Origin: Hymenobacter canadensis
GTDB taxonomy: Bacteria; Bacteroidota; Bacteroidia; Cytophagales; Hymenobacteraceae
Length of the DNA stretch: 64,000 nucleotides
Reading direction: 5' to 3'
NCBI RefSeq assembly: GCF_027359925.1
Contig: NZ_CP114767.1
Coordinates: forward strand, 2,728,001 to 2,792,000
Part shown: positions 1 to 64,000 of the stretch, piece by piece
Numbering within the stretch: the first letter of the stretch is position 1
Layout of the letters: the number at the start of each line of letters is the position of its first letter
Program-made: the position numbers and the translations under genes
Notes under the pieces: generated by a model
Told to the model about the DNA's origin: nothing
What the model saw: the letters and a program-made list of their open reading frames with translations, nothing else
Database searches by the model: none

Positions 1-25
1 CATGACGTTTTTTTACTTTTCACCA

Positions 26-1123
26 ATGAGACTCAACATTTCCTCCCGCACCATTGCCATTCTACTCTCGTTGCTGGTGGCGGGTGTGCTCACTACGCTG
101 GCCTGGGTGGGCCCCACCATGTCGATGCAGGATGGGGTGCTGGCGGCGGGCATTACGGTGGCGGCGTGCTTTCTGCTGTTGTATCTGATGTTTGAGGCCC
201 TGATTTTCCGGGAAATCAACAACATTTACGCCGGGCTGGAGCACATCAAGCGCAAGGAGCTGCGGCGCATGTCCAGCAAGTTCCTGTTCCGGCCGGAGCC
301 GCTCAAACGCATGCGCGACGAGATTCTGGACATGGCCCAGCGCAAGCAGCAGGAAATCGACGAGCTGAAGCGCCTGCAGGCCCTGCGCCGCGAGTTTCTG
401 GCCGATGTGTCGCACGAGCTCAAAACGCCCATTTTTGCCGCCCAGGGCTTCCTGCACACCGTCCTCGACGACGACGATGTGGACGATTTCACCCGCCAGA
501 AGTTTCTGCGCAAAGCCGCCAACAGCCTCGACGCGCTGGATGCGCTGGTGCAGGACCTGGTCACCATCTCGCAGCTGGAAAAGGGCGTGGTGCGCATGCG
601 CCGCCAGGGCTTCGATATTGTGGTGCTGGTGCACGAGATATTCGAGCAGCTGGAGCGCAAGGCGGCGCTGCGACAGGTGAAGCTGGAGCTGTTTCCGCCC
701 GAGCTGCCGGCCGGCGGCCTGCGGGTGCTGGCCGACCGCAACCGCATCCGGCAGGTGCTCATCAACCTCATCGATAACGCCATCAAGTATGGCCGCGAAA
801 ACGGCCACGTGGTGGTGAGCCTGGTGGAAAGCGGCAAGGGCGTGAGTGTGCGCGTGCGCGACGACGGCGCGGGCATCCCGAAGCAGCACCTCAACCGCAT
901 CTTCGAGCGGTTCTACCGCATCGACAAGAGCCGCTCGCGCGACTCCGGCGGCTCGGGCCTGGGGCTGGCCATCAGCAAGCACATCGTGGAAGCCCACCGC
1001 TCCGCCATCCGGGTACGCAGCGAAATCGGGCAGGGCACCACCCTGGAGTTCAAGCTGCCCAAGCCCAAAAACCCGGCCCCGCCGGCCCACCACGTCCTGT
1101 CCCGGCCCGACGGCGAGGCGTAG
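26..1123 (+). CDS. Sensor histidine kinase, two membrane segments, PhoR-like layout
   Basis: Membrane kinase that would autophosphorylate on histidine and pass phosphate to a response regulator. In the 365-residue product, hydrophobic segments lie near residues 8-28 and 37-58, followed by a charged linker. The HisKA H-box is FLADVSHELKTP with His at about residue 130. The HATPase_c domain shows an N-box (NLIDNAIKYG, Asn about 251), a DDGAGIP G1 box, an FERFYRIDKSRSR F-box and GSGLGLAISKHIV. No PAS or long periplasmic sensor domain is present, so the signal is unknown. I chose the ATG at 26 because the hydrophobic N-terminus follows directly. An in-frame ATG at 2 is possible, and the true start could lie outside the window. 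The partner regulator is probably upstream, unseen. Confidence 0.9.
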   Translation: MRLNISSRTIAILLSLLVAGVLTTLAWVGPTMSMQDGVLAAGITVAACFLLLYLMFEALIFREINNIYAGLEHIKRKELRRMSSKFLFRPEPLKRMRDEILDMAQRKQQEIDELKRLQALRREFLADVSHELKTPIFAAQGFLHTVLDDDDVDDFTRQKFLRKAANSLDALDALVQDLVTISQLEKGVVRMRRQGFDIVVLVHEIFEQLERKAALRQVKLELFPPELPAGGLRVLADRNRIRQVLINLIDNAIKYGRENGHVVVSLVESGKGVSVRVRDDGAGIPKQHLNRIFERFYRIDKSRSRDSGGSGLGLAISKHIVEAHRSAIRVRSEIGQGTTLEFKLPKPKNPAPPAHHVLSRPDGEA

Positions 1124-1185
1124 CCGCTGCGGTCGGGGGCGTCTGGCCTGCGGGCTTTTGCCAAACGGGTTGGAGCGGGGTTTCG

Positions 1186-1193
1186 TACCTTTG
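1186..1193 (+). promoter_or_regulatory. Bacteroidota -7 promoter box (TACCTTTG) for the RluA-type gene
   Basis: TACCTTTG matches the Bacteroidota primary sigma -7 consensus TAnnTTTG. It ends 10 bases before the ATG at 1204, so the predicted leader is only a few bases. No well-placed -33 TTG is seen. Confidence 0.65.
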
Positions 1194-1203
1194 CGGCCGC
1201 CTT

Positions 1204-1917
1204 ATGAAGCTACCCGATTTCCAAGACCTGATTCTGTTCGAAGACGACGACTACATCGTCATCAACAAGCCCCCATTCCTGGCCACGCTCGACGAGCGGT
1301 TTGGCGGCGCGCCCAACATCCTGCGCCTCGCCCGTGAGCAATACGACGACGTGCAGGCCTGCCACCGCCTCGACAAGGAAACCAGCGGCTCGCTGGCCTT
1401 GGCCAAAAACCCCGCCGCCTACCGCCACCTGGCCATGCAGTTCGAGGACCGCAAGGTGAAGAAGGTGTACCACGCCGCCGCCTGGGGCGTGCACGACTAC
1501 GACGGCCTGCGCGTGGAGCGCAGCATCGAAACCACCACCAAGGGCAAGGCGCGGCTAGCCTACAAGGGCAAGCCGGCCGTGACGCTGGTGCGTACGCTGG
1601 AGGCTTTTGCCAAGCACACGCTGCTGGAATGCCAGCCCATCACGGGCCGCATGCACCAGATCCGGCTGCACCTGGCCTATTTGCAGGCTCCCATCATCGG
1701 CGACCAGATGTACGGCGGTGAGGACTTCTTTCTGTCGTCGCTCAAAAGGAAGTTCAACATGAAGGAAGGGCAGGAAGAACAGCCGTTCATTAAGCGCTTC
1801 GCCCTGCACGCCGCCAACCTCACGTTTGCCAAGCTCGACGGCGAATCCGTGACGGTAGAAGCTCCCTATCCCAAGGATTTCCGGGTGCTGGTCGAGACGC
1901 TGCGGCAGTATCAGTAA
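1204..1917 (+). CDS. RluA-family RNA pseudouridine synthase
   Basis: Predicted to isomerise uridine to pseudouridine in rRNA or tRNA. The 237-residue protein has the family's catalytic motif HRLDKETSG, with Asp at about residue 57, and the downstream GRMHQIRLHLAYL segment typical of RluA/RluC/RluD enzymes. There is no N-terminal S4 domain, so it resembles the short RluA type; the target site cannot be read from sequence. The start is fixed by the promoter box 10 bases upstream and by an N-terminus that begins just before the first conserved strand. It stands alone on the + strand, followed by an inverted repeat and then the ribosomal cluster. Confidence 0.9.
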   Translation: MKLPDFQDLILFEDDDYIVINKPPFLATLDERFGGAPNILRLAREQYDDVQACHRLDKETSGSLALAKNPAAYRHLAMQFEDRKVKKVYHAAAWGVHDYDGLRVERSIETTTKGKARLAYKGKPAVTLVRTLEAFAKHTLLECQPITGRMHQIRLHLAYLQAPIIGDQMYGGEDFFLSSLKRKFNMKEGQEEQPFIKRFALHAANLTFAKLDGESVTVEAPYPKDFRVLVETLRQYQ

Positions 1918-1921
1918 GCCA

Positions 1922-2003
1922 GATGATGAGGGGAATGGTGATGAGGCAACAGGGACCAAATGACCCGATTTACCTCATCACTATTCCCCTCATCACCTCA
2001 TTA
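1922..2003. repeat. Inverted repeat of the GATGAGG/CCTCATC type
   Basis: An arm at 1925-1946 (GATGAGGGGAATGGTGATGA...) pairs with 1972-1994 with one mismatch. Similar CCTCATCACC-rich strings recur near 8.95, 23.2, 57.97 and 59.08 kb. It lies just after the pseudouridine synthase gene and could act as its terminator stem, although no T-run follows. Confidence 0.7.
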
Positions 2004-2039
2004 CCCGTTCTATTTCAGGCACAAATAGTAACCGGGGCC

Positions 2040-2069
2040 TTGCAAATACCGTGAAAGGCGGTAACTTTG
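2040..2069 (+). promoter_or_regulatory. Complete Bacteroidota promoter (-33 TTG, -7 TAACTTTG) for rplM
   Basis: TTG at 2040-2042 and TAACTTTG at 2062-2069 are separated by 19 bases, the best match to the Bacteroidota promoter consensus in the window. Transcription would start near 2074, leaving a leader of about 60 bases before the rplM ATG at 2134. Confidence 0.75.
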
Positions 2070-2133
2070 TGTCCGTTTTTCCCGGACCGTGTGCCGGTTT
2101 CTCCTCATTTCCAAACGCTTACCCTCCTCCCCA

Positions 2134-2586
2134 ATGGATCATCTGAGCTTCAAGACGGTATCCGTCAACAAAGCCAACGCCGATAAGGCCTGGGTCGTGG
2201 TTGATGCCAGTGTTGCGCCGCTGGGCCGTCTGGCTAGCCAGATTGCCAACATGCTGCGTGGCAAGCACAAGACCTCGTTCACGCCAAACTCCGACTGTGG
2301 CGACAACGTTATTGTTCTGAACGCCGACAAGCTCTACGTTACGGGCAAGAAGCTGACCGACAAAATCTACATCACCCACTCGGGCTATCCCGGCGGCCAG
2401 AAGCGTATCAACCTGCGCGACAAGAAAGCCAAGGATTCGACCCGCGTGATTGAGCACGCCGTAAAAGGCATGCTGCAGGGCAACAAGCTCGGTGCCGAGC
2501 AGTTCCGCAACCTGTATGTGTACAAGGGCGACCAGCACCCACACGAAGCCCAGCAGCCGAAAGCTGTTGAACTGACTAACCTCTAA
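2134..2586 (+). CDS. rplM: 50S ribosomal protein L13
   Basis: Large-subunit ribosomal protein of 150 residues, close to the usual length. Recognisable L13 features include WVVVDASVAPLGRLAS near the N-terminus, LRGKHKTSFTPNSDCGDNV, and the C-terminal MLQGNKLGAEQFRNLYVYKG segment. The start at 2134 gives the standard N-terminus; a longer in-frame reading from 2089 would add 15 unrelated residues. It is the first gene of the rplM-rpsI-rpsB-tsf cluster and has a complete promoter upstream. The next gene begins 38 bases after its stop. Confidence 0.97.
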   Translation: MDHLSFKTVSVNKANADKAWVVVDASVAPLGRLASQIANMLRGKHKTSFTPNSDCGDNVIVLNADKLYVTGKKLTDKIYITHSGYPGGQKRINLRDKKAKDSTRVIEHAVKGMLQGNKLGAEQFRNLYVYKGDQHPHEAQQPKAVELTNL

Positions 2587-2624
2587 GCCGATTTCGGCGT
2601 CTTTTTTCTTTAATCCTCCACTTA

Positions 2625-3011
2625 ATGGAAATCTCCAATACCTCTGGTAGAAGAAAAACCTCGGTGGCCCGCATCTACATGCAGGCCGGGCAAGGGAATA
2701 TCACTATCAACGGCCGGGACATCAAGGCTTACTTCAGCAATGAGCTCCTGGAAAACATCGTGAACCAGCCTTTGGCTACTGTCGAGCAAGTCGGCCAGTA
2801 CGACATCAAGGTGAACGTGAGCGGTGGTGGCATTTCGGCCCAGGCTGAAGCCATCCGTCTGGCCATCTCGAAAGCCCTTGTTGGCGACAACGAAGAAGTT
2901 CGTCCCGCCCTCAAGAAAGAAGGCTTCCTGACCCGTGACCCGCGCATGGTGGAACGCAAGAAATTCGGCAAGCGCAAAGCGCGTCGCTCGTTCCAGTTCT
3001 CGAAACGCTAA
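2625..3011 (+). CDS. rpsI: 30S ribosomal protein S9
   Basis: Small-subunit protein whose C-terminal tail reaches the decoding centre. The 128-residue product starts MEISNTSGRRKTSVARIYM and ends in the conserved basic tail KARRSFQFSKR; the S9 motif LTRDPRMVERKKFGKRKA is intact. Length is normal. It follows rplM, as in almost all bacteria, and rpsB starts 18 bases after its stop, so co-transcription is expected. Confidence 0.97.
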   Translation: MEISNTSGRRKTSVARIYMQAGQGNITINGRDIKAYFSNELLENIVNQPLATVEQVGQYDIKVNVSGGGISAQAEAIRLAISKALVGDNEEVRPALKKEGFLTRDPRMVERKKFGKRKARRSFQFSKR

Positions 3012-3029
3012 TCCCAGAGGAAACATATC

Positions 3030-3797
3030 ATGGCTCAGTCCACCACCTATAAAGAGCTGCTCGACGCGGGGTCCCACTTTGGTCACCTTACGCGCAAGTG
3101 GGATCCGAAAATGGCGCCGTACATCTTCATGGAGAAGAACGGCATCCATATCATTGACCTGAACAAGACGCTGGTTTCGCTCGACCAGGCTGCTGCGGCC
3201 ATCCGCAACATCGCCAAGAGCGGCCGCAAAATCATGTTCGTGGCCACCAAGAAGCAGGCGCAGGAAATCGTAACGGAAGAGGCTACCCGCCTGAAGATGC
3301 CGTTCGTGACCGACCGTTGGTTGGGCGGTATGCTCACCAACTTCGCCACGGTGCGCAAGTCGCTGAAGAAAATGAGCACCATCGACAAGATGGTGAAGGA
3401 AAATACGGCTTACGCGGCACTGGCCAAGCGTGAGAAACTGATGATGTCGCGCGAGCGGGAGAAGCTGGAGCGTGTACTCGGTGGCGTTGCCGACCTGAGC
3501 CGCCTGCCCGCTGCCCTGTTCGTGATTGACGTGAAGCGTGAGCACATTGCCGTGAAAGAAGCCCAGAAATTGGGTATTCCGGTATTCGCTATGTGCGACA
3601 CCAACTCCAACCCCGAGCTGGTTCAGTTCCCGATTCCTGCCAACGACGATGCCTCGAAGTCTATCCAGCTCATCGTGAGCGTGATGGGCAAGGCTATCGA
3701 AGACGGCCTGTCGGAGCGCAAAGTCGACAAAGAAGATGCCGACAAGAAGCAGGCTGAAGACGAAGGCATCCAGGAGAAGCAGAACGCCGACGAATAG
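3030..3797 (+). CDS. rpsB: 30S ribosomal protein S2
   Basis: Small-subunit protein needed to recruit S1. The 255-residue product begins MAQSTTYKELLDAGSHFGH and has the S2 signatures LTRKWDPKMAPYIF, TDRWLGGMLTNF and the strongly conserved IPVFAMCDTNSNPELVQFPI. The acidic, lysine-rich C-terminal tail (about the last 30 residues) is common in Bacteroidota. It is transcribed with rplM and rpsI. A 149-base spacer with degenerate repeat sequence separates it from tsf. Confidence 0.97.
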   Translation: MAQSTTYKELLDAGSHFGHLTRKWDPKMAPYIFMEKNGIHIIDLNKTLVSLDQAAAAIRNIAKSGRKIMFVATKKQAQEIVTEEATRLKMPFVTDRWLGGMLTNFATVRKSLKKMSTIDKMVKENTAYAALAKREKLMMSREREKLERVLGGVADLSRLPAALFVIDVKREHIAVKEAQKLGIPVFAMCDTNSNPELVQFPIPANDDASKSIQLIVSVMGKAIEDGLSERKVDKEDADKKQAEDEGIQEKQNADE

Positions 3798-3946
3798 TCG
3801 TTTCAGCAGTGAGAACTGAGAAGTTAGAAGTCGGAAATGGCAGGAGTTGATTTACTTCTCTGTTTCCACTTCTAGCTTCTTCTTGCTTTTATACTGACTC
3901 GGTTCTCAATCTAACATCTAAGCTCTTACCCCTAAGTTCTAAACCA
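3798..3946. repeat. Spacer with degenerate inverted repeat between rpsB and tsf
   Basis: The spacer carries the related, oppositely oriented strings GAGAAGTTAGAAGT (about 3817-3830) and ACTTCTAGCTTCTT (about 3869-3882). It is AT-richer than its flanks. It looks like a decayed dispersed repeat rather than a gene; no TAnnTTTG box was found, so tsf is probably read from the upstream operon. Confidence 0.4.
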
Positions 3947-4783
3947 ATGGCAGCAATTACCGCCGCAGACGTGAACAAGCTCCGCACCATGACCGGTGCG
4001 GGCATGATGGATTGCAAAAAAGCTCTGACCGAAGCCGATGGCGACTTCGAGGCCGCGCGCGACCTTCTTCGCAAGCAGGGCCAGAAGATTGCTGACAAGC
4101 GGGCCGAAAACGAAACGTCGGAAGGCTTTGTAACGGTAGTCGTAAGCGAAGACGGCACTACCGGCAAGCTGGTGGCCCTGGCCTGCGAAACGGAGTCGGT
4201 AGCCAAAGTGGCTAACTTCCGCGAGCTGGTGCAGCGCATCCTCGATGCCGCTGTGCGCATCAACGCTACCTCGAAAGAGGAAGTGCTGGCCGCCAAGGAA
4301 GAGGATGGCCTGACCATTCAGGAGCACATCACCGACCTGATGGGCAAAATCGGCGAGAAGCTGGACCTGACCTACGCCACGCTGACGGCAGAGAAAGTAG
4401 CGTCCTACATCCACTCCGACAACAAGAAAGGCGTACTCGTGGGCCTGAAGAATGTGGGTGGCGCTGATACCACCACCGTGGGCCGCGACATTGCCATGCA
4501 GATCGTAGCCATGAAGCCCGTAGCCGTTGACAAAGACGGTGTGGACTCGGCCGTTGCAGAGCGCGAAATCGAAATCGGCAAAGAGCAGGCGCGTGCCGAA
4601 GGCAAGCCCGAGGCTATGCTGGAGAAAATCGCTCAGGGCAAGCTGAACAAGTTCTTCAAGGAGAACACCCTGCTCAACCAGGAGTTCGTGAAAGACAGCT
4701 CGATGACCATTGCCCAGCTGCTCGACAAAACGTCGAAAGGCATGACGGTAACGGACTTCAAGCGTGTTGCTATCGGTGCCTAA
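3947..4783 (+). CDS. tsf: Translation elongation factor Ts
   Basis: Guanine-nucleotide exchange factor for EF-Tu. The 278-residue protein starts MAAITAADVNKLRTMTGAGMMDCKKALTE in short form, containing the EF-Ts signature (LR..TGAGMMDCKKAL) that contacts EF-Tu. The second signature, around ETESVAKVANFRELV, and the dimerisation region near GRDIAMQIVAMKP are intact. Length is standard. It follows rpsB, the classic pairing, and is closed by a strong intrinsic terminator. Confidence 0.97.
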   Translation: MAAITAADVNKLRTMTGAGMMDCKKALTEADGDFEAARDLLRKQGQKIADKRAENETSEGFVTVVVSEDGTTGKLVALACETESVAKVANFRELVQRILDAAVRINATSKEEVLAAKEEDGLTIQEHITDLMGKIGEKLDLTYATLTAEKVASYIHSDNKKGVLVGLKNVGGADTTTVGRDIAMQIVAMKPVAVDKDGVDSAVAEREIEIGKEQARAEGKPEAMLEKIAQGKLNKFFKENTLLNQEFVKDSSMTIAQLLDKTSKGMTVTDFKRVAIGA

Positions 4784-4803
4784 GCTATCCGCTTAGCTGC
4801 TTT

Positions 4804-4844
4804 GAAAAAGCCCCGCCGGCATTGTGCCGGCGGGGCTTTTTTTG
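4804..4844 (+). terminator. Intrinsic terminator after tsf
   Basis: A GC-rich stem AGCCCCGCCGGCA / TGCCGGCGGGGCT with a three-base loop is followed by a seven-T run. It closes the rplM-tsf cluster. Confidence 0.92.
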
Positions 4845-4857
4845 TTGCTTGCACGCT

Positions 4858-5166
4858 ATGAATGAAATCAGAAAGCGTGCTTACCGCTATTTACTCTATC
4901 ACGGCTTGCAAACAATTCGGAAGCCTTTTTATGGGGGAGCACCGGCTAGTAAATTAACTGAAGAGCAATGCAGACGGTTCGTCAACTACGCCGGCCCAGT
5001 TGGCTACCTGTTACACAATCTAGCTTTGCTGAGCGCGGAGGACTTTGATAAGTTCAATGAAGAATACTTTTGGCAAGGGTTCGAAAGTTTCAGCCAACTA
5101 TACCCTGAAATAGATGTAACCCATTTTCGGAGAGTTTTTGAGTCGCAATTACTCAGTTTCAGTTAA
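4858..5166 (+). CDS. Hypothetical protein, 102 residues
   Basis: No family recognised. The product is a soluble, aromatic-rich, probably helical protein (MNEIRKRAYRYLLYHGLQ... to ...SQLLSFS) with no signal peptide or membrane segment. The ATG at 4858 lies 14 bases after the tsf terminator; the longer reading from 4822 would start inside the terminator stem and is unlikely. It is clearly more AT-rich than its neighbours, which suggests recent acquisition or weak selection. No promoter box is evident. Confidence 0.6.
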   Translation: MNEIRKRAYRYLLYHGLQTIRKPFYGGAPASKLTEEQCRRFVNYAGPVGYLLHNLALLSAEDFDKFNEEYFWQGFESFSQLYPEIDVTHFRRVFESQLLSFS

Positions 5167-5182
5167 AACCTATCCTAGCCTT

Positions 5183-5308
5183 CTACCGACTAATTGATGT
5201 TCGTTGACTTCTCCGAGTCGCCCCACCAATTAGGTTCTTAGCCAGCACGGCTAGCAGTATCAACACCAGCAGCCCAATCAGGACGCGGGGCCAGTTAATC
5301 TTTTTCAT
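5183..5308 (-). CDS. Small single-pass membrane protein, 41 residues
   Basis: MKKINWPRVLIGLLVLILLA begins a 41-residue peptide with one hydrophobic helix (about residues 8-28) and a basic, serine-rich tail (GGATRRSQRTSISR). Its ATG is 8 bases after the stop of the DUF3089 lipoprotein gene on the same strand, so it is probably translated from the same mRNA. The charge pattern suggests N-in/C-out or a simple anchor; function unknown. A longer reading in this frame runs through the neighbour gene and is rejected. Confidence 0.6.
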   Translation of the reverse strand: MKKINWPRVLIGLLVLILLAVLAKNLIGGATRRSQRTSISR

Positions 5309-5316
5309 AGTACGAT

Positions 5317-6387
5317 TTAGGGGCGGGGGGACTGTTTGGTGAAGGCTTGCACCCGCGCTACGGCATTGCGGCGCACGTTCAGGTAGAACAGGCCGTAGTC
5401 GGCGAGGTGGAAGGAGTGGCGCAACTCGGGGCGGCCGGGCAGCAGGAAGCGGGGGTAGCCGCTGGCTTTGGGCGGGTGCACCCACAGTACGCCGTTGTGC
5501 ACTTTGGCATCGGTGAGTATGGTGTCAATCCGGTCGAAGCTGGCCGGGACGCTGCCGCGGTTGAGGACGGCGGGGCCCGTGACGGTGTCTGTCTTCCAGG
5601 TAAGCGGGTTCGTGACGACGGCGCCATGGTAGGGCGGGTAGTCGTAGCCCCATTCGGCGGTGTTCCAGCTCATGTAGCAGCCAGTCTGCAAGGAATCCTG
5701 GCAGGGACGCAGCACCTTGTACCGTTCGGGGCGCACCTCGAAGCCCACCAGGTAGGCCGCAACCAGCTGGCGGCGCAGCGCAGGATCGTCGTCAAAAAAC
5801 TCCTGTAGCAGACGGCGGGCATGATACGCGCCTTGGCTGTGCCCAGCTAGGATGATGGGCCGGCCCTGGTTGTAGTGGGCCAGGTAGTAGCGGAATGAAG
5901 CCTTCACGTCCTGATACGCCAGCTCCAGCGCCTGGGAACTGTTGGCGGTGCTGTCGAAGAAGGCGTAGAGGGTGGCCTGCCGGTAGTGTGGCGCGTAGAT
6001 GCGGCCGGCCGCGTTGAACACCGAGGCCTGCTTCATGATGCTGAGCTTGTCGGTGAACTGATTCAGGCTGGCATCGGCCGGGTCGGCATTCCAGCCTTTG
6101 GGCAGAATGAGGGTGGTGAGGTGCAGGAAGAATACGTCGGCCGGCGCGGTGGCTTGCTGGTCGCGCAGGGTGGTGTGGAGCGGCACGGCATCGGCCGAGT
6201 CGCGGGTGGTAGGCAGGGCGGCCCAGTTGGAAGCCAGCGCGTAGTCGGGCACGGGAGGCTCGTTGGCGGCCGTGAATTCGTGACGGGGTTTGATGAGCTT
6301 GATGCAGGAGCCGAGCAGCAGCGGCAGCAGCCACACGCTCAGGCGCCGAAGCCACCCCACCTGGCAAAAGGATATCCGGAAAACCAT
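5317..6387 (-). CDS. DUF3089 lipoprotein, alpha/beta-hydrolase-like
   Basis: A 356-residue protein whose N-terminus (RRLSVWLLPLLLGSC) is a lipoprotein signal with lipobox LGSC, so it is probably membrane-anchored outside the cytoplasm. The body matches DUF3089: DVFFLHLTTLI near the start, then ILAGHSQGAYHARRLL, an alpha/beta-hydrolase nucleophile elbow (GHSQG). A lipase or esterase role is an inference from the fold. ATG 6387 is preferred over the GTG at 6396. A TAnnTTTG box lies about 68 bases upstream. A tiny membrane-protein gene follows 8 bases after the stop. Confidence 0.82.
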   Translation of the reverse strand: MVFRISFCQVGWLRRLSVWLLPLLLGSCIKLIKPRHEFTAANEPPVPDYALASNWAALPTTRDSADAVPLHTTLRDQQATAPADVFFLHLTTLILPKGWNADPADASLNQFTDKLSIMKQASVFNAAGRIYAPHYRQATLYAFFDSTANSSQALELAYQDVKASFRYYLAHYNQGRPIILAGHSQGAYHARRLLQEFFDDDPALRRQLVAAYLVGFEVRPERYKVLRPCQDSLQTGCYMSWNTAEWGYDYPPYHGAVVTNPLTWKTDTVTGPAVLNRGSVPASFDRIDTILTDAKVHNGVLWVHPPKASGYPRFLLPGRPELRHSFHLADYGLFYLNVRRNAVARVQAFTKQSPRP

Positions 6388-6454
6388 AGAGAGCACCTGT
6401 CAAACAAAAATGCGCGCCGCCGGGCCACGGCAGCGCGCATCCGGCAGGCGGGCG

Positions 6455-6462
6455 CAAAGGTA
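6455..6462 (-). promoter_or_regulatory. -7 promoter box (TACCTTTG) for the DUF3089 gene
   Basis: On the minus strand the sequence reads TACCTTTG, between the stop of the SHOCT gene and the DUF3089 start; the predicted leader is about 60 bases. Confidence 0.65.
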
Positions 6463-6469
6463 CGGCACC

Positions 6470-7594
6470 TTAGTCTGTGAACGTGTTTTCGAGCAGCTTT
6501 TCCTGCCGCAGGTAGATGATTCTGAAGTTCTTGTCGAGGCGCACCCGTACCTGGGCAGCGGTTTGCTGGTGCTTCTGCATCGATTGCCGGAACGCCTTGC
6601 TCCGTTCCCGGTAGGTTACCACGCGGGAGCCGTCGCTGACGGCGGGGCTCACCTGCAGGCTGCCGGGCTCAATCTGGGTTTCGGCTTCCGTGAACTCTGG
6701 AAAATGCGTGCGGTTCAGCTCGGCTTCAATGGCCGCGGGCGTAGTGCCGGAAAGCGTGTAGAACCGCTCGACGCCGGGTGCGAAGTGCTGCGCGGCACTG
6801 AAAGGCGCGGCCTGCAGGTCGGCATAATACGATTCCAGCACCTGCTGGGCCCGGGTTGTGGCGGCATTGTCGGACAAGGCCGGGGTAGTTTCAGCGGGAG
6901 CCTCGGCTGGGGCAGTTTCGGCCGTGTCGGGGGCCGCAGCGGGCGGCAGGGCCGGCGCTACCCGCACGGTTTCGGGCACGGCCACCGGGGCCAGCTCAAT
7001 CTGCTCGGCCTGCGGGCCTTCCTCGGGTGTGACGGCCAGCGAGTCGGCGGCGGTGCGCGAGGTGCTCGTCAGACGCTCCGACTGCTGGTTGCCCAGCGTC
7101 AGATAGGCCACCAGAGCCAGCAGCGCCAGGATACCGCCCACGATGAGGATGGTGCTGAGCGGGCTTTTTTGCGGGGCCGTGTAGGGCATGTCCTCCACAT
7201 CTTCTACCTGCTCCTGCTCGTCGGGCGCAGCAGCCGTGTACTGGGTAGCAGCCGGCACCGAAGGCGAGGCTTCGGGCCGACCCGCCGCGATGGGCCGGCT
7301 CAGCGGCTCAGCCGGCGACGCGGGCATGGGAACCATGGGAGCTACGGGCTCCGGGGCCGCATGATGCGTAATCGGGGGCAGCAGCGGCTCCGTTACCGGC
7401 GACACGGTGGTGGGCTCGAACAGTGCCGGGGTAGGCGCAACAGGCGGCAGCGAGGCCCCGGGAGTAGCGGAGGCCGCGTCAGTGGCCAGCAGCTTTTCTT
7501 TCAGGGTCTTGAATTCCTGGGGCGTGATGATGCCGCTGTCCAGCCATTCTTTCAGCTGCCGCAGCGTTTCAAACGTCGATGAGTCTTTTTCCAT
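6470..7594 (-). CDS. SHOCT-domain single-pass membrane protein
   Basis: A 374-residue protein built in three parts. Residues 10-36 (LRQLKEWLDSGIITPQEF) match the SHOCT short helical domain. A Pro/Ala-rich, low-complexity linker reaches a single membrane helix at about 147-167 (ILIVGGILALLALVAYLTL). After a second Ala/Pro-rich linker comes a globular C-terminal domain (about 240-374, YYADLQAAPFSAAQHFAPGV...), which resembles an NTF2-like fold; this last point is only an inference. With no signal peptide, the SHOCT part should be cytoplasmic and the C-terminal domain periplasmic. Function unknown. Confidence 0.75.
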   Translation of the reverse strand: MEKDSSTFETLRQLKEWLDSGIITPQEFKTLKEKLLATDAASATPGASLPPVAPTPALFEPTTVSPVTEPLLPPITHHAAPEPVAPMVPMPASPAEPLSRPIAAGRPEASPSVPAATQYTAAAPDEQEQVEDVEDMPYTAPQKSPLSTILIVGGILALLALVAYLTLGNQQSERLTSTSRTAADSLAVTPEEGPQAEQIELAPVAVPETVRVAPALPPAAAPDTAETAPAEAPAETTPALSDNAATTRAQQVLESYYADLQAAPFSAAQHFAPGVERFYTLSGTTPAAIEAELNRTHFPEFTEAETQIEPGSLQVSPAVSDGSRVVTYRERSKAFRQSMQKHQQTAAQVRVRLDKNFRIIYLRQEKLLENTFTD

Positions 7595-7709
7595 GAGGGG
7601 AGAGCAGGCAGGAATTGAGTTGCGGCGGCCGGCGTGGAGTGCCTTCTACGGGCCGGCCGCCCGTGCCGCTGGAAATAGCGACACGGGCGGCCGGGACTGG
7701 ACGAAATGC

Positions 7710-8435
7710 CTACTTCTTGTCGAGAGTGGAAAGCCGGTCGCGGCGGCGCTGCAGCTTGACTTTGCGCAGTTCCAGCTGCTGGGCATTTACTACCAGCTGG
7801 GCCGAATCCTGGCTAGATTTGAGCTTGTTCTCGATGTTCTGCTTTTTGAGCGACTCGATTTTATCGAGGTTGTTCTGGGTGTTGTTGCTCAGGCTGACGC
7901 GCTCCTTCTCAAGGCGCTCCTTTTCCTTCTCGGTTTCGCGCAGCTCTTTCTCGGCGGCGGCCAGCTGCTCGCGGTAGGCTTTCAGGCGGGCGGCGCTGGC
8001 AAAATTGGTGACGATATTGCGCAGCGCGGCGTACTCGCTGGGCGTCTTGTCGGCGTCGAAATACGTGTCGGCGTTGAAAGCGGCGAAAACCGCCAACTCG
8101 GTGGTGGTATCGGAAGGCGCCGTTACTATACCGTACAGGTCAATGAGCTTGCCCGAGATGCTGGACGCTGGCACCTGCTTGGCCACCAGAATATCGCGCT
8201 TGCCTACGCCAAACGTACCGTTGCCCTTCACCTTGATGTTGTAGGTGTCCTTCAGCCAAGCCTGCCAGAAGTCGCGCGTCCATTCGGGCGTGCCGTCAAT
8301 CTGCACTTTCAGCGCCGAACGCTCGCGCTTTTCGTGGTTGACGGAGCTTTGGCGCACTTCGTAGAGTTGGGCCGAAGCGGCGGGGCCAGCCAGCAGCGAG
8401 GCCAGCAGCAGCAGAAATGCGAGGGTGTTTTTCAT
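7710..8435 (-). CDS. Secreted coiled-coil protein, unknown function
   Basis: A 241-residue product with a clear signal peptide (MKNTLAFLLLLASLLAGPAA, cleavage after ASA). Residues of about 22-145 form a mixed globular region; about 150-235 are a charged coiled coil (EKELRETEKEKERLEKERVS). I chose the ATG at 8435 because the signal peptide starts there; an upstream reading to 8489 adds unrelated residues. The preceding 81-residue gene ends 54 bases upstream on the same strand, so the two may be co-transcribed. No family recognised. Confidence 0.72.
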   Translation of the reverse strand: MKNTLAFLLLLASLLAGPAASAQLYEVRQSSVNHEKRERSALKVQIDGTPEWTRDFWQAWLKDTYNIKVKGNGTFGVGKRDILVAKQVPASSISGKLIDLYGIVTAPSDTTTELAVFAAFNADTYFDADKTPSEYAALRNIVTNFASAARLKAYREQLAAAEKELRETEKEKERLEKERVSLSNNTQNNLDKIESLKKQNIENKLKSSQDSAQLVVNAQQLELRKVKLQRRRDRLSTLDKK

Positions 8436-8489
8436 ATCGGAAGCGAAATACGCAGAGCGGAAGAAGGAGTTGGCCGGGATTTCGCTCAA

Positions 8490-8735
8490 CTACAGGTCGT
8501 GCCGGTCGAAGGCCGCCTGCAGGTCGGTGCGCATACCGGTGAAGCGGGCCAGCGCCGCTTGCAGAAATTCGCTGTCGAGCAGGGCCCGCACGTCGTCGTC
8601 GCTGGTCACATCCAGCTCGCTCACTTTGTAGGTCTGCTCGAACGGACCTTTTTCCAGCTTGATCAGGTACTTGCCGTTCCAGGAGAAAAGCGTGATTTTG
8701 GCCTCTGGGTGCGGAATATCGGCGAGCTGGCGCAT
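8490..8735 (-). CDS. Hypothetical small soluble protein, 81 residues
   Basis: The product, MRQLADIPHPEAKITLFSWN..., has no signal or membrane segment and looks like a short alpha/beta protein; compact orphans of this kind are common in Bacteroidota, but no function is known. The ATG at 8735 is chosen because the in-frame extension to 8894 is a translation of the repeat block upstream (it contains FLASLGMT, the translated GTCAT repeat) and is not protein-like. A weak TATCTTCG box lies at 8763-8770 on the minus strand. Confidence 0.6.
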   Translation of the reverse strand: MRQLADIPHPEAKITLFSWNGKYLIKLEKGPFEQTYKVSELDVTSDDDVRALLDSEFLQAALARFTGMRTDLQAAFDRHDL

Positions 8736-8797
8736 GGCGGGGAGAAAAGAAATTTGCAGGGGCGAAGATAAGGTAACTGAGGTGATAAGGTAATGAG

Positions 8798-8830
8798 GTG
8801 ACAGGTGACAGGTGACAGGTGACAGGTGAC
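8798..8830. repeat. Tandem heptamer array (TGACAGG x about 4.5)
   Basis: Perfect tandem copies of a 7-base unit, ending 8 bases before a GTCAT-type inverted repeat. The same arrangement with the unit GACAGGA recurs at 57743-57774. Confidence 0.9.
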
Positions 8831-8838
8831 AAAGGAAG

Positions 8839-8930
8839 AACGTCATTCCGAGTGAAGCGAGGAATCTCGCCAGTGTGGTAAATGATTCTACCACGCTGGC
8901 GAGATTCCTCGCTTCACTCGGAATGACGTT
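8839..8930. repeat. GTCAT-type long inverted repeat (about 42-base arms)
   Basis: Left arm begins AACGTCATTCCGAGTGAAGC and pairs with the right arm ending GAATGACGTT with one mismatch over about 42 bases. Each arm also contains its own small hairpin (ATTCC...GGAAT). Followed to about 8990 by CCTCATCACC-type repeats. Confidence 0.92.
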
Positions 8931-8976
8931 CTATGGCCTTCGCCTTACCTCATCCCCTCATCACTCCATCACCTCA

Positions 8977-9957
8977 TCACCCCAGCACAATCACATACAG
9001 CGATACACAGGAAACCACCACCCACAGCAGCACCCCCAGCACAAACGGGCGCGGCCCCACCGCCCGCACGGCTTTCAGCGACAGGCCGGCGCCGATGAAA
9101 AACAGCGTGATGGTAAGGCCAATATGCGCTGCCCGCACCAGCCAGGGCCCTACTTGGTGCGTGGCCGGCAGGTAGGTATTGAGCAGCATGGCCCCGATGA
9201 AGCCCAGGATAAACCACGGGATTTTCACCTGCACGTCTTTCTGCCGAAACACCAGGGCCGTGCCCAGCGCCACCGGAATAATCCAGAGGGCGCGGGCCAG
9301 CTTGATGGTGGTGGCCACGCCCAGCGCCTCGGGCCCGTAGGCCGCCGCCGCCCCCACCACCGACGACGTATCGTGGATGGCAATGGCGCACCAGAGGCCA
9401 AACTGCTGCTGCGTGAGGGCCAGCGCGTGCCCAATGGGCGGAAACGCAAACAGCGCAATGGCATTGAGCACGAACACCGTAGCCAGCGCCACCGACATTT
9501 CCTCTTCCTTCGCCCGCAGCACCGGCCCGACGGCCGCAATGGCGCTGCCGCCGCAGATGGCGGTGCCGCAGGAAATCAGGTGCGTGACGTGGCGGCCCAG
9601 CTTCAGCCAGCGGCCGGCCACGTAGCCCAATACCAGTGTGCCCGCAATGGAAGCCACCGTGAACAGGATGCCCTGCCGCCCGGCCTGCACCGCCGCGTGG
9701 GCGTTCATGCCAAAGCCCAGCCCGATAACCGAGAACTGCAGCAGCTTGGCGGTGTACTTTTTGGTGAAGGCCGGAAACGGGTTGCCCACCGTCTGGGCCA
9801 GCACCAGACCCAGCGCCAGCGCCACCGGCGGCGAAACCCAGGGCGTGAGGCACAGCACCAGCACCGCCCCAAACAAGGCGCGCGGCAGCCAGGCCGGGCG
9901 GGGCGCGGCAGCAGTAAAGGTAGAGTTAGGGGCAGCAGATAAGGTGGGAGCAGGCAT
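8977..9957 (-). CDS. YeiH/UPF0324-family membrane transporter (putative sulfate exporter family)
   Basis: A 326-residue integral membrane protein with about nine hydrophobic segments. Family hallmarks are VIGLGFGMNAHAA, ISCGTAICGGSAIAAVGPVL and HDTSSVVGAAAAYG, as in YeiH-type proteins, which are annotated as putative sulfate/sulfonate exporters; the real substrate is uncertain. The ATG at 9957 starts MPAPTLSAAPNSTF. It lies 74 bases downstream of a LysR gene on the same strand, a common arrangement for this family, and is probably controlled by it. Confidence 0.85.
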   Translation of the reverse strand: MPAPTLSAAPNSTFTAAAPRPAWLPRALFGAVLVLCLTPWVSPPVALALGLVLAQTVGNPFPAFTKKYTAKLLQFSVIGLGFGMNAHAAVQAGRQGILFTVASIAGTLVLGYVAGRWLKLGRHVTHLISCGTAICGGSAIAAVGPVLRAKEEEMSVALATVFVLNAIALFAFPPIGHALALTQQQFGLWCAIAIHDTSSVVGAAAAYGPEALGVATTIKLARALWIIPVALGTALVFRQKDVQVKIPWFILGFIGAMLLNTYLPATHQVGPWLVRAAHIGLTITLFFIGAGLSLKAVRAVGPRPFVLGVLLWVVVSCVSLYVIVLG

Positions 9958-10031
9958 GATTCGGGGCGGAAATCCTGCCCAAAAATACGCAGCCCTCTCC
10001 CCTGCCGATAATCTCAAATAGTTATCAGGTA

Positions 10032-10934
10032 TTACCTGAGGTTATACTGTTGGCGTACGTAGCGCAGGAAACGCTCGGCGGCGCGCGTGAGCGGCTGGCC
10101 CTGTACCCACAACGCCTCAAACTGCCGGGGCAGACGCAAACCTGCCACCGGCACCTCTTCCAGCAGCCCCGCCGCCAGCTCCCGCGTCAGGGCCCGCCGC
10201 GACACGAAGCCCAAGGCTTCGGGCGCGGCTTCGAGGTAGGTTTTGATGGCCTCGGTGTTGTCGAAATAGAAGGCCACGCGCAAAGCAGCCAGCTTGATTT
10301 TCTGCTCCCGCAGCGCAAATTCCAGCACTTCGAGCGTGCCGGAGCCCCGCTCGCGCAGCACCAGCGGGTGGGCCAGCGCCTCTGCCAGCGGCATGGGCAC
10401 GGCGGGCGGGCCAGCGGGCGTGGCGTGGCGCACCGCCACCAGCTCATCGGCCAGTAGGGGCTCGTAGTGCAGGTCGCGGCTTTTGGTGCGGCCTTCCACG
10501 AAGCCGAGGTCGAGCTGGCCGCTGAGGATGGCCTCGGCAATCTGTTCGGAATTGCCGTTGAGCAGCGTCAATTCCATTTGCGGGTAGCGCTGCTGGAAGC
10601 CGGGCAGCAGGGCGGGCAGCTCGTATTGGGCCAACGTGGTGCTGGCGCCTAGGCGCAGGCGGCCGGCCGCTTCGCCGTGCAGGTCCTGCAGCTGGGTGGT
10701 GAGTTGCTCGTGCAGCAGCTCCACGGCATCGGCGTGCAGCAGCAGCAGCTGGCCGGCCTCGGTGAGGCTGATGCGGCTGCCGCGCCGCTCAAACAGGCGC
10801 TGCCCGTAGCTCCGCTCCAGCTCCCGGATGTGCTTGGTGATGGCCGGCTGGCTGATGTACAGCTCCTGGGCGGCTTTGGTGAAGCTCAGGTGCCGGGCCA
10901 CGGCCTGGAAAACACGAAGGCGAAAATCGGGCAT
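10032..10934 (-). CDS. LysR-family transcriptional regulator
   Basis: A 300-residue regulator with an N-terminal winged helix-turn-helix (about residues 4-60: FQAVARHLSFTKAAQELYIS, then QPAITKHIRELE) and a C-terminal substrate-binding-like effector domain (from about 90). The ATG at 10934 gives the standard N-terminus MPDFRLRVFQAVARHL; the longer reading to 11105 overlaps the opposite gene. It lies just upstream of the YeiH-type gene, its likely target, and is divergent from the S9 peptidase gene. The ligand is unknown. Confidence 0.9.
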   Translation of the reverse strand: MPDFRLRVFQAVARHLSFTKAAQELYISQPAITKHIRELERSYGQRLFERRGSRISLTEAGQLLLLHADAVELLHEQLTTQLQDLHGEAAGRLRLGASTTLAQYELPALLPGFQQRYPQMELTLLNGNSEQIAEAILSGQLDLGFVEGRTKSRDLHYEPLLADELVAVRHATPAGPPAVPMPLAEALAHPLVLRERGSGTLEVLEFALREQKIKLAALRVAFYFDNTEAIKTYLEAAPEALGFVSRRALTRELAAGLLEEVPVAGLRLPRQFEALWVQGQPLTRAAERFLRYVRQQYNLR

Positions 10935-11007
10935 AACTGTAGCAGAGGCTGTAGCTTGCGGCGCCGCCCGCTTGCACGGGGCCTGTCGGTTTATCGGCGG
11001 CTCACGG

Positions 11008-11029
11008 CGCAAGCTAAAGCTTACGCTAC
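11008..11029 (-). repeat. GTAG-type hairpin element in the LysR/S9 spacer
   Basis: Read on the minus strand: GTAG, then an 8-base stem CGTAAGCT, 2-base loop TT, and AGCTTGCG (one G-T pair). A related string GTAGCTTGCGGC at 10951 faces it, giving an inverted pair across the 106-base divergent spacer. Confidence 0.75.
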
Positions 11030-11040
11030 ATTCTCCTCCT

Positions 11041-13089
11041 ATGAAATTCCCCTTCCTGACCACGCTGGCGCTGCTGCCGCTGGCCGCTGCGGCCCAACAA
11101 ACCACCTACACGCCCGAGCTGCTCATGAAGCTGGGCCGCCTGGGCGAAATGCAGGTGTCGCCGGACCAAAAGACGGTGGCCTACACCGTCACCCGCTACA
11201 ACCTCAGCGAAAACAAAGGCAACACCGACATCTGGACGGTGCCCGTGGCCGGCGGCCCGGCCCGGCAGCTCACGACCACGCCCGGCTCGGAAAACACCCT
11301 CAACTGGCGGCCCGACGGCAAGCTGACCTTTATTTCGGGGGAAAGCGGCTCCGACCAGCTCTACATGATGAACGCCGACGGCAGCGGCAAGCAGTTGCTG
11401 AGCGAGTTCAAGGACGAGGGCCTGGCCAACCTGAAATACGCGCCCAGCGGCAAGTTCATTTTGTACACCCAGGACGTGAAAACCGGCAAATCGGTGCAGG
11501 ACTGGTATCCCGACCTGCCCAAGGCCGACGCCAAAATCATCGACGACCTCAACTACCGCCACTGGAACGTGTGGGACGACTACAAAGCCTCGCACGTGTT
11601 TTTCCAGCCCATCGGGGATGATGGCAAGCCCACCGGCTACGGCAAGGACGTCATGGCCGGCGAGAAGTTTGATGCGCCGCTGCAGCCGCTGGGTGGCTCC
11701 GAGCAGCTGGCTTTTTCGCCCGACGGCTACCGGCTGGCCTACACCTCGCGCAAGCTCACGGGCAAGGCCGAGGCCGAAAGCACTAACTCCGACATCTACC
11801 TCTACGACGTGCGCTCAAGCCAGACCCGGAACCTGAGCGAGGGCCTGGGCGGCTACGACACCGAGCCGGTTTTCTCGCCCGACGGCAGCAAAGTAGCCTG
11901 GCTGAGCATGGCCACGCCCGGCTTCGAGTCGGACCGCAACGGCATCGTGGTGTATGACTTCAAAACCCAAAAGCGCGAGGACGTAACCAAGGGTTCGGAG
12001 CAGACGGCCGCCAACGTGCGCTGGAGCCCCGATGGCAAGACGCTGTACTTCGTGAGCCCGCTGGCGGGCACCGAGCAGCTGTTTGCGGTGCCCGCTAAGG
12101 GCGGCAAGGTGCAGCAGCTCACCCGCGGCGCCTTCAACTACAACGGCTTTGAGCTGGCCGGGCCCGGTGTGGCCGTCGTCAACAAAACCACCCAGGCCAC
12201 GCCTGCCGACTTGGTGCGCGTGGACCTGAAAACCGGCCGCGAAACGCCTCTGACGCAAATCAACCAGCAGGAGCTGGCCGGCGTTAAAACGGGCCGCACC
12301 GAGGCCCGCATGGTGCCCACCACCGATGGCAAGCAGATGCAGGTGTACGTCATCTACCCGCCTGATTTCGACCCGGCCAAGAAGTACCCCACGCTACTTT
12401 ACTGCCAGGGTGGCCCGCAGAGCCCCATTACGCAGAGCTTCTCCTACCGCTGGAATTTCCAGCTGCTGGCCGCCAACGGCTACATCGTGGTGGCCCCCAA
12501 CCGGCGCGGCCTGCCTGGCTTCGGCACCGAGTGGAACAACAGCATCAGCGGCGACTGGGGCGGCCAGCCGATTCGGGACTATCTGTCGGCTATTGACGCC
12601 GTGAGCCAGGAGCCCTACGTGGACAAGGACCGGCGCGGCTGTGTGGGCGCCAGCTACGGCGGCTATTCGGTGTATTTCCTGGCCGGCAAGCATGAGGGCC
12701 GATTCAAGACGTTCATTGCCCACGCCGGCCTCTACAACCTAGCCAGCTGGTACCCGAGCACCGAGGAAATGTTCTTCGCCAAGCAAGACATCGGGGCGGC
12801 GCCCTGGGACGCTACGCTGCACAAAAGCTACACCGACTTCAACCCCCAGCTGTTCGCCAAAAATTGGGATACGCCCATCCTGGTGATTCACGGCGGCAAG
12901 GACTTCCGGGTGCCAGAGGGCCAAGGTATGGAAGCCTTCGGCACGGCCCAGCTACGCGGCATCCCGAGCCGGTTTCTGTATTTCCCCAACGAGGGCCACT
13001 GGATCAGCAAGCCCCAGAACGCGGTGCTCTGGAACCGGGTGTTCTTTGAGTGGCTGGGCCGCACGCTCAAGCCGGACGTGGCGAAGTAG
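11041..13089 (+). CDS. Secreted S9-family (prolyl oligopeptidase-like) peptidase
   Basis: A 682-residue serine peptidase with a signal peptide (MKFPFLTTLALLPLAAAAQ). Residues of about 25-410 form a beta-propeller with repeated WD40-like strands (SPDQKTVAYTVTRYN, SPDGYRLAYTSR, SPDGSKVAWLSM). The C-terminal alpha/beta-hydrolase domain carries the triad: Ser about 538 in GASYGGY, Asp about 621 in HGGKDFRVP, His about 653 in NEGHWI. This matches S9C acylaminoacyl/dipeptidyl peptidases that trim peptides in the periplasm. The ATG at 11041 starts the signal peptide. The M28 peptidase next door probably works on similar substrates. Confidence 0.93.
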   Translation: MKFPFLTTLALLPLAAAAQQTTYTPELLMKLGRLGEMQVSPDQKTVAYTVTRYNLSENKGNTDIWTVPVAGGPARQLTTTPGSENTLNWRPDGKLTFISGESGSDQLYMMNADGSGKQLLSEFKDEGLANLKYAPSGKFILYTQDVKTGKSVQDWYPDLPKADAKIIDDLNYRHWNVWDDYKASHVFFQPIGDDGKPTGYGKDVMAGEKFDAPLQPLGGSEQLAFSPDGYRLAYTSRKLTGKAEAESTNSDIYLYDVRSSQTRNLSEGLGGYDTEPVFSPDGSKVAWLSMATPGFESDRNGIVVYDFKTQKREDVTKGSEQTAANVRWSPDGKTLYFVSPLAGTEQLFAVPAKGGKVQQLTRGAFNYNGFELAGPGVAVVNKTTQATPADLVRVDLKTGRETPLTQINQQELAGVKTGRTEARMVPTTDGKQMQVYVIYPPDFDPAKKYPTLLYCQGGPQSPITQSFSYRWNFQLLAANGYIVVAPNRRGLPGFGTEWNNSISGDWGGQPIRDYLSAIDAVSQEPYVDKDRRGCVGASYGGYSVYFLAGKHEGRFKTFIAHAGLYNLASWYPSTEEMFFAKQDIGAAPWDATLHKSYTDFNPQLFAKNWDTPILVIHGGKDFRVPEGQGMEAFGTAQLRGIPSRFLYFPNEGHWISKPQNAVLWNRVFFEWLGRTLKPDVAK

Positions 13090-13107
13090 CCAGTCCGTAT
13101 TACCCTA

Positions 13108-13143
13108 CAGCCCCGCTCAACCATTGTTGGGCGGGGCTTTTTC
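13108..13143 (+). terminator. Intrinsic terminator after the S9 peptidase gene
   Basis: Stem AGCCCCGCTCAAC / GTTGGGCGGGGCT (one imperfect pair), short loop, then a run of five T. Confidence 0.88.
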
Positions 13144-13176
13144 GTGTAGCTTTCCTCTTTCACGCTACATTCTGCC

Positions 13177-14688
13177 ATGAACCACTTCCGCCATACTACG
13201 CTGCGCCTGCTGCTGGCCGGCCTCGCCCTCGCGGCCCCGCTGGCCAGCCACGCCCAGAAAAAACCCGCCAAAGCCATTAAAACCGCCAAAGCCGGCAGCG
13301 GCCTTGATGCCATTAAGGAAGCTGATATCAAGCGCGACCTGTTTGCGCTGGCCGACGACAAGTACCGCGGCCGGGAAGGCGGCACCCTCGACGAGCTGCG
13401 CGCCTCCGCCTGGCTGGCCGAGCAGATCCGCACCACCGGCATGGAGCCCGCCGGCGACGACGGCACCTACTTTCAGTGGTTCAATCTGCAGCGCACGCGC
13501 CTCACCAAAGCCAGCACGCTCCGCATCGGCACGCGGCAGCTCAAGCCCAACCACGACGCCATGGTGGTGGCGCCCACTAATGCCAGCGTGAACGCGCCGC
13601 TGGTGTTCGTGGGGTTGGGTACGCCGGCCGAGCTGGCCAAAGTGGACCTGAAAGGCAAGGCCGTGGCGCTCCAGGTTTCGGGCACGCCCACCGACGGCAT
13701 CAGCTACCGGCGCTACCTGTTCGGGAAGCTGCGCGACCAGGCCGCCGAGCTGTTCAAGGCCGGCGCCGTGGCCGTGGTGTTTGTCTCGGATGACAAGGCG
13801 CAAGCCATTTATGAGCACTGGAGCCACATTTACGAGCGGGGCCGCTACGGCCTGCCCGGCGACGCCAACACGGCCGTGGTGAACCAGCCGCCGGTAGTGT
13901 GGCTGCCCGCCGATGCTCTGAGTTGGGCCAAGCAGGCCGGCCAGCAGTTCAGCGCCGAGCTGAAGGTGGAGAGCTTCGCGTATCCTTCGGTGAACATCGT
14001 GGCCCGAATGCCCGGCACCGACCCGCAGCTCAAAAACGAGTACGTGCTCTTCAGCACTCATCAGGACCACGACGGCGCCCGCGCCCCCGTGGCCGGCGAC
14101 TCCATCTACAACGGCGCCGACGACAACGCCACCGGCTGCGCCGCGCTGCTGGCCATCATGCGGGCCTATAAGCAGCAGCCCGCCCGCCGCTCGGCGCTGT
14201 TTGTGTTTCACGGGGCCGAGGAACGCGGCCTGCTGGGCTCGCGCTATTTCTCCGACAAACCTACCGTGCCGAAAGAGTCCATCGTAGCGGTGCTGAACGC
14301 CGAAATGATGGGCCGCAACGCCGCCGACTCTGCGGCCCTGCTGGGCTCCATCCCACCCCATCTGAATTCGTCGGACCTAGTGAAAACGGCGCTGGAAGCC
14401 AATCAAGAAGGCCCGAAGTTCAAGCTGGACACCGAATGGGACAAGGCCACGCACCCCGAAGGCTGGTACTTCCGCTCCGACCACCTGCCCTACGCCCGCC
14501 TGGGAATCCCGGCCATCATGTACACCTCCCTGCTCCACGCCGACTACCACACGCCCAAAGACGAAGCCAGCCGCATCGACTACGGCAAGCTGCTGCGCAT
14601 GACGCAGTGGATGTACCACACCGGCTGGGCCGTATCCAACCGCACCGCGCCCCCGGCCCGTGAGCCGGGCTTCAAGCTGGAGCGGTAG
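13177..14688 (+). CDS. Secreted M28-family zinc metallopeptidase with PA-like insert
   Basis: A 503-residue protein with a signal peptide (MNHFRHTTLRLLLAGLALAA). A protease-associated-like insert spans about 115-265. Predicted zinc ligands of the M28 family are His about 295 (STHQDHDG), Asp about 315 (GADDNATG), Glu about 349 with catalytic Glu 348 (HGAEERG), Glu about 376 (LNAEMMG) and His about 458 (YHTPKDE). Aminopeptidase activity on peptides is the expected role. A TAGCTTTC string at 13147-13154 is a weak -7 box. It follows the S9 gene but has a terminator in between. Confidence 0.92.
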   Translation: MNHFRHTTLRLLLAGLALAAPLASHAQKKPAKAIKTAKAGSGLDAIKEADIKRDLFALADDKYRGREGGTLDELRASAWLAEQIRTTGMEPAGDDGTYFQWFNLQRTRLTKASTLRIGTRQLKPNHDAMVVAPTNASVNAPLVFVGLGTPAELAKVDLKGKAVALQVSGTPTDGISYRRYLFGKLRDQAAELFKAGAVAVVFVSDDKAQAIYEHWSHIYERGRYGLPGDANTAVVNQPPVVWLPADALSWAKQAGQQFSAELKVESFAYPSVNIVARMPGTDPQLKNEYVLFSTHQDHDGARAPVAGDSIYNGADDNATGCAALLAIMRAYKQQPARRSALFVFHGAEERGLLGSRYFSDKPTVPKESIVAVLNAEMMGRNAADSAALLGSIPPHLNSSDLVKTALEANQEGPKFKLDTEWDKATHPEGWYFRSDHLPYARLGIPAIMYTSLLHADYHTPKDEASRIDYGKLLRMTQWMYHTGWAVSNRTAPPAREPGFKLER

Positions 14689-14708
14689 CACCCACAGCCT
14701 TGCCGGCA

Positions 14709-14890
14709 GTAGCGCGAACTTTGTAGTTCGCGTCCCCACGCCATCACAACGATACTGTCCTATAATGCCACGAACGGCGCGGGGGCGCGAACTACAAAGT
14801 TCGCGCTACTGCCGCCGTTCCAAACCATACTGTCCCACAGTACCTTGAACGGCGCAGTGGCGAGAACTTTATAGTTCTCGCCACTGCGCC
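14709..14890. repeat. Cluster of three GTAG-type hairpins in a 306-base gene-free gap
   Basis: Element 1 at 14709-14732: GTAG, stem CGCGAACT, loop TTGT, AGTTCGCG. Element 2 at 14786-14809 is the same sequence in inverse orientation. Element 3 at 14851-14890 is a longer hairpin (18-base stem, core GGCGAGAACT, loop TTAT). Strings of the type ATACTGTCC...GAACGGCGC between them repeat directly at about 14751 and 14828. Together they fill the gap between the M28 and TonB-receptor genes. Confidence 0.93.
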
Positions 14891-14944
14891 GTTCACTATT
14901 TAGATATTTTCCAATCAGCTATTTAAATATATTCTAAACAGCCT

Positions 14945-14952
14945 TACCTTTG
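14945..14952 (+). promoter_or_regulatory. -7 promoter box (TACCTTTG) for the TonB-dependent receptor
   Basis: TACCTTTG follows an AT-rich stretch (14893-14940) and ends 42 bases before the ATG at 14995. Confidence 0.7.
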
Positions 14953-14994
14953 CGGCAGAATTCGGCCAACTTCTGGCTGATAACCCTGCTGCAT

Positions 14995-17490
14995 ATGCGT
15001 CGTTCTTCCCTGCTCCTTTCTTCTCTGCTGCTCGCTGGTGGCGCTATTGCCACTCCGGTGGCCGCCGTAGCCAGTCCGCTTCACCTCCGCCACGACGAGC
15101 CCGGCAAGGGCGCCACGCTCACCGGCACCGTGCTCGACCCGACCGGCAAAGCCGTGGAAGGCGTGCTGGTAGCCGTTGGGGAGCGCACGGCCGTGACGGA
15201 CGCGCGCGGCGGGTTTCGCCTCTATGGGCTGCCCGTGGGCGAAGCCACTGTGACGGTGAGCGGCCTAAGCATCCGGCCCATCAGCCAGACCGTAACGCTG
15301 CAGAGCGGGCAGCCGCTGGCGCTCAAGCTCACGATTGAAGAGGCCGTGCAGCAGCTGGCCGGCGTGACGGTGGCGGCCAAGAGCCTGCGCTTTGCGCCCG
15401 AAGTGGATGGCAACACCATCACGGCGGGCAAGAAAAACGAGGTGATTGAGCTGGACAAGCTCGACGCCAACCTGGTGGTGAACAGCGCCCGCCAGGTATT
15501 TGCTAAGGTGCCCGGCGTGACCGTGTGGGAAAGCGACGGCTCGGGCCAGCAGATCAACGTGGCTACCCGTGGCCTCTCGCCCAACCGCAGCTGGGAGTTC
15601 AACACCCGCCAGAACGGCATGGACATCAGCTCCGACCCCATGGGCTACCCGGAGGCCTACTACAACCCGCCGCTGGAAGCCGTGGAGCGCATCCAGATTG
15701 TGCGCGGCGGCGGCTCTTTGCAGTACGGCCCGCAGTTTGGCGGCCTGCTGAACTACGAGCTGAAGCGCGGCCCCAAAGACAAAAAGATTCAGTTTGAAAC
15801 CAGCAACAGCGTGGGCAACAACGGCCTGCTGGGCACCTACAACTCGCTGGGCGGCACCGTGGGCAAGGTGAGCTACTTCGGCTACTACCAGCAGCGCGTG
15901 GGCGGCGGCTGGCGCGACAACTCGGAGTTCAACATCCGCAACTTCCACGGCAACGTGCAGTTTCAGGCCACCGACAAGCTGCGGCTGGGCGCCGAAATCA
16001 GCCACCTCGACTACGAGATTCAGCAGCCCGGCGGCCTGACCGACGAACAGTTCTACAACGGCGACGTGCGCAAAAGCAGCCGCGGCCGCAACTGGTTCAG
16101 CACGCCCTGGACCATCCCAGCCTTCACGGCCGACTACCAGTTTTCGGAGCGCACGCGTCTGAGCCTGAAAACCTTCGGGCTGCTGGGCGAGCGAAACTCC
16201 ATCGGGCTGCCCAGCGGTGTGAGCGTGGCCCTGCCCGACGGCCCCAACCCCACCACCGGCCAGCTCGCCAACCGCCAGCTCGACCGGGACCGGTACCGCA
16301 ACTTGGGCTCGGAGCTGCGCCTGCTCACCGACTACGACCTGCTGGGCCAGCAGCACACGCTGGCCGCCGGCCTGCGCGTAGCGGCCGCCAACCTGGGCCG
16401 CCGCCAGCAAGGCAAAGGCGACACCGGCTCCGACTTCAACCTCGACCTGCAGGCCGCCCGCTACGGCCGCGACCTGAGCTTCCGGACCCGCAACTACGCT
16501 GCCTTCGTGGAGAACATCTTCCGGGTGGGCTCGCGCCTGACCTTCACGCCGGGCGTGCGCCTGGAGGTGATTGACAACCAGGGCCGCGGCTACCTCAGCC
16601 TGAACGCCGACGGCTCCGAGAACCAGATCCGCCAGGACTCGCGCCGCAAGGTGCTGCTCTACGGCGCCGGCGCCGAGCTGCGCGCCACCGACCAGACCAA
16701 CTTCTACGCCAACTATTCGCGCGCTTTCCGCCCCGTCACGTTCGGCGACCTGACGCCGCCGGCCACTTCCGACGTTATCGACCCGAACTTGCAGGACGCC
16801 CGTGGCTTCAATGCCGAGCTGGGCTACCGCGGCAGCTGGAAAAACATCCTCACCTTCGACGTGGACGGCTTCTGGCTGCGCTACGACGACCGGATTGGCA
16901 CCATCCGCCGCTTTGTGCCGGGCAGCACCACCGCCACCCAGCAGTTCCGCACCAACATCGGCACCAGCGTGCACAAGGGCGTGGAAGCCTACGTGGAGCT
17001 GGATCTGGTGCACGCCCTCACCCAGAACTTCGACCTGCCGCACTTTGATGTGTTTGCATCTTCGTCCTTCGTGGATGCCCGCTACACCCAGCTGCGCACC
17101 GCCACGCTCAGCGGCAGCAACCTGCAGGAAGGCGACCTGAAAAACAACCGCGTGGAGTACGCGCCCAAGTACACGCACCGCTTCGGGGCCACGTTTGCCC
17201 ACAAAGGCTTCTCCACGACGGCGCAGCTGACGCGCGTATCGGAGGTGTTCACGGATGCCACCAACACGGTGGAGCCCAACGCCGCCGCCACCACCGGCCG
17301 CGTGCCCGGCTACTCCGTCACCGACGTGTCGGCCACCTACCGCTTCGCCAAGCGCTTCACGGTGCGCGGCGGCCTCAACAACGTGTTCGACAAAAACTAC
17401 TTCACGCGCCGCTCCGGCGGCTACCCCGGCCCCGGCCTGCTGCCCGCCGACGGCCGCACTTGGTTTGCCTCATTCGGCGTGAAGCTGTAA
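14995..17490 (+). CDS. TonB-dependent outer-membrane receptor, FecA-like
   Basis: An 831-residue outer-membrane receptor. Signal peptide of about 25 residues (MRRSSLLLSSLLLAGGAIAT), then a CarboxypepD_reg-like beta-sandwich (about 38-120, LTGTVLDPTGKAVEGVLVAV), a plug domain (about 150-250, with VERIQIVRGGGSLQYGP) and a 22-strand-type barrel ending in Phe-rich GVKL. The plug segment RGLSPNRSWEFN is reminiscent of FecA-type siderophore receptors, so iron-chelate uptake is plausible but not proven. The ATG at 14995 starts the signal peptide. No SusD partner is adjacent. A bidirectional terminator follows. Confidence 0.9.
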   Translation: MRRSSLLLSSLLLAGGAIATPVAAVASPLHLRHDEPGKGATLTGTVLDPTGKAVEGVLVAVGERTAVTDARGGFRLYGLPVGEATVTVSGLSIRPISQTVTLQSGQPLALKLTIEEAVQQLAGVTVAAKSLRFAPEVDGNTITAGKKNEVIELDKLDANLVVNSARQVFAKVPGVTVWESDGSGQQINVATRGLSPNRSWEFNTRQNGMDISSDPMGYPEAYYNPPLEAVERIQIVRGGGSLQYGPQFGGLLNYELKRGPKDKKIQFETSNSVGNNGLLGTYNSLGGTVGKVSYFGYYQQRVGGGWRDNSEFNIRNFHGNVQFQATDKLRLGAEISHLDYEIQQPGGLTDEQFYNGDVRKSSRGRNWFSTPWTIPAFTADYQFSERTRLSLKTFGLLGERNSIGLPSGVSVALPDGPNPTTGQLANRQLDRDRYRNLGSELRLLTDYDLLGQQHTLAAGLRVAAANLGRRQQGKGDTGSDFNLDLQAARYGRDLSFRTRNYAAFVENIFRVGSRLTFTPGVRLEVIDNQGRGYLSLNADGSENQIRQDSRRKVLLYGAGAELRATDQTNFYANYSRAFRPVTFGDLTPPATSDVIDPNLQDARGFNAELGYRGSWKNILTFDVDGFWLRYDDRIGTIRRFVPGSTTATQQFRTNIGTSVHKGVEAYVELDLVHALTQNFDLPHFDVFASSSFVDARYTQLRTATLSGSNLQEGDLKNNRVEYAPKYTHRFGATFAHKGFSTTAQLTRVSEVFTDATNTVEPNAAATTGRVPGYSVTDVSATYRFAKRFTVRGGLNNVFDKNYFTRRSGGYPGPGLLPADGRTWFASFGVKL

Positions 17491-17508
17491 CCGACATTTT
17501 TTCCATCT

Positions 17509-17552
17509 GCAAAAAACACCCGTCTGGCTTGTGCCGGACGGGTGTTTTTTTT
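17509..17552. terminator. Bidirectional intrinsic terminator
   Basis: Stem ACACCCGTCTGGC / TGCCGGACGGGTGT flanked by A-run on the left and an eight-T run on the right, so it can serve both the TonB-receptor gene (+) and the FUSC gene (-). Confidence 0.9.
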
Positions 17553-17588
17553 GCGTTACAGCGCTTCTCAGGGAATTGAGTTAGCGAG

Positions 17589-17709
17589 GTAGAGACGCAC
17601 TATTTTGCGTCTCGCCGTTGCCAGAGGTGCGCTAGCCGACGTGCGTTGCCGGACGTGCGCCAGTGGAGCAACATCAGCAACGACGAGACACAAAATATTG
17701 TGCCTCTAC
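17589..17709. repeat. Inverted pair of GTAG-type hairpins (AGACGCA core)
   Basis: At 17589-17612: GTAG, AGACGCA, loop CTATTT, TGCGTCT. At 17686-17709, on the other strand: GTAG, AGGCACA, short loop, TGTGTCT. The two halves are about 75 bases apart and point toward each other. Confidence 0.9.
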
Positions 17710-17737
17710 TGCTGCACCCGCCCGGTGGGCCGACGCC

Positions 17738-19888
17738 TTATGCCAGCACCTCTTCGGTCAGCTTGCTGATGTCGCCGCTGACTTTCTGGATGAACTCCAG
17801 CTGTTCGGCGAGCTGCGCGTCGGGGGCGGAGGCATCGGGGCGGCGCGTGGTGGGGTCGACGGGGGCGGCATCGGGGGTGGCGGCGGGTTCGGCGGGGTCG
17901 AGGCGGCGCAGGCTGCGGTGAAGGGCCTGCCGGGCCTGGCGCAAGGGCCGCAGCAGCACGCCGGGCTGCTCCGGGCGGGTGCTGCCGGCCAGCAGCCCCG
18001 ACGTAATGGAGGCCACATTCGACGACAGAATATGGTTGAGCACCACAAACTCGTGCACTTCGGTGGGGCGGTGCTGCTTGCCACGCGGCTCCGACATCAT
18101 GCGCTGAAACGCCGCCGCCAGGTTGGCCGAACTGACGTACACGTCTTTGCGGGCCAGCTTGTAGTCGAGCACGGCCACAGGCGAGCCCAGCAGGCTTTCC
18201 TGCAGCGTCTGGAGGTAGCGCAGGTTGGCGCGCAGCACGGCCCGCATGTAGTCCTGCAGCTGGTCACTTTCCCAACGCGGAAACAGCAGGTAGCTGGCCG
18301 CAAACGCCAGCAGGCAGCCCATTATGGTGTCGAGCACGCGCTCCTCCACCACCTGCAGGTAGCCCAAGCCCATGAAGTTGAACAGGATCAGTACGAAGGG
18401 CGTCATGAACGTGACGGCCACGATGTAGTTGCTGCGCGTGAAGCTGAACGAAATCAGCATAAACACGCCCAGCAGCGCCACCAGCACCATCCGGTCGTCA
18501 ATCAGCCACAGCACCAGCCCGCCAATCACGCCGCCCAGCAGCGTGCCCAGCACGCGGTTGATGTTGCGCTTTTTGGTGAGGCTGAAGGCCGGCTTGAGCA
18601 TGTAGGTGATGGTCATGATGATCCAGTAGCTGTGGTGGCCGGGCAGCAGCACCTTGGCCACCACGAAGCCCGCCAAGCAAGCCAGCATCATGCGCACGGC
18701 GTGCCGGAACACCCCGGAGCTGAGCGTGAGATGGTCGCGGAGCTGGGAAAGGCCGAACTGCTGGTGCCCCACGAATTTGCCAAACTCCAGCTCCCGCCCG
18801 GTAACGGTGGGCGCGGCCGGCGCCTTGGCATCGAAGTAGGCCAGGATGTCCTGCAGGCGCTGGGTGAGGTTGCGCAGGTTCACCAGAATCTTTTTGAGCA
18901 CCAAAGTGTGGCCGGGCTGGGCGGGGTTTTCGAGGGCATCGATGCGGGCCTTGAGCTGCTCCAGGCCGGCCGTGAGGTTCACGCGGGCCGTGTGGCCGTG
19001 GTTGGCTTCAATAGCCAGCCCGATACTTTCCAGCTCAGTGGCCATCTGCTCTACCAGCCCGGCAATGGCGTCGAGCACGCCGGTGGCCTCGAAGCGGGCG
19101 TGCAGGGCCGCGTAGTCGAAATACGACACCGTGATGTGCTCGTAGAGGTCCACGGCATCCACGAAGGTGAGCACCAGCCGGCGTCCCGTACCGGTGGATT
19201 CCTTCACCATCTGGCGGGTTTTGAACAGCAGCTCACGCACAGCATCCTGCTTTTCGCTCACGGTCACCTGCTGGGCCATCAGGCGGCGGAAGTCGTCGTC
19301 GAGGCGGGTGCCGGTGCGGTAGAACTCGGCCTTGAGGCGCAGGAAGCCGGCAATGGCCTGCACACACTCACCCAGCGCCTGCTGGGCCGGGCGGTAGGGC
19401 CGGATCTGGTACCACAGCAAACTCACCAGCAGATACCACACGCCGCCGGCCGTCACCTGCAGGACATATTCCAGCAGTTGCGGCAGCGTCAGGCTGCGGT
19501 CCATCATCAGAATGACGAGCAGCAGTCCGGCCGAACCGACGGACGCGGCCCGGTTGCCATAGGCCAGAAACAGCGTGAACACAAAGCTCAGCACTCCGAT
19601 TTCCAGCCCCTGCAGCCAGATGTAGGGTTGCAGCAGGCCCGTAAGCAAGGCCAGGCCCGGCAGCAGCAGAATGCCCGCTAGCATGCCATTGCGGCGGTGC
19701 ACCACCGGCCCCGGCGAGTCGGTGATGCTGATGCAGAGCGCGCCCAGCGCCACTTCCACCCCCACGCCCAGCTGCCCCAGCCAGCCCAGCAGCGCGCCCG
19801 GCAGCAGCACGGCCAGCGTGATGCGCAGCGCATCGGAAAAATCCTGACCGAAGAAGAAGTAGCGGACTTTGCGGGCGTGGGCGTTCAT
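17738..19888 (-). CDS. FUSC-family membrane protein (YccS/aromatic-acid-exporter-like)
   Basis: A 716-residue inner-membrane protein with two blocks of hydrophobic helices (about residues 20-150 and 400-530) and soluble regions of about 150-390 and 540-716. This 6+6 helix layout with a repeated central motif is that of FUSC/YccS proteins, linked to efflux of aromatic acids and similar compounds. The first block includes ALRITLAVLLPGALLGWLG; the second, YWIIMTITYMLKPAFSLTKK, corresponds to the conserved FUSC segment. The ATG at 19888 is the only sensible start. Substrate unknown. Confidence 0.85.
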   Translation of the reverse strand: MNAHARKVRYFFFGQDFSDALRITLAVLLPGALLGWLGQLGVGVEVALGALCISITDSPGPVVHRRNGMLAGILLLPGLALLTGLLQPYIWLQGLEIGVLSFVFTLFLAYGNRAASVGSAGLLLVILMMDRSLTLPQLLEYVLQVTAGGVWYLLVSLLWYQIRPYRPAQQALGECVQAIAGFLRLKAEFYRTGTRLDDDFRRLMAQQVTVSEKQDAVRELLFKTRQMVKESTGTGRRLVLTFVDAVDLYEHITVSYFDYAALHARFEATGVLDAIAGLVEQMATELESIGLAIEANHGHTARVNLTAGLEQLKARIDALENPAQPGHTLVLKKILVNLRNLTQRLQDILAYFDAKAPAAPTVTGRELEFGKFVGHQQFGLSQLRDHLTLSSGVFRHAVRMMLACLAGFVVAKVLLPGHHSYWIIMTITYMLKPAFSLTKKRNINRVLGTLLGGVIGGLVLWLIDDRMVLVALLGVFMLISFSFTRSNYIVAVTFMTPFVLILFNFMGLGYLQVVEERVLDTIMGCLLAFAASYLLFPRWESDQLQDYMRAVLRANLRYLQTLQESLLGSPVAVLDYKLARKDVYVSSANLAAAFQRMMSEPRGKQHRPTEVHEFVVLNHILSSNVASITSGLLAGSTRPEQPGVLLRPLRQARQALHRSLRRLDPAEPAATPDAAPVDPTTRRPDASAPDAQLAEQLEFIQKVSGDISKLTEEVLA

Positions 19889-20032
19889 GAGGAGGCGGAA
19901 TCTGAGAGTATCGAGTATTTAGTAGTGAGTATGTAGCAGTTGAAAACGCTGCAGCACATTCGTTTGCTCAAACTACCACCAGCTGCTTACCAGCTACTCT
20001 ATACTTCATACTTAATACTTCATACTGGACAC
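19889..20032. repeat. Spacer with TATCGAGTATTTAG / ATACTTCATACT-type repeats
   Basis: AT-rich spacer between the FUSC and bestrophin genes. ATACTTCATACTTAATACTT on the right faces GAGTATCGAGTATTTAG on the left. It resembles the degenerate direct and inverted strings seen elsewhere in this window. No gene seen. Confidence 0.5.
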
Positions 20033-21001
20033 TTAATACAGAATATCGTCGATGGGGGCCAGCTTGGGCGGCAGGTGGGTTTCGCCCAGCATTTCGCGCA
20101 GGTCGATTTCGATGGTCCGGCAAATGGCCGTCATCGGCACGTCGTTCATCTCGTTTTCAAACGGATTCTCGCTGCTGTGGCCCACCATCTCGATGATGTA
20201 GAACACCCACGACACCAGCACCGAAAACGGCACCGTCAGCCAGATATGGTCGGGGCCCATCTTCACAAACTCGCCGATAAGGCCCAGCGGCAGCAGCGCC
20301 GCAAAAATCCACACGAATACGAAGCTGTAGAAAGCATACTGGCGCGGAAACGGCGTATTCTTGATTCGCTCGCAGCCGCCCTGCAGGTTGTTGAACTGCT
20401 CGATGCTGGTCATCATGTTCACGTGCTGGAAGTCGTTGAGCAGGCCGCGTTCCTCGCGCAATATCCGCAGGTCGGCGGCTTGCTGGCGCAGCAGGTGCGC
20501 CGAGGGGTTCTGCTTGCGCTGCATGGCCCGGGCCTCGGTGGGGTCCAGAAACGGCGCCACCTGGCTTTCCCAAAGGTCGGGCTGGCGGCGCAGCTGCAGG
20601 CGCAGGGCGTTGGCCCAGGCAATCTGGCGGTACACGAGGCGGCGGTGGCGCAAGCTCAGCTCGGCGCGCGAGGCAGCCGGTGCGTCCACGCCCGGCGCAT
20701 CCACCACCGACGTCACGTATTCCAGCACCTGAATCGACCAAGTGCGGCTGTAGTTTACGATGCCGCCCCACAGCTGCCGCCCCTCCCAGAAACGGTCGTA
20801 GGAGCCGTTGTTTTTGAAGCCGATGTAGAACGACACCGCAATGCCCAGCGTAGCCACCGGCTGCCACGGAATCGACAGCGAATGGAAGCCCACCGGCCCG
20901 TAGATCAGGCAGATCAGCAGCGAATACAGCGTGAACACCAGCAGCCCCTTCCAGGAAAACTTCCAGATGACGCGCCAGCGCAGATTATTACGAACGTACA
21001 T
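20033..21001 (-). CDS. Bestrophin-family (UPF0187) ion channel protein
   Basis: A 322-residue membrane protein with the bacterial bestrophin pattern: N-terminal basic segment MYVRNNLRWRVIWKFSWKGL, a first helix (LLVFTLYSLLICLIYGPVGF), then VATLGIAVSFYIGFKNNGSYDRFWEGRQLWG, which corresponds to the conserved FRxxxSYDRWWEGR-like stretch of the family (given here in parts: SYDRFWEGRQLWG). Later helices lie at about 225-280. The C-terminus retains NPFENEMNDVPMTAICRTIE. Likely an anion or cation channel in the inner membrane. The start ATG ends at 21001. Confidence 0.88.
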   Translation of the reverse strand: MYVRNNLRWRVIWKFSWKGLLVFTLYSLLICLIYGPVGFHSLSIPWQPVATLGIAVSFYIGFKNNGSYDRFWEGRQLWGGIVNYSRTWSIQVLEYVTSVVDAPGVDAPAASRAELSLRHRRLVYRQIAWANALRLQLRRQPDLWESQVAPFLDPTEARAMQRKQNPSAHLLRQQAADLRILREERGLLNDFQHVNMMTSIEQFNNLQGGCERIKNTPFPRQYAFYSFVFVWIFAALLPLGLIGEFVKMGPDHIWLTVPFSVLVSWVFYIIEMVGHSSENPFENEMNDVPMTAICRTIEIDLREMLGETHLPPKLAPIDDILY

Positions 21002-21115
21002 GAAAGAGTAACTGAGTAGTTGAGTAACTGAGTAGAGAGTAGCGGGGAATTGAGTGACTGAGTGGAGCAGGCATTCTGCCTTCCGAAGACTTTACTCATT
21101 TACTCAACTACCCGG
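21002..21115. repeat. Spacer with GAGTAACTGAGTAG-type repeats
   Basis: Several copies of TGAGTAACTGAGTAG and TGAGTGACTGAGTG face the inverse TACTCATTTACTCAACTAC. An inverted array of short direct repeats; no gene. Confidence 0.7.
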
Positions 21116-23083
21116 CTACTCTACTTCAATGCCCATGAGCTGCATGAGCTGGCTGGCGTTGAAGGCCTGGCAGGCGCCGGGCGTGAGGTGGTAGTCGAAG
21201 TGGATTTCGCCCTCGCTGAACGTGCTATTGAAGCTGAAGTTGCGCACCTGCCCGGGCCACTCGCTTTCCAGCGCGGCCAGCTCCAGGTCGTGGGTGCTGA
21301 TAAGGCCGGCGGCGCGGCGCTGGTGCAGCTGCCGCAGCAGCGCCCGCGCCCCGCGGTGCCGGTCCAGCGAGTTGGTGCCCTTCAGAATCTCGTCGAGGAG
21401 GTAGAAAACGGGGAGGCTCTCGGGTTCAGGGCTTAGGACCTGGGGCTTTGGGCTTAGGTTTTGTTCCTGATTCGGAACGGAGAAGCTGGCGCCGGCGGGC
21501 TCCCGCGTCATTTTTAATTCTTCATTCTTAATTCTTAATTCAGAAGAAGACATATCCAGCAGCAACTTGAGGCGCTTGAGCTCGGCGTAGAACGAGGACG
21601 TGCTTTCGGCGAGGTTGTCCTGGGTGCGCATGGCCGAGAACAGCTGCGCCGGGCTCAGGCGCAGGTGGCGGGCGCACACCACGCCGCCGGCCAGTGCCAG
21701 CACCATATTCAGGCCCACGGTGCGCAGAAACGTACTTTTGCCGGCCATGTTGGAGCCCGTAATGACGGCCGTCTGCCCGTAGCCGATGGTTTGGTAGTCG
21801 TTGGTGATGCGCTGGGCCGCGAAGATGAGCGGGTGGCCCAGGGCTTCGGCGGCCACTGCCAGCGGGCCGGCGCTCAGCTCGGGCGTGATGTAGGTGGGGT
21901 TGGCAAACTGCCAGCCGGCCAGACTCACCAGGGCTTCCAGCTCGGCCTGCACTTCCAGCACGGTGGTCAGCTCCGGGCCCAGGTGCTGTTTCCAGCGTTC
22001 CAGCTGCCACATGGCGTGCAAATCCCAGAGCAGGAAGTTGTTCAGCAGCAGCGCCCCCAGCGGATGCTCGCGGCCCCGGAACAGGCCCGCCACGGTGGTG
22101 AGCTGGCCCAGGCGGCGCGTGGCGGCGGTGCCGTGGCTGGCGGCGCGCAACGTGGCGCGCAGCTCGCGCAGGCGTGGGGCCTGCCAGTCGGGGGCAGCTT
22201 CGTCTTCAAACAACGCCAGCTGGGCCTGGGTGGCGCGCAGGGCGTCGTGCATGGCCAGGGCCTGAGCGGCGTATTCGTTGCGGGCATCGGCGAGGCGGCC
22301 GTTGAGCAAACTCACGATTACCTGCACGCCAATCAGCCAGAAGTAGCCCTGTCCCAGCCCCCAGGCGGCGGCGCTGGCCAGCACCAACAGCGGCAGCAGC
22401 ACCAGTAGCGGCTTCAGCCAGGCTTTGTCCTGGAAAAAATCGGGGCGGGCCAGCCAAGCGCTGAACTCGCGCGGGTCGGCCTCGTGCTGGCGCGGAAAGT
22501 GGCGGGCGCGGGCCTGCCACTCCTGGGTCCAGGCCAGGTCGGGGGCCAGGGCGGCGGCGGCCTGCTGGCGGGCGCGCACCTCGTCGGCCAGAGCCGGGCG
22601 CAGCAGCCAGCCGGCCAGCCAGTCGTGGCCGAGGCGGGTGGAAGCACGGTTGAGCAGCTGAAACAGCGAGTGGGCCCCGAATACGTCGAGGTCGGCGGCG
22701 TAGGGGTGCTGGGCGTCGAGGTAGCGCAGGCCGGCATCGAAGCCGCCGAGCTTGCCGGCGAGGCGGTCCAGCTCCTGCTGATTCAGCTGGGCCAGCAGCC
22801 GGTGATGCTCGCGCTGGTAGCCCACGGCCGCGTGCCAGCGCACCATACCCCAGAAGGCCAGCAGCACGCCCACCACAAACGCCAGCCCCGGCAGCACAAA
22901 CCCGCTACTGAACAGCCACCACGCCCCGGCCGCGCCGCCCCCGAACAGCAGCACCCGCAGCCAGCCGCCCAGCTGATGCCGCCGGGCGTAGTGCTGCTCC
23001 TGCGCGGTATGCGTGGTCAGGTTTTCCGCAAAGACCTCAGCGGGCAGAACGGTAATCGGGCGAAAATCGGCGGAAACGGGCAC
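21116..23083 (-). CDS. MutS-related ATPase with two membrane segments and an in-frame repeat insertion
   Basis: A 655-residue protein of the MutS-like family that lacks the mismatch-binding domain. Two hydrophobic segments (about 42-85) and a second pair at about 215-260 suggest membrane anchoring. The C-terminal ABC-type ATPase has Walker A GSNMAGKST (about 443-451), the DNLAESTSSFYAELKR signature, Walker B FYLLDEILKGTNS (about 560) and the STHDLELA switch. About 47 residues (encoded by roughly 21411-21551) interrupt the region between signature and Walker B and look like translated intergenic repeats. GTG start at 23083, no better ATG. Function unknown; a role in DNA repair cannot be assumed. 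Confidence 0.82.
   Translation of the reverse strand: MPVSADFRPITVLPAEVFAENLTTHTAQEQHYARRHQLGGWLRVLLFGGGAAGAWWLFSSGFVLPGLAFVVGVLLAFWGMVRWHAAVGYQREHHRLLAQLNQQELDRLAGKLGGFDAGLRYLDAQHPYAADLDVFGAHSLFQLLNRASTRLGHDWLAGWLLRPALADEVRARQQAAAALAPDLAWTQEWQARARHFPRQHEADPREFSAWLARPDFFQDKAWLKPLLVLLPLLVLASAAAWGLGQGYFWLIGVQVIVSLLNGRLADARNEYAAQALAMHDALRATQAQLALFEDEAAPDWQAPRLRELRATLRAASHGTAATRRLGQLTTVAGLFRGREHPLGALLLNNFLLWDLHAMWQLERWKQHLGPELTTVLEVQAELEALVSLAGWQFANPTYITPELSAGPLAVAAEALGHPLIFAAQRITNDYQTIGYGQTAVITGSNMAGKSTFLRTVGLNMVLALAGGVVCARHLRLSPAQLFSAMRTQDNLAESTSSFYAELKRLKLLLDMSSSELRIKNEELKMTREPAGASFSVPNQEQNLSPKPQVLSPEPESLPVFYLLDEILKGTNSLDRHRGARALLRQLHQRRAAGLISTHDLELAALESEWPGQVRNFSFNSTFSEGEIHFDYHLTPGACQAFNASQLMQLMGIEVE
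21411..21551 (-). repeat. Repeat-derived insertion within the MutS-related gene
   Basis: On the minus strand, GAATTAAGAATTAAGAATGA (translated ELRIKNEELKM) is followed by a second repetitive part (LSPKPQVLSPEPESLP). Both parts are simple, repetitive DNA in an otherwise normal coding sequence, and the reading frame is kept. Confidence 0.7.
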
Positions 23084-23095
23084 TGGTTGGGGTGA

Positions 23096-23285
23096 ATCGT
23101 GATGAGTTGATAAAGCAATGAGGTGGATCGTAATGAGGTAAAACGCATTACCTCACAGGCCGGGAGCCAAAGGTAGAGAGTTATGAAGGCCCTTACCGTT
23201 TCCGTCACCTCCTCACAGTCTACGACTTTATCAGCTTCCCCATCGCCATTCACTTCATCACCTCATCACCATTCACCTCATCACC
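23096..23285. repeat. GATGAG/CTCATC-type inverted repeat block
   Basis: GTGATGAGTTGATAAAGCAA on the left, and CTTCATCACCTCATCACC on the right, form loosely matched arms with a middle GTAATGAGGTAAAACGCATT palindromic element. The right end runs into the 3' end of the RidA gene. Confidence 0.7.
23168..23175 (-). promoter_or_regulatory. -7 promoter box (TACCTTTG) for the MutS-related gene
   Basis: The minus strand reads TACCTTTGG. The GTG start is about 84 bases downstream. Confidence 0.5.
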
Positions 23286-23746
23286 GCAATACACTTCAGC
23301 TCGATGGCAATGGGTGTGGGCAGGCAGTTGATTTCCACCGTGGTGCGGCAGGGCTGGTTGGTGGCGAAATACTCGGCGTAGAGGCGGTTATAGGTGTGGA
23401 AGTCGTCCTGCATGTTGGTCAGGAACACGGTCACGTCCACGAGGTCTTCCCAGCGGGCGCCGGCTTCTTCCAGGATGTAGCGCACGTTCTGGAATACGGC
23501 GTGGCACTGGCTCTCGAAGTCATACTGCAGGATATTGCCATCCTCGTCGAGCTCCACGCCGGGCACATGCTTCTGCCCCCGCTGGCGCGGCCCCACGCCT
23601 GATAGAAACAGCAGGTTGCCGGCGCGCCGGGCGTGCGGATAAAGCCCCACCGGCTCGGGGGCGCGGCTGGAATTGTGCGCCGTTGAGGACGAAGACGACG
23701 GGGTGGCCGGAGTGCCGGCCGATGCGGAAGGAGTGTCAGGTGCCAT
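23273..23746 (-). CDS. RidA/YjgF-family protein
   Basis: A 157-residue protein of the RidA/YjgF/Rid7 superfamily. It has the family's VGLYPHARRAGNLLFLSGVG and a C-terminal NQPCRTTVEINCLPTPIAIE segment. The canonical Arg of active RidA imine deaminases (in R-x-x-V/A/C) maps here to CRTTVEIN, so imine/enamine hydrolysis is plausible; the N-terminus (about 30 residues, Ser/Ala-rich) is longer than in E. coli RidA. The ATG at 23746 is preferred over the extension to 23884, which overlaps the divergent TonB-domain gene. The aminoacrylate detoxification role is family knowledge, not shown here. Confidence 0.85.
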   Translation of the reverse strand: MAPDTPSASAGTPATPSSSSSTAHNSSRAPEPVGLYPHARRAGNLLFLSGVGPRQRGQKHVPGVELDEDGNILQYDFESQCHAVFQNVRYILEEAGARWEDLVDVTVFLTNMQDDFHTYNRLYAEYFATNQPCRTTVEINCLPTPIAIELKCIAVMR

Positions 23747-23873
23747 ACGGTAAAAATAGCCGATTTTCGGGCTTGCTGCGTACAGGCTGAACCCGGGTGG
23801 CCCCTGGTGCGGTTGTTGAGAAACGCCCCGCCGTTCCGGGGCCGCTGTTTCCCTGGTTTTTTCCTCCGCCGCT

Positions 23874-24665
23874 ATGCATTCCACTCTCCGCCGCCTGGCG
23901 CTGGCTGCTGCCCTGGCCCTGCCGGCCGCCGGGCAGGCTCAGCAGAAGCTCAAGTACCCGAAGGCCCCACCCGCCGACCAGATCTACGACGCTGTAGCTC
24001 AGCCCGCCGTGCCCATCGGCGGCCTGGAAGCCTATGCCCGGTACCTGGCCGACAAGCAGCAGTACCCCACCGCCGCCCTGCAGCGTGGGGCGGCCGGCAC
24101 GGTTACGGTGACGTTTGTAGTGGAGAAAAGCGGCGGCATCTCCAGCGCCGAAGTCGCCGCGCCCCTCGACCCGGAGCTGGATGCCGAGGCCCTGCGCCTC
24201 ATCAAGGCCGGCCCACGCTGGACCCCGGCCGTACACAAAGGCGGCAAGGTGCGCCAGCGCGTGAGCGTGCCCATCTCGTTCCAGATTCCGGCCGGCGCCG
24301 ACGATGCCCCGGCTACGGATGCCAGCGCCGCCCCTGGCGCGGCGGGCGGCGGCACTACCGTCGTCAAGGCCGACCAGCCGGCGCGGCCTGTAGGCGGCAC
24401 GGAGGCCTTTTTCGAGTGGATTCAGTTAAACCAGAAGTACCCGGCGCTGGCCCGGCAGCGCAAGATTGAGGGCCGCGTGATGGTGGAGTTTATCATTCAG
24501 AAGGATGGCTCGCTCACCGATGCCAAAGTCCTCAAGCCGTTCGGCTCGGGCCTCGACCAGGAGGCACTGCGCCTCATCAAGGCCGCGCCCAAATGGACCG
24601 CCGCCACCTACAAAGGCGAGCCGGTGCGGCAGAAAATGGTGCTCCCGGTGCTGTTTCAGCTGTAG
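23874..24665 (+). CDS. Periplasmic protein with two TonB C-terminal domains and a signal peptide
   Basis: A 263-residue protein: signal peptide (MHSTLRRLALAAALALPAAG, cleavage near GQAQ), then two TonB_C domains at about 47-138 and 178-263, each with a VTVTFVVEKSG / MVEFIIQKDG strand and an EALRLIKA helix before a W. A typical TonB has an uncleaved N-terminal membrane anchor for ExbB/ExbD coupling and a Pro-rich spanner. Here a cleaved signal peptide is likely and no anchor is visible, so classic energy transduction is doubtful. It may bind receptors or cell-envelope partners. A GTAG-type hairpin starts 7 bases after the stop. Confidence 0.8.
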   Translation: MHSTLRRLALAAALALPAAGQAQQKLKYPKAPPADQIYDAVAQPAVPIGGLEAYARYLADKQQYPTAALQRGAAGTVTVTFVVEKSGGISSAEVAAPLDPELDAEALRLIKAGPRWTPAVHKGGKVRQRVSVPISFQIPAGADDAPATDASAAPGAAGGGTTVVKADQPARPVGGTEAFFEWIQLNQKYPALARQRKIEGRVMVEFIIQKDGSLTDAKVLKPFGSGLDQEALRLIKAAPKWTAATYKGEPVRQKMVLPVLFQL

Positions 24666-24671
24666 GTTTGT

Positions 24672-24697
24672 GTAGCGCGAAAGTCCGTTTCGCGCTA
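24672..24697 (+). repeat. GTAG-type hairpin with 10-base arms after the TonB-domain gene
   Basis: TAGCGCGAAA, loop GTCCG, TTTCGCGCTA: a perfect palindrome of the same TAGCGCGAA family as 14709 and 47204. It could also work as a weak transcript-end structure. Confidence 0.85.
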
Positions 24698-24832
24698 TGG
24701 CACCCAACTCCATTTTGCGCCAGAGGGCGCTTTTTAAAATACCGGCCGGGGTTGTGCGTCTACCAAAGCGCGCCCGGCGTTGTTGTCGTGTGGCGGCCCA
24801 GGCTAGCGGGCCGCTTCTCATTCCGTACTCGC

Positions 24833-26392
24833 ATGCTTTCCCCGCTCCCGCTGCTTTCCGCGCCTCCCGTAGCGCCCACTTACGAAGCCCCCGTATCCGA
24901 TGCGTTTCGGGTGTGGCCGCACCAGGCCCGGTTCCGGCAGGTGGCGCAGGTGCTGGCCGATGGGCTATTCAGCGCCCTCGATGAAGACCTGGCACCCTAC
25001 GTGCTGCTGCTGGCCCTGCCCACGCAGCCCGACGCGGCCGCGCCCACGGCCTGCCTGGAGCCGGCCGTCTGCGGCCTTGATGCGCGGCAGTTTGCGGACG
25101 TCGTGACGGAGGGCCGAATCCTGCAAAGCCAGACCGCCCCGCCCTTTGCCGGCCGCGACGACGTGAGCCCCGAAATGGTGCGGCGCCGCCACGAGGGCCT
25201 GGGCATCCGCAACGCCGTGCAGGCCGTTTTCACCAAGCTCGACGAGCATGCCCAGCACCAGCACGTGGCCGGCTGGCCCATTGAGATTCACGGCTTCTTC
25301 GTGATGACGGTATTGCGGGTGCAGCGCAAGCCGTTGCGGGGCTATCCTTCGCTACGCGCCAACCGCTACTACACCGATGGCCGGCCGCTGATGCCTTCCT
25401 TGCTGACCTCGGCCATGCAGCGCTTCCACGAGGAATGCGTGAAGCTGCTGAGCGAGCCGGAGCCCGGCTCGGGCCTGCTGGTGCGCCCCCGCGAAACCGA
25501 AGAGCTGCTGCGCGCCGCCGGCAAAAGCCTGCTCGACACGCCCGCCCAGGCCCTCGGCGCCGAGCCGGGCGCGGCGCGGCTGTTTCACACGCTCAATACC
25601 ATTTCCAGCCTCCGCTACGAAGGGGCTGAAGGCGTGGGCAAGGTGATTCTGGCGCGACGGCACCACCCGAATCTGGAGGAGGTGTTTGCCCTCACCTGCC
25701 CCACCCCGCTCACCGACTACCGCGCCGTGCGCAAGCTCCTGGAAATGACCACGCCCGACGTGAGTCTGCTCGCCGACAGCGAAAACGTGTACGCGCTGGG
25801 CCGCCTGGTGGGCACCTACGACCCGGCCCGTGAAGACGTGTTCGTCATCAACTTCATCAACCACTACGCCTGGGAGTTTCAGCACGATGGCAAGGTGCTG
25901 ATGCGCACGATTTACAGCCAGCCGAGTTTGCCGCGCTTCCGCGTGAACCGGAGCCGCTTCCGCAAAGACCTCAAGCGCACCTTCCAGCTCACCGACCCGG
26001 CCAAGATTGAGCGCCTCTGGGATGTGGTGCTGGAAGCCAGCCGCCAAAAGCACGGCACGCTGCTGGTAATCACCACCGAGGCGCTGGCCGAAGCCGACCG
26101 CCTCAAGCTGCAGTGCACCCTCATTGAGCCTGTGCCGCTCACGCCGCTCATCACCCGCCTCGTCACCAGCATCGACGGCGCCGTGCTCCTCGACCCCGAC
26201 AGCTACTGCTACTCCATCGGCGTGATTCTCGACGGCAAGGCCTCGGGCCGCGGCACCAGCACCCGCGGCGCCCGCTACAACTCGGCTATCCGCTACGTGG
26301 AAACCTCGCCGTATCCGTGCCTGGCCATCGTGGTTAGCGAAGACGGCATGGTGAACGTCATCACGAAGGAGCGGCTCGGCGAGGAGGATTGA
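24833..26392 (+). CDS. DisA_N (diadenylate-cyclase-like) domain protein
   Basis: A 519-residue protein whose C-terminal part (about 330-519) resembles the DisA_N/DAC nucleotide-binding domain that makes c-di-AMP from two ATP: DGAVLLDPDSYCYSIGVILD (Asp about 448 in the DGA motif) followed by GRGTSTRGARYNSAIRYV. The usual RHR motif after GT is altered to TRGARYN, so activity is uncertain. The N-terminal ~330 residues have no known enzyme motif and resemble sensor domains fused to DAC in Bacteroidota. No membrane helix is seen. The ATG at 24833 starts the first conserved segment. This could be a nucleotide second-messenger synthase or a non-catalytic sensor. Confidence 0.75.
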   Translation: MLSPLPLLSAPPVAPTYEAPVSDAFRVWPHQARFRQVAQVLADGLFSALDEDLAPYVLLLALPTQPDAAAPTACLEPAVCGLDARQFADVVTEGRILQSQTAPPFAGRDDVSPEMVRRRHEGLGIRNAVQAVFTKLDEHAQHQHVAGWPIEIHGFFVMTVLRVQRKPLRGYPSLRANRYYTDGRPLMPSLLTSAMQRFHEECVKLLSEPEPGSGLLVRPRETEELLRAAGKSLLDTPAQALGAEPGAARLFHTLNTISSLRYEGAEGVGKVILARRHHPNLEEVFALTCPTPLTDYRAVRKLLEMTTPDVSLLADSENVYALGRLVGTYDPAREDVFVINFINHYAWEFQHDGKVLMRTIYSQPSLPRFRVNRSRFRKDLKRTFQLTDPAKIERLWDVVLEASRQKHGTLLVITTEALAEADRLKLQCTLIEPVPLTPLITRLVTSIDGAVLLDPDSYCYSIGVILDGKASGRGTSTRGARYNSAIRYVETSPYPCLAIVVSEDGMVNVITKERLGEED

Positions 26393-26410
26393 GTCAACGC
26401 TAAGCTTAGG

Positions 26411-26941
26411 CTAGCCGGCAGCTTTGGCTAGTTTCTGCAACTGCTTAAGTTCCGTCGGCTTCACCTGGCTCAGCTCTTGGCCGCGGTTGCACAAGCTGGT
26501 AGCGTAATAGGGCGTGATGTCCTCCGGCGGGCCGCCATATATCGACTCTTTCTGGCTCACTTGAAACGCGTACACCAACTGCTCGGAACCTACCTTGAAT
26601 TCTTTGCCGCACGAAGAGCTGGAAGTTTCGGTGCTGACCAGCACGGTTGGTCCCGTGGCTTTCCCTTTTAGCTGCTGCGAAACGGCAAACGTGTAGCGCA
26701 GCTTTTCGTGGCGGATGTATTGAAACTGTCGCTCCACAGGCCCGGTGTCAGAAACCCGCACCGTATCGGTTGTCACGACGGTTTCTACGCTCATCACCCG
26801 CCCCACAAATATCAACGCGTCCTGCCGATAGGCCGCTTTCACTTTCTGCTTCTCGGAGCCGCCCGCATTGATGCAGGAGCAGGCTTGTGCCGTGGATATG
26901 CGGAAGGCAAGGAGCAACACGGCTAGCAGAATCGTTTTCAT
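26411..26941 (-). CDS. Secreted Cys-rich protein, NTR/TIMP-like N-terminus
   Basis: A 176-residue product with a signal peptide (MKTILLAVLLLAFRISTAQA) followed by CSCINAGG and an ADALIFVGRVMSV-like strand (here QDALIFVGRVMSV). A mature N-terminus of the type CSC is the hallmark of NTR-fold proteins such as TIMPs; bacterial NTR-like proteins with this start are common but of unknown role. Two further Cys (SSSCGKEF and ATSLCNRGQ) could form disulfides. The ATG at 26941 begins the signal peptide. It is convergent with the DisA_N gene, 18 bases apart. Function is not known. Confidence 0.72.
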   Translation of the reverse strand: MKTILLAVLLLAFRISTAQACSCINAGGSEKQKVKAAYRQDALIFVGRVMSVETVVTTDTVRVSDTGPVERQFQYIRHEKLRYTFAVSQQLKGKATGPTVLVSTETSSSSCGKEFKVGSEQLVYAFQVSQKESIYGGPPEDITPYYATSLCNRGQELSQVKPTELKQLQKLAKAAG

Positions 26942-26990
26942 GAGGTAACCGTGATTAAGTTATTAGCGAAGTGGAGGACACTCAGTGAAC

Positions 26991-27163
26991 AGGAATTCCA
27001 CACAACGCGGCTTCTTGCCGCTGGCCCGGCGCTGGGTCGTCGAGCGCACCTTCGCCTAGCTGGCCTTCTTACGCGGTGTGGTCGTTGATTACGCATTTAC
27101 CCCGCCAGCCATGTTGCTTGGCTATTACTGGCCAACATTACCCTGTCGCTCAACCGGGTGTAA
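26991..27163 (+). pseudogene. Decayed C-terminal remnant of an IS5-like transposase
   Basis: Translation gives FLPLARRWVVERTFA, then a TAG where the family has Trp (ERTFAW), then LAFLRGVVVDY. After a frame change it continues as PASHVAWLLLANITLSLNRV and ends at the TAA 27161-27163. RRWVVERTFAWL and NITLSLNRV-like ends are typical for IS5/DDE_Tnp_1 transposases. Only this tail of about 55 residues survives, with one nonsense and one frameshift mutation. No terminal inverted repeat was found. Confidence 0.8.
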
Positions 27164-27238
27164 TTTCCCAAACACGCTCCAAGGCTTACGCAAAGCGACT
27201 TTTAGTTGCCGCGCACAAAAAATCATAAAAGAAAGTGG

Positions 27239-27883
27239 TTACAACCGGCGGCCCAGAGTAAGACTATGGGTGCTTAAGGTAGTTACGCCTCCTATTCCAT
27301 TTTGAATGGTCGATTTTACACCTATTGCCCAGCGTTGCTCTTGACCCAAATCTGTTTCCAGACTGAGTGAGCCTAAATAACCGGCATGTGTTCCTTGCTG
27401 CGAGCTAAGTCCATAATCAGTGACTTTACCGCTCACTGCACTCATATAAGAAAAGCTGTTTTTCTTGTAGTAGCCTGCAAAGCCGCCGGCACCAAGTGCA
27501 AACCGCACTTTATTGCTGGTTCCAAACGGGTAGAATAGCACTTCTTGTTCTACGTAGGCCGCTTTATAGTTCTGGTTGGGAATCTGTTTCTCAAAAGAAC
27601 CCGACGGCTTGCCCAACACACCCACCAGACGCCCAGATAGCCCCAGCCACCGATTCAGCATGGGCGCATATTCAACGGAAAGCCGGGCACAACGATAGTA
27701 TTTGTTGATATCGTAGCTGGTCCCGAGGCCAACCCGGAGGTACGCCATTTGGAATGGGCGCGCAACCGCAATATTGGGAGCAGTTTGCGCAGAAGCGTCT
27801 GGTGTCTGCTGCGCCTGCGCTTCGGTCATTTGGCTGAATGCGAGCAGCGTACCAGCGATAGTAGAGAAGAAAATACTTTTCAT
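27239..27883 (-). CDS. Secreted beta-barrel-like protein, 214 residues
   Basis: MKSIFFSTIAGTLLAFSQMT begins a signal peptide with cleavage near AQA-QQ. The mature part has alternating, aromatic-rich strands (FQMAYLRVGLGTSYDINKYY, VRFALGAGGFAGYYKKNSF) and ends VTTLSTHSLTLGRRL, which suggests a small outer-membrane beta-barrel. No family recognised. It is more AT-rich than most of the window and lies next to a transposase remnant, so horizontal origin is possible. The ATG at 27883 is chosen for the signal peptide. Confidence 0.68.
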   Translation of the reverse strand: MKSIFFSTIAGTLLAFSQMTEAQAQQTPDASAQTAPNIAVARPFQMAYLRVGLGTSYDINKYYRCARLSVEYAPMLNRWLGLSGRLVGVLGKPSGSFEKQIPNQNYKAAYVEQEVLFYPFGTSNKVRFALGAGGFAGYYKKNSFSYMSAVSGKVTDYGLSSQQGTHAGYLGSLSLETDLGQEQRWAIGVKSTIQNGIGGVTTLSTHSLTLGRRL

Positions 27884-28207
27884 GGGCAATAAGTAATAGT
27901 GTTTTTTATCAGAGCCCCTTATCGAGGAATTAGTTGCATGCAATACAATGGTTGTGAGTTCAGGTCTGGGTGACGAATGGCTATTCCGTCTGCCGGGCGT
28001 ACCAAGTCATGAAATCAGCTCGTGTTTTTGGAGCAGCTTCTGAACTGAAAACCATCAAATCGTAACTCATACCACAGAATATTGCGCAGGAGCTTGGGTA
28101 CGCTCGTTTCGCTTGGTGGCTCGGGTTTTAAGGGGGCTTAACCCAGCAAAACACTTAAAGCCTTTGCCGGGCTTTGTATTCAATTTCCGAAACGACTTCA
28201 AACCACG
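27884..28207. other. Gene-free gap of 324 bases
   Basis: No convincing ORF, RNA gene or repeat pair was found. It is AT-richer than the genes around it and probably holds the promoter of the secreted beta-barrel-like protein gene, but no TAnnTTTG box was seen on the minus strand. Confidence 0.5.
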
Positions 28208-29452
28208 CTACCGGCTCAGTTCGGCCAGCAGCCAGTCGCGCGTGGTTTGGCCGGCAAGCTGGCCCACTACTCCCAGAAAGCCAGCCGTGGTGGACACTTT
28301 GCGGGCGGCCGTGGCGGCCAGTACGGTGTTGAATGATTCGGCTCCCAGCCGGTCGTGCAGGGCCGCGAGGATTACCGTGCCTTTGTTGTACACCACCCGG
28401 CGGAAAACGGCCGGCTCGTGCTGGTAGCGGTCGAAGCCCAGGACCGGCGGCGCACCGACTGCTGAGGCGGCCAGCTTCGCCAGCTCCTGCCGGTAGCCTT
28501 CGGCATCCCCGCTTGCTTGCAGGTACAGCAGGCTGGAATAGGTGGCGAAGGCCTCGTTCAGCCACGCGCTGTCGTCGTGGTACGAGCCGTAGGCCCACCA
28601 CTTGTGGCTTATCTCGTGGGCCAGAATCAGCAGATCCTCCCGCTTGGCCACGTCGAAATCAGTGTAGGTGATGACGGCGGCATTGTCGAGCAGGCCGTAG
28701 GCTTCGTGGTTGGTGCCGGGCAGGAAAACCGTGAACTGCGCAACCGCATCCTGGCGGCCGATACTGCGGTTGTAAAACGCCACGATGTCCTGGGTTTTGT
28801 GCAGCAGCACAGAATCCGGCCGCCCCGGCGCAGCGGCGGCTTTCACCACCGTAATGCGCGGCGCGCTACCAGCCGCCAGCTGCTCGAACTGCCGCGCCAC
28901 AATAGCCGTCAGCTCGGTGGCGCTGGTGCTGCCGCGGAAAGTGTAGCTGCCGGCCCGCTGCCGGCGCGGCGCGGTGGTGCTCAGCACCTGATAGCCGGTC
29001 GGCACCCGCACGGCCAGCTCGTAGTCTACCACTGCATACTCGGCGTAGGGCCGGAACGGCAGCCAGTTGGTGTGGCCACTCAGCACGTTTACGTCGCCGG
29101 CGAAATTGCCCTTGGCCAGGGTGCCCGCGTACGTCAGCTCCACCTGGCGGCGGGCCTGCCCCTTGGCAAAACGCACCGTCACCTGCTGCAGCGTATCCCC
29201 GAAAAACGGGTAGAACAGCCGCGTGGTGCGCGGGGGCGCGGCACCAGTGCTGCGCACCTGCTGTAGCTGAAACTGGCGGTTGAGGTTCAGTTGCAGCACG
29301 GAGCTGGTGTCGGCGGCAGGCAGGCGGAACGTGTAGTGGCAGGTGAAGCGGTGCGTAGCCGGCTCCAAGTCCAGCTGCACCCGCACCAGCGGCCGGGCAT
29401 AGCATGACGCCAGCGTTCCGAAAAGCAATAAGACAATAACAGAAAGCCTCAT
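28208..29452 (-). CDS. M1-family-like metallopeptidase lipoprotein
   Basis: A 414-residue protein with a lipoprotein signal (VIVLLLFGTLASC, lipobox LASC). The catalytic region has the zinc-binding motif HEISH (about residues 279-283) in ILAHEISHKWWAYGSYHDDS, followed about 18 residues later by the downstream Glu in WLNEAFATYSSL, the gluzincin pattern of M1 aminopeptidases. The GAMEN motif typical of M1 aminopeptidases is not evident, so it is an M1-like rather than a proven aminopeptidase. Start ATG 29452 (or 29461). It lies 32 bases after the DUF4442 gene on the same strand. Confidence 0.82.
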   Translation of the reverse strand: MRLSVIVLLLFGTLASCYARPLVRVQLDLEPATHRFTCHYTFRLPAADTSSVLQLNLNRQFQLQQVRSTGAAPPRTTRLFYPFFGDTLQQVTVRFAKGQARRQVELTYAGTLAKGNFAGDVNVLSGHTNWLPFRPYAEYAVVDYELAVRVPTGYQVLSTTAPRRQRAGSYTFRGSTSATELTAIVARQFEQLAAGSAPRITVVKAAAAPGRPDSVLLHKTQDIVAFYNRSIGRQDAVAQFTVFLPGTNHEAYGLLDNAAVITYTDFDVAKREDLLILAHEISHKWWAYGSYHDDSAWLNEAFATYSSLLYLQASGDAEGYRQELAKLAASAVGAPPVLGFDRYQHEPAVFRRVVYNKGTVILAALHDRLGAESFNTVLAATAARKVSTTAGFLGVVGQLAGQTTRDWLLAELSR

Positions 29453-29484
29453 AAATACCATTATAGAATAAGAATCCGGCGGCC

Positions 29485-29979
29485 CTACTTCGCCCGAAAC
29501 GACCACGTAATCCGGAAGGTAGCCACCACGTCGCCGGCTTCATCTACACCGGTGCTGGTGCAGACTACGGTGCGGCCCTCGCCGCTGGCGCGGCTGTCGG
29601 CAATGGTTTGGGCGATGCGCTGGCCGTCTTCGGAGGTGAAGGCAATCAGGCCGACGGCCTTTTTGGTGAATTCGGCTTCCAGTCCCACCACCAGCATCGA
29701 GACGCGGCCCTGGCCCTGGATGTGCATCATGGCCAGCATGCCGCTGGCCATTTCGGCGGCCATGCTCAGGCAGGCGAAGTAGATGCTGCGAAACGGATTC
29801 TGGGTGAGGTACTTGAACGGCACCGTGATGACGGCCCGCTCCGGCGTGATTTCGCGCAGCCGCAGCCCCGCCAGATACGCCATCGGCAGACTGCGCAGCA
29901 TGAACAGGCGTAGCTTCAACGGGCTGGAAATCGTGCGGCGGAAAGCGGCGGCAGCGGGCGTGTCGGGGAGGGTGTGCAT
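29485..29979 (-). CDS. DUF4442 hotdog-fold, thioesterase-like protein
   Basis: A 164-residue soluble protein with the DUF4442/PaaI-like hotdog layout: an N-terminal helical part (LRLFMLRSLPMAYLAGLRL), a central NPFRSIYFACLSMAAEMASG helix with the preceding ITPERAVITVPFKYLTQ strands, and the end VVATFRITWSFRAK. Acyl-CoA thioesterase function is inferred from the fold. The ATG at 29979 is preferred over a longer reading from 30060. It is likely co-transcribed with the M1-like gene. Confidence 0.78.
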   Translation of the reverse strand: MHTLPDTPAAAAFRRTISSPLKLRLFMLRSLPMAYLAGLRLREITPERAVITVPFKYLTQNPFRSIYFACLSMAAEMASGMLAMMHIQGQGRVSMLVVGLEAEFTKKAVGLIAFTSEDGQRIAQTIADSRASGEGRTVVCTSTGVDEAGDVVATFRITWSFRAK

Positions 29980-30095
29980 GGTAGTAGCAGGCTGAGGGCG
30001 AAGCACTACAAAGAACAGAAAATATTCGGCATGCCGAACAGTGCGACCCGGATGGTGCATCTGAGGAGCAGGTCCTAATCAACGCATCAACAGCT

Positions 30096-30194
30096 CGTCA
30101 TGCAGAGGCGCAGCCGAAGCATCTCGCGTGCTGACGTTGAGTTACCACTCCTGCATTAGCACGCGAGATGCTTCGGCTGCGCATCTGCATGACG
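30096..30194. repeat. GTCAT-type long inverted repeat (GCAGAGGCGCAGCC variant)
   Basis: Left arm CGTCATGCAGAGGCGCAGCC, right arm its near-complement, joined by about 25 bases; arms about 35 bases. Inner hairpin ATGC...GCAT. It sits upstream of the DUF4442 gene and downstream of the DUF3857 gene, where it could cap transcripts. Confidence 0.92.
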
Positions 30195-30210
30195 GTCTGC
30201 CAGCCTGAAA

Positions 30211-32196
30211 TCAGCCTTTCTTTTCCAGCACCAACACCACTTTGTTGAAGTTGGCGGCGGCGTTTACTACGTCGCGGAAGGCTTCGAAGTCCTTCTTGGG
30301 CCAGCGGATCTGGCGGTAGGCTTCCGTGATGGTGACCGTGACGGTCTGGCCCTGCACGGCGTACTTCGAGGTGAAATAGTAGAGCGGATCTTTGGCGTCG
30401 GGGCCGGCCTGCACGTTGGCGTTTAGGTCCGAGAGGTTGCGGATCTGGTAGCCTGCTGGCAGCTCCAGCGTGATGGTGCGGTTGTAGCGGCGGTTGAAGT
30501 CGTTTTCCACGTCGTACTGCCGGGCTTCGGTCTGATACAGCTCCGACTGCGGCCCCAGCAGCTCCCCGACTTTGAACAGATAGCGCTGGCCCGCCTTATT
30601 CAGCAGCGCCGACGATTCCACGCTGGCATCTACCAGAAACGGCTTGCTGAGCGGGCTCAGGCCGGCTTCGCCGTTGGTGGCTTTCAGGCTCTGGAAGGTG
30701 GCGTCGGGCACGCTGCCTTTCACCAGTTCCTGCAGCACCTCGGTGCGCTTTTCTTCCGGAATCAAGGAGAAAAACGGCTGAATCACCTGGGCGTGGTAGC
30801 CGCCCAGCACCTGATGCACGTTCACGAGGGCCTTGTCGAGCTCGGGCGTGAACTTCACGCTGATGTCGAGGTCGTTGGGGCTTTGCTCGGCGGTCAGGGT
30901 CGGGATGTCGCGCACGGTGCCCACGGCCGACTCGGTGGAGCCCAGCTTCACGGTGCGGATGAACAGGCCCTTGTTGGCGGTCCAGCCGGGGGGCAGCATG
31001 CCGTAGCGGAAATCGGGCCGCGACGGGGCCAGCAGCTGCTTGGTTTCGGGGAAGTAGAAGGCGTAGTTGTCGAGGTAGTTCCAGGTGTCGAAGGTGTCGT
31101 CGAACACAGCGTCGGAGCGGTCGGAGGTCAGCACCAGCTCGTGCTCGATGCCCTGGCGGCGCAGCAACGCGGCAAACAGACGCGTCAGGCCTAGGTCGGA
31201 GGCGTTTTTGGTGGCCGCAATGCGCTGGATGTTGCTTTCGCCGTCCTCGGCCAGGTTGAAGCTGGTTTTGAGGTAGTTTTCCAGCGCCTTCACGCGGGCT
31301 TCCGTGTCGCCGCCGCCGGGCAGCTTGGCGTCTTTCAGCACCTTGTCGGCGGCCTTGGTTTCGTCTTTGCTGAGCGAGTACACGGTGCCGTGCAGGTACT
31401 GGCTGGCGTCGGCCCAGGTGAAGAGGCGGGTGCGGCCGCGCTGGGCGGTATAGGCCAGCTTGTACTCCAGGCGCATGCGCTCGGCGTTGCCGGAGGCAAA
31501 GGCTTCCTCGCGGGCGGCAGCCACGTCGGGCAGGCGCAGGCGGATGATGCGCTTGCCGGCCACCACGGTATCGGGGCGGGCGGCGGGGCCGTGGTACACG
31601 CGCGCTTCGAAGGTGAGGGCCTCCGGCGAAATCAGCTCAAACGACACGTCGTGGGCCGGCAGGCCGCTTTGCAGGTACTCGCGTCCGAAGAACTTGGCCG
31701 GCCGCTCGCGCAGAAACACATACTCGATTTCCGAGCCTTTCTCCACCCCTTCCACCGCAAAAATCTTGAAGCCGCGGCCGCCGTCCTGGTCCTTGAGCTC
31801 CTTCATGTTGCTTTCGCTCACCTCCACCACCTCGCCGCGCGGACTGATGGTGCGGGCCTTCAGGTACACCAGCCGGCCGCCGTCCTGCGGGATGTAGATT
31901 TTGTTGAACTGCTCGATGCCATCGGAGGTGTTCACGCGCAGAATCCGGTGCTCGGTGGAATATATCTGCAGCTCCTTGTCGCCGGCGCTGAACTCGTGGG
32001 CCGTGAAGTCGCGCAGAATCAGGGCCGGCAGCTTGGCTTCGGCCTCCGTCACGGGCAGGCGCTTGGTGCGCTTGGCGTCCCAGGTGTAGGTGGCGTACTG
32101 CAGGGTTTTGGGCGCCTGCTGGGCGTGGAGCGGCGCGGCGGCCGTGAGCAGCAGCAGCGAAGCAGCAGTGGCTCGGGCAACGGAAAGAAGAGTCAT
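30211..32196 (-). CDS. DUF3857/transglutaminase-like secreted protein, probable pseudoenzyme
   Basis: A 661-residue protein with a signal peptide (MTLLSVARATAASLLLLTAA). The N-terminal half is a DUF3857 domain (about 55-230) and the middle a transglutaminase-like core. At the place where active members have a GDCKDKA-type Cys, this one has KNASDLGLTRLFAALLRRQG: no Cys. The His site, usually in NHAW-like segments, is replaced by LDNYAFYFPE. So the fold is kept but the catalytic Cys/His are missing. It shares a gene cluster with the intact 32422-34392 paralogue and the MORN protein; no role is known. Confidence 0.85.
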   Translation of the reverse strand: MTLLSVARATAASLLLLTAAAPLHAQQAPKTLQYATYTWDAKRTKRLPVTEAEAKLPALILRDFTAHEFSAGDKELQIYSTEHRILRVNTSDGIEQFNKIYIPQDGGRLVYLKARTISPRGEVVEVSESNMKELKDQDGGRGFKIFAVEGVEKGSEIEYVFLRERPAKFFGREYLQSGLPAHDVSFELISPEALTFEARVYHGPAARPDTVVAGKRIIRLRLPDVAAAREEAFASGNAERMRLEYKLAYTAQRGRTRLFTWADASQYLHGTVYSLSKDETKAADKVLKDAKLPGGGDTEARVKALENYLKTSFNLAEDGESNIQRIAATKNASDLGLTRLFAALLRRQGIEHELVLTSDRSDAVFDDTFDTWNYLDNYAFYFPETKQLLAPSRPDFRYGMLPPGWTANKGLFIRTVKLGSTESAVGTVRDIPTLTAEQSPNDLDISVKFTPELDKALVNVHQVLGGYHAQVIQPFFSLIPEEKRTEVLQELVKGSVPDATFQSLKATNGEAGLSPLSKPFLVDASVESSALLNKAGQRYLFKVGELLGPQSELYQTEARQYDVENDFNRRYNRTITLELPAGYQIRNLSDLNANVQAGPDAKDPLYYFTSKYAVQGQTVTVTITEAYRQIRWPKKDFEAFRDVVNAAANFNKVVLVLEKKG

Positions 32197-32331
32197 AGAA
32201 AGATAAAACAGGCGCCCGATGGCGCGGGATTTCCCAATGGATAAAACGGTTCTGGTCCACCAGCTTATTGAGGCCGTCGGGCCGGTCGTCGGAAGCAGAA
32301 TGTGGTGGTTTCGTGCAAGCGGCGTGGGCGT

Positions 32332-32403
32332 CCCAGGGCTGAAGCCCTGGGCTAGTCAGCGGTGGGCAATGGGCCCTGCGTAGCCCTGGGCTTCAGCCCG
32401 GGG
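32332..32403. repeat. Inverted pair of foot-tetranucleotide hairpins (CCCAGGGCT core)
   Basis: At 32332-32355 (minus strand): CTAG, CCCAGGGCT, TC, AGCCCTGGG. At 32380-32403 (plus strand): GTAG, CCCTGGGCT, TC, AGCCCGGGG. They are arranged in inverted orientation with a 24-base gap. Confidence 0.92.
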
Positions 32404-32421
32404 ACACCTGCGCAGCCGTGC

Positions 32422-34392
32422 TCAGACCTTCCGGCGCTTGAAAATGACGGTTTCGCGGTAGGCGGCGTTGAGCTTGTCGACCACGGCGTTCCACTGGCCG
32501 AACTGCTGGGGCTGGAGCAGCAGGTAGTTGATGTAGACTTCCTTGTCCTGCACGATTTTGTTGCCCTGGCGCTCATATTTCACCTTGAAGCCGAACACCG
32601 GGTCGCGCATTTCGGCAACGGGCGGCAGGTACTCCACGTCGTAGCCGGCCGGAATTTCCAGCTCGGTGCGGGTGTGGTTCTGGGTGGCGTACTCGTTCAC
32701 GCGGGGCAGGCGGCGCTTGGCGGCGTCAATCTTGTCGTGGGCGTAAGGCTGCTCCAGGTTCAGGTTCACGTAGATTTCGTCGTCGAGCTTCTGCACGTAG
32801 TCCTGCAGGCGGTACTCGTAGTCGATGGTGAGCGGCTTTTCGCGGGTGTCGAGGTGGCTGACGCTGTATTTGTCGACAAAGAACTTGTTGTTGCCGCGCT
32901 CCAGCAGAGCCTTCACATATTTGGTTTCCTCGGTCTGGTCGAGGCCGTCGAGGGCGTAGCTCTGCATCACCTTGGGGTAGCCCAGTAGCTGCAGACTGCC
33001 CTTGCCGCGCAAGCCGCCCTTCTCATCCAGCACCAGCTGCGACACGTCCGAAACGGGGCTGCGCTCCTGCCCCATCACCGGCACGGGCACCACTTTGCAG
33101 TTCTTGCCATCGATGGCCAGCAGCGCCTCCTTGCCCTGAATGAAGGCCGAGGGCATCCCGAAGGGCATGTATTTGTTGGTGGCATCGAGGAACACGTACT
33201 GGCCGGGGCTGGCCTCGTAGGTGGTTATCATGTGGTTATCCACGCCGGGCGTGGCCAGCTCGGAGTAGCGGTAGGGCAGGTCGCGGGTGCCAATCCAGGT
33301 GAGGTAGGACTTGATGCCGGCCATGCGCAGCATCTCGCGGGTGAGGTTGGCCATGTCCTTACAGTCGCCGTAGCGCTTGGTGTACACCAGGCCGGCGTCG
33401 CGCGGGATGAAGCCGCCCATGCCGTTTTCGAAGGCCACGTAGCGGATGTTGTCCTGCACCCAGTAGTACACGCGCTGCACCTTTTCCTGCTCAGTTTTGG
33501 CGCCCACAGCCAGCGAATCGACTACGCGGCGCAGGGCGGGGCTTTCCTGTGGGTCGAGCTTGCTCACGAAGCCCGAATACAAGCTGTAGAGCTCGGGCAC
33601 GCCGGCCAGCATGCGGCGGGCCTGCCCGTCGGCGGAAGGCACTTCCTCCACGAAGTACACGAGGTGCGGCAGGTAGTAGGCGGCCTCGGGGCCGTCGTCG
33701 TCGCGCGGGGGGCTGGGCAGGTCGTCGGCGCTCCAGCGGTACGTAACGGTGCTGCCTTTCTCCTGCTTGCTGAAGTTGATTTTCAGGCCCTCAACGTGAA
33801 ACATGCGGTGGCTGATCTTCACGTTTTTGGGCGCTGTGATGGTCAGCTCGGCGTGGCGCACGGGCACGTAGGAGCCGAAGTAGAACGGCAGCAGAAACCG
33901 CGGGTCGGGGTGGCGCACGGTGTAGTCGGTCACGGTGCGGGCGCCGGGCGTCACGGCCGGGAAGCTCCAGGTGGTGGAGCGGGTGTCGTCGTAGAAAATG
34001 CCCGACTGCACCTCGAACTTCTCCTTGTAGTCGGTCACCTTCACCGTTTTGTAGCTGTTGCCGGCGGGCACCATGGTACGGGCGTCCAGCTTCTGCACGC
34101 GGCTGAAGTGGGAGTTGAACACCTTGTCGTTGGCGTACATGGCCGACTGTGCATCCAGGTGCAGCATGTCCTGGTGGTGGCGGGCCAGCACCACCACCGA
34201 GTCGCCCTGCACCGCGAAGGTGAGGTCGGTGCGGTAGTCGAGGTACACGGCCTTTTCGCCCGGAAACTTCGCCTGCATTTCGGCCACCAGCTGGGTGGGC
34301 TGCTGGGCGTAGGCACTGCGTGGCGCGGCCACCAGCGTGGCGGCGCCCAAAAGCAGCGCCAGGGCGCCACCAAACCGGTTATTTGCCTTCAT
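32422..34392 (-). CDS. DUF3857/transglutaminase-like secreted protein with intact catalytic residues
   Basis: A 656-residue protein with a signal peptide (MKANNRFGGALALLLGAATL). DUF3857 domain at about 60-230, transglutaminase-like core at about 290-420. The active-site Cys is present in YGDCKDMANLTREML, a His in GVDNHMITTYEA and an Asp in FLDATNKYMP, in the order expected for the transglutaminase triad. Protein cross-linking, deamidation or peptide cleavage are possible activities; none is shown. Its start codon overlaps the end of the MORN gene by 14 bases, so translational coupling is likely. Confidence 0.88.
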   Translation of the reverse strand: MKANNRFGGALALLLGAATLVAAPRSAYAQQPTQLVAEMQAKFPGEKAVYLDYRTDLTFAVQGDSVVVLARHHQDMLHLDAQSAMYANDKVFNSHFSRVQKLDARTMVPAGNSYKTVKVTDYKEKFEVQSGIFYDDTRSTTWSFPAVTPGARTVTDYTVRHPDPRFLLPFYFGSYVPVRHAELTITAPKNVKISHRMFHVEGLKINFSKQEKGSTVTYRWSADDLPSPPRDDDGPEAAYYLPHLVYFVEEVPSADGQARRMLAGVPELYSLYSGFVSKLDPQESPALRRVVDSLAVGAKTEQEKVQRVYYWVQDNIRYVAFENGMGGFIPRDAGLVYTKRYGDCKDMANLTREMLRMAGIKSYLTWIGTRDLPYRYSELATPGVDNHMITTYEASPGQYVFLDATNKYMPFGMPSAFIQGKEALLAIDGKNCKVVPVPVMGQERSPVSDVSQLVLDEKGGLRGKGSLQLLGYPKVMQSYALDGLDQTEETKYVKALLERGNNKFFVDKYSVSHLDTREKPLTIDYEYRLQDYVQKLDDEIYVNLNLEQPYAHDKIDAAKRRLPRVNEYATQNHTRTELEIPAGYDVEYLPPVAEMRDPVFGFKVKYERQGNKIVQDKEVYINYLLLQPQQFGQWNAVVDKLNAAYRETVIFKRRKV

Positions 34393-37300
34393 ACACGTAT
34401 TGGTTCCAGTACACTTCGGTCTTGGTGGGCTTGCCTTGGGCATCGTAATATACCGTAGGGCCGAGCTTTTCGCCGCTGCGGTAGGATTCGGTGCGCTCCA
34501 GGGTGCCGTCGGGGCGGTAGTAGCGGCTGAGGCCGTGCAACTCGTCGTGCAGGTAAGTTTCCTGCTCCATCGGCTTGCCGTCGGCATAGAAGCTGGTGAG
34601 CGGGCCGGTCAGTAGCCCGTTCTGGAAGGTCATGCGGCGGAATACCTGGCCCGAGCTGTAGTAGGTGGTGCGGGCCCCGTCCAGAATGCCGCCCTTCACG
34701 GTTTGGTCGGCGGCGGGCTTGCCGTTGGCGAAGGTGGTTTTGAGCGGGCCGGCCAGCTTCTCGATGCGCTGCCAGGGCTCAGCGGGATTGGTGCCGTTGC
34801 GGAACGCCGTGAGGCCGCCGTGGTCATACATGCGCTCCTCGATCAACTCGCCGGCCGGGTTGTAGTAGCGCGAAGGCCCTTCGGCGGTGCTGTAGAGGTA
34901 ATTCTGCACGGTTTCAAGCTGGCCACTGGGGAAATAGTAGCGCACTTCCCCGTCGAGGCTGCCGTAGCGGTAGCTCATCACCGAGCGCAACTGGCCCGAG
35001 GCGTGGTAGTCCTTCCATTCGCCGTGCCGCTCGCCGTTGACGTAGCGCCCTTCCTGGTGCAGTTTGCCGCTGCTGTAGTAGGACTTGTAGGGGCCGTGGC
35101 GCTGGTCGGCTTGGTAGCTGAACTCCACTTCCGGCTTACCGCCGGGGTGGTACCAGCGGGCCGGGCCGCGGTTTTCGTAGCACGCCAATTGGGTGCGGTA
35201 GTGAGGCTGGCCGCCGGGAAAGGCGAAGGTGAACTCCTTGGTATCAGGCCGGAGTGCGACGTGGCTGACGGTGCGGCCCAGGGTGTCGTAGGTAGTCAGC
35301 TGCAGCTTGCGCCCGAAGCCGTAGAGGCGCGACTCCGTGAGCTTGCCGTTGGGGGCGAAGCTACGGGTGGGGCCGTTTTTCTGGCCCTGGTGCATTTCGT
35401 ACTCCTCGCTCACCTGACCGTCGGCGTAGAACTCGCGCCAGAGGCCCTGCTGCTGGCCGGCGCGGTAGTAGCCGGTCTGGTAGCGCTGGCCGTCGCGCAG
35501 GAAGCTCTCGAAGCTGCCTTCCAGCTGACCACTTGCGTAGCTGGTGCGCTGCTTGAGCTGGCCGTTGGCGTAGTAGTCGAGGGCGGGGCCCTGCAGCTGG
35601 CCCTGCTTGTAGTGCCGGATTTGCTGCAACAGGCCGTTGGCGTAATTCCAGCGCCACTCGCCCTCCATAAACCCATCGATATAGGTACCGGTGCCCGTCA
35701 CGCCGGCCTCGACGCCGTAAATCTGCACGGCGGCGCGGCCCTTTTTGGGCACGGGCGTATCCTGCAGGCGGCTGCCGGTGGCGGGGTCGAAGTAGCGCTG
35801 CCGCGTGATGCGGCCGTGCTCGTAGTCCATTTCAGCATACAGCTTGCCCTGATAGTTGTAGTCGCGGAAGGTGCCGTGCAGCTCGCCGGCCTCGTCGAAG
35901 GTCTTCTCGTCGCTGGGGCGGCCGTCGGCAAAGTAGCTTTTCCATACGCCGGTTTTCTTACCGTGAGAATAGGAGCCGGTGTTTTCCAACTGGCTATTGG
36001 AGAAATACTCGGTGTAGGGGCCGTGCAGCTCGTCCTGGTCGTAGGTGCCGCGCTTTTCGGGCGTGTTGTCGGCGTAGTTCACCAGCAACGCGCCCTGCTT
36101 TTTGCCGTCGACATAGGTGTACTCATACTCCTTAGTGCCGTCGGGGTAGAAGTAGGTCTGAACGCCCTGCAGCTTGTCGGCGCGCACTTCTGCCTGCATC
36201 TTGGGCTTGCCATCGGGATACAGCTCCCGGTAGGGGCCGTTCAGGTCGCCGGCCCGGAAGGTGCGGGTGCTTTCCAGCTCGCCGCAGTAGCTGAACACCT
36301 TCAGCACGCCCTCGGTCTTGCCATTCACGTACGTGGCCTCGCTGGCGGGCTGGCCGTTGTCGTGGTAGTCGCGCACGAGGCCGTCCAGCTCGCCGGCGCG
36401 GTAGGAGGCGGTGCGCTCCAGCACGCCAGTGGCGTAGTAGATGCGCCAGGGGCCGGTGCGCTTGAAATCGGGGCCGTAGAGGCCCTGCTGCCGGATGGTG
36501 CCGCTCTCGTCCGTGAACAGCCACGGCCCCGTGAAGCGGCGGTCCTCCCCTGCCACCGTGCCCTCGCCAATGCCGTTGAGGCGGCCTTCGTCGTCGAACC
36601 AGCCTTTGGCCAGCACGGGCTTGCCGTCGTGCATAAATGACTGCTGCTCCCGGATCTGGAGCAGGGCCGGCGTGATGGCCGTATAGAATTTCTCGATGCG
36701 GCTTTTGTTGCCTTTGATCCACTGGGCCGCTTTTTTGTCGTCGGCGGAAGCCAGGGCGAGGTAGGTGGCGGTGGTCAGGTTGTCGTTGAGGCGGAGCTGG
36801 GCCACCAGCGGCCCGTAGAGGCGCAGCCAGTAGTCGTCGGAGGCAGCAGCCGGGGCCGGAAACTTCTCCACCAGCAGCTGCAGCTGCTTCACCAGCGCCG
36901 CATCAAACTTCACCTTCGACACATAGTCCTTGCGCAGCGCAATCTTGGAATCGAGCAGGGCATCGAGCTCCGTGAAAGCGGCGTTGGGCGTGAACGGGGC
37001 AATCTTGTCGGCTTCCTCCACCACCGCCGTGCGGGTGGCCTGCTCTTCCAGGGCCACCAGCATGTTGTGGCTGCTGGCCGCGGGCTGCAGCAGCAGATAC
37101 GTGAGCATGCTGAGCATGGCGTGGCTGGTGTGGCCCTGCCGGCTGGCCACGTATGCCAGCTGGTAGTGGCTGTTGGCGTGGTTGGGCTTCAGGGCTACGC
37201 CGCGCTGCAGGCTGGCAAAGCCTGGGGCAAACTGCATGGTGGCCACCTGAAACACGCCCTGGTTGAACCACAGGCTCTGGTTGTATGGGAAATGCTTGAG

Positions 37301-37732
37301 GCCGGTATCGTAGGCGGACTGCGCCTTTTCGGGGTGCTTGAGCTCCTCCTCGGCCCACGACAGCGCCACGTAGGGCTGCGGGTCGTGGTAGTGCTGGGCC
37401 AGAGCGCGGGTGGCTGCGTCTACGGCTTCCTGGTATTTTTCCAGCGCCACATAGCTGGTGGCCAGTTCGCTCTGAGCGGCGGCATACAGCGTGTCGCCGG
37501 GCGTGATGCTGCCGTACAGGGCAATGGCCCCGGCGTAGTCGCCCTGGTCGTGCAGTTCAATGCCCTGGTTTACGGCCTGCCGCGAATCGACGAGGGGTGG
37601 CAGGGTGGCGGCGGCAGTTGTGGTGGTGGTGGCAGCCGTAGTGGCCGGGCGCGCGGCGGTTTTCTGAGCCTGCGCGGCCAGGGGCGCGGCAGCCAGCAGG
37701 GCCAGCACCGCACCATAAGAGGGTAGTCGCAT
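34379..37732 (-). CDS. Large secreted TPR/MORN-repeat protein, 1117 residues
   Basis: Signal peptide (MRLPSYGAVLALLAAAPLAA), then TPR-like helical pairs (about 50-240, containing YAAAQSELATSYVALEKYQE), a connecting region, and from about 370 to the C-terminus a long series of roughly two dozen or more MORN-variant repeats of the GxPxxEATYxNGxxxGxxxxY type (examples: YHDNGQPASEATYVNGKTEG, YFADGRPSDEKTFDEAGELH). Database products of this type are often called YwqK-family antitoxins, but the evidence here supports only a repeat scaffold. ATG 37732; the next codon upstream is TTG. It is the first gene of a three-gene cluster with two DUF3857 proteins. Confidence 0.88.
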   Translation of the reverse strand: MRLPSYGAVLALLAAAPLAAQAQKTAARPATTAATTTTTAAATLPPLVDSRQAVNQGIELHDQGDYAGAIALYGSITPGDTLYAAAQSELATSYVALEKYQEAVDAATRALAQHYHDPQPYVALSWAEEELKHPEKAQSAYDTGLKHFPYNQSLWFNQGVFQVATMQFAPGFASLQRGVALKPNHANSHYQLAYVASRQGHTSHAMLSMLTYLLLQPAASSHNMLVALEEQATRTAVVEEADKIAPFTPNAAFTELDALLDSKIALRKDYVSKVKFDAALVKQLQLLVEKFPAPAAASDDYWLRLYGPLVAQLRLNDNLTTATYLALASADDKKAAQWIKGNKSRIEKFYTAITPALLQIREQQSFMHDGKPVLAKGWFDDEGRLNGIGEGTVAGEDRRFTGPWLFTDESGTIRQQGLYGPDFKRTGPWRIYYATGVLERTASYRAGELDGLVRDYHDNGQPASEATYVNGKTEGVLKVFSYCGELESTRTFRAGDLNGPYRELYPDGKPKMQAEVRADKLQGVQTYFYPDGTKEYEYTYVDGKKQGALLVNYADNTPEKRGTYDQDELHGPYTEYFSNSQLENTGSYSHGKKTGVWKSYFADGRPSDEKTFDEAGELHGTFRDYNYQGKLYAEMDYEHGRITRQRYFDPATGSRLQDTPVPKKGRAAVQIYGVEAGVTGTGTYIDGFMEGEWRWNYANGLLQQIRHYKQGQLQGPALDYYANGQLKQRTSYASGQLEGSFESFLRDGQRYQTGYYRAGQQQGLWREFYADGQVSEEYEMHQGQKNGPTRSFAPNGKLTESRLYGFGRKLQLTTYDTLGRTVSHVALRPDTKEFTFAFPGGQPHYRTQLACYENRGPARWYHPGGKPEVEFSYQADQRHGPYKSYYSSGKLHQEGRYVNGERHGEWKDYHASGQLRSVMSYRYGSLDGEVRYYFPSGQLETVQNYLYSTAEGPSRYYNPAGELIEERMYDHGGLTAFRNGTNPAEPWQRIEKLAGPLKTTFANGKPAADQTVKGGILDGARTTYYSSGQVFRRMTFQNGLLTGPLTSFYADGKPMEQETYLHDELHGLSRYYRPDGTLERTESYRSGEKLGPTVYYDAQGKPTKTEVYWNQYVYEGK

Positions 37733-37891
37733 CAAAAAAGAATAGATAAAGAAGGCAGTGCCTGGCCCCGACCTGCGCCGCGCCGACAGATATTCCTACA
37801 AGTATACGCACGGAAAAGCGGCCCTGAAACAGAGGCTGTCCCGGTATCACAATAAATTTTTCTACCCTATATAGCGGCGTCGGAGGGCCCG

Positions 37892-38458
37892 TTAGCGCGG
37901 CGTGGGGCGGGGCTTGCGGGGCTTTTTCGGGGCCGGGTACACGGTCAGCTCGCGGTAGCCGAACGTGGGGTCGGGCTCGCGCCGGAACTCCACGTCTTCC
38001 AGCACGCCCAGCACCAGCTCGGCGGTGGTGTACACGAGGTTGCCATCGAGCAGATGCCCGCCCAGCGTGCGGCCCGTGGAGTCAGACACAGCCAGGTGCA
38101 GGTGGCTGCCGCTGGTGGAAAGCGTGCCCACCAGGCTCACGATTTCGAAGTGGCCGCGGTACACGCTGGGGCCTTCCTGGTTGGCCAGCCGCAGGGTAGT
38201 TTGCGTGAGGCTGCCCACGCACGTCACGATGGCGCCCGCTTTTATCTGCTGCTGCTCCACAAAGGCGTTGAGCTGCTGGCGCAGATCCTGTCCGGGCGTC
38301 AGGCGCAGCGCATAAGTGCGCATGACAGAAGGCAAAGCGGCAGGAACCGGTACAGCAGGCTTATTAGCGGGCATGGCAGCAGGAGTTTGGGCCAGCAGCG
38401 GCGCAGCCGGCCCGGCTAGCAGCAAGGAAAAGAACAAACCGCAGAAACGAGTACGCAT
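37892..38458 (-). CDS. PCC/DUF296-domain protein with signal peptide
   Basis: A 188-residue product with signal peptide MRTRFCGLFFSLLLAGPAAP. The mature part is a PCC (plant and prokaryote conserved, DUF296) domain: YALRLTPGQDLRQQLNAFVE, AGAIVTCVGSLTQTTLRLA, GTLSTSGSHLHLAVSDS, LDGNLVYTTAELVLGV. Most PCC proteins are cytoplasmic; this one seems to be exported, which is unusual. Function unknown. The ATG at 38458 begins the signal peptide. Confidence 0.78.
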   Translation of the reverse strand: MRTRFCGLFFSLLLAGPAAPLLAQTPAAMPANKPAVPVPAALPSVMRTYALRLTPGQDLRQQLNAFVEQQQIKAGAIVTCVGSLTQTTLRLANQEGPSVYRGHFEIVSLVGTLSTSGSHLHLAVSDSTGRTLGGHLLDGNLVYTTAELVLGVLEDVEFRREPDPTFGYRELTVYPAPKKPRKPRPTPR

Positions 38459-38467
38459 ACCACAAAG

Positions 38468-38500
38468 AACGGCGTCTGGCAGCAAGTACCGGACGCCGTT
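38468..38500. terminator. Possible hairpin between the DUF4097-like and PCC genes
   Basis: AACGGCGTC and GACGCCGTT form a 9-base stem with a long loop, followed on the minus strand by CTTTG. A weak terminator of the sigma-factor operon or an attenuator before the PCC gene; next to it, the AATCAGCG string repeats several times (38508-38546). Confidence 0.45.
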
Positions 38501-38536
38501 CAGAAAAATCAGCGAAATCAAGTCAATCAGCGCAAA

Positions 38537-39754
38537 TCAGCGATTAAAGCGGACGTTGCCGTAACGCACTTTGATGTTGACGTTGCTGCCGGCCGAGCGG
38601 CTGCGGCTGGCCACGCCAAACGTGCCCTGCATGTCGCTGGACGCCGGGCCGCTTTCCTCCGAGTCCACCCGCACCAGCTTCTTATCCACGAGCAGCTTGC
38701 CGTGCTGGGTGTTGACGTCGAAGTTGAAGCCGGCGTCGTCGGCGAAGTTGAGCAGGATGGTGCTGTAGCCGCCGTCGAGATTGATGACGCGGAAGTTTTT
38801 GCCGGTGTTGCGCACCTCAAAGTTGGGGCAGTACTGTACCGTCATGTCGAGGCGGTCGGAGAGCTTGTCGATGCTGAAGCGCGAGTAGCCGGAGGTGCCG
38901 CGCAGGTTCTGCACCGTGCCCAGGGCCACGTCGCCGTACTTGCTGTGCACGGTCAGGTCCTGCACCGTCCCAATGTCAATATCCGAGTAGTTGTTGCGCA
39001 GATCCACCAGCAGGCCGGCGTCCAGACGCAGCCGCGAGTACGAAGCATCAATGCTGGCGCGCCTGGCATACACTACCGAGGCCTGGCCGTTGCCGAGGCG
39101 CAGCAGGTTCTGCGGGCCATCGAGGCGGCCGGTGCGCAGCGTTCCGTACTCCACAGCCAGCTCGGTGGCGCCGGTCAGGTCGCCGTTGATGCTCACGTCG
39201 CCGAAGGTGCTGAACACGTGCAGCGGCGTGTTGCGCGGCACCCACACCGTGTAGTTTACTTCGTAGAGCTTGGTGCGGCTCCAGCAGCCGTGCGGCATAG
39301 CGCCAAAGCGGGAGTTAGCCGAAATGCCGCCCGTGGCCGGGTCGTTTTCGAGCAGCTGCACCTGAATCATGTCCTGGAGCTGCTGGGCCTGGGTTTCGGT
39401 TTCGGCCCGCGTGATGATGTCCACGTCGGTGCGGATTTCCGGGCGGTTCCACACGTTTACGAGCACGCGGCCGTAGCGGGTGTTGAGGGCAAACGGCTTG
39501 CCGTTGGCGGCGCTGAACGTGCGGCTCAGGCGGCGCGTCTTCTCCACGGCCGGAGCCGGTGTGGCTTCATCCTGCGGGCCCTGCGGCCCTTGCCCTTCGG
39601 CCGGGCCACCCTGCAGCGGAAGCGGCGCGGCCTCGGCCCCTGCCTGGTAGAAGTGGGCCTCCACCGACTGCGCACGCACGGTGCTACAGCCGGCCAGCAC
39701 TAAGCCACCCAGCAGCAACGCCTGATTCAGAAGCTGGCGGAAGGGCTGGTTCAT
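38537..39754 (-). CDS. DUF4097-like beta-strand-repeat lipoprotein
   Basis: A 405-residue protein with a lipoprotein signal (LNQALLLGGLVLAGC). From about 150 residues on, short beta-strand repeats (SVNGDL-, DIDIGTVQDLTVHSKYGDVA-like) form a beta-helix of the DUF4097 kind. It overlaps the anti-sigma gene by the ATGA start/stop and is therefore co-translated with it. Sigma/anti-sigma/DUF4097 triplets of this order occur in Bacteroidota; the lipoprotein may report on the envelope. This role is an inference. Confidence 0.8.
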   Translation of the reverse strand: MNQPFRQLLNQALLLGGLVLAGCSTVRAQSVEAHFYQAGAEAAPLPLQGGPAEGQGPQGPQDEATPAPAVEKTRRLSRTFSAANGKPFALNTRYGRVLVNVWNRPEIRTDVDIITRAETETQAQQLQDMIQVQLLENDPATGGISANSRFGAMPHGCWSRTKLYEVNYTVWVPRNTPLHVFSTFGDVSINGDLTGATELAVEYGTLRTGRLDGPQNLLRLGNGQASVVYARRASIDASYSRLRLDAGLLVDLRNNYSDIDIGTVQDLTVHSKYGDVALGTVQNLRGTSGYSRFSIDKLSDRLDMTVQYCPNFEVRNTGKNFRVINLDGGYSTILLNFADDAGFNFDVNTQHGKLLVDKKLVRVDSEESGPASSDMQGTFGVASRSRSAGSNVNIKVRYGNVRFNR

Positions 39755-40533
39755 GGCTGGGGCTGGTTGCTGGCGGCCGGCGCGGCCTGCGAATGATACT
39801 CCTGCATCTGCTCCCGGGTACGGGTCTGCTGATTAAGAATATCAAGGCGAATCTGCAGGTTGCGGTTCATGGCGTCGAGCACCACAGTGGGCTCGGGGTT
39901 GCGGTATAGCTCCTGCTTCAGCTGCCGATAGGTGGAGTCGAGGCCAGCCAGCTCGCGCTGCCAGTCGGCGGCACCGGCCATCGGCATGGTGGCCTCCAGC
40001 TTCTGCAGCTGGGCCTGGCGCTCGTTGATCTGCACAGCGAAGTAGCTTTCCATGCGGCGCACTTCCTGCGCGAGGCGCTGGGTGGAGGAGGCCGAAGCGG
40101 CGGCAGCTACGGGCTCGGCTTCAAAGCCAAACGAGAGGCCGGCTGAGGTTTCGGCGGCCGGAGCCGAGGCCAGCGGCGCTACAGCAGCGGAGCTGGCCGT
40201 CCAAGCGCCGGAGTGGCTGTTGTCGTTGCTCCAGATTGCGCCGAGGCCGGCCAGCAGCAACGCCGCCGTGGCAGCTGCCATAGCCGGGCGCGGCCACCAG
40301 GTAGCGGGGCGGGCAGCAAGCGTGGGGGTCGTGGAGGCTTCGGCGGCCGGATGCATACGCACTACCCGCAGCGGCGCGGGCTCCTCGTCGGGCGCAGCGG
40401 TAGCAGGGGCAGCAGCGGAATCCGTCAGCTGCGCCTCAATGGCATCCCACAAGTCCGGGCGCGGCTCAAATACGTCGAAGTCGGCGCGGTGCCGCTCAAC
40501 GAAATTCTCCAGTCCGGTTTCTTTGTTGTTCAT
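39751..40533 (-). CDS. Putative anti-sigma factor with one membrane segment
   Basis: A 260-residue protein: cytoplasmic N-terminus (MNNKETGLENFVERHRADFD), one membrane helix at about 75-98 (WWPRPAMAAATAALLLAGLG), then a coiled, charged periplasmic part ending SQAAPAASNQPQP. It lies directly behind an ECF sigma gene, as anti-sigma factors do; no classic zinc motif is present. Its stop overlaps the start of the DUF4097-like gene (ATGA). The ATG at 40533 is chosen because an earlier start would add only weak sequence. Confidence 0.75.
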   Translation of the reverse strand: MNNKETGLENFVERHRADFDVFEPRPDLWDAIEAQLTDSAAAPATAAPDEEPAPLRVVRMHPAAEASTTPTLAARPATWWPRPAMAAATAALLLAGLGAIWSNDNSHSGAWTASSAAVAPLASAPAAETSAGLSFGFEAEPVAAAASASSTQRLAQEVRRMESYFAVQINERQAQLQKLEATMPMAGAADWQRELAGLDSTYRQLKQELYRNPEPTVVLDAMNRNLQIRLDILNQQTRTREQMQEYHSQAAPAASNQPQP

Positions 40534-40620
40534 GTTCGGGGGTGGTACTAGGGGCACTATGGGTTTCTGAAATTGCCCGAAGGCGCCGTCAGAGAAAAAT
40601 GCAAAGTAAAGGGGGTGGTA

Positions 40621-41193
40621 TCAGGCGGTGAGGCCGCGCTGGCTGGCCAGCTCCAGCAGTTTCTTGCGGGCCCGGCTGTACTGCGACTTCGACGTGGACT
40701 CCGTGATGCCCAGAATGCCGGCTATTTCGGCGTGGTCGTAGCCTTCGAGCAGGTACAGGGTCAGCACCACGCGGTAGCCGTCGGGCAGCTCCTGCACGCA
40801 GCGGCGCACCACATCGGCGCGCCAGTGGGTTTCGTCGCTATCGGCGGCGTAGTCGGCTGGTTCGGGGCCGGCGGCGGCATCGTGCTGCTCGCCCAGCGGC
40901 ACCAGCTGCAGGCGCCGGTTGCGCAGGCAGTTGATGCTTTTGTTGATGACGATGCGCTTCAGCCAGGAGCCAAACGACGAGTCGCCTTTGTAGCTGTGCA
41001 ACTCCCGGAAGGCGCTCAGAAACGCCTCCTGCAGCACGTCCTCGGCCTCGGCGTAGTTGCCGGTGATGCGCAAACTGGCGTTGAACATGGCCTTGGAATA
41101 GCGCTTGTATATCTCGGCCTGGGCCCGCCGGTCGCCCAGGCGGCACCGCTCTACCAGCGGGGCGTTGATATCGGTATAAGCAAAAGCTTCCAT
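40621..41193 (-). CDS. ECF-type RNA polymerase sigma factor
   Basis: A 190-residue sigma-70 family protein of ECF size. Region 2 (about 15-90) contains FNASLRITGNYAEAEDVLQE and the LHSYKGDSSFGSWLKRIVIN motif. Region 4 (about 130-185) has the helix-turn-helix YDHAEIAGILGITESTSKSQ followed by YSRARKKLLELA. Start at 41193 because upstream codons do not fit the family. The gene leads an operon with the putative anti-sigma and DUF4097-like genes 87 bases downstream, so it probably controls envelope-related genes. Confidence 0.92.
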   Translation of the reverse strand: MEAFAYTDINAPLVERCRLGDRRAQAEIYKRYSKAMFNASLRITGNYAEAEDVLQEAFLSAFRELHSYKGDSSFGSWLKRIVINKSINCLRNRRLQLVPLGEQHDAAAGPEPADYAADSDETHWRADVVRRCVQELPDGYRVVLTLYLLEGYDHAEIAGILGITESTSKSQYSRARKKLLELASQRGLTA

Positions 41194-41341
41194 AAGCGAA
41201 AAGCGGAAGGTGAAACAGGCGAAAGTCAGCGAATATCCGACTTTCCAAGCGAAGCTGCTACATGCTGGAGGGCAAGCAGGTGAAAGACAGTCGCGTGGCG
41301 CCAGGGTTGCACCTGTCCGCCAACATTGCCGCATGGCGCGG

Positions 41342-41349
41342 TATGTTTG
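41342..41349 (+). promoter_or_regulatory. -7 promoter box (TATGTTTG) for the small lipoprotein
   Basis: TATGTTTG matches TAnnTTTG and ends 45 bases before the ATG at 41395; no good -33 TTG at the right distance. Confidence 0.55.
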
Positions 41350-41394
41350 CAACTGCCTTGTCTGCTATTCTTTCCGTTAAGCTATTCTGCCCGT

Positions 41395-41910
41395 ATGAAG
41401 TTTCTTCCATTCCTGTTTTTTGCCGCTACCGCCCTCGTCGCCTGTAAAAAGGACAACGACGCCCCTACCATCGACTTCGGCCCCAACGGCGGCATCACCG
41501 TCCGCGACACATTCAACTACCCCCAAGGCACTACTGATCCTACAGACTGGACGCTGGACGGCATCTGGAATCAGCAGGAGCAGGATCTGTTCAAGGGTTT
41601 GGGGCTGGATCTGAACGTCGCTGCCAGCGGCACGATGTCCCTGCTCAGTGCCTACCCCAATCCGGTAGCCTCTCAAGTGGTGTTCGAATATGAAACGCCG
41701 GTAGCCGTGACGTGCAGCTTTGTGATAGTGGATGACAAGTATCGGGTGGTCAAACCGCTGAAAACATCCATTGTGCAAACCAATACCGGCTTCCACTTCG
41801 ACATGAGCCAGGACTTTCCACCAGGCAAGCGCTACCGACTTTATTACGTGTTCCAGAACGGCCCAACGCTGTACTACAAAGGCCACGGCGACATCAAAGT
41901 CGGGATGTAG
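41395..41910 (+). CDS. Small lipoprotein, unknown function
   Basis: A 171-residue product with a lipoprotein signal (MKFLPFLFFAATALVAC, lipobox LVAC) and then a Gly/Asp-rich, probably beta-sandwich region (FEYETPVAVTCSFVIVDDKY) similar in style to T9SS-type or DUF domains, but no family is certain. Its final stop codon, TAG at 41908-41910, is the last three bases of a GTAG repeat foot. The gene stands alone on the + strand between the sigma operon and the ALDH gene. Confidence 0.72.
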   Translation: MKFLPFLFFAATALVACKKDNDAPTIDFGPNGGITVRDTFNYPQGTTDPTDWTLDGIWNQQEQDLFKGLGLDLNVAASGTMSLLSAYPNPVASQVVFEYETPVAVTCSFVIVDDKYRVVKPLKTSIVQTNTGFHFDMSQDFPPGKRYRLYYVFQNGPTLYYKGHGDIKVGM

Positions 41911-42031
41911 CATAGGCTTCAGCCCGTAGTGACTTACGCCTCGAGTAAAAGCAGAAGGCCGCCATCTGGTTGATGGCGGCCTTTTGCTTTGTGTAACTAC
42001 GCAGTCCGGCACAGGCTGAAGCCTATGCTAC
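41907..42031. repeat. Inverted pair of GTAG-type hairpins (CATAGGCT core)
   Basis: 41907-41926 (plus): GTAG, CATAGGCT, TC, AGCC...; 42010-42031 (minus): GTAG, CATAGGCT, TC, AGCCTGTG. They point at each other with a terminator hairpin (41962-41988) between them. The first supplies the stop codon of the upstream gene. Confidence 0.92.
41961..41993 (+). terminator. Intrinsic terminator of the small lipoprotein gene
   Basis: Stem AAGGCCGCCAT / ATGGCGGCCTT with a 7-base loop, then TTTGCTTT. Confidence 0.85.
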
Positions 42032-42037
42032 ATTCAG

Positions 42038-43636
42038 CTAGAAATCGAACTTGATGCCCTGGGCCAACGGGAGCTGGGTGCTGTAGTTGATGGTGTTGGT
42101 CTGGCGGCGCATGTACACGCGCCATGCGTCGGAGCCCGACTCGCGGCCGCCGCCGGTTTCCTTCTCGCCGCCGAACGCGCCGCCGATTTCGGCGCCGCTC
42201 GTACCGATGTTCACGTTGGCAATGCCGCAGTCGGAGCCGGTGTGGGCCAGGAAAGCTTCGGCCTCGCGCATGTTCAGCGTGAAGATGCTCGACGAGAGGC
42301 CCTGACGCACGCCGTTCTGGATGGTAATGGCGTTTTCCACGTCGCCGCTATACCGGATCAGGTACAGGATGGGCGCGAAGGTTTCTTCCTGCACGGTGTG
42401 GTAGGCGTTGTTGGCTTCTACCAGCGCGGGCGTCACGTAGGTGCCGGTTTCGTAGCCGGCGCCGCTCAGCACCTCGCCACCGATGAGCAGCTTGCCGCCT
42501 TCCTTTTGCACGGCTTCCAAGGCCTTGGTGAAGGCCTGCACGGCATCTGTGTCGATGAGCGGACCCACCAGCTTGCCGTCCTGCAGCGGGTGGCCGATGG
42601 GCAGGTTGGGGTAGATTTTCAGCAAGCGGGCCTTCACATCCTCGAAAATAGACTCGTGGATGATGACGCGGCGCGTGGTGGTGCAGCGCTGCCCGGCCGT
42701 ACCCACGGCCCCGAACACGATGGCGCGGATGGCAATTTCCAGGTCGGCGTGCTGGGTGAGGATGATGGCGTTGTTGCCGCCCAGCTCCAGCAGCGCGCGG
42801 CCCAGGCGGGCGCCTACTACTTCGCCCACCTTCTTGCCCATGCGGGTGCTACCCGTGGCCGACACCAGCGGCACGCGGCCGTCAGCAGCCATAGCCGCCC
42901 CAATTTCGGCGTCGCCGATAACCAGGTTGAAGATGCCTTCGGGCAGCTCGTTTTCGCGCAGCACGTCTTTGATGATGTGCTGCACGGCCACGGCCACCAG
43001 CGGCGTCTTCTCCGAGGGCTTCCAGATGCTCACGTCGCCGCAGACGGCGGCCAGCATGGCGTTCCAGCTCCACACGGCCACCGGGAAGTTGAAGGCCGAG
43101 ATGATGCCCACCACGCCCAGCGGGTGATACTGCTCGTACATGCGGTGCGCCGGGCGCTCCGAGTGCATCGTGAAGCCGTGCAGCTGGCGCGAGAGGCCCA
43201 CCGCGAAGTCGCAGATGTCAATCATTTCCTGCACTTCGCCGAGGCCTTCCTGCAGGATTTTGCCCATCTCGTAGCTCACCAGCTTGCCCAGCGGCTCCTT
43301 GAACTCGCGCAGCTTGTTGCCAATCTGGCGCACAATTTCGCCACGCTTGGGGGCCGGCACGGTGCGCCAGGTTTGGAAGGCTTCCTGGGCCTTCTGCACC
43401 ACCTGCTCGTAGTCGTCTACGGTGGCAAAAGCCACGCTGCCGATGAGCTTTCCATCGGTGGGCGAGTGGATGGCGCGGGTCTGGGCATTGCCCTGGCCGC
43501 CCCACACCAGGCCGGTGCTCCAGGCGGCGTTGGTGGCTTCTACACCCAGCTCGCGCAGCACCTGCCGGATGCCGTGGTGGTCGTGGTCTTGTACGTCGGT
43601 GCCGGTAGCGGTAGCTTCTTCGAGGGCTTGTTTCAT
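42038..43636 (-). CDS. ALDH7-type aldehyde dehydrogenase (alpha-aminoadipic semialdehyde/piperideine-6-carboxylate type)
   Basis: A 532-residue NAD-dependent dehydrogenase. Signature segments: catalytic Cys about 318 in GTAGQRCTTTRR, general-base Glu about 284 in LLELGGNNAI, FNFPVAVWSWN and the C-terminal GSDCGIANVNIGTSGAEIGG, EKETGGGRESGSDAWRVYMR, which is diagnostic for the ALDH7 (antiquitin) group. In bacteria these enzymes oxidise alpha-aminoadipic semialdehyde or delta-1-piperideine-6-carboxylate in lysine breakdown. The ATG at 43636 gives an N-terminal extension. A -7 box lies at 43675-43682. No other lysine-catabolism gene is in the window. Confidence 0.92.
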   Translation of the reverse strand: MKQALEEATATGTDVQDHDHHGIRQVLRELGVEATNAAWSTGLVWGGQGNAQTRAIHSPTDGKLIGSVAFATVDDYEQVVQKAQEAFQTWRTVPAPKRGEIVRQIGNKLREFKEPLGKLVSYEMGKILQEGLGEVQEMIDICDFAVGLSRQLHGFTMHSERPAHRMYEQYHPLGVVGIISAFNFPVAVWSWNAMLAAVCGDVSIWKPSEKTPLVAVAVQHIIKDVLRENELPEGIFNLVIGDAEIGAAMAADGRVPLVSATGSTRMGKKVGEVVGARLGRALLELGGNNAIILTQHADLEIAIRAIVFGAVGTAGQRCTTTRRVIIHESIFEDVKARLLKIYPNLPIGHPLQDGKLVGPLIDTDAVQAFTKALEAVQKEGGKLLIGGEVLSGAGYETGTYVTPALVEANNAYHTVQEETFAPILYLIRYSGDVENAITIQNGVRQGLSSSIFTLNMREAEAFLAHTGSDCGIANVNIGTSGAEIGGAFGGEKETGGGRESGSDAWRVYMRRQTNTINYSTQLPLAQGIKFDF

Positions 43637-43674
43637 GGGGGTGGTTGGGGTGGGAAATGCAGATTGGTATTCAG

Positions 43675-43682
43675 CAAATCTA
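43675..43682 (-). promoter_or_regulatory. -7 promoter box (TAGATTTG) for the ALDH7-type gene
   Basis: Minus strand reads TAGATTTG, matching TAnnTTTG, about 38 bases before the ATG. Confidence 0.5.
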
Positions 43683-43738
43683 ATGAATTGGCACCGGGGC
43701 TACTATTGCTCATGCTCCTGACGTATCCACTCAAATGC

Positions 43739-43774
43739 AAAAAAGCTCCTGCTACAGACGTAGCAGGAGCTTTT
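43739..43774 (-). terminator. Intrinsic terminator after the HtrA gene
   Basis: Stem AGCTCCTGCTA / TAGCAGGAGCT, short loop, with the T-run on the minus strand (A-run 43739-43744). It lies 56 bases after the stop of the protease gene. Confidence 0.85.
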
Positions 43775-43802
43775 CATAAACATTAGGCAACCGAAACTCT
43801 CA

Positions 43803-43827
43803 GATTCCTCGCTTTGCTCGGAATGAC
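43803..43827 (-). repeat. Half-copy of the GTCAT-type repeat
   Basis: GATTCCTCGCTTTGCTCGGAATGAC in short form (ATTCC...GGAAT hairpin) matches one arm of the 8839 and 57783 elements; only one arm is present. Confidence 0.75.
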
Positions 43828-43829
43828 AG

Positions 43830-45332
43830 CTACTCAGCCTGCCCGATGGGGTAGTAGGCTTTGCGGCCGTCGGGGTACACGCCTTCTACCAGCGCGCCCT
43901 GGCTTTCCTTGGCGGCTTCCAGAAACTGCTGCACGTCCTGCGGCTTGCCCACCTTGTTCTTATCAATGCGGGTGATGATGAAGCCGTCGGCAATGCCGGT
44001 TTCGCGGAAGTTGGAGCCCTGGATGCCGCTGATTTTGGCGCCGCCTTCCAGGCCCAGCTTGTTCATTTCCTGCTTGCTCACCGGGGCCAGCGTGGCGCCT
44101 TCATACTTGATGGCTTTGGCCAGCTCTTCCCGAATGATGTCGGTGGTGCCGGTGGAGTTGCGCAGCGTGGCCGAGGCCGTGCGCGAGTCGGAGCCGCGCA
44201 GGTAGGTCACCTTGATTTTGTCGCCAGGACGGAAGCGGGCTACCTGCTCCTGCAGCTGCGAGGAGGTGTTCACCTTCGCGCCGTTGATTTCCGTGATGAT
44301 GTCGCCTTCGCGAAGGCCGGCGTCGGCGGCCGAGCTGTTCTTGCTCAGGCCCATCACGTACACGCCGCTCAGAGAGTTCAGCTTCTTCTCCGAAGCCAGC
44401 GTGGCATCTACCTCCCGGATCTGCACGCCCAACAGCGCCCGCTGCACCACTTTATACTTCAGCAGGTCGTCAATCACCTTGCTCACAATGGAGCTGGGCA
44501 CGGCAAAGGAGTAGCCCACAAACGAGCCCGTCTGCGAGGCAATGGCCGAATTGATGCCGATCAGGTCGCCGTTCAGGTTAACCAGCGCGCCACCCGAGTT
44601 GCCGGGGTTCACCACGGCATCGGTCTGCAGGAAGCTTTCGATGCCCATGCCCTGCTGGTCGCGCAGGATGTTGATGTTGCGGCCCTTGGCCGAGATGATA
44701 CCGGCCGTCACGGTGGAGTTCAAATTGAACGGGTTGCCCACGGCCAGTACCCACTCCCCTACTTTCACCTGGTCGGAGTTGCCGTAGCGGATGAATGGCA
44801 GGTTATCGGCTTTCACCTTGAGCAGCGCTAGGTCGGTGGTCGGGTCGACTCCCACCAGTTCGGCTTCGAACTTGCGCTTGTCGTCCATCACCACTTCAAT
44901 CTTATCGGCCTTATCAATCACGTGGTTATTGGTGACGATATAGCCATTGGCGGCGATGATAACGCCGGAGCCGGAGCCCTGCTGCGGCCCGCGCTGGGGC
45001 TGATGGTACTGCTCCAGCTCATCGCCGAAGAACTGGCGTAGGAACGGATCCATGCGGGCGCTGCCGCCCTGGCCCGCTTTGGGCGCGTACTCCGTCATTA
45101 CGTGCACCACGGCCGGCGTCACGGAAGCAGCCGCCGCCGTGAAGTTGAGGCCTTCGGGCACCACGTAGTTGCTGCTGCGCAGCTCACTCGTGTACCGAAT
45201 GTTGGGGTCAGCCGCAATAGCCTGGGGCGCGTTGGTGCGCTCTGGTTCCAGCAGCTTGTACCCACCCACTGCCACGCCCCCGCCAAGTACAGCGGAACCG
45301 AGCAGACCGAGCATCATTTGTTTTGCTTGCAT
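43830..45332 (-). CDS. HtrA/DegQ-type periplasmic serine protease (Do)
   Basis: A 500-residue protein with an N-terminal hydrophobic anchor or signal (MMLGLLGSAVLGGGVAVGGY), a trypsin-like domain with triad His 137 (NNHVID), Asp 167 (TTDLALLKV) and Ser 246 (NPGNSGGAL), then two PDZ domains (about 300-390 and 400-490). This is the family layout of DegP/DegQ quality-control proteases. The ATG at 45332 gives the hydrophobic N-terminus. A weak TAAATTCG string at 45371-45378 (minus) may be a promoter. A terminator follows. Confidence 0.93.
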   Translation of the reverse strand: MQAKQMMLGLLGSAVLGGGVAVGGYKLLEPERTNAPQAIAADPNIRYTSELRSSNYVVPEGLNFTAAAASVTPAVVHVMTEYAPKAGQGGSARMDPFLRQFFGDELEQYHQPQRGPQQGSGSGVIIAANGYIVTNNHVIDKADKIEVVMDDKRKFEAELVGVDPTTDLALLKVKADNLPFIRYGNSDQVKVGEWVLAVGNPFNLNSTVTAGIISAKGRNINILRDQQGMGIESFLQTDAVVNPGNSGGALVNLNGDLIGINSAIASQTGSFVGYSFAVPSSIVSKVIDDLLKYKVVQRALLGVQIREVDATLASEKKLNSLSGVYVMGLSKNSSAADAGLREGDIITEINGAKVNTSSQLQEQVARFRPGDKIKVTYLRGSDSRTASATLRNSTGTTDIIREELAKAIKYEGATLAPVSKQEMNKLGLEGGAKISGIQGSNFRETGIADGFIITRIDKNKVGKPQDVQQFLEAAKESQGALVEGVYPDGRKAYYPIGQAE

Positions 45333-45541
45333 GGGTAAGAACAGTGAAAGAAGGAAAAAAGAAGAGATTCGAATTTAAGAAAGCAGGCATAAACTCCCAA
45401 AGGAGCGCCTGTATGCAACGAAAGATGCGCGCCCGGTAGTACGAGGTTGCATTTGGTAGATCAGTCGGGGTTATTAGTCGACAAACCAACCCGTTTTGCG
45501 TACCGCTTCCTGCTGCTTACTCTAGCAACACGCGGGCCAAC

Positions 45542-45571
45542 AAAAAAGGCACCCGACCGGGTGCCTTTTTT
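45542..45571. terminator. Intrinsic terminator of the Hsp20 gene
   Basis: Stem GGCACCC / GGGTGCC with A-run and T-run on the two sides (AAAAAAGGCACCCGACCGGG, then TGCCTTTTT); usable from either strand, and well placed for the minus-strand Hsp20 gene. Confidence 0.88.
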
Positions 45572-45587
45572 ACAGAACTCGCAGTGC

Positions 45588-46031
45588 CTAGCGCACTTCG
45601 ATGTGATGTTTCGTCACTTTTTTGCTGTCAAAAGGCAGTTGCACGCGCAGAATGCCGTCGGTCAGCTCGGCTTTGATGGCCGTTACGTCCACGGTTTCGG
45701 GCAGGCGGAAGCTGCGGGTGAAGCTGCCGTAGCCGGTTTCGGTACGGTGGAACTTCGGAGCGTTTTCGGTGGCCTCAGGCGCCTTCCGCTCGCCGCTGAT
45801 GACGAGTTGGCCTTCCTGGAAGTCGATGCTGACGGCGTCTTTCGCTATGCCCGGCAGCGCCAGGTGCAGCTCGAAGCCAGCGGCGGTTTCCAACACATCG
45901 GCGGCTGGAGCAAAGGATTTGGACGGCTGGTTCACGGCCGGCAGCGTATCGCGCAGCATGTCGCTGAGCACGGCATTGAAGGCACGCGAAGGACGGAGAG
46001 CAGGGCGGTTGTTATACAGCAGAGTTGCCAT
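45588..46031 (-). CDS. Hsp20/alpha-crystallin small heat-shock protein
   Basis: A 147-residue chaperone. The alpha-crystallin domain spans about 45-135 with AAGFELHLALPGIAKDAVSI, GSFTRSFRLPETVDVTAIKA and the C-terminal LRVQLPFDSKKVTKHHIEVR. Length and order fit the class A bacterial sHsps. The ATG at 46031 (MATLLYNNRPALRPSRAF) is preferred over the earlier reading to 46082. It probably forms oligomers that hold unfolded proteins. It has no obvious heat-shock promoter motif I can name. Confidence 0.9.
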   Translation of the reverse strand: MATLLYNNRPALRPSRAFNAVLSDMLRDTLPAVNQPSKSFAPAADVLETAAGFELHLALPGIAKDAVSIDFQEGQLVISGERKAPEATENAPKFHRTETGYGSFTRSFRLPETVDVTAIKAELTDGILRVQLPFDSKKVTKHHIEVR

Positions 46032-46250
46032 GGTATGTGGTGATGTAGTTGAGTCAGAAGTTGAATCTGTGCCGTCGGGCACACCCCTACTCTATAAAAT
46101 CCATACCAGCCGTATTTTAATGACAAAAAGACATTAAAAGTGTATTCGCTGAATTTTAACCCTATCCACGTTTCAACAAATACCGACTATACAACCCATC
46201 AAGCCTATTTTCACCGCAATCCAACTCACGACAAAAAGTCACGAATCAAC
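46032..46250. other. AT-rich spacer without visible gene
   Basis: 219 bases between the Hsp20 and DUF2490-like genes. It is the most AT-rich part of this region. No ORF, repeat pair or clear promoter box was seen. Confidence 0.5.
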
Positions 46251-47054
46251 CTAGTGCTGCGTTGGAAGCTGCCGGCGCTCGAACACGGAGCCGCCTTTGA
46301 AGAGGGTGAAACGCAGGTCCAGGCCCACGACGGGCGTGATGAGGTTGGTGCGGCCGCCGCCGGTGACGTTGCCGTTGGCATCGGTCTGCACCAACGCGTT
46401 GATGTACGTGGTCTGCGACGCCACCCAGGGCGTGAAATCGAAACGGGGCGACACGCGTACGCCTATTTCACCGCGCAGGCTGCCGAAGTCGATTACCCGC
46501 TCTTTTTCTTCCAACTCGTCGCGCTGCAGGCGCAGGAAGGCGGCGGCTTCGTAGGAGATGCGAGGGCGCAGGGCCAGGCTGGTGCCCAGCGGAAACACCC
46601 GGTCCAGGTCGAGGCGCAGGCGGGTGAGGGCGCGGCTTTCGGCGTCATCGGCCAGCGCAATCTGTTGCTCCACGCTCAGCCGCTGCCGGAAATTGAAGCT
46701 GCCGAACGTGTTCCAATGGCGCACAAAGGCCTCCGGCGTGATAGTATAGTCCCGGCGGCGGCTGTTGTTGTTATAGCCGTTATCGTACGAGTACACGTTA
46801 AGCAGCCCGCCCCCACTCCACTGCTCATTCCAGAAATGCTCGTAGCCGAGGCGCAGCTGAGCCGTGGAAAACTTACTACCGGAGCTCACCGTCTGGGCAC
46901 CCAGGTTGAAAGCGGCCAGCGCATAGTCGTCGCCGGTCAGGGCCAGCTCGGCCTGTACCTCGGGCAGCAGCAGCGTGCTGCCGACGCTCCGGCGCTGGGC
47001 CGTGGCAGCGGTGGCAAGCAGGCAGGCGGTAAGCAGTAGAAATTGGTGACGCAT
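46251..47054 (-). CDS. DUF2490-like outer-membrane protein
   Basis: A 267-residue product with a signal peptide (MRHQFLLLTACLLATAATAQ). The mature part alternates short beta-strands (AAFNLGAQTVSSGSKFSTAQ, VRHWNTFGSFNFRQRLSVEQ, TRLRLDLDRVFPLGTSLALR), which fits DUF2490 outer-membrane barrels. Function unknown. The ATG at 47054 starts the signal peptide. A GTAG-type hairpin pair begins 14 bases upstream. Confidence 0.75.
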   Translation of the reverse strand: MRHQFLLLTACLLATAATAQRRSVGSTLLLPEVQAELALTGDDYALAAFNLGAQTVSSGSKFSTAQLRLGYEHFWNEQWSGGGLLNVYSYDNGYNNNSRRRDYTITPEAFVRHWNTFGSFNFRQRLSVEQQIALADDAESRALTRLRLDLDRVFPLGTSLALRPRISYEAAAFLRLQRDELEEKERVIDFGSLRGEIGVRVSPRFDFTPWVASQTTYINALVQTDANGNVTGGGRTNLITPVVGLDLRFTLFKGGSVFERRQLPTQH

Positions 47055-47067
47055 AGAAAAGGCAGAT

Positions 47068-47288
47068 GTAGCATAGGCTTCAGCCTGTGCCCGTTAGCGA
47101 ATATTGTTGTGCGGCTGTTGCGCAGTGCCTTCGTTCAGGTGATGATGAGGCTCGTAGCGCGAATTATGCAATTCGCACTACGGAACGATAATCGGTACAA
47201 CGTAGTGTAGCGCGAACTACGCAGCTCGCGCTACACTATGGTAGTCACCTCAACTCTATGGGCCGGCACAGGCTGAAGCCTATGCTAC
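47068..47288. repeat. Nest of four GTAG-type hairpins
   Basis: 47068-47089 (plus): GTAG, CATAGGCT, TC, AGCCTGTG. 47154-47177 (plus): GTAG, CGCGAATT core. 47204-47237: longer hairpin AGTGTAGCGCGAACT / AGCTCGCGCTACACT. 47267-47288 (minus): GTAG, CATAGGCT, TC, AGCCTGTG. The outer two form an inverted pair; the middle two belong to the TAGCGCGAA family. The last overlaps the end of the M20 gene. Confidence 0.93.
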
Positions 47289-48473
47289 ATGCAGCTCGCA
47301 GAGCGTGAGCCAGGCCATCAGGCCGGGGCCGGTTTCCAGGGCTTTGGGCTCGATATCGAAGGTGGGCGTGTGCACGCTGGAGGCAAAGCGGCCATCTTCG
47401 GCGCGGGTGCCGAGGCGGTAGAAACAGGCGTCGGCGGCCTGCGAGAAGTAGGCGAAATCCTCGGCGGCCATCCACTGGTCCAGCTCAATCACGTTTTCCG
47501 GGCCCAGGTACTGCTCGGCGGCGGCGCGCACGCGGGCCGTGAGATTGGGCTCGTTTTCCAGGTACGGGTAGCCGCGCCGGATTTCAAGCTCGCAGGTGGC
47601 GCCCATCGAGTCGGCCAGGCCCTCGCAAAGGCGGCGCAGGTGGCCGTGGGCCTCGTTGCGCCACTCTTCGTTCAGCGTCCGGAAGGTGCCCTCGATGTAG
47701 ACTTCATTGGGAATGACGTTGGTGGCGCCGTTGGCAATGACTTTGCCGAACGACAGCACGGAAGGCATCTTGGGGTTGGCGCGGCGGCTCACAATCTGCT
47801 GCGCCGCCACAATGATGTGGGCGGCCACCAGCACGGGGTCGAGGTTCATTTCGGGCATGGCGCCGTGGCCGCCTTTGCCGCGCACGGTCAGGTAGAGCTC
47901 GTCGGTGCTGGCCATGTAGCGGCCGGGCCGGACGCCGATCTGGCCGGCGGGCAGCATTGGAAAAACGTGCTGACCCAGCACGCTGGCCGGCTTGGGGTTT
48001 TCGAGCACGCCCTCCTGAATCATCAGGTTTGCCCCACCCGGCAGCCGTTCCTCACCGGGCTGAAACATCAGCTTCACGGTGCCCTCAAACTCGTCCTTCA
48101 GCGCCACCAGAATGCGGGCCGCCCCCAGCAGCGACGACGTGTGCACATCGTGGCCGCAGGCGTGCATCACGCCGGGGTTTTGGGATTTGTAGGGCACTTC
48201 GTTCTGCTCCGTGATGGGCAGCGCGTCCATGTCGGCGCGCAGGGCCACGGTGCGGGAGGCCGGGTTGCGGCCCTCGATGAGAGCCACCACGCCGGTTTTG
48301 GCAATGGGCTGGGGCTGCAGCCCCAGCTGCCGCAGCTGCTCACTCACGAAGGCCACGGTATTATGCTCCTCAAACGACAGCTCGGGGTGAGCGTGCAGAT
48401 GGTGGCGCAGGGCGACGGTATCGGCGGCGTGCTCAGTGGCCAGCGCTTTAATGCGGGAAAGCAGGTGTTGCAT
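47280..48473 (-). CDS. M20-family amidohydrolase/peptidase
   Basis: A 397-residue zinc amidohydrolase. Metal-site motifs: HAHPELSFEEHNTVAFVSEQ, VMHACGHDVHTSSLLGAARI (Cys/His ligands of the IAA-amino-acid hydrolase subtype), and a late EDFAYFSQ ligand region. Likely hydrolyses N-acyl amino acids or a related amide; the exact substrate is not determined. The last codons GTA GCA TAG (Val-Ala-stop) come from a GTAG-type repeat. The start ATG is at 48471-48473. Confidence 0.9.
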   Translation of the reverse strand: MQHLLSRIKALATEHAADTVALRHHLHAHPELSFEEHNTVAFVSEQLRQLGLQPQPIAKTGVVALIEGRNPASRTVALRADMDALPITEQNEVPYKSQNPGVMHACGHDVHTSSLLGAARILVALKDEFEGTVKLMFQPGEERLPGGANLMIQEGVLENPKPASVLGQHVFPMLPAGQIGVRPGRYMASTDELYLTVRGKGGHGAMPEMNLDPVLVAAHIIVAAQQIVSRRANPKMPSVLSFGKVIANGATNVIPNEVYIEGTFRTLNEEWRNEAHGHLRRLCEGLADSMGATCELEIRRGYPYLENEPNLTARVRAAAEQYLGPENVIELDQWMAAEDFAYFSQAADACFYRLGTRAEDGRFASSVHTPTFDIEPKALETGPGLMAWLTLCELHVA

Positions 48474-48480
48474 AGGGCAG

Positions 48481-48563
48481 GTTGTCAGTTGTTAGTTGTC
48501 GGTTGTCAGTCGTTGATTAAGTACAGATTGCTGGTTATTGGAGCAGACCGACAACTAACAACT
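48481..48563. repeat. Degenerate GTTGTCAGTTGTTAG-type repeat
   Basis: GTTGTCAGTTGTTAGTTGTC on the left faces GACAACTAACAACTC on the right (spacer about 45 bases). It overlaps the end of the SPOR-like gene region but not the coding sequence. Confidence 0.65.
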
Positions 48564-49124
48564 CTAGTACGCCGCTTTGTTGAGTACCACCTGGGCCGAT
48601 TCCAGCTCGGCCTTGGGGGCCAGCGGCCGGATGCGAAGCATGGCCTGCTCAGCTTCGAGGCGCGTAAGGTAGTCACCGATGTAAAGGCGGAAAACCGGCT
48701 GCTTGAAGGTCAGGTAGTCGGTTTCGTCGGGGTAGCGGCTGATGACGGCGCGGCGGATGCTCATGGCCTGGTCGCGCTCCAGCCCCACGTAGGCCAGAAT
48801 GCGGAAACCCTGAGCATATTTCACGTTTTGGTTGGTGAAAGCCTGGTCGCGCAGGCGCTGTTCTACCTGGGCATTTACCTGGTTGGTGGGTGCTATAGCG
48901 GTGCGCGGGGCCGCGGAAACGACCGTTTCTTTGGGCGCGCTGAACACGGGCCGGTAGCGGCTCAGGTCCTCGGCGGGCACGGCCGGCGCGGTCTGGGCGG
49001 CGCGGGTTTTGGTGGTATCGGCGGGGGCGGTGGGGCCGGTGGCGGCGGGCGCGGTGGCGGCGCAGGCCCCCAGGGCAAGAAATGCGGGAAGCAGCAGCAC
49101 GTTACGCAGTAGGGGTTTCATCAT
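48564..49124 (-). CDS. SPOR-like lipoprotein
   Basis: A 186-residue product with a lipoprotein signal (LLLPAFLALGAC, lipobox LGAC) and a Pro/Thr-rich stretch. The C-terminal part (about 100-186, VKYAQGFRILAYVGLERDQA ... VFRLYIGDYLTRLEAEQAML) resembles a SPOR peptidoglycan-binding domain. The two in-frame ATGs at 49124 and 49121 cannot be separated. Its start overlaps the last 20 bases of deoC on the same strand, so it is probably translationally coupled. Role in cell-wall binding is inferred. Confidence 0.75.
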   Translation of the reverse strand: MMKPLLRNVLLLPAFLALGACAATAPAATGPTAPADTTKTRAAQTAPAVPAEDLSRYRPVFSAPKETVVSAAPRTAIAPTNQVNAQVEQRLRDQAFTNQNVKYAQGFRILAYVGLERDQAMSIRRAVISRYPDETDYLTFKQPVFRLYIGDYLTRLEAEQAMLRIRPLAPKAELESAQVVLNKAAY

Positions 49125-49770
49125 GTTCTTCAAGCAAAGCCAGACTGTTGGATGAGCCCAGCCGGTCGGCACCGGCCGCAACCAGCGCCAGCGCAAACGC
49201 CCGGGCCTGGATACCGCCGGAGGCCTTGATACGGATAGTGTCTGGCAACGACTGCCGCATCAGCGCAATATCGGCCACCGAGGCGCCGCGGCTGGCAAAG
49301 CCGGTGGAGGTTTTCACGAAGTCGGCACCGGCCTCGGCGCACAGCCGGCAGGCCGTCACGATTTCCTCTTCGGTCAGCAGCGCCGTTTCGATTATCACCT
49401 TCAGAATGGCGCCGCGGAAGTGGCACAGCTCGGCCAGCTGGCCTATTTCCTCTTCCACTTCAGCCAGCGCGCCGGCTTTGAGGGCACCCACGTTGATGAC
49501 CATATCCAGCTCCGTCGCCCCATCGGCCAGGGCCAGATGCGCCTCGAAGAATTTCACCTTCGCCAGCGCGTAGCCCAGCGGAAAGCCGATGACGGTGCAC
49601 ACCGGCACGCCGCTGCCGTGCAGGGCCTCGGCGGCCAGGCGCACGTAGCAGGGCGGCACGCACACGCTGGCAAACTGCTGCGCGGCGGCCTCCTGGCACA
49701 GCTGCCGGATCTGGGCGGGCGTGGCATCGGGCCGCAGCAGCGTATGGTCGATATAGGAAGCGAGGTTCAT
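49102..49770 (-). CDS. deoC: Deoxyribose-phosphate aldolase
   Basis: A 222-residue class I aldolase that cleaves 2-deoxyribose-5-phosphate to acetaldehyde and glyceraldehyde-3-phosphate. The sequence starts MNLASYIDHTLLRPDATPAQ. It contains the DeoC strands VCVPPCYVRLA, VCTVIGFPLGYALAKVKFFE, MVINVGALKAG and the Schiff-base Lys in ADFVKTSTGF (about 165). The ATG at 49770 is preferred to the TTG at 49776. A -7 box ends 8 bases before it. It partly overlaps the SPOR-like gene; the reason for linking these two is unclear. Confidence 0.93.
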   Translation of the reverse strand: MNLASYIDHTLLRPDATPAQIRQLCQEAAAQQFASVCVPPCYVRLAAEALHGSGVPVCTVIGFPLGYALAKVKFFEAHLALADGATELDMVINVGALKAGALAEVEEEIGQLAELCHFRGAILKVIIETALLTEEEIVTACRLCAEAGADFVKTSTGFASRGASVADIALMRQSLPDTIRIKASGGIQARAFALALVAAGADRLGSSNSLALLEEHDETPTA

Positions 49771-49778
49771 AGGCAACG

Positions 49779-49786
49779 CAAAGGTA
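49779..49786 (-). promoter_or_regulatory. -7 promoter box (TACCTTTG) for deoC
   Basis: Minus strand reads TACCTTTG, ending 8 bases before the ATG. Transcription would start a few bases before or at the ATG. Confidence 0.68.
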
Positions 49787-49793
49787 GAAGGAT

Positions 49794-49820
49794 GTAGCGC
49801 GAAACAGACTGGCGCTTTAC
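49794..49820 (+). repeat. Degenerate GTAG-type hairpin upstream of deoC
   Basis: GTAGCGCGAAACAGACTGGC, then GCTTTAC: the TAGCGCGAA family with a shortened and mutated second half. Confidence 0.6.
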
Positions 49821-49823
49821 AAC

Positions 49824-49860
49824 AAACGGGCCGCGCTTCCTGCTGGAAACGCGGCCCGTT
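49824..49860 (-). terminator. Intrinsic terminator after secA
   Basis: Stem AACGGGCCGCGCTTCC / GGAAACGCGGCCCGTT around a 4-base loop; on the minus strand it is followed by TTTGTTGT. Confidence 0.85.
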
Positions 49861-49878
49861 CTGCGGCTTGTGGCGGCC

Positions 49879-52800
49879 TTATGCCTCGTCAACCAGCACG
49901 CAGCGGTTGTTGAGCAGGTCGTCTTCCACGGTCTTGTATTTCACGTCGCTCACGATGCGGCCGTCCATGTACTGCACGGTCACTTTCTCGTTGCGGTTGG
50001 CCACTTTCTGCGAGCGGGCCGGCGTCTGCTTTTCCAGAATCTGCGCGTCGTCGGGGCCCATGTCCTCAGGACCGGCACCCAGCGAAATCGACGACACTTC
50101 CTTCTCAGCCGTCAGCTTGGGCATCGGGGCAGGCGTCGGCAGCTCGTCTTCGATGTAGAACTCAGCCTCGTCGGTGCCCTGCGCGCCGCCCTGCACCGGA
50201 ATATCGGCGCGGAAGAGGAACGACAGGGTGTCCTCGTTCACCTTGCCGATCATGCCTTTGAACAGCTCGAAGCTCTCGAACTTATACACCAGCAGCGGGT
50301 CTTTCTGCTCGTACACGGCGTTCTGCACTACTTGCTTCAGGTCATCCATCTGGCGCAGGTGCTGGGTCCAGGCGGTGTCGATGGTCGACAGCACCACGGA
50401 TTTCTCCATGCTCCGGATGATTTCGTGGCCTCCCGTAGCCTGCGAGCGGCGCAGGCTGGCTACTGCCGACACCTGCTTGCGGCCATCGGTGAAGGGCACT
50501 GCTACGTTCTCGAACGGGGCGTTCTGCTCCAGCAGGCTGTTCACGAGCGGCATGGCGTTGCTGGCAATGTGGTCGTTCTTGCTGTGGTAGTAGCCCAGCG
50601 CTTCGTCGTAGAGCTTCTGCGACAGAGTACCGGCCACCATGCCCTTCATCTCGGCTTCCGTGATGTAGGTATCGTAGCCGTACACGCGGATGATGGCCAG
50701 CTTGAAGTCCTCGTAGTCGCCCGAAATTTTATGGGCAGCCACGATGTCCTCGGCCACGTCGTAAATCATGTTCCACACGTCCAGCTCCAGACGCTCGCCG
50801 AACAGGGCGTTGCGGCGGCGCTTGTACACTACCTCGCGCTGGGCGTTCATCACGTCGTCGTACTCGAGCAGGCGCTTGCGCTGACCGAAGTTGTTTTCCT
50901 CGACCTTCTTCTGGGCGCGCTCAATCGAGCTGGTAATCATCGAGTGCTGAATCACCTCGCCTTCCTCCAGACCCATGCGGTCCATGAGCTTGGCAATCCG
51001 GTCGGAGCCGAACAGGCGCATCAGGTTGTCTTCGAGGCTCACGAAAAACTGCGAAGAGCCCGGGTCGCCCTGGCGGCCGGCGCGCCCCCGCAGCTGGCGG
51101 TCTACGCGGCGGCTTTCGTGGCGCTCCGTACCGATGATAGCCAGGCCACCCGAGGCTTTAGAGGTTTCCTTGAGCTTGATGTCGGTACCGCGGCCAGCCA
51201 TGTTGGTGGCAATGGTCACGGTGCCGGGGAAGCCGGCGCCGGCCACAATTTCGGCTTCGCGCTGGTTCTGCTTGGCGTTGAGCACCTGGTGCTGGATGCC
51301 GCGCAGCTTCAGCATGCGGCTCACCAGCTCCGAGATTTCCACGCTCGTGGTACCTACCAGCACCGGGCGGCCGGCCTGCACCAGCGTCTGTATTTCCTCG
51401 GCCACAGCATTGTACTTCTCGCGCACGGTCTTGTAGACTTTGTCGTGCTCGTCTTTGCGCTGGATGCCGCGGTTGGTCGGAATCACCACCACGTCGAGCT
51501 TGTAGATGTCCCACAGCTCGCCGGCTTCGGTTTCGGCCGTACCCGTCATGCCGCCCAGCTTGTGGTACATGCGGAAGTAGTTCTGCAGCGTCACGGTGGC
51601 GTAGGTCTGGGTGGCGTCTTCCACGCGCACGTTTTCCTTGGCCTCAATAGCCTGGTGCAAACCGTCGGAGTAGCGGCGGCCTTCCATTACGCGGCCGGTC
51701 TGCTCATCCACGATTTTCACCTTGCCGTCGTCGGTCAGGATGTACTGGTCGTCCTTCTCGAACAGCGTGTAGGCCTTCAGAAGCTGGTTTACGGTGTGGA
51801 CCCGCTCGCTCTTCTCCTGGTAGTCCTGCATCAGCTGCTCTTTCTGGTGCAGCTTTTCGTCGTCTTTGAGGGTGGTGCTGCGCTCCAGATTGGCGATTTC
51901 CGAGCCGATGTCGGGCATGATGAACAGGTGCGGATCCTCGCCCTGGGCCGTAATCAGGTCGATGCCTTTTTCGGTCAGCTCGATCTGGTTGTTCTTCTCG
52001 TCGATCGTGAAGAACAGCGGCATATCGGCCTGGGGCATCTGGCGGGCGTTGTCCTGCAGGTAGTGGTTTTCCACTTTCTGCAGCACGGCGCGCATGCCGG
52101 TTTCGCTCAGGAACTTGATGAGCGGCTTGCTCTTGGGCAGGCCGCGGTAGGCGCGGAACAGCGACAGGCCGGCTTCGCCTTCCTTGTAGCCTTCTTTGCC
52201 GTCCTTGATGCCTTTGCGGGCCTCCACCAGATACTGCTGCACCAGCTTCTTCTGCTCGTCTACGAGGCGCTGGATGCGGGGCTTGAGCTGGTAGAACTCG
52301 TGCACGTCGCCGCGGGGCACGGGGCCCGAGATGATGAGCGGCGTCCGGGCATCGTCAATCAGTACGGAGTCCACTTCGTCGACCATGGCGTAGTGGTGCT
52401 TGCGCTGCACCAGCTCGCCGGTTTCGCGCGCCATGTTGTCGCGCAGGTAGTCGAAGCCGAATTCGTTGTTGGTGCCGTAGGTGATGTCGGCGGCGTAGGC
52501 GGCGCGGCGGGCGTCGGTGTTGGGCTGGTGCTTATCGATGCAGTCTACGGTGATGCCGTGGAACTCGAACAGCGGCGCATTCCACTCCGAGTCACGCTTG
52601 GCCAGGTAGTCGTTGACGGTTACCAGGTGCACGCCGCGCTTGCTCAGCGCGTTCAGGAACGCCGGCAGCGTCGAAACGAGGGTTTTGCCCTCGCCCGTGG
52701 CCATTTCCGAAATCTTGCCCTGGTGCAGCACCACGCCCCCGATGATCTGGACGTCGTAGTGAATCATGTCCCAGGTGATTTCGGCGCCGGCGGCCAGCCA

Positions 52801-53286
52801 CTTATTGCTCCAGATGGCCTTGTCGCCCTGAATCGTGACGTTCTTTTTGCGCTGCGCGTACTGGCGGTCGTAGTCGGTGGCGGTTACCACCAGCTGGCCG
52901 TTTTCGGTGTAGCGGCGGGCCGTTTCCTTCACCGTGGCAAAGGCGGCGGGCAGCACCTGCATCAGCACCACTTCCAGGTCTTTGTTGCGCTGCTTTTCCA
53001 GCTCATCAATCTGGTCGAAGAGCTTCTCCTTGGCCATGATGTCGAGGCTGGCGTCGTCGTTGACGCGGGCGTGCAACGCGGCCAACTGGTCGTCGAGCGG
53101 CTTTAGATGGGCGTCGATGCGGGCGCGCACCTCGTTGGTGTGCTCGCGCAGCTGGTCGTCGGAGAGCTGTGCCAGTTTGGCATATTCGGCGTTTACGAGC
53201 GCCACATAGGGGATAATCTCCTTCAAGTCCCGGTCCGATTTCGTTCCGAAAATCTTGGCGACGGTTTTCCCTAGAAAGTCAAACAT
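49879..53286 (-). CDS. secA: Preprotein translocase ATPase SecA
   Basis: A 1135-residue motor that drives protein export through SecYEG. The N-terminus MFDFLGKTVAKIFGTKSDRD, Walker A in EMATGEGKTLVSTLPAFLNA, DEVDSVLIDDARTPLIISG (Walker B/DEVD) and the C-terminal helicase motifs GRAGRQGDPGSSQFFVSLED are intact. It is larger than E. coli SecA because of insertions, usual in Bacteroidota. The C-terminus, ending NNRCVLVDEA, lacks the Cys-rich zinc site that binds SecB. ATG 53286 is chosen; the extension to 53388 would add unrelated residues. A TAAATTTG box lies upstream and a terminator follows. Confidence 0.96.
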   Translation of the reverse strand: MFDFLGKTVAKIFGTKSDRDLKEIIPYVALVNAEYAKLAQLSDDQLREHTNEVRARIDAHLKPLDDQLAALHARVNDDASLDIMAKEKLFDQIDELEKQRNKDLEVVLMQVLPAAFATVKETARRYTENGQLVVTATDYDRQYAQRKKNVTIQGDKAIWSNKWLAAGAEITWDMIHYDVQIIGGVVLHQGKISEMATGEGKTLVSTLPAFLNALSKRGVHLVTVNDYLAKRDSEWNAPLFEFHGITVDCIDKHQPNTDARRAAYAADITYGTNNEFGFDYLRDNMARETGELVQRKHHYAMVDEVDSVLIDDARTPLIISGPVPRGDVHEFYQLKPRIQRLVDEQKKLVQQYLVEARKGIKDGKEGYKEGEAGLSLFRAYRGLPKSKPLIKFLSETGMRAVLQKVENHYLQDNARQMPQADMPLFFTIDEKNNQIELTEKGIDLITAQGEDPHLFIMPDIGSEIANLERSTTLKDDEKLHQKEQLMQDYQEKSERVHTVNQLLKAYTLFEKDDQYILTDDGKVKIVDEQTGRVMEGRRYSDGLHQAIEAKENVRVEDATQTYATVTLQNYFRMYHKLGGMTGTAETEAGELWDIYKLDVVVIPTNRGIQRKDEHDKVYKTVREKYNAVAEEIQTLVQAGRPVLVGTTSVEISELVSRMLKLRGIQHQVLNAKQNQREAEIVAGAGFPGTVTIATNMAGRGTDIKLKETSKASGGLAIIGTERHESRRVDRQLRGRAGRQGDPGSSQFFVSLEDNLMRLFGSDRIAKLMDRMGLEEGEVIQHSMITSSIERAQKKVEENNFGQRKRLLEYDDVMNAQREVVYKRRRNALFGERLELDVWNMIYDVAEDIVAAHKISGDYEDFKLAIIRVYGYDTYITEAEMKGMVAGTLSQKLYDEALGYYHSKNDHIASNAMPLVNSLLEQNAPFENVAVPFTDGRKQVSAVASLRRSQATGGHEIIRSMEKSVVLSTIDTAWTQHLRQMDDLKQVVQNAVYEQKDPLLVYKFESFELFKGMIGKVNEDTLSFLFRADIPVQGGAQGTDEAEFYIEDELPTPAPMPKLTAEKEVSSISLGAGPEDMGPDDAQILEKQTPARSQKVANRNEKVTVQYMDGRIVSDVKYKTVEDDLLNNRCVLVDEA

Positions 53287-53322
53287 GCTGTTATTTTTAA
53301 ACTGAAACGCCGGGGCGTACCT

Positions 53323-53330
53323 CAAATTTA
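53323..53330 (-). promoter_or_regulatory. -7 promoter box (TAAATTTG) for secA
   Basis: Minus strand reads TAAATTTG, about 36 bases before the secA ATG; no clear -33 TTG. Confidence 0.55.
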
Positions 53331-53387
53331 CAGTGTTTTCCGGGATTCTCCCGGTGAAATACCGTAAACGCGCCGCCCCGGACCCCA

Positions 53388-53434
53388 AAACGACAAACCC
53401 CGCATCCTCAAAGAGTGTGCGGGGTTTGTCGTTT
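53388..53434 (-). terminator. Hairpin downstream of glf, possible terminator
   Basis: AAACGACAAACCCCGCA and TGCGGGGTTTGTCGTTT form a perfect 17-base stem with a 13-base loop; T-rich end on both strands. It lies between the glf stop and the secA promoter. Confidence 0.8.
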
Positions 53435-53456
53435 CGGATTTGTTGTCAGGAAATCA

Positions 53457-53560
53457 TTTGTCATCCTGAGCGGAGCGAAGGACCCTATCACGGCTGGATT
53501 ACTACCCGGCGACGTTGCTCTTACGTGATAAGATCCTTCGCTCCGCTCAGGATGACAAAA
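53457..53560. repeat. GTCAT-type long inverted repeat (CTGAGCGGAGCGAAGG variant)
   Basis: Left TTTGTCATCCTGAGCGGAGC and right its complement (GCTCCGCTCAGGATGACAAA), arms about 36 bases, spacer about 30. Inner hairpin ATCCT...AGGAT. Confidence 0.92.
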
Positions 53561-53566
53561 GTAACC

Positions 53567-54748
<1,182 letters not shown>

Positions 54749-54794
54749 AACGTACGGGTGTTGTGGTTGGTAGGAGGATTCGGAAAGGGAATTT

Positions 54795-56027
54795 TCAGGT
54801 AGTAGCGAGCGGAACAGCAGGCACTTTGGCGTGCAGGCGGGCATGCATCAGGTCCAGCATCTGCTGCCAGGTCTGGTCCCAGGAAATGGTGGCGAGGTAG
54901 TCGTCGGTGCGCTGGCGCCAGTCGGCGTCCTGGGTCTGCGTCAGGGCCTTTTCAATGGCCTGGCCGAAATCAGCGGCGTTATCAGCAATGTACACGAGGT
55001 TCAGCTCGCCGTAGGGGCGCACCACGTCGCGGATGGGCGTGCTGACCACCGGGCGGCCGGCGGCCAGGTATTCGGGCGTTTTGGTGGGCGAAATGAACTT
55101 GGTGCTTTCGTTGTCGGCGAAGAGCAGCGTGGCCACCTCCCAGCCCTGCAGGTAAGCGGGCAGCTCCTGGTAATCTTTGCCGCCGAGGTAGTGCACGTTG
55201 GCCTGCTGCGGCAGCGTAGCCGCGTCAATCTTCACCACGGGCCCGATAATGACAAACTGCCACTCGGGGTGCGCGTCGGCCAGCTCACCCAGCAGCGCAA
55301 TGTCCAGCCGCTCATCCACCACGCCGAAGAACCCGATGCGCGGATGCGCAATACCGGCCTGGTCGGCGGGCTCGGGCATGGCCTGGCGGGCCTGGCCGAA
55401 GTGGGCCTTGTCGATGCTGCTGGGGAAAGGGTGCGCGTCGGGGTGCTGCTGGCGCTTGGCTTCGTAGAGCGTGTGGCCGCCCGTGAACACCAGCTCGGCC
55501 TTCTCGAACAGCTCCTGCTCCCGCTCTCGCAACTGCGGCGGGGCAAACTTGAAAGCCGCCAGCTCGTCCATGCAGTCGTACACGGTCAGCACGGGCTTGA
55601 AGAAGCGCGACTTGCCCAGCGCCATCGGCGTGTAGTACCAGAACACGTACCGGTCCACACCCTGCTCGTCGAAGTAGCGGCTGAGGACCTCGAACTGGGT
55701 CTGGTTGGCCACGGCTTCGTCGGCGCGCAGCTTGTGCGGCAGATGCACGACCAGCACCTTGAGGCCCTGCTGACGCTCTTTCACTTCCAGGTGCGGCTCA
55801 ATGAGGTCGTCGGCGTGATAGAAGGCGTCTTCTACGTAGAACACCCGGCCATATTGGGCAAAGCGCGAAAGCAAATGCTGCGGGCGCTGCCACACAAAAT
55901 CCCAGTGTAAGTGCGCAAAACACACTAAATCGGGCAGAGAGTAAGCAACGGTGGCGTTAGTAGTTGTAGGGGTAGCGGCAGAGATGGAGGCGCACGCATC
56001 CAACTCCGCTGGTGTGGTCAGCGGCAT
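54795..56027 (-). CDS. GT-B-fold glycosyltransferase
   Basis: A 410-residue glycosyltransferase. Its N-terminal part begins after about 35 residues with LPDLVCFAHLHWDFVWQRPQ, the donor side has RIGFFGVVDERLDIALLGEL, and the C-terminal domain includes TKFISPTKTPEYLAAGRPVV, the Glu-containing signature of retaining GT4-like enzymes. It probably adds a sugar to a surface glycan; glf (galactofuranose supply) lies 46 bases downstream. The ATG at 56027 (MPLTTPAELDACASISA) is preferred over the longer reading to 56087. The substrate is unknown. Confidence 0.85.
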   Translation of the reverse strand: MPLTTPAELDACASISAATPTTTNATVAYSLPDLVCFAHLHWDFVWQRPQHLLSRFAQYGRVFYVEDAFYHADDLIEPHLEVKERQQGLKVLVVHLPHKLRADEAVANQTQFEVLSRYFDEQGVDRYVFWYYTPMALGKSRFFKPVLTVYDCMDELAAFKFAPPQLREREQELFEKAELVFTGGHTLYEAKRQQHPDAHPFPSSIDKAHFGQARQAMPEPADQAGIAHPRIGFFGVVDERLDIALLGELADAHPEWQFVIIGPVVKIDAATLPQQANVHYLGGKDYQELPAYLQGWEVATLLFADNESTKFISPTKTPEYLAAGRPVVSTPIRDVVRPYGELNLVYIADNAADFGQAIEKALTQTQDADWRQRTDDYLATISWDQTWQQMLDLMHARLHAKVPAVPLATT

Positions 56028-56198
56028 AAACAGAAAGCGAGAATGAGTAATCGGGGCACGGGTTTCTACTGAAAGATTCCGCCTCAACGACCTGCCGGCC
56101 CCTGCTGACTATACGCCCGATTATTTAAAAGGATATTGCCGAGCTAACACTAAGGTATTTGGCATAGTTCAACTAAATTCACTAGTTCCGCAGCCGGC

Positions 56199-56714
56199 TC
56201 ACAGCAGCAGCTGCATTTCTACGGCATCCTGCCAGCCGTCGGCCCGGCGCAGCCATTGGCGGCGGGTACCTACGGCGCCAAAACCAGCCGCCATAAACAG
56301 CTGAAGGCTAGCCGTATTATCGGCCGAAATGGTGCAGTGCAGCTGGTGCAGCCGCAACACCTGCCGGGCGTAGGGCTGCACCAGCTGCAGCGCGGCCTGC
56401 GCATAGCCCTGCCGGCGCTGGCTGGCCAGCACCACAATGCCCACCCCGGCCCGCTGGTGCAGCGGCTCAAACCCGAATATATCGACGGTTCCCACGGCCG
56501 CGCCGGTGGCGGTGGCGCACAGCACCAGCCGCAACTGCCGCACCTCGTGGAAGTCGGTGGCGGCGCTATCGAGGTACTGCCGCAGGGTGTAGCGCGACAC
56601 GGGGGCCAGCGTGTCGGACACGCTCCAGACCGCGGGGTCGTTTTCCAGCGCGTACAGGAAGTCGAGGTCGTCGGCTTCGAGGGGGCGCAGGAATACGAGG
56701 TCAGAATGGAGCAT
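56199..56714 (-). CDS. GNAT-family N-acetyltransferase (RimJ/RimL-like)
   Basis: A 171-residue acetyltransferase. The acetyl-CoA-binding region is GVGIVVLASQRRQGYAQAAL, where QRRQGYA is the R/Q-x-x-G-x-A/G motif, followed by TISADNTASLQLFMAAGFGA. Typical GNAT size and order; the protein or small-molecule substrate is not known. The ATG at 56714 is used. Confidence 0.88.
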   Translation of the reverse strand: MLHSDLVFLRPLEADDLDFLYALENDPAVWSVSDTLAPVSRYTLRQYLDSAATDFHEVRQLRLVLCATATGAAVGTVDIFGFEPLHQRAGVGIVVLASQRRQGYAQAALQLVQPYARQVLRLHQLHCTISADNTASLQLFMAAGFGAVGTRRQWLRRADGWQDAVEMQLLL

Positions 56715-56722
56715 AACGGAGG

Positions 56723-56890
56723 CCTCACCCCCTAACCCCCTCTCCGATGGAGAGGGGGAACTAGCTGATAGGTTCTTCTAGAGCTAGTTCCCCTCCTTTT
56801 ACAAGGAGACGGTTGGGGTGGTTGAAAATGACAGAATGGTTTTTCAAACTAGTTCCCCCTCTCTTTTGGAGAGGGGGCCAGGGGGTGAGG
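56723..56890. repeat. CCTCACCCCCTAACCCCCTC-type inverted repeat
   Basis: Left arm CCTCACCCCCTAACCCCCTC with its own GAGAGGGGG hairpin, right arm the complement (GGCCAGGGGGTGAGG). A middle part has a related, inverted copy (AGCTAGTTCCCCTCC). A related piece at 57827-57874 has been inserted into another repeat. Confidence 0.88.
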
Positions 56891-56895
56891 TCCGG

Positions 56896-56917
56896 CACAG
56901 GCTAAAGCCTATGCTAC
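56896..56917 (-). repeat. GTAG-type hairpin overlapping the dapF stop codon
   Basis: On the minus strand: GTAG, CATAGGCT, TT, AGCCTGTG. Bases 56909-56911 are the dapF TAG stop. Confidence 0.9.
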
Positions 56918-57712
56918 ATCTATTCTTCCCTCAAACACCCGCGTGGCGGGGCCGATGAGGTAGACGTGCTGGAACGAGCCGTCGGGCTGGGTCTGGAAGG
57001 TTACGCGCAGGTCGCCGCCGGGGGTGCGCAGGTGCACGGGGCTGGTGGCGCCGTGCTGCGAAGCGGCCAGCGCCACGGCCGTGACGCCGGTGCCGCAGCT
57101 CAGGGTTTCGTCTTCCACGCCCCGCTCGTAGGTGCGCACCTGCCAGGGCTGGCCGGGCGCGGCGGGCGCCTCCACGAAGTTGATGTTGGTGCCTTTCTCG
57201 CGGAACAGCTCGCCGTAGCGGATAGCGCGGCCTTCGGCAAACACGTTCAGCTCGGCCAGCGTGCCGGCTGCCTGCAGACGCACCACGTGCGGCGAGCCGG
57301 TATCGAGGAACACGCCCAGGTTTTCCAACTCCTGCTGCCCGGCTACGTCCTGCATGCGCAGGTGTACGGTACCGTCGGCGTCGATGCGGGCTTCGTGGGG
57401 GCCGTCGGCGGCCAGGAAGCGGGTTTCGGTTTCGATGACGCCCAACTGCCGGGCAAAGGCCACGGTGCAGCGCCCGCCGTTGCCGCACATCGAGCCCAGG
57501 TGGCCGTCGGCGTTGAAATACACCATCTCGAAATCATACTCCGGGTGGTTGCGCAGCAGAATCAGGCCATCGGCGCCGATGCCGCGGCGCCGGTCGCAGA
57601 GGTGGCGCACCAGCGCGTGGTCGGCGGCATCGAAGGTTTCGGCGCGGTCGTCCAGCATCACGAAGTCGTTGCCGGTGCCCTGGTATTTGTGGAAGTGCAG
57701 CGTGGTGCTCAT
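56909..57712 (-). CDS. dapF: Diaminopimelate epimerase
   Basis: A 267-residue enzyme that interconverts LL- and meso-diaminopimelate for lysine and peptidoglycan synthesis. Both catalytic Cys are present: SMCGNGGRCTVAFA (first Cys) and ETLSCGTGVTAVAL (second Cys), along with KYQGTGNDFVMLDD at the N-terminus. The ATG at 57712 has a TACCTTTG box 4 bases upstream, so the mRNA is probably leaderless. Its last codons, GTA GCA TAG, come from a GTAG-type repeat. The methyltransferase gene is divergent. Confidence 0.95.
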   Translation of the reverse strand: MSTTLHFHKYQGTGNDFVMLDDRAETFDAADHALVRHLCDRRRGIGADGLILLRNHPEYDFEMVYFNADGHLGSMCGNGGRCTVAFARQLGVIETETRFLAADGPHEARIDADGTVHLRMQDVAGQQELENLGVFLDTGSPHVVRLQAAGTLAELNVFAEGRAIRYGELFREKGTNINFVEAPAAPGQPWQVRTYERGVEDETLSCGTGVTAVALAASQHGATSPVHLRTPGGDLRVTFQTQPDGSFQHVYLIGPATRVFEGRIDVA

Positions 57713-57716
57713 GGGG

Positions 57717-57724
57717 CAAAGGTA
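57717..57724 (-). promoter_or_regulatory. -7 promoter box (TACCTTTG) for dapF
   Basis: Minus strand reads TACCTTTGCCCC, then ATG. Only four bases separate the box from the start codon. Confidence 0.7.
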
Positions 57725-57742
57725 CGAAGGGGGGGATGAGGT

Positions 57743-57774
<32 letters not shown>

Positions 57775-57782
57775 AAGTAAGA

Positions 57783-57940
57783 ACGTCATTCCGAGCTTGC
57801 GAGGAATCTCGCGTGCTGACGTTAGCCTCACCCCCCGGCCCCCTCTCCCGTGGAGAGGGGGAGCCAGACGAGTTTTTTTGTGAGCCTGCTTCCTGGTGAT
57901 TTCCACACTGCCGAGATTCCTCGCTCCACTCGGAATGACG
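57783..57940. repeat. GTCAT-type inverted repeat with another repeat nested in it
   Basis: Left arm from 57783 (ACGTCATTCCGAGCTTGCGA) and right arm to 57940 (GATTCCTCGCTCCACTCGGA, then ATGACG). The middle 57827-57874 is a CCTCACCCC...GGAGAGGGGGAGCC piece like 56723-56890. This is one repeat inserted into another. The gap between dapF and the methyltransferase gene (57713-58023, 311 bases) is filled by these repeats and two opposed promoters. Confidence 0.88.
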
Positions 57941-58010
57941 ACCTTTTACTTTTCACCTGTCACTTCATCACCTCATCACGATTCACCTCATCACCTCATA
58001 ACCCCCTTCG

Positions 58011-58018
58011 TACCTTTG
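58011..58018 (+). promoter_or_regulatory. -7 promoter box (TACCTTTG) for the methyltransferase gene
   Basis: TACCTTTG ends 5 bases before the ATG at 58024. Confidence 0.7.
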
Positions 58019-58023
58019 CAGGC

Positions 58024-58908
58024 ATGTACACCTTCCTGACCACGAGCCCCTGGGCCGACTACGAGCTGATTGACGCCGGCAACTTCGAGAAACTGGAGCG
58101 TTTTGGCCAGCACATTCTGGCCCGGCCCGAGCCCCAAGCCATCTGGGACCCGCACCTGCCGGCCTCGGAATGGCAGCGCGCCAACGCCACGTTCAACCGC
58201 GAAAAGGGCAGCCAGGAGCGCGGGCAGTGGAAAATCAAGCCCGGCACGCCTGAGCAGTGGCTGATCGGCTACGAGCGGCCCGACGGCCTGAAGCTGCGGT
58301 TTCGGCTGGGCATGTCGTCGTTTAAGCACGTGGGTCTGTTTCCGGAGCAGGACCCCAACTGGCAGTTCATCTACAACCAGACCCGCAAGCGCAAAGCGGC
58401 CGTGCCGCGCGTGCTCAACCTGTTTGCCTACACCGGGGCCGCCACGCTGGCCGCCCGCGCCGCCGGCGCCGACGTTACGCACCTCGACTCGGTGAAGCAG
58501 GTGAATTTCTGGGCCCGCGACAACATGGAGGCCAGCAACCTCGACGGCGTGCGCTGGCTGGTGGAAGACGCCATGAAATATGTGCGGCGCGAGGTGAAGC
58601 GCGGCAGCAAATACCAAGGCCTCATCCTCGACCCGCCCGCCTACGGCCGCGGCCCCAACGGTGAGAAGTGGCAGCTGGAAGACGAGCTCAACGAGATGCT
58701 CAAGCTTTGCAAGGAGCTGCTCGACCCCGAGGACCATTTCTTCCTCGTAAACCTCTATTCATTGGGTTTCTCGGCCCTGATTCTCGACAATCTGGTGGGC
58801 GAAATCTTCCCGGCTATGCGCGACAAGCGCGAAATCGGGGAAATCTACCTGCACGATGCCGCCGCCCGCAAGCTGCCGCTGGGCACGTTCTGCCGCTTCG
58901 CCACGTAG
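58024..58908 (+). CDS. Class I SAM-dependent methyltransferase (RlmI/RlmK-like)
   Basis: A 294-residue methyltransferase. SAM-binding motif I is VLNLFAYTGAATLAARAAGA, motif IV is LILDPPAYGRGPNGEKWQLE (DPPAY, as in RNA m5C/m7G-type rRNA methyltransferases such as RlmI). An N-terminal domain of about 115 residues precedes it. The likely substrate is RNA, but a specific site is not shown. Start 58024 because a TACCTTTG box lies just before it; a longer reading from 57850 would translate repeat DNA. Confidence 0.88.
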   Translation: MYTFLTTSPWADYELIDAGNFEKLERFGQHILARPEPQAIWDPHLPASEWQRANATFNREKGSQERGQWKIKPGTPEQWLIGYERPDGLKLRFRLGMSSFKHVGLFPEQDPNWQFIYNQTRKRKAAVPRVLNLFAYTGAATLAARAAGADVTHLDSVKQVNFWARDNMEASNLDGVRWLVEDAMKYVRREVKRGSKYQGLILDPPAYGRGPNGEKWQLEDELNEMLKLCKELLDPEDHFFLVNLYSLGFSALILDNLVGEIFPAMRDKREIGEIYLHDAAARKLPLGTFCRFAT

Positions 58909-58940
58909 GTGGCTTGGGATACCACAGTTAAAAACCAGCA

Positions 58941-59049
58941 CGTCATTCCGAGCTTGCGAGGAATCTCGCTAGTGTGGAAATCAAGGGGCTCCAACGTCAG
59001 TATACCAGATTCCTCGTCCTTGCTCCAGGCGCAACAGGCCCGGAATGAC
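58941..59049. repeat. Interrupted GTCAT-type inverted repeat
   Basis: Left CGTCATTCCGAGCTTGCGAG at 58941; the right arm is GATTCCTCG at 59008, then an inserted 26-base string, then GGAATGAC. A TACCTCATCACCC string follows at 59079-59091. The right arm has been disrupted. Confidence 0.8.
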
Positions 59050-59097
59050 AGCCGGCCCCTACCCTTCTATTTCTTCATTACCTCATCACCCGAGTCC

Positions 59098-60054
59098 GTG
59101 TCACATCCTCCTTCTCTGCACCGCCGGCTGGCCCTTATTGACATGGGCACCAACACGTTTCACCTGCTGATTGTGGAGCTACCCGAGGCGCGCCACGCGC
59201 AGCCCGTTACGCTGTTGCGCACGAAAGTGGGCGTGCGGCTGGGTGAGGGTGGCATCAGCAAGGGCCAGATTGCACCCGAGCCGTATGCGCGGGCCCTGCA
59301 CACGCTGGCCGGCTTCAAGGAGGAAATGGAGCTGCACCAGGTGACGGACGTGCGCGCCACGGCCACCAGCGCCATGCGCGTGACCAGCAACGGCCCCGAG
59401 CTGGTGAAGGACATATTTGAGCAGACCGGCATTCAGGTGGAAGTCATTGCCGGCGACCGGGAGGCCGAGCTGATCTGCGCTGGCGTGCGCCGGGCCGTGC
59501 CGCTGGGAGCCGAGAAGCACCTGATTATGGACATTGGCGGCGGCTCGGTAGAGTTTATCGTGGCCGATGAAAGCCAGATCTTCTGGAAGCAGAGCTTTGA
59601 AATCGGGGCCCAACGCCTGCTCGATAAGTTCTTTCCGGACCCCAGCGGCGTGTTCCCGCCCGAAGCCGTAGCGGCCGAAAAAGCCTATTTCCAGCAGGTA
59701 CTGGCGCCGCTGGCTGCCGCCGTGGCCGAGTTCCGGCCGGTGGGCCTAGTGGGCGCGTCCGGCTCGTTCGACAGCCTAGCCGACATGCACCTGGGCCGCC
59801 TGCGCGCCGAAGCCGACCTGCCGCCGTCCACGGACCTGCCGCTGGAGAGCTTCCGCCGCAGCCAGCAGCAGCTGCTGAGTTTGCTCCACGAGCAGCGCAA
59901 GGCCCTGCCCGGCATCCTGCCCATGCGCGCCGACATGCTGGTGGTGGCCGTAGTGCTGATCGACTACGTGCTGGAGCTGACCGGCATCACGCACCTGCGC
60001 ACCTCGGCCTACGCCCTCAAGGAAGGGCTGCTGGCCGAAATGCTGGCGTCGTAG
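59098..60054 (+). CDS. Ppx/GppA-family phosphatase
   Basis: A 318-residue member of the exopolyphosphatase/pppGpp phosphatase family. N-terminal ASKHA-fold signature RRLALIDMGTNTFHLLIVEL, the MDIGGGSVEFIVAD loop at about 145-165 and a further GLVGASGSFDSL phosphate loop. It hydrolyses polyphosphate or (p)ppGpp-type phosphates, and its length fits the single-domain Bacteroidota form. The GTG at 59098 is chosen because the next ATG would cut the first strand; longer readings start in repeat DNA. Confidence 0.85.
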   Translation: MSHPPSLHRRLALIDMGTNTFHLLIVELPEARHAQPVTLLRTKVGVRLGEGGISKGQIAPEPYARALHTLAGFKEEMELHQVTDVRATATSAMRVTSNGPELVKDIFEQTGIQVEVIAGDREAELICAGVRRAVPLGAEKHLIMDIGGGSVEFIVADESQIFWKQSFEIGAQRLLDKFFPDPSGVFPPEAVAAEKAYFQQVLAPLAAAVAEFRPVGLVGASGSFDSLADMHLGRLRAEADLPPSTDLPLESFRRSQQQLLSLLHEQRKALPGILPMRADMLVVAVVLIDYVLELTGITHLRTSAYALKEGLLAEMLAS

Positions 60055-60082
60055 CCTGGGCCGTTCCAGCCGCGCGCCGTGC

Positions 60083-60177
60083 CCCAGGGCTGAAGCCCTG
60101 GGCTAGTGAAACTGGCGTATTTGCTCCTTCTTACCGCTTATCTGCTCCACTCCATAGCCCAGGGCTTTAGCCCTGGG
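60083..60177. repeat. Inverted pair of foot-tetranucleotide hairpins (CCCAGGGCT core)
   Basis: 60083-60106 (minus): CTAG, CCCAGGGCT, TC, AGCCCTGGG. 60154-60177 (plus): ATAG, CCCAGGGCT, TT, AGCCCTGGG. Same core as 32332-32403. Confidence 0.92.
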
Positions 60178-60202
60178 AACCGGGCGCCGCTTCCCTCTGC
60201 CA

Positions 60203-61270
60203 ATGACCACTACCCTCTCCTACAACCAGCTCTTCACGTTCGCCGAGGCCGTTTTCAGCGGGATGGGCTGCCCCGATGCCGACGCCACCCTGGCCACCGA
60301 AACCCTGCTCTCCGCCGATTTGCGCGGCGTGGACTCGCACGGAGTGGCGCGGCTCATCGGCTACGTGCGTCTCTGGGAAGCCGGCCGCATCAACGCCACG
60401 CCCCGCGTGGGCGTCACCTACGAAACGCCCAGCACGGCCGTGGTGGACGGCGACGGGGGCCTGGGACTGGTGGTGGGGCCACGGGCTATGCAGGTGGCCA
60501 TGGATAAGGCCCGGCTGGTGGGCACGGGCTGGGTGTCGGTGAAGAATTCCAACCACTTCGGCATTGCCGGCTACCACGCCATGCTGGCTTTGGCCCACGA
60601 CATGATTGGGGTGGCCATGACCAACGCCTCGCCGCTGGTGGCGCCCACTTACTCCCTGGAGCGGCTGCTGGGCACCAATCCCATTGCCGTGGCCGTGCCC
60701 GCCGGTGAGCAGCCCGATTTCGTGCTGGATATGGCCACTACTACGGCCGCCAACGGCAAGCTGGAAATCGCGCAGCGCAAAAACCTACCGATTCCGGAAG
60801 GCTGGGCCCAAGATGCCACCGGCACCGGCTCAACGGATGCCAACGCCGTGAAAAACGGCGGCGCGCTGCTGCCGCTGGGCGGCGCTACCGGCTCGCACAA
60901 AGGCTACGGCCTGGGCGCCGTGGTCGACATCTTTTCGGCGGTGCTGAGCGGGGCCAACTACGGGCCGTGGGTGCCGCCGTTCGTGGCGTTTCTGCAGCCC
61001 TCGGCCAATCCGGTGGGCCAGGGCCTGGGCCACTTCTTTGGGGCGATGCGCGTAGACGCCTTCCGCCCCGCCGACGAGTTCAAGGCGCACATGGACAACT
61101 GGATCAGCACGTTCCGGGCCGCGCAGGCCGTGGAAGGCCGCCACGTACTCATCCCCGGCGACCCAGAGCGCGAAACCTCCGCCGTGCGGCTGTTAGAGGG
61201 CATTCCGCTTCTGGAGCCCGTCATCCGGGACCTGGAAACTGTGGGCAGCAAGTTTGGCGTGAAGCTGTAG
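60203..61270 (+). CDS. Ldh-family NAD(P)-dependent oxidoreductase (malate/L-lactate dehydrogenase type)
   Basis: A 355-residue protein of the Ldh_2/YlbC-type oxidoreductases, which include bacterial malate, L-lactate, sulfolactate and ureidoglycolate dehydrogenases. It shows ADLRGVDSHGVARLIGYVRL (catalytic His in DSHG), VSVKNSNHFGIAGYHAML and GTNPIAVAVPAGEQPDFVLD. The specific substrate cannot be assigned. Start at 60203 (MTTTLSYNQLFTFAEAVF). A bidirectional terminator follows. Confidence 0.9.
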   Translation: MTTTLSYNQLFTFAEAVFSGMGCPDADATLATETLLSADLRGVDSHGVARLIGYVRLWEAGRINATPRVGVTYETPSTAVVDGDGGLGLVVGPRAMQVAMDKARLVGTGWVSVKNSNHFGIAGYHAMLALAHDMIGVAMTNASPLVAPTYSLERLLGTNPIAVAVPAGEQPDFVLDMATTTAANGKLEIAQRKNLPIPEGWAQDATGTGSTDANAVKNGGALLPLGGATGSHKGYGLGAVVDIFSAVLSGANYGPWVPPFVAFLQPSANPVGQGLGHFFGAMRVDAFRPADEFKAHMDNWISTFRAAQAVEGRHVLIPGDPERETSAVRLLEGIPLLEPVIRDLETVGSKFGVKL

Positions 61271-61289
61271 CGGCTATCAGCATTTTTCA

Positions 61290-61331
61290 ACAAAAAAGCC
61301 CCGCCGACACAGTGTCGGCGGGGCTTTTTTG
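61290..61331. terminator. Bidirectional intrinsic terminator
   Basis: Stem AGCCCCGCCGACAC / GTGTCGGCGGGGCT with A-run and T-run on its two sides; it separates the convergent Ldh-family and L,D-transpeptidase-like genes. Confidence 0.92.
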
Positions 61332-61344
61332 TTGATATAGTGGC

Positions 61345-62178
61345 TTAGCTGTTGCTGCTGAGCAGCGCGTTCATGGCCACGTCTTCGTTGAGATACTTGG
61401 AGGAATACGACTGGTCGGGGCCGTTCAGGAACAGGCAAGTGCCACCGTTTACGGCCTCAATGATTTCGTCTTTCTGATCCATGGGCAGGGCCGGGCAGCC
61501 GAGGCTGCGGCCCAGGCGGCCATACTGCCGGATGAAATCCTCGCTCACGTAGTCGGCGCCGTGCATGACCACGGAGCGGGCCAGCGCGTTGGTGTTGTAG
61601 CCTTCATCGACGCCGTTGAGCTTGAGCGAGCGGCCGTGCTTGCCCACGTATTCGCCCTGCGTCACGTAGAAGCCCAGGCTGCTCATATTCGACTCGTTCT
61701 GGTTGGAGAAGTTGGTGGCTACGTTCTCGCCGGAGTTGTGGCCGTGCGCTACCAGCGTATGAAACTTCACCTGCTTGGCCTCTATATCGAGCACCCAGAG
61801 GCGCTTTTCGGTGCTGGGTAGCTCGAAATCTACTACTGTCAGCAGCTGCTTATCGTTGGCAAGCTGGCCGTCGTGCTGCAGGTTGAGGTAGCCGGTCATG
61901 GCTTTCTCGAACACGGCGTAGCGCAGGCCCTGGCTTTCCACGTTCAGGTCGCGGTACAGGTCGTGCAGGCGCTGGTTGAAGAAAGCGGCCTGCAGGCTTT
62001 TGGCGGACGGCAGCTTGGTTTCCACGCTTGCGGCTTTCGCCTTGTTGCCGCTGCCCACTACCGGGCCGGCCAACGGGGTGGCCATGAACAGAGCGGCTAC
62101 GAACGGTAATACCCGGCGCGCCATGCGGCGGGCCCGGCGCTTCAGCCGCTGGCGACGAACTACACTATGATTTTCCAT
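61345..62178 (-). CDS. YkuD_2-type L,D-transpeptidase-like protein
   Basis: A 277-residue protein. After an Arg-rich N-terminus (MENHSVVRRQRLKRRARRMA) comes a hydrophobic signal (VLPFVAALFMATPLAGPVVG). The catalytic domain (about 120-265) has VDFELPSTEKRLWVLDIEAK, the His in ARSVVMHGADYVSEDF and the Cys in GRSLGCPALP, the L,D-transpeptidase active-site pattern of the YkuD_2 family. It may form 3-3 cross-links in peptidoglycan or attach proteins. ATG 62178 is chosen. Activity is inferred. Confidence 0.85.
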   Translation of the reverse strand: MENHSVVRRQRLKRRARRMARRVLPFVAALFMATPLAGPVVGSGNKAKAASVETKLPSAKSLQAAFFNQRLHDLYRDLNVESQGLRYAVFEKAMTGYLNLQHDGQLANDKQLLTVVDFELPSTEKRLWVLDIEAKQVKFHTLVAHGHNSGENVATNFSNQNESNMSSLGFYVTQGEYVGKHGRSLKLNGVDEGYNTNALARSVVMHGADYVSEDFIRQYGRLGRSLGCPALPMDQKDEIIEAVNGGTCLFLNGPDQSYSSKYLNEDVAMNALLSSNS

Positions 62179-62513
62179 CGACACACTTCGGTTTCGGTTG
62201 TACAAAAGATGTCTTTCGTGCTCTGAAAGCCATCTTGAAAAGCCTATACGCAAATAGCTTGCATCCGGATGATAGTGGCACTACCTCCGGCATTGGAACA
62301 GGCACAACATAGCGCTACCACGATTAATTCCCTCGGCTTGCGGCCACTGCGCCAGCTTGCGGCAGCAGCAGGGCCGGCAGCAAAATTTTGGCCAAGGACT
62401 TAATAGCGGAATTTTCTTATTTATCTTGTAGCCCGGCATTTCCCAAAATTGCCGGCACAAGCGAATTTTCGCCGCTTCCGACCCGCTTCACCAACCAATT
62501 CCCCCAACCCCAT
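62179..62513. other. Gene-free gap of 335 bases
   Basis: Divergent gap between the L,D-transpeptidase-like and amylase genes. It contains an AT-rich stretch at 62380-62435 with TATCTTGT (62422-62429), a weak match to the -7 box, 85 bases before the amylase ATG. No hairpin pair or gene was seen. Confidence 0.5.
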
Positions 62514-64000
62514 ATGCTCAATTGTACAAACGCATGGTGGCGCAAGCTCACCCTGGCCGCAGCTGCCCTTTTAGTGCTGGGCGGCCAACCCGCCAAAGCC
62601 CAAAAAGTAGTGCTGCAAGGCTACTGGTGGGACTACTGGAACACCAACTACCCCAACGGCTGGGCCAACTACATTGCCCTGCTGGCCCCGCGCCTGAAAG
62701 CCATGGGCATTGATGCCGTGTGGCTGCCGCCCACCATCAAGAACGGCAACCAGGGCAACGGCTACTCGCCCTTCGACAACTACGACCTGGGCGACAAGTA
62801 CCAGAAAGGCTTCACGGCCACCCGCATGGGCAACAAGGATGAGCTGCTGCGCGCTGTGGCCGTGCTGCACGCCAACGGCATTGAGGTGGTGCAGGACATC
62901 GTACTGAACCACAACGACGGGGCCGGCTCCCAAACCGGCGGCGGTGGCCAGGACCCGGCCGCCTGGGAAGATGGCTCGACCAGCAAGTACAAGAACTTCC
63001 GGTACGTGAGCTACAGCAAGCCCGCCACCGACGAAACGGCTGCCAACTACCTGGCCCGCAACGGCCGCTTCCCCAAAAACTGGCAGAACTTCAACCCCAA
63101 CCCCGGCAACAACTCCACCTCCGGCGACCAGAACCAGATTCTGTTCGGGCCCGATATCAGCTACTACAACGGCTCGTATGGGCAGAGCTCCAACGCCACC
63201 TTCAACCCGGCGCAGGGCGCAGACTATATGCGCAACAACCAGCGCAACTGGCTGGTGTGGTACAAAAAGCAGGAAGGCTTTGATGGCGTGCGCCTGGATG
63301 CCGTGAAGCACTTCCCAGAGTTTGCCATGGAGGATTTCCTCTACAACATGCAAAGCAACGCCGGCTGGGCCAACGGCGGCGCCACCATGTACGCCGTGGG
63401 CGAATGGGTGGGCGGCAGCGGCCAAATGGACAGCTGGGTGGCGGGCGTGCAGAACCGCGCCGGCACCTTCGATTTCTCGCTGCGCAATGCCCTGTATAGC
63501 ATCGTGAGCGGGGGCGGCAACTTCGATATCGGCTCGCTGCCGACTTATCAGCAGGGCACGCGGGTGGTGCAGATCAACGGCACTTTTGTGCACCGCACGG
63601 TGCCGTTCGTGAACAACCACGACACGTTCCGGCCCCAGGTAAGCACCACCGGCAACTACACTGGCTGGAACTCCGGCTCGGAGCTGGCCCCGCACATTGA
63701 CCCGTTCGATCCGCGTTTGTCGGCTGCGTATGCTGCCGCGCTGGCTGTGGATGGCTCGCCGCAGATTTTCTTCGAAGACCTGTTTAATATCGGCAACACG
63801 GGCAAGCGCTACTCGCACCAGCCCACCAGCACCGTCGATTTGCCCCAGCGTTCCGACATCGAGAACCTGATCTGGTGCCACCAGAATCTGCGCTTCAAGG
63901 ACGGCGCCTACAAAGTGCGCTGGCAGGCCGCCGACCACCTCGTAATTGAGCGCAGCACCAAAGCCATCATCGGCATCAACGACAACTTCTCGACCTGGCA
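62514..64000 (+). CDS. GH13-family alpha-amylase, cut by window end
   Basis: Starts MLNCTNAWWRKLTLAAAALL (signal peptide, cleavage near AKA-QK) and runs off the window after 495 full codons. GH13 residues: FDGVRLDAVKHF (nucleophile Asp), YAVGEWVGG (acid/base Glu), PFVNNHDTFRPQ (transition-state Asp), and the early DAVWLPPTIKNGNQGNGYSP, VVQDIVLNHN (region I). It secretes an enzyme that hydrolyses starch-type alpha-1,4-glucans. Likely full length is about 500-600 residues; the C-terminal domain is not visible. Confidence 0.92.
   Translation, partial: MLNCTNAWWRKLTLAAAALLVLGGQPAKAQKVVLQGYWWDYWNTNYPNGWANYIALLAPRLKAMGIDAVWLPPTIKNGNQGNGYSPFDNYDLGDKYQKGFTATRMGNKDELLRAVAVLHANGIEVVQDIVLNHNDGAGSQTGGGGQDPAAWEDGSTSKYKNFRYVSYSKPATDETAANYLARNGRFPKNWQNFNPNPGNNSTSGDQNQILFGPDISYYNGSYGQSSNATFNPAQGADYMRNNQRNWLVWYKKQEGFDGVRLDAVKHFPEFAMEDFLYNMQSNAGWANGGATMYAVGEWVGGSGQMDSWVAGVQNRAGTFDFSLRNALYSIVSGGGNFDIGSLPTYQQGTRVVQINGTFVHRTVPFVNNHDTFRPQVSTTGNYTGWNSGSELAPHIDPFDPRLSAAYAAALAVDGSPQIFFEDLFNIGNTGKRYSHQPTSTVDLPQRSDIENLIWCHQNLRFKDGAYKVRWQAADHLVIERSTKAIIGINDNFSTW

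What the first reader, a model, noticed from the sequence alone, without database searches (positions are those of the whole stretch)
14709..60177. Several unrelated palindrome families share a GTAG (or xTAG) foot followed directly by a hairpin: REP/REPIN-like elements
At least five core sequences occur (CATAGGCT, CGTAAGCT, CCCAGGGCT, CGCGAACT, AGACGCA), each directly preceded by GTAG, CTAG or ATAG and followed by the complementary strand after a 2-6 base loop. Most are in inverted pairs, as in REPINs. A conserved tetranucleotide foot plus hairpin is the recognition structure of RAYT (TnpA-REP) Y1 HUH transposases. The feet and stems can be read directly; that a RAYT acts on them is inference. 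Unlike E. coli, one window has many different cores on one foot, which would mean several RAYT specificities or one relaxed enzyme.
Basis: partly seen in the sequence, partly recalled or inferred. Interest (0 to 1): 0.85.

Follow-up and report, generated by a model that had tools for sequence, protein, structure and literature searches.

The report
REP repeats with several matching transposases
The window holds real families of tiny hairpin repeats of the REP kind, and at least one family is tied not to the usual REP transposase but to a different, IS200-like enzyme that was recorded as having no such repeats.

Summary
The window (Hymenobacter-like, GC about 62%) holds four families of foot-plus-hairpin repeats; CATAGGCT and CGTAAGCT are one. 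Three were counted genome-wide: GTAGCATAGGCT 54 exact copies (reversed control 2), GTAG-CGCGAACT hairpin 61 (control 0), TAG-CCCAGGG hairpin 34 (control 0). Most window copies lie in inverted pairs. Where a Y1 HUH enzyme was found, it differs from family to family, against one relaxed enzyme. AGACGC surrounds a RAYT-like gene in this genome. CGCGAACT flanks RAYT genes in nine related genomes; none was found here. CATAGGCT has no partner here; sister repeats flank RAYTs elsewhere. The surprise is CCCAGGG: the base before TAG is free, and CT lies five bases upstream of TAG in 33 of 34 copies. Its enzyme is not a RAYT but an IS200-like protein with the key motifs of TnpA-Y1 subclass 1.2, listed in the 2018 classification as "REP: no". 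Of 80 relatives from many phyla, 32 carry strict TAG-foot hairpins beside the gene (70 hairpins, against 4 in 205 control blocks). Binding, cleavage and mobility are inferred. No clean empty site was found.

The parts
10939..11029 (.). Degenerate pair of the CATAGGCT/CGTAAGCT family, GTAG feet outward (10939 +, 11029 -)
   Evidence: not shared with the sister genome G080
14709..14732 (+). CGCGAACT repeat: GTAG foot 14709-14712, hairpin CGCGAACT-TTGT-AGTTCGCG
   Evidence: 61 strict matches genome-wide
14786..14809 (-). Inverted partner of the CGCGAACT repeat, GTAG foot outward
14846..14895 (.). 23-bp perfect palindrome; degenerate double-foot copy of the CGCGAACT family by comparison with G080
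17589..17612 (+). AGACGC repeat: GTAG foot, hairpin AGACGCACTATTTTGCGTCT
32332..32355 (-). CCCAGGG repeat, CTAG foot inward, CT five bases upstream of TAG
32380..32403 (+). Partner CCCAGGG-type repeat (imperfect stem here, perfect in G080), GTAG foot
41907..41928 (+). CATAGGCT repeat (3' arm decayed here, intact in G080), GTAG foot
42010..42031 (-). Inverted partner CATAGGCT repeat, GTAG foot outward
47068..47089 (+). CATAGGCT repeat, GTAG foot
47154..47181 (.). Double-foot CGCGAA-type palindrome
47207..47234 (.). Double-foot CGCGAACT-type palindrome
47267..47288 (-). Inverted partner CATAGGCT repeat, GTAG foot outward
56896..56917 (-). Single CATAGGCT repeat, GTAG foot
60083..60106 (-). CCCAGGG repeat, CTAG foot inward (the one of 34 copies without CT at the fixed place)
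60154..60177 (+). CCCAGGG repeat, ATAG foot

Best explanation
These are four populations of REP/REPIN-type repeats, each most likely spread by its own Y1 HUH enzyme that recognises its hairpin and foot in single-stranded DNA. Three families (CATAGGCT/CGTAAGCT, CGCGAACT, AGACGC) have a GTAG foot and belong with class-2 RAYT enzymes; for AGACGC the gene is in this genome, for CGCGAACT it is in relatives, and for CATAGGCT the link rests on sister repeats in relatives, so these last two are probably relics here. The fourth (CCCAGGG) is served by a different lineage, the IS200-like TnpA-Y1 subclass 1.2. Its unit reads CT-NNN-TAG-CCCAGGG(C/T)TTYA(G/A)CCCTGGG. I infer that TAG guides the enzyme and that the fixed CT is its C|T cleavage site, as for characterised TnpA-REP. 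Shown: families, copy numbers, gene-repeat linkage, enzyme class, the CT position. Inferred: binding, cleavage, copying.
For: Copy numbers. CCCAGGG: gene L001 has xTAG-CCCAGGG hairpins on both sides, as do six further loci with both flanks examined (L024, L026, L027, L029, L033, L034); G060 and G087 were not examined that way. The gene is at least 83% identical in 9 of 101 genus genomes and sits between the same two genes, the downstream one not held for G060. All 9 have the strict repeat, against 15 of 92 without the gene (Fisher 6e-7, relatedness not corrected). AGACGC: two hairpins on each side of RAYT-like L192 and one inside its frame, each with a GTAG foot, and four around L191 in G080. 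CGCGAACT: 8 of the 30 best RAYT loci carry it, five on both sides and three on one side, plus the frame-broken G080 gene with six copies. Enzyme class of L001: NCBIfam; best PDB match 2xm3 at 5.5e-17, no E. coli RAYT among the 8 matches at 0.001; tree split from six class-2 rows at 100/100. Motifs DHVH, WQ, YIRNQEKHH fit Table 1 for subclass 1.2. CT at the fixed place in 33 of 34. Stem pair 8: 27 C-G, 7 T-A, 0 mixed. Other phyla: 70 strict TAG-hairpins at 32 of 80 loci against 4 in 205 control blocks.
Against: No clean empty site: 7 of 8 window sites are shared with sister genome G080; in 8 further gaps aligned, three lack the repeat in G080 and five keep at least one half, none with precise ends. 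15 genomes have CCCAGGG repeats without the gene, four of them with other subclass 1.2 genes. In 18 genomes lacking the gene its gap holds no CCCAGGG and is otherwise unlike the occupied one. CATAGGCT has no partner gene in either genome where it is abundant. The CT is a Hymenobacter feature: among the relatives' hairpins GA is commonest there (22 of 70) and CT is 5 of 70, four of those in the Hymenobacter locus. L192 is below the RAYT cut-off (57.8 against 80) and has no Pfam hit. Nothing biochemical was measured.
Confidence: 0.8

Rival explanations
1. Ordinary multi-RAYT genome: all four families, CCCAGGG included, are moved by class-2 RAYTs (as in Stenotrophomonas), and the subclass 1.2 gene merely sits among CCCAGGG repeats.
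For: Species with several GTAG families and repeat-specific REPtrons are described (PMC3733652, passages and section 5). Three of the four families here fit RAYTs directly or through sister repeats.
Against: CCCAGGG hairpins flank the subclass 1.2 gene on both sides in all seven loci examined for it. No CCCAGGG hairpin was printed beside the 38 class-2 genes found, and none was found in the 50 loci scanned. Other subclass 1.2 branches have other flanking hairpins, and other phyla show the same TAG-hairpin type.
Confidence: 0.1
2. Independent selection as terminators or mRNA-stabilising hairpins; the enzymes are incidental.
For: Most sites lie at gene ends or between ORFs (judged by eye); REPs are hypothesised to act in termination and mRNA stabilisation (abstract of PMC3733652).
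Against: Does not explain the exact foot, the fixed CT (33 of 34), the inverted pairs or the matching enzymes. No Rfam family reached its gathering score in the window.
Confidence: 0.06
3. Fragments of an IS200/IS605 insertion sequence (class 1.1) rather than a domesticated REP system.
For: The enzyme scores above the IS200/IS605 cut-off in NCBIfam, its best PDB match is an IS200-type transposase, and class 1.1 rows fell inside subclass 1.2 in one tree.
Against: One gene per genome at one conserved locus, near-identical hairpins on both sides as inverted pairs, repeats far outnumbering the gene. Class 1.1 copies in the genus can be multi-copy (G050 five places of equal score).
Confidence: 0.04

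Closest known systems
GTAG-tagged REP families with RAYT / REPtrons (PMC3733652; TnpA-REP biochemistry, PMC8266576)
   Same: GTAG foot, stems mostly 6-9 bp, short loops, inverted dimers, several families in one genome with repeat-specific REPtrons
   Different: CCCAGGG has a free base before TAG, a fixed CT five bases upstream, and an IS200-like enzyme; for CATAGGCT and CGCGAACT no enzyme was found in this genome
TnpA-Y1 subclass 1.2 (PMC6006769)
   Same: DH[IV]H, WQ and Y---Q--HH motifs, about 148 aa, low copy number, Bacteroidetes among hosts
   Different: Table 1 lists REP as 'no' and the text says generally without typical IS200 hairpins; here REP-like hairpin arrays flank the gene, and relatives lie in more phyla
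TnpA-Y1 class 3 (PMC6006769)
   Same: Class-1-like Y motif with REPtron-like flanking hairpins, in Planctomycetes and Acidobacteria
   Different: Class 3 has Y----Q and NHVH and is described with a CnGA foot; the proteins here have Y---Q--HH and DHVH
IS200/IS605 TnpA (IS608, ISDra2; names of the PDB entries partly recalled)
   Same: Best solved structures and NCBIfam model
   Different: Gene is single-copy and at one conserved locus, flanked by near-identical hairpin pairs

Membership tests
GTAG REP superfamily (CATAGGCT, CGCGAACT, AGACGC) | 20-40 bp palindrome with unpaired GTAG at one end | tested here: met
   CGCGAACT 13 of 13 GTAG with the first base left free by the pattern; AGACGC GTAG 17 of 36 readings over both strands of each palindrome; CATAGGCT copies were selected by a pattern that includes GTAG, so its conservation was not measured
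GTAG REP superfamily (CCCAGGG) | GTAG conserved in most members | tested here: not met
   GTAG in 13 of 34; first base free
REPIN | Dispersed multi-copy units in inverted pairs | tested here: met
RAYT-associated (AGACGC) | RAYT gene flanked by the repeat in the same genome | tested here: met
   L192: two hairpins on each side and one inside the frame; NF047646 57.8 bits, E 1e-15, but below its cut-off of 80
RAYT-associated (CGCGAACT) | RAYT gene flanked by the repeat | tested here: met
   in nine relatives, G080's frame being broken and G076's holding a stop; not in this genome
RAYT-associated (CATAGGCT) | RAYT gene flanked by the repeat | tested here: inconclusive
   only sister repeats flank RAYTs, with GTAG feet in G042, G057, G096 and GTGC/GTGA in G033, G043
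RAYT (enzyme of CCCAGGG) | Class-2 protein: Y---NP motif, NF047646 above cut-off | tested here: not met
   YIRNQEKHH; 30 bits against 80
TnpA-Y1 subclass 1.2 | DH[IV]H, WQ, Y---Q--HH, about 148 aa, low copy | tested here: met
   75 of 80 relatives have Y---Q--HH. Not compared with the original sequences
IS200/IS605 insertion sequence | Multi-copy mobile gene | tested here: not met
   one locus in each of 9 genomes
TnpA-REP mechanism | Single-stranded hairpin binding and C|T cleavage | not testable with these tools
   inferred from PMC8266576 passages

The most novel reading that the evidence does not exclude
TnpA-Y1 subclass 1.2 is a second lineage of REP-mobilising enzymes, on the IS200 side of the Y1 family and separate from RAYTs, spread over Bacteroidota, Verrucomicrobiota, Planctomycetota, Acidobacteriota and other phyla, with its own substrates: a TAG-foot hairpin with a TTYA tip (as in CCCAGGG) in one part, and a hairpin followed by a ...GGTAG tail in another. 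REP domestication would then have happened at least twice, and many orphan REP families would gain an enzyme.
Probability: 0.6. Interest if true: 0.75.

Novelty: new variant of a known kind. Interest (0 to 1): 0.6.

Why it matters
REP repeats are widespread in bacteria and are linked in print to RAYT enzymes. A REP system served by an IS200-like enzyme, with its own foot and a fixed CT, would give a function to an orphan enzyme subclass and offer a natural comparison for how a transposase becomes a single-copy, vertically kept repeat spreader. The CT and foot predictions can be tested directly with oligonucleotides.

Tried and rejected
Rejected: GTAG as a generic strongly over-represented hairpin foot; one relaxed enzyme (different enzymes flank different cores); my first guess of an acidobacterial genome (L198, an 89% identical protein, is from a Hymenobacter record). 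The genus name rests on that record and on gene content; the genome itself is unnamed.

Led nowhere: clean empty sites. A CATAGGCT partner gene by profile A1 at E up to 1 in G000 and G080. A RAYT-like gene at G000:C1:3680303: the six core patterns were not found in the eight loci of that kind fetched, but my hairpin scan recognised the gene in only two of them (L181, L183; none beside it), so its flanks are not settled. Rfam: no match. The tree lacked class 1.1 rows because my extraction failed, and left out four relatives shorter than 120 aa. In one search (34 subclass 1.2 rows, 4 class 1.1, 6 class 2; L192 left out for its long branch) the class 1.1 rows fell inside subclass 1.2 on a long branch, so the place of 1.2 relative to 1.1 is not settled. 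A second Fisher figure printed (4 or more copies) used a wrong count and is not used.

Literature: searches in the open-access library; no listing or passage that I saw ties REPs to subclass 1.2. Subscription papers and preprints were not searched, and one search listed 30 of 713 hits. Seen: PMC6006769 (sections 12, 17, 18, 27 and passages); PMC3733652 (abstract, outline, section 5, passages); PMC8266576 (passages); PMC12306157 (passages). Supplements were not seen. Stenotrophomonas SMAG work is known to me only through those texts and recall.
Full report
What is in the window. The window is G000:C1:2728001-2792000 of a 5.09-Mb, four-contig genome. The best named relative of its L001 protein is from Hymenobacter sp. 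HSC-4F20 (89%), and genus-mates serve as comparison. The feet and hairpins described are present. They fall into four families. CATAGGCT and CGTAAGCT are one: pair 5 is G-C 20, A-T 3, and pair 3 is T.G in 19 of 23, though pair 2 has four mismatches (loci may overlap). Most copies lie between ORFs or at their ends, judged by eye against the ORF list; this was not tested formally.

More than chance? Counted as a generic hairpin foot, GTAG is weak: 5 seen against 2.42 expected in a 400-kb sample and 1 against 0.33 in the window. Counted as families the excess is plain: GTAGCATAGGCT 54 exact copies, reversed control 2; GTAGCGCGAACTNNNNAGTTCGCG 61, control 0 (double-foot copies count on both strands); TAGCCCAGGGYTTYARCCCTGGG 34, control 0. 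AGACGC was counted only in the 400-kb sample, 8 strand hits of AGAGACGCA. CATAGGCT is confined: 56 copies of a longer pattern here, 33 in G080, one or two in nine others, none in 109 of 120 genus genomes. CGCGAACT is in 64 of 101.

Each family and its enzyme. Pfam PF01797 finds four Y1 genes in this genome; profile A1 adds G000:C1:3680303 and, weakly (E 0.004), L192. AGACGC: L192 has two GTAG-foot hairpins on each side and one inside its reading frame; L191 in G080 has four around it. CGCGAACT: of the 30 best RAYT loci, eight carry it. Five have it on both sides (G044, G079, G024, G076, G050; the G076 frame holds a stop) and three on one side only by the strict pattern (G026, G074, G015). The gene in G080 has six copies around it but a broken frame. 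In G000 no such gene was found at E up to 1. CATAGGCT: no partner found in G000 or G080. The sister repeat GGTAAGCTTTAGCTTGCC flanks RAYTs in G042, G033, G043, G057 and G096, with GTAG feet in three and GTGC or GTGA in two. A further family not in the finding, GTAA-CGCGAAG, flanks RAYT L004 here and its relatives in G001 and G091. Where both are found, cores and enzymes match one to one, the known REPtron pattern (PMC6006769 section 12).

The exception. CCCAGGG flanks L001, which is not a RAYT. NCBIfam gives IS200/IS605 58.6 bits (cut-off 55) and RAYT 30 (cut-off 80). The best solved structure is 2xm3, a transposase that I recall as ISDra2 TnpA; the E. coli RAYT entry is not among the eight matches at E 0.001. 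The tree separates it, with class 1.1, from six class-2 rows at 100/100. DHVH, WQ, YIRNQEKHH and 142 aa fit Table 1 of the 2018 classification for subclass 1.2, where the REP column reads 'no'. The gene is found at 83% identity or more in 9 of 101 genomes, between the same two genes wherever both flanks are held (8 of 9). Seven such loci with both flanks examined all have xTAG-CCCAGGG hairpins up and downstream; G060 and G087 were not examined that way. All 9 genomes hold the strict repeat, as do 15 of 92 without the gene (Fisher 6e-7, not corrected for relatedness); four of the 15 have other subclass 1.2 genes (G015, G030, G059, G080). In 18 genomes without the gene, 15 of them with the repeat elsewhere, the same gap is 133-613 bp and holds no TAGCCCAGGG; two more handles searched gave no usable gap.

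Anatomy of CCCAGGG. In all 34 strict units of this genome read out, CT lies exactly five bases before TAG in 33, the base before TAG is free, and stem pair 8 is C-G in 27 and T-A in 7 with no mismatch. The pattern fixed TAG, so TAG conservation itself is not measured there. Adjacent pairs face feet inward in 13 of 14. Characterised TnpA-REP enzymes cut at C|T beside the hairpin and use the foot, at least in one case, to select the site (PMC8266576 passages). The fixed CT therefore looks like the cleavage site; this is inference.

Beyond the genus. Other subclass 1.2 branches in the genus have their own hairpin arrays. In 13 of 14 loci examined, upstream and downstream flanks share 10-mers far above shuffles; L023 shares none although its upstream flank repeats GCCCC...GGGGC (gene ends of L020 and L025 were set roughly, L037 was left out). 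One type, hairpin plus CATATYGGTAG tail, forms dispersed pairs about 120 bp apart (29 of 120 genomes, up to 41 copies, 6 here). Of 80 relatives kept from at least 583 found by sequence alone, 65 had long enough flanks: 35 share a 14-nt or longer repeat across the gene, against 6 of 518 control pairs; some of those are not hairpins. Strict TAG-foot hairpins: 70 at 32 of 80 loci, 23 loci with two or more, against 4 in 205 control blocks; TTCA or TTTA at the tip in 35 of the 42 with 9-bp stem and 2-nt loop. With a looser definition, 83 at 42 loci against 20 in controls, and the GTAG-tail type only 29 at 17 loci against 13, a modest excess. At the place of the Hymenobacter CT these relatives have GA most often (22 of 70). 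Whether their hairpins are dispersed in their genomes was not tested.

Against. Most window sites are shared with the sister genome (7 of 8). In eight gaps elsewhere three lack the repeat in G080 and five keep at least one half, none with clean ends. Many genomes carry repeats without the enzyme. Subclass 1.2 is assigned by motif and model, not by comparison with the original sequences, which were not available.

Verdict. Real REP-type repeats, ordinary for three families, with one family pointing to a REP system outside the RAYTs.

Noticed in passing
window 8837-8932, 30091-30199, 53457-53559: Long inverted repeats with CGTCAT... or TGTCATCCTGAGC... ends; like sequences are frequent in the genome sample. 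They recall the CGTC-tagged superfamily, for which PMC3733652 found no dedicated transposase.
   Followed up: no
window 56736-56877 and 57839-57861: CCCCCTCTCC...GGAGAGGGGG hairpins; copies in the 400-kb sample have a CTAG foot, in the window CTAG lies two bases off or is absent.
   Followed up: no
G000:C1:3680303 (L188) and similar genes: RAYT-like protein with many matches of similar score in the genus and an altered Y motif in those read; no core found beside it by pattern, hairpins checked in two loci only.
   Followed up: partly
L028, L032, L036 flanks; dispersed in G015, G030, G115: Subclass 1.2 branch B: nested hairpin units with near-constant spacing of about 120 bp, like miniature composite elements.
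   Followed up: partly
L004 = G000:C1:4238144: RAYT with its own GTAA-foot CGCGAAGT family; GTAA is the most enriched foot in the genome sample (11 against 0.84), which includes this locus.
   Followed up: partly
L192 = G000:C1:1516545: One AGACGC hairpin lies inside the open frame of its own RAYT-like gene, as described for subclass 2.4.
   Followed up: no
window 41908-41910: The TAG of a GTAG foot is the stop codon of the ORF at 41326-41910.
   Followed up: no
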